From Trachythela sp. YZ-2020 (lineage: Eukaryota > Cnidaria > Anthozoa > Malacalcyonacea > Clavulariidae), in contig JADLSH010000162.1 in the NCBI GenBank assembly GCA_016169945.1, positions 1,674,001 to 1,738,000 on the forward strand: 64,000 nucleotides of DNA, in the 5' to 3' direction. Shown piece after piece: positions 1-64,000 of this stretch. A program made the position numbers and the translations under genes. The notes under the pieces are model-generated. The model was not told the DNA's origin. It did not search any database and saw nothing but the letters and a program-made list of their open reading frames with translations. Each line of letters opens with the position of its first letter. Within the stretch, counting starts at the first letter, position 1.

Positions 1-223
1 CATTGTAGTCCGTCTAAGTATGTAATTCGTTGATCGAAAAAACTGTATTTCACCCAGTCTTGAATTATTAATAGATAATGATCACCCCCCAATCAATTCC
101 TTTTCGGTTTAGACCATCCCTAGCTGAATCTTCATAGTAATTTTGCTTATACGTGTACTTGGGTGTCGGGCTTATCTGAGATCAGTATTTTATCAAGTAT
201 GGTTCATTTTATTTTTGCTCAAG

Positions 224-402
224 GCTTTACAAGAGAAGATCAAATCAGATGAAGTGCCAACCTCGACATTCTCATATGGTGAAGAAATTACAAACGAACC
301 AAACCTGAGTTCTGATCAGAAATCTAAGATCAAGTTACAAATGGCGGAGATGAAGAAAGAGATAGGAAAGCTATCTGACAGGGCTGGAGCTGCGAAGCAC
401 AA
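224..402 (+). CDS. Giant gene exon 1 (second half of a spectrin-like repeat)
   Basis: 179 nt, phase 0 to 2. Acceptor CTCAAG, donor GTGAGT. Begins ALQEKIKSDE and ends LSDRAGAAKH, the helix-B/C half of a repeat. An upstream in-frame Met at 143 lies before the acceptor and is not needed. Confidence 0.82.
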
Positions 403-3400
403 GTGAGTATTTGTTTTGTTAACATACTGTATAAAGTGGGAGGCCATTTAAACAATCATACCCTGCAAGTTGACATGACTGTCAAACATTTTGACTACCA
501 TTCTCTCTGCCCTCAGCATTCAGAATACACTAGCAAGTTTGTATTTTTTGTGATCTAAAAACTTGTACAACATAATGGCCACTGAAGTGTGGAATAAGTT
601 TAAAAGATATCTTTCCAAGCTTTTTAACTGACATCTCATTTGCCTAAATTTTACTTTTTTAGAGAGTGAGGTTCTGAACATTGCACGCGCAGGGGGCTTC
701 TAGTAATAGCTAAAGGTCATCTTGCACGAGGCAATTATTGCTTTAACTTGTAACTTGCAACGCACTTTCTGACACAGAGCGATGTTAGGTAAAAAGTATA
801 TTCGCAGAGAAATTGTGAGTATGAATCTCATTTTACTTTGCCGATGAATGATAATGAGAATCATGATAATATCGGTGAAGTAAAACGCGGGCTATGTTCA
901 TTGTTTTTCTGTGCGTATATTTCTACATAACATCGCTCTATTTCAGAATTATTAGGAAGATTTGGCATGCTGCTCACGAGCAGTGTTTGCGAGGAGTGCA
1001 AAACGCATATACCATCGCTAATGGTACGAATTATAAAATACCATGTAGTTCTATTAATTGGGTATGATTTCCCTACTACAGATATAAACGAGCAATTGAC
1101 AAACTAGAGGCTGAGAAAAAGAAGCAATTAGCCAATCTAAAGAAGACATATCAAGAGCTGGATAGACAGATTGATATTTTGAAAGATAAGGGTGATAAGA
1201 TCGGTAAAGTGGAAGGTGATCCAGCAGCTGTGCGAGCCAAGGAAACCTTGATCGAGGTAGGATTATTGTTTTGAGAAAGTCTTGAAATATTGGCGTTCAA
1301 GACGCGCTTACGCAGTGAGCTCTATGTGTAGTTGGAGTCATTACTTCAGTCAATTGCCTTATAATTTCGTAGATGGTTAAGATATGGACAATGTTTAACT
1401 AATATATTATTTCCCAACAGTTGCTTGTGTCTGACATCCAAGTGTTTCAGCCTCGTTTTGACGAATTTCGTCAGACTTCATGGGAAGTTTTGGAAGATCC
1501 AGCAACTGACCAATCAGAGCGCAATGCTCTTCAGAAGAATGTGACGTCACTTGAAGAACGCTGGGGATTCCTCATACGTTCAGTTTATTCAAGAAGTGAA
1601 GCGTAAGTCTGTGTGTTGATATACTGCTATAGTATATACAGTTTGAGGCAAAACTTCACTTGAAACAATGATGTACACACGCAGAAGTTGTAACCAACCT
1701 GCAGCAGACTTGCACCAATGCTGTTTCAACAACTTGTTATCAGGATGTGTTCGCACTGCTTGTTCCCAGCTTGTTGACAAGTTGTCATTGGTTTATTGAC
1801 AACTTGCTACAAGGTTGTTGACTCGACAGACTTGTTACAAGTTGTTCCAACAGCTTGTTATCATCCTGCAATTCAACAACTTGCTAACAATTTGTTAGGG
1901 ACAACCTTGTAGCAACTTGATAAAATGACAACATTGCTACAACTTGTTGACAAGCTTGCTACAAGTCTGTTGCGAACACATCTTGTTGACAAGATGCGAG
2001 ATTTTTACGTGGTGCTTTATCCAGTGCACTTCTTCTGAAGGTCCAAATATTTCTTTTCTTTCGTTCAGTGCAAAAAGTCTCATCTCTAAACTACCTCAAG
2101 GGGGAGTCCTGGAGGAACTGATCATTGTTGAAAATCGTCGTCATGATTATAACATTGACTGGAGAACGCATCACGATTTGTTTGGGGCACCTGAAGGGTA
2201 AGTGTTAGATACCTAGTCTGTTTCCATGTCTATATGTTTGGGACGTGACATCAAGAAAACATATTTATAGATTTATTGGTCAAAATGGAATAGTGTAAAT
2301 TAAATAATATTCTTCAAATCGCTTCAACAGGTAAAGCTAACATTTCATTTAGTACGATTCTTCTGATTTTCATGCATTTTAATGAGACCAGAATATCATA
2401 AATTTCGTATATCATGCAAAGATGTACTCGTTGCATGTAGCTCGCGTTGCTAATTTTCCTCCAAGATATTTTAGCTTTGCCCACTTTATAGTAGTGCCCA
2501 CTTTCACTTGAGGTGAAATGGCAAACTCCGTAATAGACAGTAGCAACACTTATTTTAAACTGTGTTCGAATTAATATTTCTTTCATTTTCCTTTCAGACA
2601 TGATCAGGATGCTATTGATGATGAGATGTATCGTGAAAGGCTGATGACAAGATGGAAACGAGAATGCAGAGAAGTTGACGAAGCACTGTCAGATGTTGAA
2701 CGTGAAAGCTCGGAACTTGCAGAAATTCTTGATGATCCTTCCAAGGCAGCGATGAAGAAAGCCAAGATGGAGGTAGGTTTAATATCTTTGAGAAGGAAAA
2801 TTAAGTGATCTTAGCAGAAGTAAGTAAAAACAATGAGTGACTGGTTGGCATGGAGGACATTGGGATTTACAAAACATTGAAAAGACAATGGAATATTCCG
2901 ATCATGACTGGATGTCACGGGTAGCAGATGCAGTTAGCGCGCTGTCCTTTACCTCTGAGTTAACCCTGCTATACAGCAGCTCGAGGGGAGGGGATTTACT
3001 CAGGTTGGGTAAATTCCCTGTTGGTTCTCTCCTGTGCTTCGAGGATTTTTCTCCGGGTACTCCGGTTTTCCTCCCTCACCAAAAAACTAACTCTTAGGCA
3101 CTAACCTTAACTAACCATCGGAACCTTTGTCAAACCTGTTGCAAAACCTGTTAAGACTTTGCGTCCACCTCAGAGTGGTAAACACAAACTAAACTGTTAT
3201 AATAAGGAAGGACCCATAGAATTGGCATTTATTATGAAATTGTCTCTGAGAAAATCCACGTTATATTCTTGCATTTGTTGTACTAACAAACAAATTTGAA
3301 TTTTTTAGGTAATCCGCAATGGTTTAAAGAAGGTTGAAAAAGAGTACAATGATTTACCGGGATATGCCAAGCTACTTGTGGATGATCCAAAATTAACTGA

Positions 3401-6400
3401 AGAGGACCGTGAGAAAATTCAAGGTGATCTGGATTCGTACAAGATTCGCTATGATGAACTTCTGAAGTTGGTCTCTGAGAGAGATGAAGTGTAAGTGTTG
3501 TGTCAGTTTGTGGAAAGAATGAATAGTTTAGCCTATTCAACTAGAGAGAATGAAGAGTCTATGTTACTTAGGGAAACGGAGATTTATGCAAAGGGTACTT
3601 TGTTTGTTGGCAAAGTGGTTAGTGCATGTGTCTTTCACCTGGTTCGTTTCCTGTGGTTTGCAGTGCTTCCAGTTTAACTCTACCAAACACCACATGTTTT
3701 CTCCAGGTGCTCAGATTTCCTTCTGTAGTAACAGTGAGCTGATAAGGGATGATCCTTGTGCTACCCTTAGGGCAGAAACTATCGAGCTCAAAAGCCTCAA
3801 ATGATAGCATTGATAGGAAATTTCATCCATACTTAGCAGACCTTCCTTGAATTCTTCAAACAATTTGTAAGATTTTAACGTTCGTTAATAACCATGCTGC
3901 ATGTACGTTTAGGATAAAGAAACAAGAACCACCTAAATCTACTGTGGTCGTCACAGAGAATTATGTCACTGAGAGGAAAAAGGAAGAAATCATTGTGCCA
4001 GAATTACAACGTGTTGAGGAGAGGTTGGTATACGGTTTAATACCTGTATTTAACACTTTAGAACTGATATATAAATAGGTATAAATAAAGTTAGTTTAAT
4101 TTAGGTTTTCTCCTGTAGTAACACTGGATGAATAAGAGATGGCCCTTACTGGACCTCTAGGGAGAACAGTTTAGAACTGATAGAGCTATCCAGTATAAAT
4201 GAAGTTAGTTTAGTTTAGGTTTCCTTCTGTAGTAACACTGGATCAATAAGAGATGGCCCTTACTGGACCTCTAGGGAGAACAGTTTAGAACTGATAGAGC
4301 TATCTCGTATAAATAGAGTTAGTTTAATTTAGGTTTCTTCCTGTAGTAGCACTGGATCAATAAGAGATGATCCTCACTGGACCTCTAGAGAGAACAGTTT
4401 AGAACTGATAGAACTATCCAGTATAAATAAAGTTAGTTTAGTTTAGGTTTTCTCCTGTAGTAACACTGGATCAATAAGAGATGACTCTTGCTGGACTTCT
4501 AGGACGGACAGTTTAGAACTGATAGAGCTATCCAGTATAAATAAAGTTAGTTTAGTTTAGGTTTCCTCCTGTAGTAACACTGGATCAATAAGAGATGACC
4601 CTTACTGGACCTCTAGGAAGAACAGTTTAGATTACTATTAGTTTAGTTAAGATGTTCACATGTGGCCACTGTGGACAAAAAAGGTTGATTAAAAATGTAC
4701 TAATTCCGATTTGTTATTGTAATATTTAGCACACCAGACACCCTATTTAGCGAACCAGAAGTTCCCAGCAATGCCGAAGAGATCGAAGCATGGTGGGACG
4801 ATGACCGCAAGGTTGTCAACTGGATTAAGAAAGTAGATGACCAAGTGAAACAAGCTGACAAAGAACCATCAACATCAGACCTTATTACAACAAGGAAACA
4901 ACATGCAAATATCGAGAGAATTACCCAGGAGATTGGCCTATATGAAACCAATGTCACACTGCTTGAAAACAAAGCCAATGTTATCGTCAATGATCCTGTC
5001 ACAAGGGGCGAAGATCGTCAGAATGTCCAGGATGAGATAAAGACTGTGAAGGGAAATTGGAATAACTTGAAAGAAAGAGCTTTCAATGTGGAAAGAAAGT
5101 AAGTACTGTACTGTACTATTTCATTTTTGAACTAACTGGTTTGTGGACTTTATATATACTAACTACGTTTGAATTATACTGGCCAGTTCTATTCGTTTTG
5201 TTTAGATTGTTCTCCTCAGATATCCAGTAAATTTCATCTCCTATTGGTCCAGTTTTCAGGAAACCTAAACTAAACTACCTTAGTTTATCTATACTGGATA
5301 GCTCTATCAGTTCTAAATTGTTCTCTAGGGTTCCAGTAAGGGTCATCCTAATTGGATAGCTCTATCAGTTTTAAACTGTTCTCCCTAGAGAACATACCTT
5401 TCATCTCAATGATCAGCCCAAGTCAAGTAAAGATTTCTATTTTTCAGTCTTTACGAGCAAGTAAACAAACTTCAAGAGTATTTAAGTTGGACTCAAAAGT
5501 CAGAAGCGTTGTCAGGATGGTTAGAGGACACTGAGCGAAGTCTAGATTCTTGTGCAATCCCAAGTACTAACCCCATGGAAAGAGAGAAACAAACATTGTT
5601 CCTTGAGGTAATATTTGCTTGCAACCATTTTGATCCTTATAGTATACCCAAGACAATGAGATTATAATTATCTTATTGAGGTATTATCTTCTCAAACGAA
5701 CCAATGTTTAAAGGGGAATTCAACGCCAGAGTTAATTTTCCAAAGATGTGCATTGTGTTTTGCTAATGAATCTAATTTGTTCGGGGATTACATTCATTTA
5801 CTTAAACCAGAGTAGACACTAGATTGGAGTGTTGAAACGTGAGGATGTGAATGTATTTTGTTCAGGATTGCAATCATTTATTAAACCAGAATAGCAAAAC
5901 ATGTCTAAATTTGTTACAGTCTATATTATTTTTACGATTTTTTAAACGATATTACATTCTTATTTTCTATTGTTTATAATAGAAATTCCTGGAGGAACGT
6001 GGTCAAAATCAAGAAAGTGTGGACGATGTTCTTAGCCATGGAAATTTGGTTGTAAACAAGAACTTGGTTCCTGAACAACATCTTGATAAGATCAAAGAGG
6101 ATCTTAAGAATTACCGTGACAAATGGAATGAGTTGTTGAAGAAGGCGCAAAATGTGCAAGAAAGGTAGGCAGAGATACTGGTTGTTCATGTGTCTTTCAC
6201 CTGTGTGGTTTAAGTTTGAGCAATATGCTGTTGTCTGATTGACATTTCACCTTGTGTGAAGAGTGCTTCCAGTTTGACTCTAGCCAGTGATCATACATTG
6301 GGCCATTTAAATGAAAATAATTCCGGTGATACTCAGGACTATATTTATGAAAAAAATTTTCGGTCATATATGGGACCATATTATTGATCCAGTGTTACTA

Positions 6401-9400
6401 CAGGAGGAAACCTAAACTACACTAACTCTATCTATTCTGGACAGCTTTAAACTATTCTTCTTTTTAATGGTTTAGTAAGAGTCATCCCTTATTGAGCTAT
6501 AAAACTTAAGATGTTTGGTAGAGTTAAACTCACATGCAAATTCAACCGAAGTGAAATTATAATCCGACAGCTCCATATTGCAGGAATCGAATACTTACTG
6601 TACGACTATGATGTTAATACCTGACCAGGTTTAAACATTACTTAAATCTTAGTTTAAAAATTGGTAAAAATACTTGTAAAACATAAATTGCTCAGGTGAC
6701 AAAAATATTGTCCTTAACTTGCAATTGCAGACTAACCACAGGCAAGAAAGATCTTAAAAAACTTGAAGACAATCAGAAAGAATACGAAGTGATAACAACG
6801 TGGATAATCTACAATGAAAAACGTTTACAAGAGTTGAAAGATGATACCAGCGGAGATGATGAAGCATTGAAGAAGAGACGTATTATTATACTGGTAACAA
6901 TCTAATAGACATGTTTAATCCTGGCTAAGACTTGATCAACCTTATACAGTCTTAGTACATGATAAAGACTATAACCAGTCCTGGAACTTGATCAAAACTT
7001 CATCCAGTCCTACAACTTGATCAAAACTTTAACCAGTCCTAGGACTTGGTCAAAACTTTATCCACGCCTAGAACTTGATCAAAACTTTATCCGGCCCTTG
7101 GACTTTATCAAAACTTTATCCTGTCGTAGGACTTGAGCAAAGTGCAGTTGACCAGGCTTCAAGTATCATAGTTTGCTTATTCCCTAATGAATTATTAACG
7201 AGAAAAAAATGAACATGTCCCCTAAATAATGTTTTGTTCGTTGTGTTTTTTCTACAGGAAATTATTGAAGAAATCACAATCTACAGGATTCGTCTTCGCC
7301 GACTGATTGGCGACAATGAAAATCTTGCCAACAAAGACACACTTCCCCCTGAAGACATGGATAACTTTGTGAAAGATACAAAAGATTTGGAGAAAAGACT
7401 GGATGTCCTCGATGATGGTGCGAAGAAAGAAGAATCAAGGTACGAAATCATTTTGCTTTATGAAGCTAGTTATGTCAGTGGCGTTAGTGACACAGTGGTT
7501 TGTGCATGAAGCCTTTCTTCTTCGTGACTGACGTGTGATTGTTGCAATATACAGTTGTCTGAATACAATTGCATCTCAGTCGCATGTGAGAAGAGTGCTT
7601 CCAGTTTGACTCCACCAAACTCCACATGTTTTCTCTGGTTTCCTTCTGTAGTAACAGCGAACTAACAAGGAATGACCCGTGCTGTACTTTTAGTTTAAAA
7701 TGAGTTTAGTTTAGGTTTCCTCCTGTAGTAACACTGGATCAATAAGAGATGACCCTTACTGGACCTCTAGGGAGAACAGTTTAGAACTGATAGAGATATC
7801 CAGTATAAATAAAGTTAGTTTAGTTTAGGTTTCCTCCTGTAGTAACACTGGATCAATAAGAGATGACCCTTACTGGACCTCTAGGGAGAACAGTTTAGAA
7901 CTGATAGAGCTATCCAGTATAAATAAAGTTAGTTTAGTTTAGGTTTCCTCCTGTAGTAACACTGGATCAATAGAACTATCCAGTATAAAGAAAGTTAGAT
8001 CAGTTTAAGTTTCCTGCTGTAGTAACACTGGATCAATAAGGACTATCCAGTATAATATTTATGTCAAATTATTTAGCGTTGATGATCAACTGGATAAAAA
8101 CAACACGGCAAAACTAGATGATTGGCAGAAGAAAGCAGATGATCTTGATAAATGGTTTATTACAACAAAAACAGAAATAAAATCGTTTAAAGTTCCACCT
8201 GTAGACGAAGCTGATAAAGAGAAACAAACGAAGTACTTGGAGGTAAGTAGAACTATATTATTGATGAATGTAGCTTAAGACAAGGTAATAATACATGTAA
8301 TATTGGAAATCCGTAAAATGGACTGCAACAGATCATGCTGCAATGTCGTAGCAGTGAGTTTGAGCAAAAACTTCGGCAAACTGTGTGGATGAAAGATGAA
8401 TATTAAGCCTCATATTGAACGTCGCTTTCAAATTCAATCTTTTATTCAGTTTCAATGTTGCAGTTCTAGATGACAAGCGAAAGCTATGCACATGCTATAT
8501 TTAAGGGCTGGCCAGGGAAGGGTGGTATCGGTGGTATCAGGGTGGTATCAGTGTTCTATGTTTTGGGCATCTTGCTTGACAGAAATTAGGTGTTGTCTAC
8601 TAACTTCCAGACGAAAGGCTTTCGCTCGAAACGTCAAAGTTCTTGTTGAATTTTTCAAGTAGGTTGACCCTAAAGACCCAGAACCTATTGTATAGACGTT
8701 ACCTACACTGGCACTACACGTTCGTTGATATTCTTTACCCTTTTAAAAAGGCGACGTATTCTGTTTTCGCTGCATCTATTTATTTCTGTTTCTTCAACAT
8801 TATATTGCTAGGACTTTGCCAAGCAAAAGCAAGAAGGTGACGATCGAGTCAATGATGTTGCGTCCAGTGGACGACAGCTTGTGAGTGAAGGCGTTATACC
8901 TTCCGAGAAACGCGAGAAGTTCGAGCTTGATCTTGAAAGTATTCCTGGAAATTGGGATAGTGTGGTGAACATCGCTGATGAATCGAAAGATAAGTAAGTT
9001 GTTGAAATGTACATGTTTTTTTATGAACAATTGCAGATAAAAACATTGTCTATTCTCACGTGGATGGATGTCAAGAATATTTGACAAATTTTTTCGGATG
9101 TCTGAGCTGGTTCCATTCTTACATGGAAAAAGTATCCACTTTTAAATGCAGAACAGAACGTTTATTTGCAAATTTTTTCGGATGTCTGAGCTGGTTCTGT
9201 TGCAGTTGTCTGTTTATAATTTTACCTCGGTCACATGTGAGAAGAATGCATGACTCTAAAAAACACCAGGTTTGTCCGAGTACTTCAGTAAATATATCTA
9301 TTCTATTTTCTATTTAGTTTGGATAAAGCAGGTGAAACGTCAGAGGACTATGATGATTGGTGTAAAGATGCAGCTGAAACGAAAGAAGTGATGGAAAATA

Positions 9401-12400
9401 ACAAAAAAGAAGTGGAAAAAGCTTCCCAACCAACCAGTGATCCAGAGGAACGAATGAAACAAATTACAACAATAACTGTGAGTGTACTATTGTTGTCTAT
9501 TTGTGGGTTTCAGCAAGCGTCACAGGGCGGCAGATGATGGTCAACTTCAGAAATGTTGACACTTAAGGAGCAAGAAAATTAAACTACATCTCTCAATCGT
9601 ATCAATTTACCACCAAATACAGGCAGCAGACTACTACATATAAGAAAAGAATAAACATTTTCTCATTGCCTGTAAAACACACTTATTTCAGAGGCAATAT
9701 CTGGACACGTCACACACACAATGAAACCTGAGCCCAATGTTTTTTTGAACAAACTACAGCTAGTTTGATCAGAATGTATGACAGTGTAAACTTCTGTCAA
9801 AAGCTTTGATTAAAACTCCAAAAACTGTAAAGCAGCCTTGCCATTGTTAAAGATATTTCGATCAAAGAGTTTGATTAATGTGTATTAAGTGTGCATCTCA
9901 AAAGTCAGTTGCTCTAATATGACTGAAACAGTAAAAAATATTGCACGAATAGCAGGCATTAAATAATTGTCTCTTTATTTCTCTCTAGAAAATTATTGCG
10001 GACAAACCAAAGCAGAAGGAACGTATCATTCAGACTCTATCTCGTGGTAAAGATCTTGAAGATAATGAATATCTTACACCAGAGCAGAAAGAACACATTG
10101 ATCGAGAGACCAGAGATATTGAAGTGAACTGGAATGATTTCACAAACCAACTAGATGATGCCAAAACGAGGTATGAAATGAATTACAGTTTTGACACAAA
10201 GGATTGGTACATGATCTTTTCACCTTTGTGACCGGAGTTCTTTTCCTGCAATATGCAGTTGTCTGAATATAATTTTACCTCAAGTCACATGTGAGAAGAG
10301 TGCTTCCAGTTAGACTGAAGCAGATTTCCCCAGGTATCCCAGAAAACTCGATGTAATTTGGGTAAATAGGGACTATTGACGAAATCAAAGTTTACCATAG
10401 ATCGAAATCAGTTTTGAATATGTCGTACTCGCTTAATTTTACTGTATGCTGTATAGATTCGTTTCACAACGTCGAACTGTGCAACACTGGTCAACCCTAA
10501 AACGTTAGATAATTCTTGAAGTGCCTAAATGGTTCACTATATGTATTGACCTTGTGTTTGGTAGCAAATATATGTAATGGAAACGTTTAGCATAGCTCGC
10601 TCCCATAAGTTCAATATTGAAGCACCATATATAAAACACTTACTGAGATACATCTATACAGAATATTACTTCAAATTTTGTAGTGTTGAGTCTGGCGAAA
10701 AGGACTTGCAGGATCTCGCGCAATATCACGTAGACTATGACGTCATTATCACGTGGATTATAACCAATGAGAAGCGACTTCATGATGTTAAGGATGATGA
10801 TGGTGAAGATAGAGAGAGCATTGAAAAACGAAGAGTAATTCTAAAGGTACTTGTTGTTGTATTTATTATACTCGTGTTTGGACTTGAAGAAGTCTATCTC
10901 CACTGTTTGTGTTGTGTCCCCACTATATTATACCTTATATAATCACAGTGCTTGGATAGTACTACAGGAGGAAACCTAAACTAACTTTATACTGGATAGC
11001 TGTATCAGTTCTAAACTGTTCTTCCTAGAGGTCCAGTAAGAGTCCTCTCTTATTGATCCAGTGTTACTACAGAAGGAAACCTAAACTAAACTAACTTTGT
11101 AATTACTGAAATATGTTAAATTACTTGATGTCTTTATATAGAACATAACTGACGAGTTTCCTGAATACAAAACCAAACTACATGAAGTGATTGCCAAAGG
11201 ACAACATTTATCCAACACTCCAAGCCTTCCACTTGATGAGAGAGAGGAAATCAAGAAACAGTCGGATGACTTGGAAAATAAATTTACTACGTTGGAAAAC
11301 GATGTTAATGATGAAGATAAGAAGTGAGTCTTAACTTAACCCTTTATTGCGCAGGAGCTTACTAAAAACTATATTTTCTTGCATACTTTGTTACCAACAC
11401 CCTGTCTTTTTTATTCAATAATATTTTAATTCTGCTTTAGATTTGATGAGAACTTGAAGAATCTTGACAAGTATGAAAGCTGGCAACAGAGATCAGACGA
11501 TATCAAAGACAAACTTAATGAGACGAAAGATAACTTAGATAAATTTGACACACCAACCAGTGATGTGGACGAACGCGAGAAACAGAAACGCTTCTTAAAT
11601 GTAAGATACTTTTTTCAGTAGTTCATGTGCTACAAGTACTGTAATTTCTCTTCTTTTTCTTCAAATTTTCGCTCCAAATGTTCTTTCATCTACAAAATCC
11701 TTCAACATTCAGTACTGTCCAGTAAGATGCCTAAAAATAAATGAATTATCTATGTCTAACGCAAGCATGACATGTCTAAATATGTTTCCATTCCAATCCT
11801 ATTTCCATTTTATCAGGACTTCAATAAAAAGAAAGCTGCACAGGAAAAATTGGTCAATGATGTTGTTCGTGATGGTCAGACAATTATTGATGAAGATATT
11901 GTTCCCACTGACAAACGTGAGAACGTGGAACTTGATCTTCAATCATTGCCTGAAACTTGGGATGGTCTGGTCGCTAAGGCTGATGAAAACAAGAAAACGT
12001 ATGTATTTAACTGTTTAAGAGATTGCCTCTATATCACATAGTAGCTGTGTTGGTTAGTGCATCTTTTACTTCTGTGACCAGGAACTTTCCATTCCTGCAA
12101 TATGCAGTTGACGTGTGATTATAATGTCACCTCGGTCGCATACGAGAAGAGTGCTTCCAGTTTACCTTATCAAATACCGCTTAGGTTCACTCCAGGTACT
12201 CCCATTTCCTCCTGTAGTAACGCTGCATCGATTTGGGATAATCCTACTCCGACCTCTAGGAAGAACAGTTTAGAACTGATAGAGCTATCCAGTATAAATA
12301 TAGTTAGTTTAGTTTAGGTTTCCTCCTGTAGTAACACTGGATCAATAAGAGATGACCCTTACTGGACCTCTAGGAAGAACAGTTTAGAACTGATAGAGCT

Positions 12401-15400
12401 ATCCAGTATAAATAAAGTTAGTTTAGTTTAGGTTTCCTCCTGTAGTAACACTGGATCAATAAGAGATGACCCTTACTGGACCTCTAGGAAGAACAGTTTA
12501 GAACTGATAGAGCTATCCAGTATAAATAAAGTTAGTTTAGTTTAGGTTTCCTCCTGTAGTAACACTGAATCAATAAGAGATTACCCTTACTGGACATCTA
12601 GGAAGAACAGTTTAGAACTGATAGAGCTATCCAGTATAAATAAAGTTAGTTTAGTTTAGGTTTCCTCCTGTAGTAACACTGGATCAATAAGAGATTACCC
12701 TTACTGGACCTCTAGGAAGAACAGTTTAGAACTGATAGAGCTATCCAGTATAAATAAAGTTAGTTTGGTTTAGGTTTCCTCCTGTAGTAACACTGGATCA
12801 ATAAGAGATGGCTCTTACTGGACCTCTAGGAAGAACAGTTTAGAACTGATAGAGCTATCCAGTATAAATAAAATTAGTTTAGTTTAGGTGTCCCCCTGTA
12901 GTAACACTGAATCAATAAGAGATTACCCTTACTGGACATCTAGGGAGAACAGTTTAGAACTGATAGAGCTATCCAGTATAAATATAGTTAGTTTAGTTTA
13001 GGTTTCCTCCTGTAGTAACACTGGATCAATAAGAGATGATTCTTACTGGACCTCTAGGAAGAACAGTTTAGAACTGATAGAGCTATCCAGTATAAATAAA
13101 GTTATTTTAGTTTAGGTTTCCTTCTGTAGTAACACTGGATCAATAAGAGATTACCCTTACTGGACCTCTGTGGAGAACAGTTTAGAACTGATAGAGCTAT
13201 AATATCAGGTATAAATATAGTCCAGTTTAGGAACAACAGAACTATTAATATTTCAATTTACATGTAAGCACATTGATATTTTTTGTTCCAGTGTTGACTC
13301 GAGTCTCCAAGATGCTGTACAGCTGAACAAATGGCGAAATGATTACAATGTGGTTTTACTTTGGGTTGAGAAAGCTGAAGAGAGACAGAATCAGCGTGAG
13401 GAAGATGGCGATGATCTTGACAAGTTGAAGAAACAACGCAAGAGACTAGAGGTGAGTGATGAATAAATATATGTGGGCTTTCTTGACAACCTAATCTCCC
13501 TTCGGGCTTTGCAAATTAATGTCATTGTGTGAAGTTGTTGGCTGATCCAGTCGGATAGTATGGCTTGTTATCCTTAGTAGACTGAGTAGTGTAGGGAAAA
13601 ATAACTTGGTGTGTTTATGAATTGATTGACTTGATGAAAAATTTTCCCACATGGGAATTGAACCAAAGGTCGCCAGTTTTGCATACCAGACTTAATCATA
13701 GATGATAGCATTTCTACTGATGATAAGGCAAAGGTTTCCCCAAATATATTGTCATGGTGTTTACCACAAAAAGAAAAGCGATATTGCAATTAATTCCACA
13801 AAATGTATTTCAAACAGTAATTTCTTGGTATTAAATCATTTACTTGGAACTTATTTCCATATTTTTAAATAAGAAATTATTTTTTACATAATGCAACCAA
13901 TTGCAAGCCAGTATTAATATGAGGTGATGACCACCCATCGCGGTACATTAAATATTCTATCTTGTGTAAACAATACCTGTCTGCTTGAAATACCTTTACG
14001 AAAGCGATATTTGAATACATAATTTTGTGAAAGATTTGAAGCAAATTGCAATACGGACTTTAATACTTTATCCACATCGACCATAATATTATGCTCAGTC
14101 TATAAACATTATTAAGATTGATTTTTTTTGGTATAAAGTATCCTTTTCTGGGAACTAATTTCCATATTTTTAATTAAAAAATTATTGTTAACAAAACGTA
14201 ACCAATTGCAAGCCAGTATTAATATGAGGTGATGACCTTTGGTCACAAGACATTAGATATTCTATTTCATGCCAGCAAATTCCTGTCTGGAAAAGACGCT
14301 CAAGCACTTTATGCGGAAGCGATATTTGTCTGCTGCTCTAAACAGATTATTTTGTTAAAGATTTCAAGCAAATACTAACACAGACTTCTCCAAGAACGAA
14401 CACTGTATCTATATTTAGTCTATTTTAGCGAGGTTTATACCACAGAGCGACTGACATCAACACAGAACTTACGAAACAAGAATGGCGTGAAATATGGCGT
14501 CATATATACAAGGTTACGACGAGGAAAGGTTCGAGACCACAGTCAATCGAAATTTCCTTTGTTTGATTTGCTTTAATGTTTTAAAAGACCCGGTCCTGTG
14601 TCCAAGAAACCAGCACTGTTTTTGTCGAGCTTGTATTACGAAACACCTTGAGAATTCCAAAAGATGTCCTACGTGTGCGGACGAAATGACCGTAGAGGCT
14701 TTGACCGAACCAAATAGAATGGTAAAAGATATTTTAAATGAATCAAAGATTCGTTGCGTTTACATCGACAGAGGTTGTCAAGAAGTTATACAATTACAAC
14801 ATCTTGACCGCCATGAGGATACATGTGGATATACACCAGCCGTTTGTACAAACCAAGGCTGTGGTGTAACTGTAAACAAGCGTGATCTTATTCACCATGA
14901 AAGTGAAATCTGTGAATATCGAAAGTTGAAGTGCCACTCGTGCGGAGAAATGACAAAAACGTTGGCAGATATTGAGAAAAGAATTGCAAATGTGGAGAAG
15001 AATATGGCGAATATGGGAACCAAAATGACGAATATAGGAACAAATGTGGACAAAACAATAGCAGACATGAAAACAGATACGGAAGGGAAAGTCGAAGCAG
15101 TGAACACTGAAATGAGAGGATTGAAAGCAGCTTTGATTGAAGGTTTTGATCAGATGAAGGAAGTTCTTGTTAAGATGGAGGACAGGATAAATGAAAACAC
15201 AAGAAAAGTGAGAAATACAGCAAGTGGTGATAAAGAAAATATAATTGTTGCTGGAGGTGTGGGAATTGACTCTGTAGAGATGTTTAACTGGCGTCAAAGA
15301 ACATGGTCACCATTACAATCCATGCCAAAGAAGCGTTGGGGAGCGACTTCATTTGTGTATAACAACCAAGTGATAATAGCTGGCGGTTACTGTTTTGGCT

Positions 15401-18400
15401 ATGTTGATGATATGATTAGAATGGATATTCACCCAAACCCTGATCTCTCAACACACTGGAGTGACTGTCCTGTTAAACTGCCTGCTAAGTTGGCATTCCA
15501 CAGCAGTGTGCTGTATAACGATCAGTTGATAGTTACTGGTGGTTATGATGGAAATGCAGTATATGACTGTATTCATGATGTCCAGCTTGTGTCTCCCTAT
15601 ACTGTGAAGACCTTCTCAAGAATGCCAGAACCAAGACAGAATCACTGCACGGAAATATTTGATGATAATTTGTTGATCGTTGGTGGAAGGACGACTAACA
15701 GTTACCAAGACAACCTCAGCAGTGTCGTACTGTATGATATAAAGAAGAATGAATGTAAACAGTTGTCATTACTGCCGTATGAAGTGAGTCACATGGCAAC
15801 TGTGAAATGGGGAGACAACATCGTTGTTATAGGTGGCTTTGACAAAAATGAAAAAGCATTAGATACAGTTATCATGTACAATGTCAAGACAGAACAAAGT
15901 CACATGCTACCACCAATGAACTGTAAGAGACGGAGTTGTGCTGCAGTTGTTATCGGAAACAACATTGTAGTACTGGGAGGGGAGGATGAGCAAGAACGTA
16001 ACCTAAAGTCAATTGAAGCTTTCAACTTTGAAAGAAATACTTGGGAAGCACTTCCAGAAATGTCTCGAGTAAGAAGGCTGCACACTGCTGTTGTTGTATG
16101 AACAATGTAACAATGCTGAACTCATTCGTTATAATACCGTGTTACTATAATATCATCATATAAGATGTAAAGTGCGTAGGATATCAAATATTATAGAAAA
16201 TTTTATAGTTTGTTTTATTATCAAAAATCATTAAATCCTAGTTTTTGTGATTCACAATAACTGATTGTTTGTGGGTGAGTTTCAGTAAGCGTTACAGGGC
16301 AGCAGATGGTGGTCAACTTCAGAAATGTTGACACTTATAGAAGCAAGACAAAATAAACTACATCTCTCAATTCTACCTATTTTCCATCAAATACGAGACT
16401 ACTACATACAATAGAGAAGAATTAACATTATTTTCTCACTGTGATAACTGCAGGTTGACCACCATCTCTGCTGCAATAGTGGAGTGCCATGAACAACACG
16501 ATAGTTTTGAATAATATGTATATATATTGTTTGATATATAAATGTTAAATTTGTTTTGTAAGTTAACAAGTTGCACGACTTAATTCATATTATAAGGTAA
16601 GATTGACCATATATATCGTATCAAAATATTTAGAAATAGTTTGTTTTGTATAACCAAAGTCAATAAATCATAATTTGTGCAACTCAAAATGATGTCTACC
16701 GTTGCGTTGTCTTTCGTTTCGTTGTTCATTCGTGTTCAAATATAAAATACATAAAGACCAACGAGGATAAGGTCTGTTAATTAAAGCAACAGTAATACAG
16801 CGTTGTACTCCTGGAATGCTAACAATGAGGGGGGGAGGGGGACAAAGCATGGTGGTGGCAACATGATAAACTTGGAAAATTCCAATGTCTATTTTTGGTT
16901 CTAGTAATAGGCTATAGCGACATAAATTATCTAATGGTAGAATCAAAGTAATCAACTAGATATTACTAAAATAATTTTAACACAACAGTTTCAAATAACA
17001 TTCCAGGTTATGTATGCAATTTACAAAATTATATTTGGGGGGGGGGGGCTGAGCATTTCCAAATCAACATGGAATTTTAACTCTTCCACTACACTACTGC
17101 AATAATGGTTTACAAGTGTAAGTGGCACAATGGTGTTAGTGTATGTGTCTTTCACCTTTGCGACCAGGGGTAGATTCTTGTAGTATGCAGTTGTCTGATT
17201 ATAATTTCACCCCTTACATGAGAAGAGTGCTTTGAGTTTGATAAACCTGCTTTATGTTAATAAACCTTATTTTCTCTAGGCTGATGTAAAAGACATTGTA
17301 AAGTATGAACCTAAGATTGCACCACTACTTTCGAAAGGAGAGACAATATCACAAAGCACGTTTATTACCCCTGATGATGTCAAGAGCGTAGATGATGATG
17401 GAAAATCTTTGAAGGAAAGATTTGACAAACTGAAAGATGATGAAACAGACCGTAAACAGAAGTAAGTCGTTCTAAACGGATTGAATACCTTCAGCTCAGT
17501 TCAGTTCAGTTCAGTTCAGTTCAGTTCAGTTCAGTTCAGTTCAGTTCAGTTCAGTTCAGTTCAGTTCAGTTCAGTTCAGTTCAGTTCAGTTCAGTTCAGT
17601 TCAGTTCAGTTCAGTTCAGTTCAGTTCACGACTATCGTCCCAAATGATGCCTAACACCTAAAGTCACTCTTTACTCTTCTTGTATTATAGATTGGATGAC
17701 AAGATACAATGGTTGACAGAATACAAACAGTACAGAACAGATGCTGATGGTCTGAATGTCATGCTTGAGGATTGCCAGCAGAAGTTGGAATCCTGTGAAA
17801 AACCAACCAGTAACAAGGCTGAGAGAGACAAACAAGCTGCATTCCTTAATGTAAGTACCAGGGTGCCAGAAAAAGTGCGCAGATTAAATATCCAAATTAT
17901 GACTATTTCAAGTGGTGTCACAGTGGTTAGTGCATGTGCCTTTCACCTCAGTGATTCGGGTTCAATTCTTGCAGCATGCAGTTGTCTGATTATAATTTAA
18001 TCTCGGTCACATGTTAGAAGAGTGCTTCCAGTTTGACTCCACCAAACATTGCAGGCTATCCGGCCTGTAGGATTTCGTCCTCTAGTAACACTGGATCAAT
18101 TGAGGGATGACTCTTACTGGACCTCTAGAGAAAACAGTTTAGAACTGACAGAGCTATCCAGTATAAATAAAGTTAGTTTAGCTTAGGTTTCCTCCTGTAG
18201 TAACACTGGATCAATAAGGAATTATCCTTATTGGACCTCTAAGAAGAACTATCTATAACTAGTCTGTGTGCTGATAGGTTAGTTTACATGAGAGTTCCTT
18301 TTTGTTGTATATTTTGACATAATTGTTTAACTTATTGACAAAGATGTGTTTAATTTAGTTTATTTCTTCCCAGAAATTTAACAAAGATCAACCTGCGAAT

Positions 18401-21400
18401 GATAAACGGGTAGATACCATTGTGCAGTTTGGCAACAGATTGGCAGATGCACCAGGAGTACCTGAGGATAAGGAGGATGAAATTAAAGAAGAAACCAAGA
18501 CTATGGGGGACACATGGAGGATAATAGTGCTCAAGGTTGAAGAGTTGCAGAAAATGTAAGTTAGATTGTTTATTTATGTACGCAGTAAAGCATCATTCTT
18601 AAGCTAGTACGAATAGCAGATACAGTAGGCGCTCCATACGAGGAATAGGCTACTGTTACTTGATGGTTGACTACCCCGCTCTGACTTGATGTGCTTGAAA
18701 ATTCGTTTAAGTAGAGTTAATAATTTTTGTTTGTATTTTCAGTGTCAGTTCTGGCATCCAAAATATCACAGAACTGAGTGATTGGCGTAAAGAATACACG
18801 ACTGTTATTAAATGGATCGAAATGAACGAGAAGAAGTTGGCCGCGCAAGGAGAGCCTGGGGATCAGCATAAAGACCTATCTAACAAATGTACAACCCTCG
18901 ATGTAAGTAGAGATCACTTTTGCATGTGGCTGTCCAATAAGAGAAGTCCAATAAGAGCTATTCTTTATTTGTCTAGTGTTACTAAAGGGGAAACCTAAAC
19001 TACACTGACTTTATTTTTACTGGATAGCTCTATTAGTTCTGAACTGTTCTTCCTAGAGGTTCAGTAAGGATCATCTCTTATTGATCCAGTGTTACAACAG
19101 GAGGAATCCTAAACTAAACTAACTTTATTTATACTGGATAGCTCTATTAGTTCTCAACTGTTCTTCCTAGAGGTTCAGTAAGGATCATCTCTTATTGATC
19201 CAGTGTTACTACAGGAGGAAACCTAAACTAACTTTATTTATACTGGATAGCTCTATCAGTTCTAAACTGTTCTTCCTAGAGGTCCAGTAAGAGTCGTCTC
19301 TTATTGATCCAGTGTTCCTACAGGAGGAAACCTAAACTAAACTAACTTTATTTATACTGGATAGCTCTATCAGTTCTAAACTGTTCTCCCTAGAGGTCCA
19401 GTAAGGGTCATCTCTTATTGATCCAATGTTACTACAGGAGGAAACCTAAACCAAACTAACTTTATTTACACTGCATAGCTCTTAGACTATAAGTTCTACA
19501 CTGTTCCTCATTGTTCCTTATTTATCCAGTGGTACTACACTTTCTTGGCATTTTGTAGTTGGAATATCAGTTTGCAAAGCTGCGGGTAAATTTTTTAAAC
19601 CAAACATTGATTTGCAGGAAATGGTGAACCTGTTGCCTACATACGAGACGCGAGTTGTACTACTTGAGAAAGGCGATCAATTGGCAAAGGAACCGTCGAT
19701 TGATGAAAGTGACCGAAAACAAACCGAGGATGACACGAAGGCATTACGAGAGCGATGGGAGAAATTGAAGGCAGATGAACAAGACAAAAAGAAAAGGTGG
19801 GTGGTTGTTGCCTACGAACAGGCAGTAGAAAACCAGAGTACCCGGAATAAGAATATGTGGTGTTTTGGTAGAGCTTAACTAGAAGCACTTTTCTGATGCG
19901 AGTGTGTAGTGGAGTTATAGTCTGTAAACTTCATACTGCAATTTCAGCATCAATGATCCGATATACACCAACGATGGACGATCGACGAATTTGAGCAAAG
20001 AAAACATAGTTGGTCTGATAATTCATCTGTGTATAGCCGCGATCATGCGGTACAATCAAATGGATGATCTGTCAAGCCAAGCTATTTATGTAGTTGGTTC
20101 ATCCTGACAGATGACCTATATTGTGTACGAACATTGCAGAAGATGAATTATTAGAAAATATCTGGTTGGTTGTTCGTTGTGTGTTTACATTAAGACGGTT
20201 GATCGTTTAGTCGTATGATACCTCATGACGGGTAATGCGTCTCTAACATAAATCGTACCAATAATTTTACACTGCTTTCTTCAAAAATTATTTGGTTGTA
20301 GGTTTGATGATCAAAAAGGCTTCGTGGAGGATTACCATGATTGGAAGGACAATGTGATTGAATTGAAACCTTGGCTTGATAATACTAAGAAGGAAATGGA
20401 TGCATGTGAATTACCAACGAGTGACAACAATGTGAGAGAGAAACAAGTCAACTTCATTAAGGTTAGTTTGCAAAATGTGTCGTGTAACTATAACAGTAGA
20501 AAAAATTAACCTCGTGAGTAAACTATAGGACACGCGGTTGACTTGCTTTAAATCAGAAAATTTCATCTTTAAAAGGCCATCTTTATTTTCTTTACACAGA
20601 AGACAAAATATGTTAGTACAAAAATTATTTAATTGACAGTTCTATTGTGGCTATATGTGAAACACAAATGAACAATTGAACAGTTGAATATTTCGATATG
20701 CATATTTTAATTCTTCCAGTCTCAGCTACATGTTATGATTCAACTGCAATTTTATCCTGACGCAGAACGCGTCATTTCGATGCGCAGTCTAAACTGTGAA
20801 CTGGCTTATTGAAAAAGTGTAATTTTGAATATTGGAAAACCGTTTCCTAGTGCGAAAAGTCTTCAGCTGATATTTGTTGTTTCAGGTATTCTCTGAAGAC
20901 AAGGAGAAAAACCAAGCTCGTGTAGACAGCGTCGTCGACGGAGGGGAAAGTCTCTTGAAGGAAAATCCTGTAGCTCAGAAAGATGAGAAAGATGTTGAAG
21001 ACACAATGAACAACACTCAGAATTCGTGGAATACAATTTTACAACGATTCGATGATGTGGAACAAAGGTTTGTCAGTTTTGAGTTGTTTTGACAAAGTGC
21101 CTTCCACCTCTGTAGCCGTGGTTGGATTGCTCAGATTATCTCTATCTTGTAAGAATTTATCTGAACAAGATCAGGATATAAGAATTTTCATATGATATCA
21201 ACAATGGTATTTTTCTAGTGTATCGTCAGGGGCTCAAGATATCATCCAGTTAGACGAATGGCGTAATGATTGCACTCAGTTGAACAAATCTCTCGACAAT
21301 GCCAGACAACAAGTTCGCATTTTGAGAAAACCTTCCAAAGATCCTGCCAAGATGAAGAAACAGAAAGACGACTTTGAAGTACGTAGTGTGTATTTGTTGT

Positions 21401-24400
21401 TTATGGGAATCTTCTTAGCGAATGAGAGCGAACCTATTTAGCCCTTGTAATTGTTTGGCATCCGCTATTATGGATGGCAAATTCCACTGCCCAAATTCAA
21501 ACTGATTTAAATGAAATCCAACATGGCTGACATGAATACTTTCCTTAATAACTCCAATTCTATACATGCTAAAACAACAAACTATACACCAAAATATTCC
21601 TCGTTGTTCAAGGATTATAGCGAGATATAGCCTGTTTTATAACTCCCAGTATTTCACAAGATATAAGCGAAAACTGCACTTCAATTAAATCCACGATAAT
21701 GCCACCCAAAATGGCGGATTAATTAGCATGACGTAATATTTTAGCGTGACTGTAAGACCCTAATATAAATGGTCATTACTTTGGTTCTAATTGAAAAGTT
21801 TTAGTATCAAATTGCCAAAATTTGTGGGGACTTATACTACTAGTATTAAATGGACAGTTGCTTCGATACCCAAAGACAATGTTTAAGGAATATAAATATT
21901 GTATACTCTTACTTCAGGTAATTTCCACTGAGATGGATGGAAGTCCAGATAAGATCAATGGTCTCTCACAAAAGGCTGAATATCTCATCAATACATCCTC
22001 CATCTCACCCAAAGATAAAGACAAAGTCTCTCAAGATTTGAACAACTTGAACAATACCTGGAAGAATTATAAAAACGAAGACGAAACGGCCAGAGCGAGG
22101 TAAACAGAACCACCAGGGCTCAAAAGAGCAGCCTGCCAAAAACATGCCTAAAGCAGGCCATATTTTAGAAATGGTATGTTGTGGCTCTTTAGGATCAAAC
22201 TACTGAAAAATTCAACAAGAACTTTGACGTTTCGAAGTTAGTATTCGTCTGGAAGTTAGTATTAAAAGGGCCTTCGCTCGAAACGTTGAAGTTCTTGTTG
22301 ATATTTCAGGTAGTTTGATCCTGAAGACCCGCAGCATATAGACGATACGTACATTGGAACCACGCGTTTAACATATTTGTGAAATGGCTGGCGAAAATAG
22401 TCTTGAAATGCCAAGTCAAAAATAGAATGGCGGGCGAAAGAGTTTTAATATGCTTTATTCCTATTTAAATCCTTCTAGTTTCGACGCTCAACCACGAGAA
22501 GTTGTAACTGAACTTGTTGAAGTCCAGAAAGCAGATGATCTGGTTGTCCAAGGAACATTTGAGGTTTTTAAATTTATTTACATGTTTTAACTTTTTCCAA
22601 AAATATATCCCGTACTTGGCACCTTTGGAAACACGGACGCATGACAATATGTTGAGTTATCGACTTCCATATTATTAGGAGCAGTTGCTGGTCTATTGTA
22701 GAGTGGTAGTGCATCAGACAAATTAGCATATTTAAATCAGGAATTATCAAGGCCGAAGCTTGTGTTATCAGCCAAAGCTGAATGCCGAGGCGGATAACAG
22801 AAACAATCATTCTTATTTAGGATATTGACGATCTGTTCGCACAGGAACCTGAGCAACCGGAGACTGTGGATTACGGAGAGTGGAAGGACCGTGTTGGGGA
22901 ACTGGAACGAATTCTTGATGAAGAAGATGGAAAGTTTGATCCGAAGTCGGATATTGAAAAAGAATATTCAAACTTAGAAAAACTCGCACAAGAAACAAAG
23001 GTAGGAATTGTACACAACTACATCATGATGTAATATATGCTCAGAAATTCTCAAATAGACTAGTTTATTTAAATTTATCATGCTTAAATATTTTTGAAAA
23101 GAGTAAGGGACATTTTTTCAACCATACTCCTTGTTTTAAGGACTCTGGTGTTACTGTGGATGATGTTTGTAAACCAAAGCTAGCCAAGATTTTATCAGAT
23201 GGTAATGCACTTGTGAACAGTAAGCAACTTGATCCAGTTGACGAGGCAGAGATTACTGATAAGATGGTCTCCTTGAAAGACAGAACACAACGTATCGATA
23301 CTGCTGTTATAGTCACTAGAATGAAGTAAGTATGCAAGGATAATCGCATAATTTAAACTAGAGGACACTCAGGGACTTCCGCCAGCAAATTAAGTCCAGT
23401 TTCATGCATAAATTATACATGCATAATTACGCATTTAGTCCGGGAAAGCAAGACGCGTCCTGGTGGAGGTAATTATGGGTGGTTTAAAACGTTAGGGGAA
23501 ATAACTGCAATTTCAAACTTAGCTAGAAATCGCACTGAATTCGCTTGATTAGAATCTCACAAAGTATTTAATTGCGTTTTCTTCAGGGTTCGAGATGCTG
23601 CTCTGGAGTATTTCAATGAAGCTCTCAACGAATGTTCAGTCAATGTTAATAGAATGCATGAAACAGCCAGGTCTTTACGCCCACCTTCAAATGATTTACC
23701 AAGTGTTCGTGTACAGCTAGCTTCTATGAAGGTAACCTGTCTCAAAGATTTGATATATACTGTTATAATCTGGTTGTGGTGGTGGTGGTGGTAATGGTGA
23801 TGATGGTGGTTATAATAATGATCGTGGTTATAATAATAATGATGGTGATGATGATGGTGGTGGTGATGGTGATGGTGGTGATGATGATGGTGGTGATGGT
23901 GATGATGGTGATGGTGATGATGTTGATGTTGATGTTGATGTTGATGATTGATGGTGGTGATGATGGTGGTGATGATGGTGGTGATAATGGTTAATGATGA
24001 TGGTGGTTATAATAATGATCGTGGTTATAATGATGGTGATGGTGATGATGATGTTGGTGATGATGGTGATGTTCGTGATGATGATGATGGTGATGTTCGT
24101 GATGATGATGATGATGATGGGTTGTTATGATGGTGATGGTGATGGTGATGATGATGGTGATGATGGTGATGATGGTGATGGTGGTGATGGTGGTGATGGT
24201 GGTGATGGTGGTGATGGTGGTGATGGTGGTGATGGTGATAGTGATAGTGATGGTGATTGTGATGGTGATTGTGATGGTGATTGTGATGGTAGTGGTGATG
24301 GTGATGATGATGGTAGTGGTAATATAAATCAATTGTAACGAGTAATATGCAAGTGCTCAAAAACGTTCAGTTACACCACTTACGACTGACTTACTTTCTT

Positions 24401-27400
24401 CTTCTAAAGTCCTTAGAGAAACGACTTTCAGTTGATGGTTCTAAAGTTCGAGACACGGAGGAGAAAGTAAACAAGATGGAAGATGCTGGTGTATTACCCC
24501 GGGATGGTTTTGCCGGTACTCTAAATGATAGATGTGATGAAGTGAAGAAAGAACAACAAAATGTCAATGTTGATATTGAAGAAGCCAAACCAAAGTATGT
24601 TTAGAATACTGTATGTTTCCGCCCCTTGAGTCTTCTATACGTTGACAAAGCAGTGTTGGGTACAATTGAGACTGGTCCTGGTTTACACCAAACTAACTCT
24701 ATTTATACTGGATAGCACACTAAACTAACTTTATTTATACTGGATAGCTCTATCAATTCTAAACTGTTCTTCCTAGAGGTCCAGTAAGGATCATCTCTTA
24801 TTGATCCAGTGTTACTACAGGAGGAAACCTAAACTAAACTAACTTTATTTATACTGGATAGCTCTATCAGTTCTAAACTGTTCTCCCTAGAGGTCCAGTA
24901 AGGATCATCCCTTATTTATCCAGTGTTACTACAGGAGGAAACCTAAACGAAACGAACTTTATTTCTACTGGATAACTTCTATCAGTTCTGAACTTTTCTT
25001 CCTCGAGACCCATTAAGGGCCAATTCTGATATAAACTAAGTTATAATTTATATCCAGGTTGCATCGTGCCTTACTCAATCAATTAAATCGAACACAAAAA
25101 GCTGTCAACAAGTGGTTGAAACTTTGCGAGAAGAAGGAGAGAAATATTGACGTCGCCAACGTGAAAGATCTTGATAAAGCACATCAAGAATGCTTGAAAC
25201 TGAAGGTAATTTAGATGAAAAATAGCAAAAGGCTTAGAGTTTTCCAATAAAGCTCTTTATAAAACCTACTTTATATTTTGTAGCAAGCAAAGGCTGAATT
25301 TGACAGAGGTGAACCCCAATATATTACTTTAACTGAAGTGCAGAAAGAAGCTGTGGATGATGGCATCTTGGTTGACAAGAAAGCTGTTGATTTTGACAAA
25401 CAGATGGAGGGACTGGCTGCCAGACATGATGATCTGAAGAAACGCTTGGAAGATAAGGATAGCGAGTAAGGATATTGACCTCCACGATATTGACTTTTCA
25501 CCTGTGTTTGTCTATAAGCATTCGTCTATAATCAAACATTTTAATACGAAGCTAATGGCCACAGGGCAAGGACACATCGATTTAAATTTGCTTAATGCTT
25601 TTTATCTTCATACAGCCAGGCAGATTTGTATCTTTATTCGTTTAACATATTTTGTAGACTTTTAACCTATGTCAGACAATCCACAGAAGATGTGTTGAAT
25701 TCTGCGGATGAGAAACTTGAGGAGCAAAAGACATGGCTAGAACCTGAAGACCCAGCTGATAATTTCACAGATGCAAAAGATCAACAGGATACAATTAAGG
25801 TAAGATTGGATTTGTATCCTGTAATAACACGGATTCAAATAAAGGATGATCCTTACTGGACCTCTAGGAAGAACAGCTTAGAACTGGTAGAACTATCCAG
25901 TATAAATAAAGTTAGTTTAGTTCAGGTTTCCTCCTGTAGTAACACTGGATCAATAAGAGATGAATCTTACTGGACCTCTAGGGAGAACAGTTTAGAACTG
26001 ATAGAGCTATCCAGTATAAATTTAGTTAGTTTAGCTGTCGCACTAACATCTTAAATGCCAGATTTTGCTATAGATAAATAACACTATACTAAAATAATAC
26101 TACACTTTATACATTGAAAGATGTCAACTTTGTATTTTCTATACATATACTAATTTGTTTTAAGGAGCGAGAATCCACTATCAAAGAACGATCAAAAGAT
26201 ATCATTGTTCAACTCGGACCAGTTGAGAAAATCGCCACCGGTGAAATATTACCACTGCCAGAATCAACTGCTCTGCAACGTCGTGTTGCTGATGTGAAAA
26301 CTAAATTTAATGCTGATATTCCTGTTGCCAAAGACAAATCTCAAAAGTAAGTGATCATTGAATTACTAAAATCTATAATATTTTTTGTTGATGTCATAAA
26401 TAACAATCATTTGGGTATTTCAGACTCAAGGAAGGTTATGGCGAACTTCTCAAGAAGGAAATTGAGAAACGTAAAGCATGGCTTGATGATCATGAGGGTC
26501 ATGTCCCCGAAGCAGAAACTGACTTTAAAGATTTCAACGAATTCAAGGTCAAATACGACCAGAACAAGGTATTGTTGCACCTTCTAGCTCTGTTCAGAGA
26601 AATCCTCAAATCTATTATGCTTGATTTTATAAACTAGACTGTAACATTACATGTAGTAGAATTTGTGTTTAGTTATTAGCAAGTGAACTCTACCACCATC
26701 ATTATGCAATCCTGGATCGAATCATATTCGTCCATGGTCGAATCATATTCGTCCATAATAAGCTCTTGCCTTCTACCTTACTATGTTAACTGTACTATAT
26801 ACTTATGTTTTACATTACTTGTGCTTTAAAACAGTTTTTCATTTCGTTTCATCACTCAGGATTTTGTAAAAGAACTTGATGACAACAATATCCAGGTTTT
26901 GATTGAAGAAGCTGACAAAATTGATGGCATTGAACCAGAATTGAAAGAAGAACTCAAAGATTTGGATGAACGTTGGGATAAGATCCACGATGCTACAAAA
27001 GATAAGACTGATTCATATGATGATCTCATGACAAAGTGGGCTACATTCCGCGAACAGCAACTGACCTTGTTGAACTGGATTGATGAGGAGGATGCTGTGG
27101 CCACAGGAGAAAAGGATCAAGTGAATCTTGCTGATGAGGACGAAGTTGCTGAGCATATTAAAAAACTAAAGGTAGATAAATAAGCTATTAAATAACTATA
27201 TTTATAATTGTAATAGATATAAATCCTGAACGCGTGGATTTTATCTTCAATATTCCCTGTGGGAGGAAACCAGAAAACCCAGTGAAAACCCACGACTTGG
27301 GTAGAGTTTTGACTAACTCTATTCACATAAGTGCCAATTAATTGAATTGGCTTTTCAGCAATTTTTAGTCATCGGCTCATCTCATATTTTCAGGATGTGA

Positions 27401-30400
27401 AAGAAGAAGCAGAGGTTCAAGGGGAATCACAAGAAAAGAAATTGAAAGAAGCCAGTGAAGATTTGATCCGCCATCTCGGTGAAGATTCTCCAGCTGCTGT
27501 GGAGATCAATAAACAGATGGAAGAAGTTGATTCCGTGAGACAAGATTTTATCAAAGATATTGGTGTTAGAATTGAGAAGGTAAAAGTTTTAGGTTTTTGT
27601 ACTGGAATGGCACATGGTTCTGGATAGCTCTATCAGTTCTAAACTGTTCTTCCTAGAGGTCTAGTGAGAGCCATCTCTTCTTGATCCAGTGTTTCTACAG
27701 GAGGAAACCTAAACTAAACTAACTTTATTTATACTAAATAGCTCTATCAGTTCTAAACTGTTCTTCCTTGGGGTCCAGTAAGGATCGTCTCTTATTGATC
27801 CAGTGTTACTACAGGAAGAAACCTAAACTAAACTAACTTTATTTATAATGCCTGGATAGCTCTATCAGTTCTAAACGGTTCTTCATAATTTCACCTCAGT
27901 CGCACATGAGAGGAGTGCTTTCAGTCTGACTCTACGAAACACAGATTTTCCCCTGCTAATTTAGTTTCTTCAGGTATTTGGTTTCCACATATAATGGATC
28001 CATATACGAGGTGGTCCTTACTTGAATGAGCTTAGGCAGAACTGATCTGAACTGTACAGTAAAGTACTGTAAAATATACTTCTTTTAGATTGAAAGTAGT
28101 GAAGAGAAAACTAGAGATTTATACAATGACATTGATGATGTAACAACGTGGCTAGATACGACAGAAGGTCTCATTGACACGTATGAAAATCATGAAAAAG
28201 AAGCTGCTGACGGTGATAGTTCACGTGAACATGTCTTGCCTAAGGATGGAGAGGTCGAAGAAGAGATGGTCCATGTTGTGGAAGAAATTTTGGTAAGTTT
28301 AGCTTCATAAAAATTGAGCGATTTATTTTGGGTTGTTAACTGGCATAAATAATGCTGTGCTGCTTGAATTTAATGTTTTCCTCCATCCTATCAAGAGTAA
28401 TGTTGACAATGTTGTTCATACTCGATAGCAGTACTATTATATTGCTAAAGTCTCACAAGTTGTTCGTGACCTGCAGACAAGCTGTAACAATTATGTTATA
28501 AAGTTTGATATCAGGATCTTTTTGCACTGATTGTTGTTCGATATTTGTCTCTTCAAGGCTCACTTCCCTCCAAGAACAGTTCAGACATGGCACAATAGAT
28601 TGACACTCCAATTCCTATAAACATTGTCATCCGAAAACCTGCACTCTACACTCAATTTACACAAAGAGACTGTTGTATAGTTTGCTCTTTTATTTATGTC
28701 AAATTCTTTATATTTTCTTCTTTCAGATAAAACGTAAAGAGATCCCAGAGCGAGAAATACAACTCAACAATGCTGTGTTAGGTGTAGGTCAGTTGGATGA
28801 CCAGCTGCTTGATGAATCAACTGTAGAAAATGCTCAAACTAAAGTAAACGACGTGAAAGATCGCTGGGGCGCTGTAACACAGCGATTGGATGACTTCTGT
28901 AATCGTGATATACCTGTAAGTGGTACTAAGGTGATTTTGTCATTTGATTCCAGGCTAAGTGCATGAAGATTTGACGTGTATCACAGGGTTCGTACAAAAA
29001 TTGAAAGTCCTTGAATTTATAAAGAAGTGCTTTAAAGTCCTTGAATTCTTCTTGCTTTAGTTATTGGATACTGTATTTTCTGAAACTAGTCCCTATGTGA
29101 CACGATTGTACAGTTTAACAGCACTTTTTACCGACTTCTAACACCTTCTTTTCAGTCCTAAATAGTCCTTGAATTTCCTGATACATGGCCTGGAAAGTCC
29201 TTAAAAAGTCCTTGAATATTATTCTTCCTGACCTGTAGGAACCCTGTTGTTGATATGAACACTGTTGTTGATATGAATTCCTACTGATCATTGCTGATAA
29301 CCATTTCTATTAATTGGCATTATTAACATCATTTTTAACATTGATATTAACCATTTCCCAGGAAATTGAAATAGCTGAAATCAAAGCAGAGCATCTTGAA
29401 GAGGAATCTTTAGATGAAACGGATTTGAAATCTGTAGTGACGTTGGATACATGGCGAGAGAAAGTCAGGAAAGTGAACTTGCTGTTGAAATATGTTGAAC
29501 GGTTGGTTAGTGTCAATGCTGATGGAAAAGGGGATTATCCAAGCATAAGAATCTTGGCATCTAACACGAAGGTAAATTTTGCTCTATTCTATTTAAGAAC
29601 TGTCGGTGGCGGATAGTTAAGAATTGATAGAGCTATCCAGTATAAATAAGGTTAGTTTAGTTTAGGTTTCCTCCTGTAGTAACACTGGATCAACAAGAGA
29701 TGATCCTTACTGGACCTCTAGGGAGAACAGTAGAGGTGATAGAGCTATCTAATATATATAAAGTTAGTTTAGTTCGTCTTACTAAGGAACATATGCTTTT
29801 TGGTGGACTATCATGAATTCTTAAAAGTTTAAGCAAGCATAAATACTTCCTTTTTTGTCTCTAGGAAGCGACAAAAACCATCACCTCGTACTGCAAACCA
29901 AGAATAGAAGTCATTACAACATTGGGCGACAATATTATTGACGATGACCCTCACAACATTGACCAAGGAGAAGAAATAACAACTACTGTTGATACGTTGA
30001 ACAAGAGAATTGAACTTTCAGAAAATAGTGCTACCATACTCAAAATGAAGTATGTGAAATTATGTGAATTGTCTTAAAGTTTGTCTAATAGAAAACTATG
30101 CTCGTCCCATTTAGATTCTGTTAACATGACTTCACTGTTAAGTACTATACCACACTTTTATTCATGTTAGCTCATTTTTGCTCATTTTTGCTCATTTTGG
30201 CTCTTTGGCTCCTTCAATATTTCAGTTCCTTTTTGTTTTTTTCTGTTCATTTCTTCAGTTTTTCTCACTTGTCCTGGACTTGATACACTGCCTTTTGAAG
30301 AAAATGCCTGTAATTAATCTATTTTCAATTTCCAATAACTAGAGTCCGTGATTTGGCACTGGATTACTTCAACAATCGTTTCAACAATTGTGAAATTGCT

Positions 30401-33400
30401 CTCGAAACTGAGGAAGAAAATGTCGACAAATTATTGACCACGAAACCTGACCTGGAAACCACACAAGAACAAATGGTGCTTTTGAAGGAAGGACGAAAAG
30501 AGTTTGACAAGAACCAGGAAGATTACGAAAATGTTGTTGGTGAATTAAAGGACAGAAAAATCTCGGAATTTTTGTCGAAAGAAGGATTTCAAGGAACTTT
30601 AGGAGACAAGAGTGATAATATCAAAAAGAGACGGGATGCTGTGGATAAGAAATTGTCAGAATCGCAAACACGGTACTATATTAACTAGTATATTTTCGTT
30701 GGTTTTATACGGTGTATTGTGGTCAGTGTGGGTTAAGTTAACGAATTGGTTTATCAGTAGAACTATTGGTAATGTTTTGTATCTGATTGTTATAAACAAC
30801 CTTTTAATCTTTGTACACCATTCTCTTTAGAATCCATCGTAATCTGATCTCACATTTAACGGAGATGAAGAAAACTGTGGCAAAATGGCTGACATCTTGT
30901 GAGAAGAAAGAAAAATCCATAACTGTTGAACCCACGCCATCACATGACCCAGTTGCTGAATATAAAAAGCTGAAGGTAGGTTATACCTTGTGGTATTGCT
31001 ATAATCTTCTTTTGAAAGTGTTCAGAGACGGAATTTGATTCAGCAAATGAGCAATTCTAGACTGACATTTCACGAAATGAGGCCATGCCATGCCATACCA
31101 TCTTGCAGGCACCATTTCATCTCATATAGTCATATTCCATATTGTGTACTTCGCTTAACTTAATGCTATATAGTGCTTTGCTATACTATATGCATTTGTG
31201 CCATATTAACAGGTTCCAAAACTTGCCATACCACACCATAACACGTCATACACGCGTAAAAATCTCACATCTTGTCAACAAGATGTGTTCGCAACAGACT
31301 TACATCAAGCTTGTCAACAAGTTCGCAACAGACTTGTTAACAAGTTGTCGAATTGCTGGACGATAACAGGTTGTTGGAAAAACTTGTAACAAGTCTGTTG
31401 AGTCAACAACCTTGTGGCAAGTTGTCATCAAGCCGTTGACAACTTGCGAACAAGCTGGGAACAAGCAGTGCGAACACATCCTGATAACAAGTTGTTGAAA
31501 CAGCATTGTTAAAACTTCTGCGGTTTCACGTGTGTATACTTAGTAACTCCAAAAACTCGGCTTAGACCATTACCCAAATTTCCATATTTTTGGATCATTT
31601 GACAACAGCTCGTAGGTACTACCCTAGGATAAATCCATAGTTATAATTTGTTTTGTTTTAAGGCTTTGCGTGAAGAAATGGACGAAGGTGAACCAAAATA
31701 CGATGCCACTGTGCAGTTGAACAAACAGTTGACGACTGATAATGTGCTTGAAGGGAGGAAAGCCTCAAACTCTGAGAAAGACCTTCAATCTTTCGCAGCT
31801 AGGTTTGCAGCATTAGGGAAACGATACCATGATAAAAATGGTACCTTCTATATAATTCTCCTCAACCTAGCTCAAACAACAATGGATGAAGTTAAGGATG
31901 ATATCGCAGAGACGGAGCAAAAAGTTGAGCAAACAAATTTGGCTGAGAGGTTCCCTCAAGTCAAGCAAGATTTCCAGAACGCAAAGGTATTTTAATGATG
32001 TATTAGAATATATGTTAGTTTGAAAAGCAGCAAGTTTGGTGGCCTGTTTTTAAGTCTTCTATTAAATTAATTGCTTACTACCGTTACTAATGTATTAGCC
32101 AAAAGTGTGAGCTAATCTTGATAGCTGTATCAGTTCTGAACTGTTCTCCCTAGAGGTTCAGAAAGAGCCATCCCTTATTGATCCAGTGTTACTACAGGAG
32201 GAAACCTAAACTAAACTAACTTTATTTATACTGGATAGCTCTATCAGTTCTAAACTGTTCTTCCTAGAGGTCCAGTAAGTGTCATCTCTTATTGATCCAG
32301 TGTTACTACAGGAGGAAACCTAAACTAAACTAACTTTATTTATACTGGATAGCTCTATTAATTATAACTTAACTAGCAGTGTAGCAAGGGCCATTCCTTA
32401 TTGATCCAACGTTGCCACAGTAGAAACTCATATTATCGACAAGAAACCTGCAGTGGGGTATTTGATATTAGGGTTAAAGAAATTGGGTGCTGCTTGTAAA
32501 AATTCTTGTTTTATCGTAAGTGGTACTCTTGGCTGTTTATGAAGCACAGATAAATTTATTAAACGTATTTTATGTTTTTCATAGAATGTCAGAGATGAAG
32601 TGGACGAAGTTTGTGAGAAATCAAAGGACACTCTGAAAGATGTTCATGCAATCGTAGCACTGGATGTCTTCAATGATGATGACAAAAAGAACGTGGATGA
32701 TCGAAGAAATGAATTGAAAGATAAGAACTCTCAACTATCTGAAAAATCAGATGATAAGTTTGACAAGTAAGTGAAAAATCATGGTTTTAGATTCAGTACA
32801 CTTTTTGCAAAATTACTACCATTTGCAATCAAGCGTGAAATGGGACGAACTACTGTATCTAAAACATTTTAAGTTTCATTTGTTAACGTTATTAAGTAAT
32901 TTACTTTAAACATTCGCATTCTGCTATGGAAAACTACAATGTTTTGACGCACTTACCAACACCTCCACAATTTCCATATTTACATTAAAAGAGCACCTTT
33001 GCCCTCTCTTAAACTTCTTCGATAAACAGTCATTGAAATTCTAATATATATCGCACAAACAACGTTTAGTTGTAAAAAAATAGAGTAATTAAAAGCCAAT
33101 TATCTATTTTCCTCCATTTGCACTAAATTTAGTTTTGCGAAACAGTATAACGGAATCATTGAGAATGAAGTGAAGAATCGTAAGATGTGGTTGGATTCAA
33201 ATGAATCATGGATGGCCATCACAGATAATGATGTTGACGATCTCCCTGGCTTTGCCAAGAAACTTGACGAACAAAAGGTTTGTGTCTTTTATACAGGGTG
33301 TAGAAGAAATCTGGGAGTCCAGGATTTTTTAAATGTAAATTTCGAAAATAATTATAGAGTAAAACGTTTATATTTACATTCACTTTAAAGCTAAGTCGTT

Positions 33401-36400
33401 CTGCTTTCCAACGGTGGGTTACTTCTTAAATTTTAATGATTGGTTTGCGAATAATAGTGGGTAGGTAGGTAGGTAAAACTTTATTTCAACACGTTAGCCA
33501 CTTCAACTGAATTGTTGATTCCAAGTGGGACGTGATTTAAAACTACAAATATTTACAAATGAATAAGAAAAGTACACACAAACTATATACAAAATCAATT
33601 ATATTACTTATAAGTATATTTATTAATTATTGGCATTGGCGTTAGAGATGTTGTTATTAAATATGAACAAATATTCGCTATTTCTAGCTTGTTCAGACGA
33701 TGAATTCCATATTTTTGGTCCTAACACACGTTTTTAAAGATATTTAGTTTTCGGACGCGGAAGGAAGAGAGTAGTATTTTGTGTAGTTGTAATTGGAGAA
33801 TAAAAAAATTGAGATGCAATAATAACGCGATATTTAAAATGAAATAACGTAGTATAACATTGCATAAAGGACAAGCTTGAAAATAAGGCTGGACTTTACA
33901 TTCGTTTAGTTAAAACCAGAGTAACAAGCGTGTTTCTCTTTTTCCAGATATTTCAAGAGGAGCTTGAACACCGAAAAATGGAGGGTCTAATTGATGAAGC
34001 AAAAGACAATGAAGAACTTTCTCCTGACACCAGATTCATGATCTATGATCTCGATGACAAGTGGAACACGATGGACAACTGGTCTGAAGAAAGATTGGAT
34101 AAACTAAATAAGGTCAACGTCGATTGGAAACATCTTCGTGAGCAAGAAAAGGAACTATTGGACAATATTGATGACAATGATGCAAGGTTGAAGTTAGTTT
34201 CTACTCCTGTTGATTTGTCTGACAAAGAAGAAACAGAAAATCAACGAAATGAACTCAAGGTTTGATCATATTTATGCTAGATATTTATTTGCTAGTCAAA
34301 TGAATATGAGATTGAACCTATTAAGCCGTAATATGCCCTTAGCTATTTTACTCTAACGCCAGACCAATGCTAGTTATTTCAACTCCTGAATTAAAATTTT
34401 ACAATTAAAATATGTCGAACGAGAAGGAAATGAACGAAAACAAGGAACGGAGGTTCGCTCTAAAACTCGACTTTCTGAAAGCTAAAAAATACTCGCCTAT
34501 CGGCTCGTATTTTTTTACGCTTTCAGAAAGACTCGCAACATCCCGCGTGTTAGGATCACGCAATCCTGCACGGAAAACCATTCGTTAATCCTTTGTTATA
34601 AGTTCTAAACTGTTCTCCCTAGAAGACCAGCAAGGGTCATCTCGTGTCAATCAGCTCTGGCAAAACGATAATAATCTTTCTTGTGTTTATATAGGATCTC
34701 CAATCAGATGCACAAGAACTTGGCTTAAACGTTGTAAAAATACAGAAATCTTCAAATGATTTGATCAAACTCGTCGGTCCTGACAGTTCAGCTGGTAAAC
34801 GTATGGAGGAAGAGTTTAATGATGTCAGCACTTGTCATGGTAAATTGTGCGCTGACTCCTTAACAAGACTGAAGAAGGTATGAAGTTTATCTGAAATTAA
34901 AATCATGATAGTCAATGGTGTTTTCATCGTATTGTGACCATTGATCTATGATTGTGACATTATTGATGCATTTATGTCATTCCATACATCATATCTCAAT
35001 ATTTTAATAAGTAGAGGGCACTCAGACTACATACTTCCGCCAGCAAATCAAGTCCAGTTTCATGCATAAATTATACATGCATAATTACGCATTTAGTTCT
35101 GTTCAGCTCGGGAAAGAAAGACAAACTTTTGTACATTTTCCATCCAATTTTCATCCAATTTGAACCAAAATTTAATCGATTTCTCCTTGACCTATGACCA
35201 TTAGCTCAACAAATTTTCGTATTAAAATGTTTGATAGTTTTTGAGTTATCGTGTTCACAGTCAAACGCACGCACAATTGGTGTTCATTGTTGTGGTGTCC
35301 CAGCCATTGATTGTTAGTAATTATTGTGTATGTTTAGCTGTTTGTGTGAGTCATTTGTATCACTGTTTTTATGTCTATTTTTGGCGAAGATAAGTAAATA
35401 AATCAATAATTCTTGCAATTGTCTCGCACAGCTCGACGCATCAGAAAGAAAAACAAAGGCTCTCTATGACCACATGGATGATATCAACGTGACAATGGGT
35501 GAAAGTGAGAATATCTTGAAATCTTTGAACGATGAAATGAAACAGACAGAAGAGAAGAAAGATACGACGAAAGACGGTGAGATAAATGAAAATGATGAAG
35601 AGCAACAGCGTGAAGAAATAGAGGACAGAAAAGACAAACCATCTTCTGATTTGAATAAGTTTGTGGATCAAATTTCGGTAAGAGTTTTTCAATCAACTTT
35701 GTCAATTTACGTAGCCGTAGGCAAACGAAGAATCGCTGTTGCAGAAACGCTATTTCCTAGCCATGCTTCTCTAAGGCAAACCAGGCAATTGACATTGTTT
35801 CCACAACAGAACTCTTACTTGGAAAACAAAATATGTTTTGGAATTTCTTAGGAAGCATTCCTTTCCTGGAATAAAAAATGCTTCTGCAACAATTTTTCTT
35901 AATTTGCACACGGTTTAAGTGAGAATAATGCATATCCTTTCATGTAGGGCAACCAAATTGAAATATCAGCCTTGTTCAGCTATTTGTTTTGACCAGGGCT
36001 TCTGATTAATTTCACTGGCATGTTACACTATTGGCCGTGACCTTGAACAGAGCATTTTCAGAATTACTGGAGCATACCATTATACATGCATAGCCTCGAC
36101 TACATTCTTTTGAAAACAGACTGGAAGATATAGGAGTGAAAGGTGAAGAAGAAACGCCATTTTTTTTGTTTAGCTTCGTCTGGGTGAGCGCCCCGAGGAA
36201 AAAGCGCGTGTCCAACGTGCCAAGGAACTGGAGGCGAGTCTTGAGGAAGATCTCGGCGATGAAGCAAGGAATGTTCTTCAAAAACAAGTGGAAGATTTTG
36301 ACAATCGCTGGGAAGATCTCAATAAGAAAATGGACCAAGCTGTCAAAGATAGTGAAACTGTAAGTACTTTAGGGGTCGTTGTACCTAAATTTAGTTTAGT

Positions 36401-39400
36401 TTAGCTTTCCTCCTGTAGTAACACTGGCCCAACAAGAGATGACTCTTAGATTAGACGGAATTGTTGGAGTAATTCAGTGTATATAAAGCTAGTGTAGCTT
36501 AGGATTTCTCCCGTAGTAAAAGTAGATCTCTCTTCCCTAAGGAGAATTGATACAGCTTTCTAATAAATGTGAAGTTGTATCACGTAGTAATTTTTATAAC
36601 ACTTTCCCTGCCCTAATTGTGAGGAAGATAAGTTAATGAAATTGTAGAAATGTTTAACACGTTTGTTGTCTTTCACAGGAGGAGCCTGCGCCAATCAAAG
36701 CGTTCCAAGTGGAAGAGGTTGAGTCAGCTCTACCTGAAGACCAAACCGTGGATTATGGTTTATGGAAAGATGATGCGGCAGAAATTGATGAGTCAATGTT
36801 GAAATCTCAGAACACACTTCAAGCTTATGATGTTGATATTAAGGATTACTCAAGTCTGAAGAAAGCAGAAACGGAAACACAGGTTCGTCTGGGGACTTTA
36901 AACAGGGGCTATGGAACCCCCTTCCCTTACTTACCAAAAATATAAAAACGTTTTTGTGGATTGAAAGTGCCCTTTTAGCTTGATAAGGGAAATCATCAGA
37001 GGCCTAATTGTGAGATTGAAATCAGAGAAACAATGTTATGATTAAATCACAAATGTGCCAGTTTTGTAGCCAAAACCGTTGTTATCTCAGTACATACTTG
37101 TTACGTTTTGATTAAGCAAAACCATCCCTCAAATCTCTAGGGATCTGTAGAAGTCCATTTTTATTTAGGGGTCATGTCAGTGCACCCCTGTAGATTACTC
37201 GTTCTTGGTTTTGAAATATGATGGAAGGCTGTTCCAATGAAAAAGTATGTTCTCAGTAAATGAATGGAATGGTGTTCCATTGACAATTATTTTTGTTTCC
37301 AGGATATTATCGACAAGATGAATACAGAATTCAAGCCGAAGCTCATCACACTTCGTTCTTCTGGTGAAAAGATTTCTGATCAAGATCCGGCTGTAACTGA
37401 AGATGAAGTCGATGATATTGTGAATTCTTCACAAAAAAATCTTGAAGGATTACAAAGTACTTTACAGCTTCGAAAATTGAGGTATATCTTCTCTTCTATT
37501 TATCCAACGAATATAGTGATTAGGACGTAATGAAACCTTTTTGACAAGTTCAAATATCATCATTTAGCGAAAATATAGCAATATTGTTTGTTGGCTAATT
37601 TATTTTCCTAGACTCCACGATACTGCTGTTCAACATATGAATGAAAGAATACTGAATTGTGAAGCGAATGTCGGTGATGAACAAGTGAAACTACAATTGC
37701 TTACACCACCAGGGAAAGATCTTGAAACTGTTCTAGATCAACTGTCAGCTTTACAGGTAAGTTTGGCATGCTTGTTTTATATATTTATTGTTTAATATTG
37801 TTTGATTGTGTTGAAAAAGTTATAAATGAAAAATCATCACAAGACTATGATAACAAAATGCCCTAACAATGGATTTTCTTCACAGGTAAGCGAGAAGACG
37901 TTCCACACAAATCAAGTTGAGTTTGAGGAGGCCCAAGTCCACCTGAACGAACTGAAACAAAGCAAGATCCTGACATCTCCAGAATTCCAAGAACAATTTC
38001 AAGATGATTGTAAAGAGATTGCAATTGAACGTGCTCAAATCCTTAAACAAACAAGAGACCACAAAAACAAGTAATGTTAACGTCCAAAAACTTACCTAAA
38101 CTAACTTTATTTGTACTGGCATGCTCTATCAGTTCAAAACTGTTGTTCCTAGAGGTCCTGTGGGGTTATCTCTTATTGGTCCAGTGTTGCTACAGGAGGA
38201 AACCTAAACTAACTTTATTTATACTGGATAGCTCTATCAGTTCTAAACTGTTCTTCCTAGAGATCCAGTAAGAGTCATCTCTTATTGATCCAGTGTTACT
38301 ACAGAAGGAAACCTAAACTAAACTAACTGTATTTATACTGGATAGCTATCAGTTCTAATATGTTCTTCCTAGAGGTCCAGTAAGAGTCCTCTCTCATTGA
38401 TCCAGTGTTACTACAGGAGAAAACCTAAACTAAACTAACTTTATTTATACTGGATAGCTCTATCAGTTCTAAACTGTTCTTCCTAGAGGTCCAGTAAGAG
38501 TCATCTCTTATTGATCCAGTGTTACTACAGGAGGAAACCTAAACTAACTTTATTTATACTGGATAGCTCTATCAGTTCTAAACTGTTCTTCCTAGAGGTC
38601 CAGTAAGAGTCGTCTCTTATTGATTCAGTGTTACTACAGGAGGAAATCTCAACTAAACAAACTTTATTTATACCGAATAGCTTTATCATTTCTGTTTAAA
38701 CTGTTCTCCCTAGAGGTCCCTTATTGGTCCAGTGTTACTAACGAAGGAAACCAGAGTACCTGGAGAAAACCTGCGGTGTTTGGTAGAGTCAAACTGGAAG
38801 CACTCTTCTCACATGTGGCTGACGCGAAATTATATCCGACAACTGCATATTGCAGGAATCAAGTATAGCTGGCAAAGTTTACCCTGAATGTGAAAGGTTT
38901 GTTATATTTCTCATACTTCTCCGACTATTTTCAGACTTTATCGTGCCATTGTTAACATCTTTGACGTCCGAAGAAAGGATATTACAAAATGGTTAAAGAA
39001 TTGTGAAAAGAAGGAAAAGGAGATACCAAATGATGTCCAAGATCTCGATGAAGCTTTGATTGTGGTGAATAAAATCAAGGTGAGTAATTTTATTTTATTT
39101 GAAGGTGAAGGTGAAGGTGAAGGTGAAAGTCGATATTAATGTTTTATATACATTTGTGTGTAAATGCTTTCAATAATCGTTTTTCATGGTGCTAAATATG
39201 GTGTTCCAGTGGTTTAACGCTTGGCAAATGAAAATCATTACGGGTTTGTTTCAGCTTTGCCTGAAAAAGCTGGCCATCTCTAACTTATTACCCTCGAGTA
39301 CAGTGTTAAATGAGTAAAATATGGACCAGTTGACTATTTATTCTGCTGGTTAATTTGAAAAATGTAAATAAATAAACGCGCATCGACGACCATTGTACGA

Positions 39401-40573
39401 CGGACAATGCAACTTGTAGTTATCCATCAACATATCAAGCTTAATGCAATCATTTGCTTCAAATTGTGTTATTATGTGAACCAAAGCTAGATCTAATGGC
39501 AAGTGAATTGTATTCAGGGCAACCATTTTTCATGTCCAATTGAGCAGTTATATAACGGTTAGATGTGACAATTTTTTCCACAAAAAGTGATGGTTTTTTT
39601 CCACAAAATATTTGTCCAGATAAATCCAAAAATTGGCACTTGGTCAGGTGGTATTTAATGTATGGTGGCGCTTAGTTGATTGAACGAGGTTCTTGGTTGT
39701 TTTTGCAGGAAACAGAGGATGTTTTAAAGCAAGGGGAACGAAATTACCATGAGACTGACGAGCTTGCCAAAACTGTGTCAGAAAACGAAGTGTTGGTTGA
39801 TAAGAAAGCAAAGGATGCTGACAATGACATGAAGAATTCTTCAATACGATATAATCAAGTCTTGGAGGATGTACAGAATAAGAAGAACAAGTAAGAAAGA
39901 GTTCTCTTTTCATCTTTTCAAAAATTACAAGGGTGAAACAGTTCGTGAAGAAGATGCCTATCACCTCTGAAATCGTGGGTTCGATTCTCAACGCAGGCTT
40001 TACTCCTGTTTAAAAATAAATTCGACTCATTGCAAAAAGTCGTGGGTGTCTAGGCATAGGACTCTGCTTTCTTGCCAAAAAAACAGTTGACATGGCGGGA
40101 TAGGATAAATGATTAGGAAAATAATGTTCCTGTTTGCCAAAATGATAAATAATCTAAGGGAAATATTGTTCCATTTATACACAAACTATAACATATAAAT
40201 TATGTACCAATTAGGTGTAAAAAGCAATCTGTTTCTGGTCACTACAGGGTAGCGAAAGTACTGGCCCGCATTGTAATTTCTATAGATAATCCGTCATTTG
40301 TTTATTTCCAAAATCTTTTCCAGGTTGTATAAGACGATCCACGAAATTTTGAGCCAGCAACTGGATGAGACAGAGGATGAAATTAAGAAAGGCGAAGACA
40401 TTGTTGGAACTGAGTCACAACCTGACGACCCGACAGCCACCCATGAAGAACTTAGTAATTTACAGGTAATGGTTTAAACTACCACCAAACACTCAAGTAA
40501 CGCATGACAGTAAAAACTGAAAACTTGTATTGTAGCTTAACCCATTGACTGGCAGTACCCTACCACTGACGAA

Positions 40574-40604
<31 letters not shown>

Positions 40605-43600
40605 ACTAAAGTAGAGCGCATCTGGGCGCATTGCAAGATGGGTTAACAAGAGACACTGGCAAATAGTTTTGTTAACCTATTAACTCGCAGTACCCTACCA
40701 CTGACGAGCAAAATCGTCTGGCGTTAGACAGAGTAAAATACTAAAGTAGGGCGCATCTGGGCGCATTGCAAGGTAATGGGTTAACAAGAGACACTGGCAG
40801 ATAGTTTTGTTAACCCATTAACTGGCAGTACCTTACCACTGACATTAGACAGAGTAAAATACTAAAGTAGGGCGCATCTGGGTGCATTGCAAGCTAATGG
40901 GTTAACAGTAGACACTGGCAGATAGTTTTGTTAACCCATTAACTCGCAGTACCCTACCAGCGTGTGTGTTTATATCATTTCATTCTTGTTAGGGTGTGGT
41001 AAACTCGTCAGATCAGCTCAAAGAAGACAGTGGAAAATTGTTTGACAAAGCAAACACTTTGCTATCAGCTGATATTTTTCCCCAAGACGATAAGAGAGAA
41101 CTGCGAAAGAGAGTCATTGACTTGGATAAGAGAGCTTATGAATTGCCTGATGATGCCAAAGACAAATACGAACAGTAAGTACTAAACATTTTGGTCATAT
41201 TTACTGTACATAAAGCGTGTTTTTCACATGAACTGTATCATAACATACTGTTGAATTTTCTTTTGTGTCGAAACCATTGATGTCGAAATCTTTATTATTA
41301 TTGTTGAAGCTTAGCAAGTTAAGCCCTCGTCCAACGAGGGTGAGCGATGCATGGGTGTTGACTGGATATTACCACGCATATCGGTCAAACGAGGGGAAAC
41401 TATCATCAAATCTCATCAAAATTTGAACCAGCTCAAAGTTCATGAGAGTTGGCGATCAAACGCGAGCGAGAGTTGCAACTTTCATTGACTCTCGTCAACT
41501 CTTTTCCTTGTTTGGCTGGGGCTTGAGTGAACAAGCATATTGGACTAGAAAACTAAAAGTTGGGGCTTCGATTCCCACAGCGGTCAAGCAATGTTTCAGC
41601 TTGCTTGGTGTCGAACCACTCTGGGTAACGGCATCTTAACAAGAACCAATTACTCGGAAAAAATTACCAAGAAAGAATTTTAGATGTGTATTTCTTCTGT
41701 TACTTACAGAGTGTACAGTGTGTATTTGACCCATCTCACAAAGTTAATCCAACTAAGAACAGAATGGATCACTGCAAGTGAACCTCGCTTGGAACAGACT
41801 GATATAACTAATGCTGTTGATCTCCCTGATCTGGAGAACAAACTCGAGGAACATGAAGTAAGTCTTAGTCTAATATAGTTTTGACGTGTACTGGGTTTTG
41901 ATTTACAAGTGTTGGTGGCGCTTATTGATCCAGTGTTACTACAGGAGGAAACCTAAACTAAACTAACTTTATTTATACTGGATAGCTCTATCAGTTCTAA
42001 ACTGTTCTTCCTAGAGGTCCAGTAAGGATCATCTCTTATTGATCCAGTGTTACTACAGGAGGAAACCTAAACTAAACTAACTTTATTTATACTGGATAGC
42101 TCTATCAGTTCTAAACTGTTCTTCCTAGAGGTCCAGTAAGGATCATCTCTTATTGATCCAGTGTTACTACAGGAGGAAACCTAAACTAAACTAACTTTAT
42201 TTATACTGGATAGCTCTATCAGTTCTAAACTGTTCTTCCTAGAGGTCCAGTAAGAGTCATCTCTTATTGATCCAGTGTTACTACAGGAGGAAACCTAACT
42301 AAACTAACTTTATTTATACTGGATAGCTCTATCAGTTCTAAACTGTTCTCCTAGAGGTCCAGTAAGGATCATCTCTTATTGATCCAGTGTTACTACAGGA
42401 GGAAACCTAAACTAAACTAACTTTATTTATACTGGATAGCTCTATCAGTTCTAAACTGTTCTTCCTAGAGGTCCAGTAAGGATCATCTCTTATTGATCCA
42501 GTGTTACTACAGGAGGAAACCTAAACTAAACTAACTTTATTTATACTGGATAGCTCTATCAGTTCTAAACTGTTCTTCCTAGAGGTCCAGTAAGGATCAT
42601 CTCTTATTGATCCAGTGTTACTACAGGAGGAAACCTAAACTAAACTAACTTTATTTATACTGGATAGCTCTATCAGTTCTAAACTGTTCTTCCTAGAGGT
42701 CCAGTAAGGATCATCTCTTATTGATCCAGTGTTACTACAGGAGGAAACCTAAACTAAACTAACTTTATTTATACTGGATAGTTCTATCAGTTCTAAACTG
42801 TTCTTCCTAGAGATCCAGTAAGAGTCATCTCTTATTGATCCAGTGTTACTGCAGGAGGAAACCTAAACTAAACTAACTTTATTTATACTAGATAGCTCTA
42901 TCAGTTCTAAACTGTTCTCCCTAGAGGTCCAGTAAGAGCCATCTCTTATTGATCCAGTGTTACTGCAGGAGGAAACCTAAACTAAACTAACTTTATTTAT
43001 ACTAGATAGCTCTATCAGTTCTAAACTGTTCTTCCTAGAGGTCTTATTGATCCAGTGTTACTACAGGAGGAAACCTAAACTAAACTAACTTTATTTATAC
43101 TAGATAGCTCTATCAGTTCTAAACTGTTCTCCCTAGAGATCCAGTAAGGTCATCTCTTATTGATCCAGTGTTACTACAGGAGGAAACCTTAACTTAACTA
43201 ACTCATCAAAGATTACTAACATAAAAATATTTTGAAAATTTTCAGGAGTTTGAGAATGACTTGAAGAAACACAACATTCGTTCAGTGTTGGAACAAATTC
43301 GAGACACAACCGAAGTCGACCCAGAAGTGCCACTTTCAGAATTACTCAGTCTTGAAAAACGTTGGGAAGTCTTGCATACCTGGGCAGACCAAAGAAAGAT
43401 CTTTCTTCAAGCAACACTTGAAAAGTGGAAAGCATTTCGACAGGAACAATTGGCCTTGGTTGATTGGATAGACAAGAAAGATGCAGAGTTGCAAGAATCG
43501 GACACTCCTGTCAATTTAACTGATGAAAATGCTGTACAGGAGCGATTGGAAGCATTGAGGGTAAGAGATTGGTTGTAATTTATGTGGTTAAAACCTGGAT

Positions 43601-46600
43601 GAAACGAGGATTTAATTGGTTTAGCTTGTGAGCTTCATTATTTTGCATAACTTGATCAAACGAAAACAAGAGTTGCAAGAGAGTTGACAAGCGAGAATTT
43701 ACATGAGAGTTTCCTCAACTTTCATTGCTTGATCAAACGAGAACAAGAGTTACATGAGAGTTGACAAGCGAGAGTTTACATGAGAGTTTCTCAAATTTCA
43801 TTGCTTGATCAAACGAGAACAAGAGTTACATGAGAGTTGACAAGCGAGAGTTTACATGAGAGTTTCCTCAACTTTCATTGCTTGATCAAACGAGAACAAG
43901 AGTTGCATGAGAGTTGACAAGCGAGAGTTTACATGAGAGTTTCCTCAACTTTCATTGCTTGATCAAACGAGAACAAGAGTTGCATGAGAGTTGACAAGCG
44001 AGAGTTTACATGAGAGTTTCCTCAACTTTCATTGCTTGATCAAACGAGAACAAGAGTTGCATGAGAGTTGACAAGCGAGAGTTTACATGAGAGTTTCCTC
44101 AACTTTCATTGCTTGATCAAACGAGAACAAGAGTTGCATGAGAGTTGACAAGCGAGAGTTTACATGAGAGTTTCCTCAACTTTCAATGCTTGATCAACGA
44201 GAACAAGAGTTGCATGGAAATTGACAAGCGACATTTTGCACCAGTCCAAAAGTTCCAACTCTCTTTGAGAAGGAATAATCTTCTCGATTATATTTCCAGA
44301 ATCTGAAAACAGATATCAGCCAGCAATCTCCAAACCTCGACCACTTCAAGACCACGGGGCAAGCATTGCTTGGCGACCTCGCGCCTGAGTCAGAAGGCTC
44401 AGAGCAAGTAAATAAGCAGATTGAAGATTTTGGTAATTGTTGGAAGAAACTCGAGAAAGATATTGAAGATAAAATTGAAAAGGTAGGAATTTAAAATGGT
44501 TTCTTTCTTCTGAATTCTGACCTCTAATAAGAGATGATCCTTACTGGACCTCTAGGGAGAACAGTTTAGAACTGATAGAGCTATCCAGTATAAATAAAGT
44601 TAGGTTAGGTTTCCTCCTGTAGTAGCACTGAATCAATAAAGGATGGCTTCTTTAGACCTTTAGGGAGAACAGTTTAGATCCAGATAAATAGTCTGAGATA
44701 ATAGTTTCATTATCGTTTTACTGATCCTTTTAACCATTTTGCTTAGATGGAAAAGTCAAACAGAACAATCAAAGCAATCTATTCTTACATGGACGTTGTT
44801 AACAACTGGTTGGATCACACAGACGGGAAGCTAAATGCAGTAGATACGACCAAAGATCAATTACGTCGTGTCAGTGTTTCACCCTTGAGCTTTGGAGATC
44901 ACAGTGTGGACGGGAGTCCTGAGAAAGAGCCCGGGGAGGAATCGCAAGAAGAAGAGGGAGATGAAGGAAAGACTGGTGACGAGCCTGAGGACACAGAGGG
45001 ACCAAAGAGGTTAAGTGAGGATGAGAAGGAGCAGCTACGGGATTCAATAGAACATATGAAAGATGACATCAAGGTAGGAAACTTAAACTAAACTAACTTT
45101 ATCATACTGGATAATTCTATCAGTTCTAAACTGTTCTCCCTAGAGGTCCAGTAAGAGTCATCTCTTATTGATCCAATGTTACTACAGGAGGAAACCTAAA
45201 CTAAACTAACTTTATCATACTGGATAATTCTATCAGTTCTAAACTGTTCTCCCTAGAGGTCCAGTAAGAGTCATCTCTTATTGATCCAATGTTACTACAG
45301 GAGGAAACCTAAACTAAACTAACTTTATCATACTGGATAATTCTATCAGTTCTAAACTGTTCTCCCTAGAGGTCCAGTAAGAGTCATCTCTTATTGATCC
45401 AATGTTACTACAGGAGGAAACCTAAACTAAACTAACTTTATCATACTGGATAATTCTATCAGTTCTAAACTGTTCTCCCTAGAGGTCCAGTAAGAGTCAT
45501 CTCTTATTGATCCAGTGTTACTACAGGGGGAAACCTAAACTAAACTAACTTTATTTATACTGGATAGCTCTATCAGTTCTAAACTGTTCTCCTAGAGGTC
45601 CAGTAAGAGTCATCTCTTATTGATCCAATGTTACTACAGGAGGAAACCTAAACTAAACTAACTTTATTTATACTGGATAGCTCTATCAGTTCTAAACTGT
45701 TCTCCTAGAGGTCCAGTAAGAGTCATCTCTTATTGATCCAGTGTTACTACAGGAGGAAACCTAAACTAAACTAACTTTATTTATACTGGATAGCTCTATC
45801 AGTTCTAAACTGTTCTCCCTAGAGGTCCAGTAAGAGTCATCTCTTATTGATCCAATGTTACTACAGGAGGAAACCTAAACTAAACTAACTTTATTTATAC
45901 TGGATAGCTCTATCAGTTCTAAACTGTTCTCCCTAGAGGTCCAGTAAGAGTCATCTCTTATTGATCCAGTGTTACTACAGGAGGAAACCTAAACTAAACT
46001 GACTTTATTTATACTGGATAGCTCTATCAGTTCTAAACTGTTCTCCCTAGAGGTCCAGTAAGAGTCATCTCTTATTGATCCAGTGTTACTACAGGAGGAA
46101 ACCTAAACTAAACTAACTTTATTTATACTGAATAGCTCTATCAGTTCTAAACTGTTCTCCCTAGAGGTCCAGTAAGAGTCATCTCTTATTGATCCAGTGT
46201 TACTACAGGAGGAAACCTAAACTAAACTAACTTTATTTATACTCGATAGCTCTATCAGTTCTAAACAGTTCTCCCTAGAGGTCCAGTAAGGGCCATCTCT
46301 TATTGAAAGGCACCTGCACAAACCACTGTACCACAAGACACTTCGTTGATCGCATTATCTTAAATTTAGGCAAATTTTCGTGCGAAAGATCTAAACAAAG
46401 CCCGTATTGAACGTGTACGACTTCTGGTGAATGATATTTATGGTGATGTGGACGAAGATGGAGTTAACTCAATTGAAGAAAGAATTTGCGAGATTGGCGA
46501 GAGATATGAACATGTTGATACACGAATTGATCACATCCTTCAGGAAGAGGTTGGCTTTTAGTGATTATTACTTCGTAAAATAATTCATACTTGCTATATT

Positions 46601-49600
46601 TTAACTGGAAGATTTAAAATATGCATATCAAAGTATTCAGCAGTTCAATCATTCATTTGTGTTTCACATATAGCCACAATAGAACTGTCATTAAATAGTT
46701 TTTGTGCTGGCATATTTTCTAGTTTAAAGCAAGTAAACCGTGTGGAAACTAATTGTTCTTCGAGCAACTTTTGCATATTCAAATGACGATTGAACAGTTG
46801 AATACTTTGATATGCATATTTTAAATCTTCCAGTCTTAGCTACATGTTATGATTCAACTGTAATTTTATCCCGATGCAGAACGCGTCATTTGAATGCGCA
46901 GTCGACATTATGACTGGCTTATAAACTGACGTTTTCCTTTAGTGCACTTTAACTGTTGTTTCATTTCAGAAACCGCAAGAAATTGCTGAAGTCCAAAGTG
47001 AGCCTGAACTGGTGACAATTCAAATCCTGTCCTCTTCAGACCTTCAGTCTGCGCCACCCGAAGAGCAACTCCCTACAGACGCTACACCTGGGGACACCAC
47101 AGGTGATACAGGGGCAGGGAAAGCACCAGTGGAACCCTACAGCGGTCACGTGACTCTGGATCTCAAAGAATGGAGAACTGTGGTGATAAATTTCCGCGAT
47201 TTCCTCAACAGAATGCAAAGGAACATCCGGGATATTGATAGTAAAAATTATGAGGAAATGCGAGAATGTGAAGTTGACACGAAGGTAGGAATATTGTATA
47301 TCTGTCTCGTGTTAGAATGTTAGGTCAACAGCTAGTTGAACATGCCTAGAATTTGGGAAAAGAAAAGGCAAGCCAGGTCTATTTGGCCTTGAATGTTATA
47401 ATGTTCTCTAGGGCATCAAGACCAGTACACACGGCATAAAGTCAGTTTGAAACTTCCATACAGTTATTTGAAACACCTAATCACACACTGATGTAGCATA
47501 AATATTTAAAAGAGTACAGTATAAAAAAAGTTTTAGTTTACAGGAAACTAGAAACTAAGATATAGTGGGTAAATAAAGTGTTCATAAACTCAGAATGCGT
47601 TGCACGTTTTTCAAAAAAGCAGACATTATTCAACAACTCAATTCATCTTTTTTGTCTTCTAATTTTTTGACTTATCGTGTTTTCCCTAATCACATCACTT
47701 ATTGTTTGATCTGTTTCGAATTTCGATGACCAAATTTAACACTATATCAGGATTCAAAAATAACTTCCCCGTCAACGATGTTGTAGCTTCTACTTATTTC
47801 CTTGTCAAACAAACTGAAAGTAAGAATTCCTTGGAGCAGGTATTGCGCAAACGTTGGACTTGTTTTCTTTGGTCACCTTGATAAGACATTAGAGCACGAT
47901 ACAACTTATAACAGAAAGAGTTGTAAAGAGTTGCATTTCAGTTTTATGGAAAAATCAACGTAGATTTCATTTGTCATGTCTTCATTTGTTTCTTTTCAAT
48001 TTTTAGGTGTGTATTGACGCGATGGAAATCTATGGCAAACCGTGTTTGAACGATCTGATTCTGTCAGGCAATGGGATGCTTGATTCACCCGAGTACACAG
48101 AAGAGGAAAAGAATGAAATACGAGCTACTCTTGAGTCTCTTACAGTTGGTGCGCAGTTTGTTAACTATAACGCTAAAGACCAGAGGTTGAGGTAATGTGG
48201 TCATTAAAGTAATTAAGTTATTGCTGGGTACAGTGCTTAGTACACGTGCTTTCATCTCTGTGACCGAGGTTTGATTCTTGCCATATGCAGTTGTCTCGTT
48301 GCAATTTCACTTCACAGTCGCATGTGAGAAGAGTGCTTCCAAGTTTGACTCTACGATACCATTATTCATCAACAGCCAGGCCATTATTTGACCACTGCAT
48401 TTTATCCATTTTCATCAACATCGAGAGATTTTGCAATGCCAGAATCCTGTGATGTAAGATTTTAAAATTTTTCAGAAACAGTGCTATATTTTAGAGAGCC
48501 CCTCTACAGGTGTAGAGTGTGAGTTTTCGTGATGGAGGGGGCTTAACTTTACAGAAAGTCCCAACCTGACCTTTAACCGAGAGGGGGGGATATAATGTTG
48601 TTGCAATTTCCACCTATCCCTCCTTATTACCAGCCCTGATGATTGTCAAATTAATTCTTTATACTCAATATTTTTTCTTCCTTTCTTTGTTATGATATAG
48701 GCTGTATCGTGCTCTAATATCTTACCAAAGTGACCAAAGAAAACAGGTCCAACGTTGGTTCAATGCCTGCTCCAAGGAATCAAAAGAGATCAATGAAGAG
48801 GTTGCTGGCTTGGAAGCATCTGATGCCGAATACAAGAAAGTCCAGGTGTTTATCTAAAAAAAATATCAAAATATTCTTCCAGTATTCTTGAATGAACAAA
48901 CACAAATAATTGCCACCGCAAGGAGGTTACACCTGGATGTTTTGTGTGTGTTTGTTTGTCTGTGAACACGATAGCTCAACAAATATCAAGCATTTTAATA
49001 CGAAAATTTGTGGAGCTAATCACAATAGGCCAAGGACAAATCGATTCAATTTTTGTTCAATTTGGATGAAAGTCGAATGAGAAATTTGCAAAAGTTTGTC
49101 TTGACTTAATTTACTGTTTTATCTGAGTACCTTCTAGTTGGCTATGTTTTTTCCAGCTCCTCGTAAAACTAAGTTTGAGATTTTCTATTTAAGCATTTGA
49201 AGAGTACGCTTGCCTCCGGAGAACCGACATTCTTGCATTATAAAGAACTATCAAGACGAATGATTCAAAACAGAATTCTCCCTGAAAAGAAAGTTCCGGA
49301 GATAGAGAAAGATCTCGACAACTTTACGGCCACGTACGACAACCTACGAGCGGAAACCGAGCGCAAAGATAAACGGTAAGTAATTTGTGGAGTTTTTCCA
49401 TTCATAATTGGTGGATATGGAAGTACCCCGGTGCATAATAGTGGCAGATGCGGTTAGCGCGCTGCCTCTTACCTCTGAGTTAAGCCTGTTACACAGCAGA
49501 TCGAGGACAGGTATTTACTAAGTTGGGTAACGTCAGTGTGCTTGATAAACTCATGTAAGTTGAGATTGGTTGTTTCTCTCCTGTGCTTTGATGGATTTAT

Positions 49601-52600
49601 TATCATTGACAATTCAACGAAGATTTAAAGGACAAAGGTAACCAAGCATTTAAATTATAAGTGCGTGAATTGAATGGCCTGCAAGGGGCAGAAACGGGCG
49701 TTAACCAACTTGGCCCATTAAGTCTATACTGTAGGGCTTAAGATAAAAGAAGCTTAACTTTAAAACACGCTTTATTTCCAAACATAGATCCATGTAAATG
49801 TAATTGTATTTTGTTATAGTTTGTATATAACTGTGGTAAAGTCGATAAGTCTTCCATTGGAGTCAATAGAACTGGCAGTGACTGAGGGAGAAAGTTGGGT
49901 TGAAGCTGAGGAGCTTTCCGATGAATATGATCAAGCCAAAGAACAGTTGAATAAAATGAAGGTCAGTATGATTTAATTGGCGTCACCAAAAGTTGACTCA
50001 AAGACTTTTAAAGAAAAATGTGTAAAGTAAGTTTACACCTGTCACTTTGATCAAAGAAAGTTCGATAGCGTAAACCAGACTTAAGTCTTTGAAAGAGGTT
50101 TACACTGTCACACACTTTGATCAAAGAAAATTCGATAGTGTAAGCCAGACTTAAGTCTTTCAAAGAGATTTACACTGTCACACACTTTGATTAAAGGAAC
50201 TTCGATAGTGTAAACCAGCCTTACATGTAAGTCTTTGAAAGAGGTTTACACTGTCATACACTTTGATCAAAGAAACTTCGAAATTATAATCCTGGTCACA
50301 GAAACGAAAGAGTCATTTCATCTTTTTCTTTAGTTGTCAGTATTTGTTATCGAAACACTCCATACGCGATCAGCTAAAGTCTTGAAAGAAACTGAAGCAC
50401 TTGTCTCCGAACATGAATATTTGACTCCAGAGAATAAACAGGTTATCATAGAACGCGTTCATGGCTTGTCTCCGAGAACTGACGGCCTACCTGCCGCTGC
50501 TGTGAACAAATACAAGAGGTGATGACAATTTAGCTATTATTTTTTACCGCGTTTATGGACTTTGTATATTCATTTGATTATATCTTTGTTGCAGAATGAA
50601 GCGTGAGTTTTTAGTTCTGATTGAAAGCGAGGTTGAATGCCGAGATGCTTGGATTACAAAGAATGAGGGCAAGATGTCCTTACCTCCAGCTGGGGATGTT
50701 CAGGACCTTGAGGGATTTGAACAGCTCAAAGACGCACATGATGTAAGTTATAATTCGCGATTTAACAGAGGATAGGATGAAATATAGCCTGCGTGCAGGC
50801 GCCATTCTGGGGTGAGAATGGGCAGGGTCTGTGTGTGTCCATGGCAATTATTTTCTTAAAAATTGCCATTGATATTCTATATAACGGGTACCTGAACTAA
50901 CTTTATTTATACTGGATAGCTCTATCAGTTCTAAACTGTTCTCCCTAGAGGCCCAGTAATAATCCTCTCTTATTGATCTAGTGTTACTACAGGAGGAAAC
51001 CTAAACTAACTTTATTTATACTGGATAGTTCTATCAGTTCTAAACTGTTCTCCCTAGAGGTCCAGTAAGATCATCTCTTATTGATCCAGTATTACTATAA
51101 GAGGAAACACCTGCGGTGTTTGGTTGGGTCGAACTTAAAGCACTTTTCCCACATGTGACTGAAGTGAAATTATAATCAGACAACTCCATCACTGCAAAGA
51201 TTGAACCCCTGTCAGAGAGATGGAAAACACATGCATTAACCACTCTTTCGACAACACCTCGAAAAGAAGAAAGAGGTTCTTATGCTGATCTACACTTGTA
51301 AAATGCTCATTAGTGTTTTGCCATATCTTTAGGATTTTCTAGGAGAACTAAAGCGCAACGAAATGTCTGAATTTGTCAAAGACTCGGAGGGTAGGAATGA
51401 TCTTAAAAAGCGAACTATCGTCAAAATTCGTGAACTGCAAACCCGTTGGTCAACTTTGCTTGCCTGGGCAACTAAAAGAACAGTGTATTTGAACACAGTG
51501 ATCGCGAACTGGCAAGAGTTCAGACAACATGAAGTGACAGCTACTGAACTCATTGATGGAAAAGAGAATGATCTGCAAGGGATTAATGAAGAAATGAAAA
51601 CTGGAAGTGGTGAGGTTGCTCAAGAAAAAGTTCAGCAACTTGAGGTAAGAATTGACAAAGTTTTATAAGTTGATGATGAATCGTAGTTACCCTTGTTTTA
51701 TTCTATGTTTTCGTAAAATTAAACAATAGTATAAATCAGGCATGTGAATTATCTATAAATGCTTAGTACCTTCGTTCTAATCTTTCGTAAACTAGAACAA
51801 TAGCAACTAGACTAGGCATTTGAGTTATCCAAAATAGTGAAGACAATGTTCGCAAACTAAACTTGAATTACTACCGTATTCGCAACGTCAAATAGCTCAC
51901 ATGCTAAGTTACTCGCATATTCCGTTCCGATGATAGTCTGTTGTTCTAAACCCTTTTTGTAAAAGATAAGCAAATGGGTAGTACAGATTTCATCCACATC
52001 GATCATAATAATATGCACAGTCTATATACAGTATTAAGATTGATTTTTCTTGGTATTAAATCATTTACTTGGAACTCATTTCCATATTTTTAAACAAGAA
52101 ATTCTTGTTTACATAATGCAACCAATTGCAAGCCAGTATTAATATAAGGTGATGACCACCCATCGCGGCACATTAAATATTCTATCTTGTGTAACAATAC
52201 CAGTCTGCGAATGCAGACACACAAAACACGATGTTTGTTTGTTGTTTTAAACAAGTAATTTTGTTAAAGATTTAAAGCAAAATGTAATACAGACTTTAAC
52301 CACATCAATCATAATAATATGCTCCGTCTATAAACATTATTAAGATTGATTTTTCTTGGTATAAAATATCATTTTCTGGGAACTAATTTCCATATTTTTA
52401 TTTAAGAAATTCTTGTTTTCATAATATGACCAATTGCAAGCCAGTATTAATATGAGGTGATGACCTTTGGTCACAAGACATTAGATATTCTATTTCATGC
52501 CAGCAAATTCCTGTCTTGAAAAGACGCTCAAACACTTTATGCGGAAGTGATATTTGTCTGCTGTTCTAAACAGATTATTTTGTTAAAGGTTTAAAGCAAA

Positions 52601-55600
52601 TACTAACACAGACTTTCTCCAAGAACGAACACTGTATCTATATTCAGTCTATATAGCGAGGTTTATACTACAGAGCGACTGACATCAACACAGAACTTGC
52701 TTTATTATTACGAAACAAGAATGGCGTGAAATATGGCGTCATATATACAAGGTTACGATGAGGAAAGGTTCGAGACCACAGTCAATCGAAACTTCCTTTG
52801 TTTGATTTGCTTTAATGTTTTAAAAGACCCGGTCCTGTGTCTGAGAAATCAGCACTGTTTTTGTCGAGCTTGTATTACGAAACACCTTGAGAATTCCAAA
52901 AGATGTCCTACGTGTGCGGACGAAATGACAGTAGAGGCTTTGGCCGAACCCAATAGAATGGTAAAAGATTATTTAAATGAATTAAACATTCGTTGCGTTT
53001 ACATCGACAGAGGTTGTCAAGAAGTTGTACAATTGCAACATCTTGACCGCCATGAGGATACGTGTGGATATACACCAGCCGTTTGTACAATCCAAGGCTG
53101 TGGTGTAACTGTAAACAAGCGTGATCTTACTCACCATGAAAGCGAACTTTGTCAATTTCGAAAGTTGAAGTGCCACTCGTGCGGAGAAATGACAAAAACT
53201 TTGGAAGATATGGATCTTAGAATCGCGAATGTGGAGAAGAATATGGTGACAAATATAACATTCGAAACAGCGAATATGGCAAAAATGGAGAATATGGTCG
53301 CCATGGAAACCCACATGAAGAGGGTACAGACGAATGTAGTAAATATGGAGGCGCGAATGGCGAATATGGAGAGAAATTTGGCAGGGATGAAAACAGATGT
53401 GGAAGGAAAACACGAAGCAGTAGATCATGAAGTCAAAGGATTGAAAGCAGCTTTGATTGAAGGTTTTGATCAAATGAAGGAAGTTCTTGTTAAGATGGAG
53501 GACACGATAGAAGAAAACACAAGAAAAGTGAGAAATACAGCAAGTGGTGATAAAGAAAATATAATTGTTGCTGGAGGTTATGAAACTGACTCTGTAGAGA
53601 TGTTTAACTGGCGTCAAAGAACATGGTCGCCATTACAATCCATGCCAAAGAAGCGTTATGAACCGACTTCTTTTGTTTATATCAATCACATGACTATAGC
53701 TGGGGGCTATGTCGATGATATGATTAGAATGAATATTGACCCAAACCCTGATCTCTCAACACACTGGAGTGACTGTCCTGTTAAACTACCTGCTAAGTTG
53801 GCACGCCACAGCAGTGTGCTGTATAACGATCAGTTGATAGTTACTGGTGGTTATGATGGAAATGCAGTATCTGACTGTATTCATGAAGTCCAGCTTGTTC
53901 CTCCCTATACTGTGAAGACCTTATCAAGAATGCCAGAACCAAGACAAGATCACAGCACGGAAATATTTGATGATAATTTGTTGATCGTTGGTGGAAGGAC
54001 AACTGACAACTGCAAAGACAGCCTCAGCAGTGTCGTACTGTACGATATAAAGAAGAATGAGCTGAAACAGTTGTCACCACTGCCGTATGAAGTGAGTGTC
54101 ATGGCAACTGTGAAATGGGGAGACAACATCGTTGTTATAGGTGGCGCTGACAAACATGGCAACAGATTAGATACAGTTATCATGTACAATGTCAAGACAG
54201 AACAAAGTTGCATGCTACCACCAATGAAATGTAAGAGGTTTGGATGTACTGCAGTTGTTATTGGAAACAACATTGTAGTACTGGGAGGGTTGAGTTGGCA
54301 AGGATTTCTGAAGTCAGTTGAAGCTTTTAACTTTGAAAGGTACACTTGGGAAGAACTTCCAGAAATGTCTCGAGCAAGATTCTGGAACACTGCTGTTGTT
54401 GTGTGAACAATGCAGGAATGTTCAACTCATTTCTTATAATCATAATCATATCATGAACAATTTAGAGCAGATTATTAACAACTAAGTAATTTTTAGATTA
54501 TTTGTGGATTTTAAAATAGCTGTTGATCCGTAGCAGAATATATGTTTCTGTAAACACGGAGACTGCAAGATCATCAACTTTGACGCAAGTAATTTCAAGA
54601 AAAATGGTGTTTTTGGAGCGGTCTGCAGTGTCGCACATTTTGTTCAAACAAACTTTGATAGTGTAAACCAGCCATAAGTGAATGTAATGACACTTCTTGT
54701 AAATATAATAATTGTTTAATTTTGTGTTAATATGGTGTTGTACTGGGGCGAAAATATATAAATTTTGAGTAAATTGCTTAGAAACGTTACGTCGCCGATT
54801 CTTTTCGCGTTTTGTTCATGAATTTCCACATGCAAAATTGGTAACGTTGCCTGCCAATCTATAACTTTAGATAACTCGCATGCCTTGTTACTATTGTTCA
54901 CGTTTACGAAAACATAGGATAGAAGAACAAAGGTAACTAAAGGCCCGTTTACACTACCCGTACCATTTTTATCCGTGCTGAGACTACCTAAATAGGTAGT
55001 CTCAGCACGGGTAAAAGTGGCACGGGTAACATTTTTATCCGTGCCGTGCCAAATATTGAGCGTAATGTAAACGGGCCTTAAGTATTAGAAATATCTACAT
55101 GGTGAATAAGTTGTTAACATAATCTTAGTTGTCTTTGTTCGACTTTATCCTTCCTTTTAAATGAAGTTATCCCTTTCGTAAACATTTGACTGGAACAAGT
55201 TTTTTCTCCAAGAAGCAATAATGTTTGGCAAAACAAATCAGAAACATTTTCTTTTACACAATGCTATTATTGTTTTGCAAACCTGTATTCCTTATTGAAT
55301 TTCAGTGATTTACTCATAAGTGACTTTTGAAGCTAGCTTTCTAGTTTCCCCAGCTTTAGGAAGCATGGCAAAGAAGCAATGTTTCTGCGATAAGTAATAT
55401 ATCATACACGAGAAGGAGTTTATTATAGTGATTTGAAACACCGAAAAGTGTGTTGAAAAACAAGGCGCTAGCCGAGTTTTTTAACATACTTTGAGGTGTT
55501 TTTAAATCACTATAATAAACGACTTCGAGTGTATGATATAGCTTCCCAAACAAACCAGTATTTAAAGAGAAATTCAACGCGAAAGTTGAGTTAATTTATG

Positions 55601-58600
55601 GGTGTTTATTACCGTGGTATCAAGACAACGATACGGTGGTGATTTCCTTTGTGTTTTGCTCATGAATTATTAATGAGTTTGAGAATGTTTCTTAGTTTGC
55701 GCCAGTGGCGTTTTGATAAACCATGGGATTTTTTCTGTAGAACATGCAAGGGGAAACGCGTGAAAATTCGTTAGAGATTTGGAAACTGCAACGACAGTCT
55801 AGCGTACTTATGAAAAGCATTGGCGAGGATGCTCCAGCAAGCAAGAACATTGAACAGCAAACAAACGATCTTATTCAACGCAATGATAAGTTATCACAAG
55901 ACATTTCAGTTGGAATCAATGGGGTATGTAATGGTTTAAAATTTTATATACAGACCTTTTGAGTAAATTGGATTTTTGTGATAGAGCTCGATTTTCAATA
56001 TGGAAAAATATAGCGTTCACTAATTTTATCATATCTGTACTGGTAAAACAAACATCATAATTATATGAAAAGTTATTTGACGATACTAAAATACATACAG
56101 TTTTGCACAGTTTTTATTCAAAAATTTTTGAGTCAGAACTAATGTTCAGATCACAGGATATTTTTCCATTGTTAAGGCTGGTTTAAATTCTCAAAGTGTC
56201 TTTTATCAAAGTGTGTGATAAAAGTGTTTAGACCAGTATTTCCATGAAGAAGAGATTGCTGCTCTCTTCACTAAAACAGAGTTTATAGAGCTTCTATAAA
56301 ACGGAGTTTGGCAAATACAACAGCAACGCAAGTGGTCGGCTTTTGCCACGTTGGGTGGCAAATTCCACTGGGCAAATTCAAACTAATTAAAATGAAATTC
56401 AACATGGCTGACATTAATACGTACGCCAACTTTCCTTAATAACTCGAGTTCTAGACATGCTAAAACAACAAACTATACACCAAAATACTCCTCGTTGTTC
56501 AAGGATTCTAGCGAGATATAGCTTGTTTTATAACTCTCAGTATTTCGCAAGATATAAGCGAAAACTGCACTTCGATGAAATCCACGATAATGTCACCCCA
56601 AATAGCGGGATATTTAGCATGACGTAATATCATTGCGTGACTGAACGACCTTATCTTTCAGCTTGAGGCTAACCAGCACAAAGCAAAGAAGCTGCAAGAA
56701 CATCTGGATTCTGTCAACAACTGGACAAACAGTACAACAGTATTTCTTGATGAGTTCAATGACGTTGCAGTACAGCTTGCACCAAGCGATATTCCTGCTC
56801 AAAAGGACGGAGAAACCGAAGCAACAACAGATGAACCCGATGGAACGGATGATAAAGAAGAAAATGTCGATGAAGATGATGTTGTGAAAGTAGACGAAGG
56901 ACGGGTAGAGAAAATAGGAACAGCAAATGAAATCATCCACAAAATTGCTGTAAGTTTCATCAGAATTGCATCTATCAGTATGTCTGATGTCTGGAAATTG
57001 GAATGTTTCAACATACCTTGAGCCTAGTTTACACTAGGCGATTATTCTCTTCCTGACGCATGCGAATGAGTGGACTCACGGACAAAAGTATGTGACCATT
57101 ATAGGATCAGTTTTGCAAAGGTACACGTTGATATGTCATTCGCTTGATCACATCGATCAGGAAGAGAAAAATCGCCGGGAACCAGGCTTGAACTTATAAT
57201 GCGCAAGATTATTTCTGATGAATAAACGAGTGTTAGACAGGGTGACATAATCTGGCGTTTGACAACGTAGTAGGCAGGTAGCATGATTAATCCAGTAATC
57301 CTTAATGTGGAAAAGTCTCAGGCAGCTTAGTGTTAGACGGATTGAAATTACAAGAGGCTGCTTCATTGGTCAATACTATATTTCCGTATATCTTTAGATT
57401 CGTCGTGTTGATATCGGGGAATATCAGGCTACAGTTGATCGTATCAATGAACTTCATGCAGAACTCCCGAGCGAGATAGATCAGACGTCTGAGCTGGATG
57501 TACAAGTTGAACAGTTAAACACAAATTGGAAGAACTTCAATACAGCTGTTGATAAGGTTGCTTGGATGAAAATACCGGTGAGTTATGTATAGTTTGGAGG
57601 TTAGGTTTAGACTAGAGCTATCCAATATAAATATAGTTAGTTTAGTTTAGGTTTCCTCGTGTAGTAACACTGGATCAATAAGAGATGATCCTTACTGGAC
57701 CTCTAGGAAGAACAGTTTAGAACTGATATAGCTATCCAGTATAAATAAAGTTAGTTTATTTTATGTTTCCTCCTGTAGTAACACTGGATCAATAAGGGAT
57801 TCTATTAATGGACCTCTTGGAAGAACAGTTTAGAACTGGGTCTCAAGTTTATATATGTCAAAATCTTTAGGGTGTTGACTCACTGCAAGCCGTCACATAC
57901 ATTCTTCATGATATGAAAATAAACAAAGCAGAAGACAGCATTGTTGGAGTGGAAACATTTGATCAATGGAAAGAGAAAGTTTCACAGTTGGAAAATTCTG
58001 TGGGTGAAGTGGAAACAAAGTTCAAACCAGAGAAAAATATCGACAAGGATTATGGGGCGATTCAGGCTGTCTTTAGTAATATCCAGGTGAGAGAATAACT
58101 TTTGATGTTTTAAGAGGAATCAATTCTATGTCGCATTTTTTGCGATAAAAAACGTTCAAAACCTAAAATATTTTTGGCGTTAAAAAAAATTAGTGTTATT
58201 GATGTTGATTATGATTGGTTATTATTAACGATAATGATTATGATTGGTTAATCAATTGTGATTATGATAATGATTATGATTGGTTATCATTAGTGATAAT
58301 GATTATGATTGGTTATCATTAGTGATTATAATGATTATGATTGGTTATCATTAGTGATTATAATGATTATGATTGGTTATCATTAGTGTTTATGATAATG
58401 ATTATGATTGGTTATTATTAGTGATTATGATAATAATGATGATTGGTTATTATTAGTGATTATGATAATAATGGTGATTGGTTATCATTAGTGATTATGA
58501 TAATAATGATTATTGGTTATCATTAGTGATTATGATAATGATGATTGGTTGTCAATGGTGATTGTGATGATTATGATTGGTTTATCATTACCGATAATGA

Positions 58601-61600
58601 TAATGCTCAAACTTAAAATCCGATCAATTTATCATTTTCCGTGTTTTACTTCAGGAATGTCAAGAAGAGATTGATAATATAATCTTACCCAAACTAGAAG
58701 TGATTCGCGTTGCTGGTGTAAAGCTTTGTACTCCTTCAGAGGAGTCAGAGGAAGGCGCTGAACCTGTCCGGGAAGAAATAAAAACGGACGTTTCTACGAC
58801 AGTGCTTTCACTCCATGAGAAAATTGAGAGTTTGCAGACTATAATACAACTTCAGAGACTCAGGTAAGCCTGTTTAGTCATTTTAGAGATTGCGGTTGTT
58901 GACCATTAACAAAAAAACCCATCGGGTTTGAAACCATTCAAATGGCTGCAAAATTTTGATTGAAACATACCGTTTCGGAATACGTGGCTTTGGCTATGGT
59001 ATATGAACTGTCACGAAGACCGTGGTTAATATTTCTTTTTTGAATACAATTATATGTTGACAAAGGTTAATTGAACACGTTCTTGAAGCTCTTTCGTCGA
59101 GTGTAAGACTTGAATTTTTTGTTATTTTTTTCTTCTTAGGCTTGAAGATGTCATCTATGAATATTTCCATGAACGTGTGCGATTCGATCAACGTAATCTT
59201 GCTCAAGAACAGACGGAGTACAAGCGGTTGTTTCCGTTGGGCGAAGATGTCGATAAAATCATCGTGCACTTGGGAATTATTAAGGTTCGTGCGTTTTGAT
59301 GTACGTTATTGAATATAACACAATCATTTGGTTTGGTTGTCGTTCGTTTGTTGGTCGTTGGTCGTTGATTGTTGGTTGTTGGTCGTTGATTGTTGGTGCC
59401 CTGCTGTCCTTGCTCTTGTATCTGCTGTGGTCCTTGCTTCTGGATATCGTATTGTATGCTCTATTGTGCTTTCTAGGAAAGCGAGGAAACGTTCTATACT
59501 AACCACAACAAGTTCAAAGAATCGCAAGAGCAGTTCAATGAATTGAACGAGAAGAAGCTTATTAATGATCAAGATCTTGTGACCTTCGTGACTGGGAAAA
59601 ACAAAAATCTTGGAATACAACGGAACACATTGGGGGATCTATTTAAAGACATCGAACAGAAGTAAGTATTTTAAGGGTGGCAGAGAAAATGAAACTATAC
59701 AGTATATACGAGTTCGGAGTTTCTACTGCGCATCCAAATGACGCGTTCTGCGACGGGCCACAATTGCAGTTGAATCATAACATGTATAGCTGAGACTGGA
59801 AGAATTAAAACATGCATATCAAAGCCAATTCAACTGTCCCATCTGTGAGATTGAACACCGGTGTGATTTGAATATCCCACTGTTCTCCATGCCATCCATC
59901 CAGTCATGATCCAGTGATCACAATGTTCCATTGTATTTTCATTGTTTTGAAAATCTCACTGTTCTCCATGCCATCCAGTCACGATTCAGTGATCAGAATG
60001 TTCCATTGTCTTTTCATTGTTTTGAAAATCTCACTGTTGTCCATGCCATTCAGTCATGATCCAGTGATCAGAATGTTCCATTGTCTTTTCATTGTTTTGA
60101 AAATCTCACTGTTCTCCATGCCATCCAGTCATGATCCAGTGATCACAATGTTTCATTGTCCAGTCATGATCCAATGATCGCAATGTTCCATTGTCCTTTC
60201 ATTGTTTTGGAAACTCCACTGTTGTACAATCCGGAAATGCCCCCCAGTCGCTCATTGTTTTGACATACTTTAGTATTTATGCAAAGCGATGTATTTGATT
60301 TGTTTTCAGACTTCGTCGTAATCTCATCAGCAAGTTCAACAGCAGCAAGACAAAATTCAACAAATGGTTGAAGAATATGGAGAAGAAAGAAAAAACTGTG
60401 GATGCAAATGTTGATGGAGTTGAGAAGTCGTTTACTGAGTGCACAAAGTTGGAGGTAAGAAGCGATGCAATTGCCCAGGCATGAATTTTTGTACTAACCT
60501 TTCTTTACACAGCCTTGATCTTTTATTCATCCTGTTGGCTGTTGCTTGCACAGTTGTTGGTTCATGTGTATTTCAAACAGGTGTCTGATTCCTGTAATGG
60601 TGTCTGATTATAATTTATCTTCACTCACGATCTTCCTTACTGGATCTTTAGGGAGAACAGTTTAGAACTGATAGAGCTATCCAGTATAAATAAAGTTAGT
60701 TTAGTTTAGGTTTCCTCCTGTAGTAACACTGGATCAATAAGAGATTATCCTTACTGGACTTCTAGCGAGAACAGTTTAGAACTGATAGAGCTATCCAGTA
60801 TAAATAAAGTTAGTTTAGTTTAGGTTTCCTCCTGTAGTAACACTGGATCAATAAGGGATGACTCTTACTGGACCTCTAGAGAGAACAGTTTAGAACTGAT
60901 AGAGCTATCCAGTATAAATAAAGTTAGTTTAGTTTAGGTTTCCTCCTGTAGTAACACTGGAGCAATAAGATGATCCTTACTGGACCTCTAGGGAGAACAG
61001 TTTAGAACTGATAAAGCTATCCAGTATAAATAAAGTTAGTTTAGTTTAGGTTTCCTCCTGTAGTAACACTGGAGCAATAAGAGATGATCCTTACTGGACC
61101 TCTAGGAAGAACAGTTTAGAACTGATAGAGCTATCCAGTATAAATTAGATCAGCGAGTTTGCATTAAATTGATCAAATTTAATGAAAGTAATAAAAAAAA
61201 TTCGTTTAGAGTATCTCCGAGGCTCTGCCAGCCGGTGAAGAAATGAAGAAACGTGTTGATAAACTGCTGATACAAATTAATATTGAACTAATCTGGAGCG
61301 AGGCTGATCGAGAGGCTTCAACCGCTGAAGTGAATTCACTGAGAGATAGACATTCCTTGCTGAAAAAGAGCATTGAAGACAAACGAAACACGTAAGAAAA
61401 CTGTCTGTTGTTATACTGAAAGCGAACGCGTGTTTATGCCCGTTGCCACCCAATTCACATTTTAAGAAAGCTTGTTGCCACTGATCTGATAATGTAAGCA
61501 TGAGTAGAACAAAGGAAACCAAGCAATTAAATGTGAATATGAATTAGGTGAAAACGAGCATGCATAAACCTGTATTAGCTTATTAGATCAGAAGCCAGTT

Positions 61601-64000: not shown

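Follow-up and report, generated by a model that had tools for sequence, protein, structure and literature searches.

The window analysed here, a stretch of 64,000 nucleotides from Trachythela sp. YZ-2020 (bases 1674001-1738000, forward strand, of contig JADLSH010000162.1, labelled C188), is crossed by the predicted gene of a giant protein, whose C-terminal 60% is made of six tandem units of seven spectrin repeats. We consider the giant to be, quite probably, a copy of the N-terminal half of dystrophin with a six-unit rod lengthened by block duplication, acting as a tether from actin to a membrane. Positions refer to the window, with negative numbers upstream of it.

Gene model and extent

Exons were predicted by a Viterbi method, for which the codons and splice sites of the window itself served as training data, with no use of homology or RNA, and the contig stretch analysed for the giant gene was 1590001-1848000. 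The exons of zone I, the first part of the rod, were taken from a run with a lower exon penalty and the remaining exons mainly from another run; the penalty was set by hand, and one CH exon was added to the chain by hand. The ends of four exons (k1, j5, l5 and m5, letters giving the cassette position and numbers the unit) were reset to splice sites matching the expected lengths, and therefore the lengths of these four exons are no independent evidence.

The final chain comprised 137 exons, whose 24,330 coding bases encode 8,109 residues. There were no phase breaks and no stops in it, GT-AG borders and phase being largely forced by the exon-finding method. Reading the last exon through to the stop codon added 17 residues, for a total of 8,126 with the first exon missing (this first coding exon was sought and was not found). 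As modelled, the gene extends from -17420 to about 76416, and the exon count gives a rod of about 64 spectrin-like repeats. Eighty-nine exons start inside the window, 30 of them before 22479. A sequence-only reading made earlier had arrived at the same number of exons, and the five exons that it had named as type a (at 26860, 33948, 43246, 51333 and 63728) were found by our independent model at the same starts.

Two RING-kelch stretches put into the chain by the predictor (14429-16068 and 52892-54091) were removed because they are near-copies within introns and the frame continues without them. A predicted in-frame exon at -11326..-11180 was also removed. Onward splicing of the terminal d exon at 76363 was abandoned; the related protein of Dendronephthya gigantea, described below, has an unspliced end. 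The introns of the giant hold two open frames on the same strand, 14429-16068 and 52720-54230, that are zf-TRAF-kelch-like and presumably carry a RING domain; their DNA is 88-96% alike in the pieces reported. Many introns also contain a satellite with a 114-bp unit, seemingly in both orientations (e.g., 12178-13275, 41843-43130, 45073-46400 and 60570-61209), and one has a run of a TTCAG unit at 17490-17628.

The seven-repeat unit and the other arrays of the rod

The natural unit runs from exon e to exon d and is present in six copies, the last of which lies at the stop codon. We chose this frame because the array opens with an e exon and closes with a d exon, in which the stop codon lies. In a reading of the helices the e-d borders are repeat borders, whereas a frame from a to m cuts through repeats 5 and 6. 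The sequence-only reading had described a super-repeat of seven spectrin repeats encoded by a 13-exon cassette a-m; the super-repeat and the 13 positions stand, and the frame has to be shifted to e-d. It had also assigned seven repeats to each block, which is true of five units; unit 4 has six, with repeat 2 missing. The features of the rod are as follows.

224..22563, + strand: zone II, which by exon count has some 15 spectrin-like repeats; the start of the first one lies before the window
22821..28930, + strand: unit 1 (exons e-d), 800 aa, seven repeats; D. gigantea residues 2972-3769, 80%
25658..25799, + strand: exon k of unit 1, start reset; exons k and l form repeat 4, the predicted counterpart of dystrophin repeat 1
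26860..27171, + strand: exon a of unit 1, helices B and C of repeat 5 and helix A of repeat 6
29362..36359, + strand: unit 2, 816 aa; D. gigantea residues 3770-4582, 78.5%
36679..46549, + strand: unit 3, 839 aa; D. gigantea residues 4583-5420, 78%
44747..45073, + strand: exon c of unit 3, which holds a variable acidic insert within repeat 7
46970..57577, + strand: unit 4, 755 aa, without exons g and h (repeat 2); D. gigantea 73.5%
57871..64000 in the window, the whole unit reaching 66112, + strand: unit 5, 873 aa
66619 to about 76416, beyond the window, + strand: unit 6 with the terminal exon, from the exon model

Unit 2 has no introns g/h and j/k, the fused exons being 30343-30672 and 31663-31986. 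The gap of unit 4 (profile positions 115-224) is identical in D. gigantea.

The units are 22-25% identical to unit 1, and 65 of the 773 alignment columns are common to at least five of the six. The Pfam Spectrin family (PF00435), a check proposed along with the super-repeat, matched five of the six units at E<=1, and units 1, 3 and 6 exceeded its cut-off of 29.9 bits with 57.0, 67.0 and 64.2 bits, respectively. For the repeat encoded by the single fused exon g+h of unit 2, single-sequence structure prediction gave three helices with a mean pLDDT of 80. The matches of this model in a Foldseek search were helical proteins of no specific kind; none reached E<=0.001, and there was no spectrin repeat among the 50 listed.

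We observed that exons match by position and not by neighbourhood. The best match of an exon was to the same cassette position in 74 of 76 cases (0 of 5000 permutations), and in both exon trees the total of label changes by position was minimal. The exons thus group in the trees as the sequence-only reading had predicted, with the qualification that a few positions are not single clades.

The two zones that precede the units have arrays of their own. Zone I, after the CH exons and upstream of the window, has eight modules, with 182-nt exons up to 97% identical. Its modules pair with each other (o3 with o5, 99/96; o2 with o4, 91/90) and D. gigantea has six of them compared to eight here; therefore, this array has probably changed recently. 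From 5448 on, two repeat types alternate in zone II according to similarity matrices, which makes roughly five copies of a two-repeat super-repeat plus one extra repeat.

The link to dystrophin

When a profile of the unit was compared with PDB chains, human dystrophin was matched with an E value of 9e-43, the best stretch being unit 357-813 with dystrophin 343-819. Four PDB sequences were found at E<=0.001, all of them dystrophin or utrophin, and the next one was alpha-spectrin with an E value of 0.013. The rods covered by our comparison were those of dystrophin, utrophin, spectrins and spectraplakins.

A second gene lies upstream on the same strand, with about 12 kb between its final modelled exon and the point where the modelled giant begins. 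This gene encodes a long rod and EF-hand domains (EF-hand_2 and EF-hand_3 in Pfam) in addition to its CH exons, and we take it as the dystrophin of this animal. The unit profile matched its first 450 rod residues (18-454) with 114.9 bits. The introns of this neighbouring dystrophin fall at 396, 456, 505, 553, 609 and 670 of the unit profile and those of the unit at 396, 456, 505, 609, 670 and 760, so that, within the aligned stretch, position and phase are shared at five of the six unit introns. The dystrophin intron at 553, inside the stretch of exon a, is missing from all six units. The unit intron c/d (760) found no match, the corresponding border of the neighbouring dystrophin lying in a gap of the profile alignment; in three realignments its counterpart was 6, 30 and 30 columns off and the b/c border coincided every time.

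Profiles of the single repeats (SR1 to SR7) were compared as well. For each of SR5 and SR6 the corresponding dystrophin repeat was the top match; for SR4 it came second, behind a zone II repeat. The top matches of SR1 and SR3 were in zone II, SR2 matched spectrin loci weakly (10.5 bits), and SR7 matched no dystrophin repeat. As a control, the longest open reading frames at eight spectrin loci in this genome, of which several belong to one gene, gave no match to the whole unit at E<=10. With filters off, single-repeat profiles did match some of these frames, with at most 20.0 bits (SR5, which had 28.5 bits with dystrophin). Summed over whole proteins, four spectraplakins scored higher (206-243 bits) than the neighbouring dystrophin (157 bits); in the best single stretch they scored lower, with 68 compared to 115 bits. 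On this sequence evidence, repeats 4-6 of the unit are homologous to dystrophin repeats 1-3. The alignment also suggests that the acidic insert of exon c corresponds to dystrophin hinge 2, which we do not claim.

The CH exons upstream of the window encode a tandem CH domain (Pfam CH, PF00307, in two stretches, E 2.6e-38). Its PDB scores were nearly equal for dystrophin (157 bits), utrophin (154), beta-spectrin (153) and plectin (146), and the tandem CH domain is therefore not specific to dystrophin. Within the genome, the CH pieces scored 54.7 bits with a CH gene on C246, 53.5 and 44.7 bits with a spectraplakin-like gene on C81, and 32.7 and 32.0 bits with the neighbouring dystrophin, below both of these genes. 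The CH intron pattern is largely common to the giant and a beta-spectrin-like gene on C30. These CH results, like the whole-protein sums for spectraplakins, speak against an origin from dystrophin.

The giant shares with dystrophin and utrophin (DMD, UTRN) the tandem CH domain and, in unit repeats 4-6, a stretch colinear with R1-R3 with five shared introns. It differs in its tail, in about 64 repeats by exon count compared to 24 (the number given for human dystrophin in the part of PMC10293626 consulted), and in the WW-EF-ZZ region. WW, EF and ZZ domains were absent from the scanned pieces of the giant (the CH portion, the initial modules of zone I, some of zone II and all six units), and for the D. 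gigantea protein the listed domains are PF00307 and PF00435, with no WW-EF-ZZ. Since this dystroglycan-binding region is absent, we regard the giant as a paralogue of dystrophin and not as dystrophin itself. The EF-hand and GAS2 domains that follow the rod in spectraplakins are likewise absent from the D. gigantea domain list.

Separately, the model of the neighbouring dystrophin contains a PLAT/LH2 domain between rod exons (-53155 to -52579, E 2.5e-23). We know of no other dystrophin with such a domain.

Relatives, tail and competing explanations

With the unit alignment alone as a query, no protein was found within 0.55-1.75 times the unit length. A dystrophin control search of the same database had 173 matches, the one with the highest identity among the 120 listed being from the octocoral Xenia (72% over 41% of the query). 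As this control showed that animal proteins were present, a longer query of 4,822 residues was adopted, scored over zone II and units 1-2, with 1344 candidates scored. Six proteins were found at E<=0.001: one of D. gigantea, one of Nematostella and four spectraplakins. Other anthozoan relatives may have been missed because candidates were limited to 0.55-1.75 times the query length.

The D. gigantea protein, "nuclear anchorage protein 1-like isoform X2" (P0121, 7,885 aa), is 78% identical over the scored part and aligns with the giant over 7,825 residues at 79%. It is a predicted record and an orthologue, with the same domain order, six units and tail, differing by two zone I modules fewer (6 compared to 8). 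The six units pair one to one and in the same order at 74-83%, compared to 22-27% for other unit pairs, and the length of each unit differs by 1-4 residues. The lengths of zones I, II and III are 1,100, 1,845 and 4,903 residues in the giant and 835, 1,848 and 4,897 in D. gigantea.

The Nematostella protein, "dystrophin isoform X2" (P0122, 5,568 aa, E 4e-40), has only CH and Spectrin domains in Pfam. One near-full match to the unit, 4795-5470 (348 bits) with 5480-5543 (29 bits), adjoins its C-terminus, and there are 16 further partial matches of 28 bits or less each. The best places of SR1 to SR7 are in this C-terminal unit and in order, SR4 fitting 809-909 equally well. For the last 344 residues of the protein, dystrophin was the sole PDB match at E<=0.01 (E 9e-36). 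The blocks that the sequence-only reading proposed to look for in related genomes are therefore there, as the same six units in D. gigantea and as one full unit in Nematostella. At residues ~1325-2374 the Nematostella protein has six weak matches to unit repeat 1 in steps of ~165-210 residues; another part of its rod thus seems to contain a separate array.

In a tree of units, each unit joined its D. gigantea counterpart at 100/100, the six stems formed a star, and the Nematostella unit was on a long branch. Mean identity was 0.230 between units and 0.203 between units and the Nematostella unit, an order reversed in 1 of 300 column bootstraps. Of the 65 columns mentioned above, Nematostella has the same residue in 33. 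Because identity among the units is slightly higher, duplication of the unit in the octocoral line, after the split of octocorals and hexacorals, is weakly favoured and not proven; the anemone may instead have lost units.

The 17-residue tail after the last repeat, CWFVRFMRRKMFRASIN, is identical in the giant and D. gigantea. It is recognisable in the end of the Nematostella protein, CCMVRILRNKLGICH, where cysteine, hydrophobic and basic residues recur. The helical moment of the tail, taken as a bare value, is 0.42-0.44. We infer a putative membrane anchor here, which would act by inserting into the membrane and maybe also through S-acylation; the tail might instead be a calmodulin site.

Dystrophin descent would explain these data in the following way. 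An ancestral anthozoan paralogue would have ended in one seven-repeat module and the tail, and in the octocoral line the module would have been tandemly duplicated to six copies. Unit 4 would have lost one repeat after the duplication, and the copy number of the N-terminal array would still be changing. In the protein, which is likely an actin-membrane tether, the CH pair would bind F-actin at one end and the cysteine-containing basic, hydrophobic tail would hold the opposite end to a membrane. Given a rise of ~5 nm per spectrin repeat, the rod between them could be an extended spacer of roughly 0.3 µm for ~64 repeats. A larger claim, which we find rather doubtful, is that anthozoans have, besides dystrophin, another and so far undescribed giant derived from it, in which the dystroglycan end was lost and a lipid-binding tail was acquired, with a six-fold, nebulin-like super-repeat in octocorals that fixes the distance from actin to membrane at about 0.3 µm. 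If the tail does bind a membrane, actin would be linked to membrane along a path in which dystroglycan has no part.

The name of the D. gigantea protein raises another identity for the giant, a nuclear tether of the nesprin (ANC-1/Syne) type. ANC-1 of C. elegans likewise has CH domains in tandem, a giant helical rod and similar size (8,545 aa in the portion of PMC4091705 consulted), and its six tandem repeats of ~903 residues (PMC8139857, PMC4091705, as excerpted) are the closest precedent for a spectrin-repeat giant of this kind, for which the sequence-only reading had named none. The ANC-1 repeats are, however, nearly identical in nucleotides, and the consulted part of PMC8139857 reports no spectrin repeats identified in them by sequence; the units here are far more diverged, as given above. 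ANC-1 also has a KASH domain. When the genome was searched for KASH, no match at E<=1 lay on the contig of the giant, a crude scan of the locus for KASH-like tails gave nothing convincing, and the tail has just 17 residues. Together with a rod that matches dystrophin R1-R3 and shares introns with it (nesprin rods being outside the comparison), this makes a nesprin very unlikely. KASH matches at E<=1 did occur elsewhere, on C34 (23.3 bits) and C130 (19.6 bits), as candidates for nesprin or other KASH proteins. An artefact of assembly or gene prediction, which exons predicted without RNA and introns crowded with satellites might bring to mind, is next to inconceivable: the independent D. gigantea record agrees at 79% over the 7,825 residues aligned, and it has the same terminal exon and the same loss of a repeat in unit 4. 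The gene models of the D. gigantea genome authors used RNA-seq, according to the consulted part of PMC6447388.

As to what the super-repeat is for, it could be a functional ruler of ~35 nm per unit in register with actin or tropomyosin, a figure that depends on the assumed rise of 5 nm. The stable lengths of the units and of zone III between the two species would fit a ruler, as would the contrast with zone I, which differs by a pair of modules. Nebulin offers a parallel with seven modules per higher-order repeat, measuring 38.5 nm in the part of PMC7109182 consulted; its fold is different, however, and the giant includes one unit of six repeats. That unit, short in both species, breaks the register, and the other periods of zones I and II, the one full unit in Nematostella and the loose per-unit motifs further make a ruler decidedly improbable. 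A super-repeat without a function of its own, a by-product of unequal exchange in a rod whose length is tolerated or useful, is a real possibility, though we would not call it probable. It would account for three arrays of differing period and age in one gene, for the low identity of the units and for the seeming expansion of another part of the Nematostella rod. On the other hand, the identity of positions has stayed strong despite long divergence, the 65 columns are conserved in at least five of the six units, and unit lengths are stable between the two species. Descent from the N-terminal half of dystrophin with block duplication is the reading that we prefer.

Nested duplication in spectrin rods was reportedly described by Thomas et al. 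in 1997. That rods grow by duplication of spectrin repeats within a gene is known, according to the consulted part of PMC9145010, and the giant illustrates this with arrays of differing period and age within one gene. A single ancestral module may persist in Nematostella, an animal open to manipulation. The giant looks like an invertebrate paralogue of dystrophin, related to one protein of an octocoral and one of a sea anemone; this goes against a 2023 review (PMC10293626), which in the part consulted has invertebrate genomes without one. Among the titles and abstract openings searched, with most subscription papers outside, the gene was not described. Within that literature, the origin from dystrophin, the existence of a paralogue in invertebrates, a defined seven-repeat unit whose intron phases are specific to position, and the tail appear to be new.

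Two further genes were observed on the contig. Exons between the dystrophin and the giant (-26668 to -25355) presumably belong to a MIX23/CCDC58-like gene. About 2.5 kb downstream of the giant, from 78911 on, there is a histidine-phosphatase gene (Pfam His_Phos_2, E 1.7e-16), which we take to be MINPP1-like.
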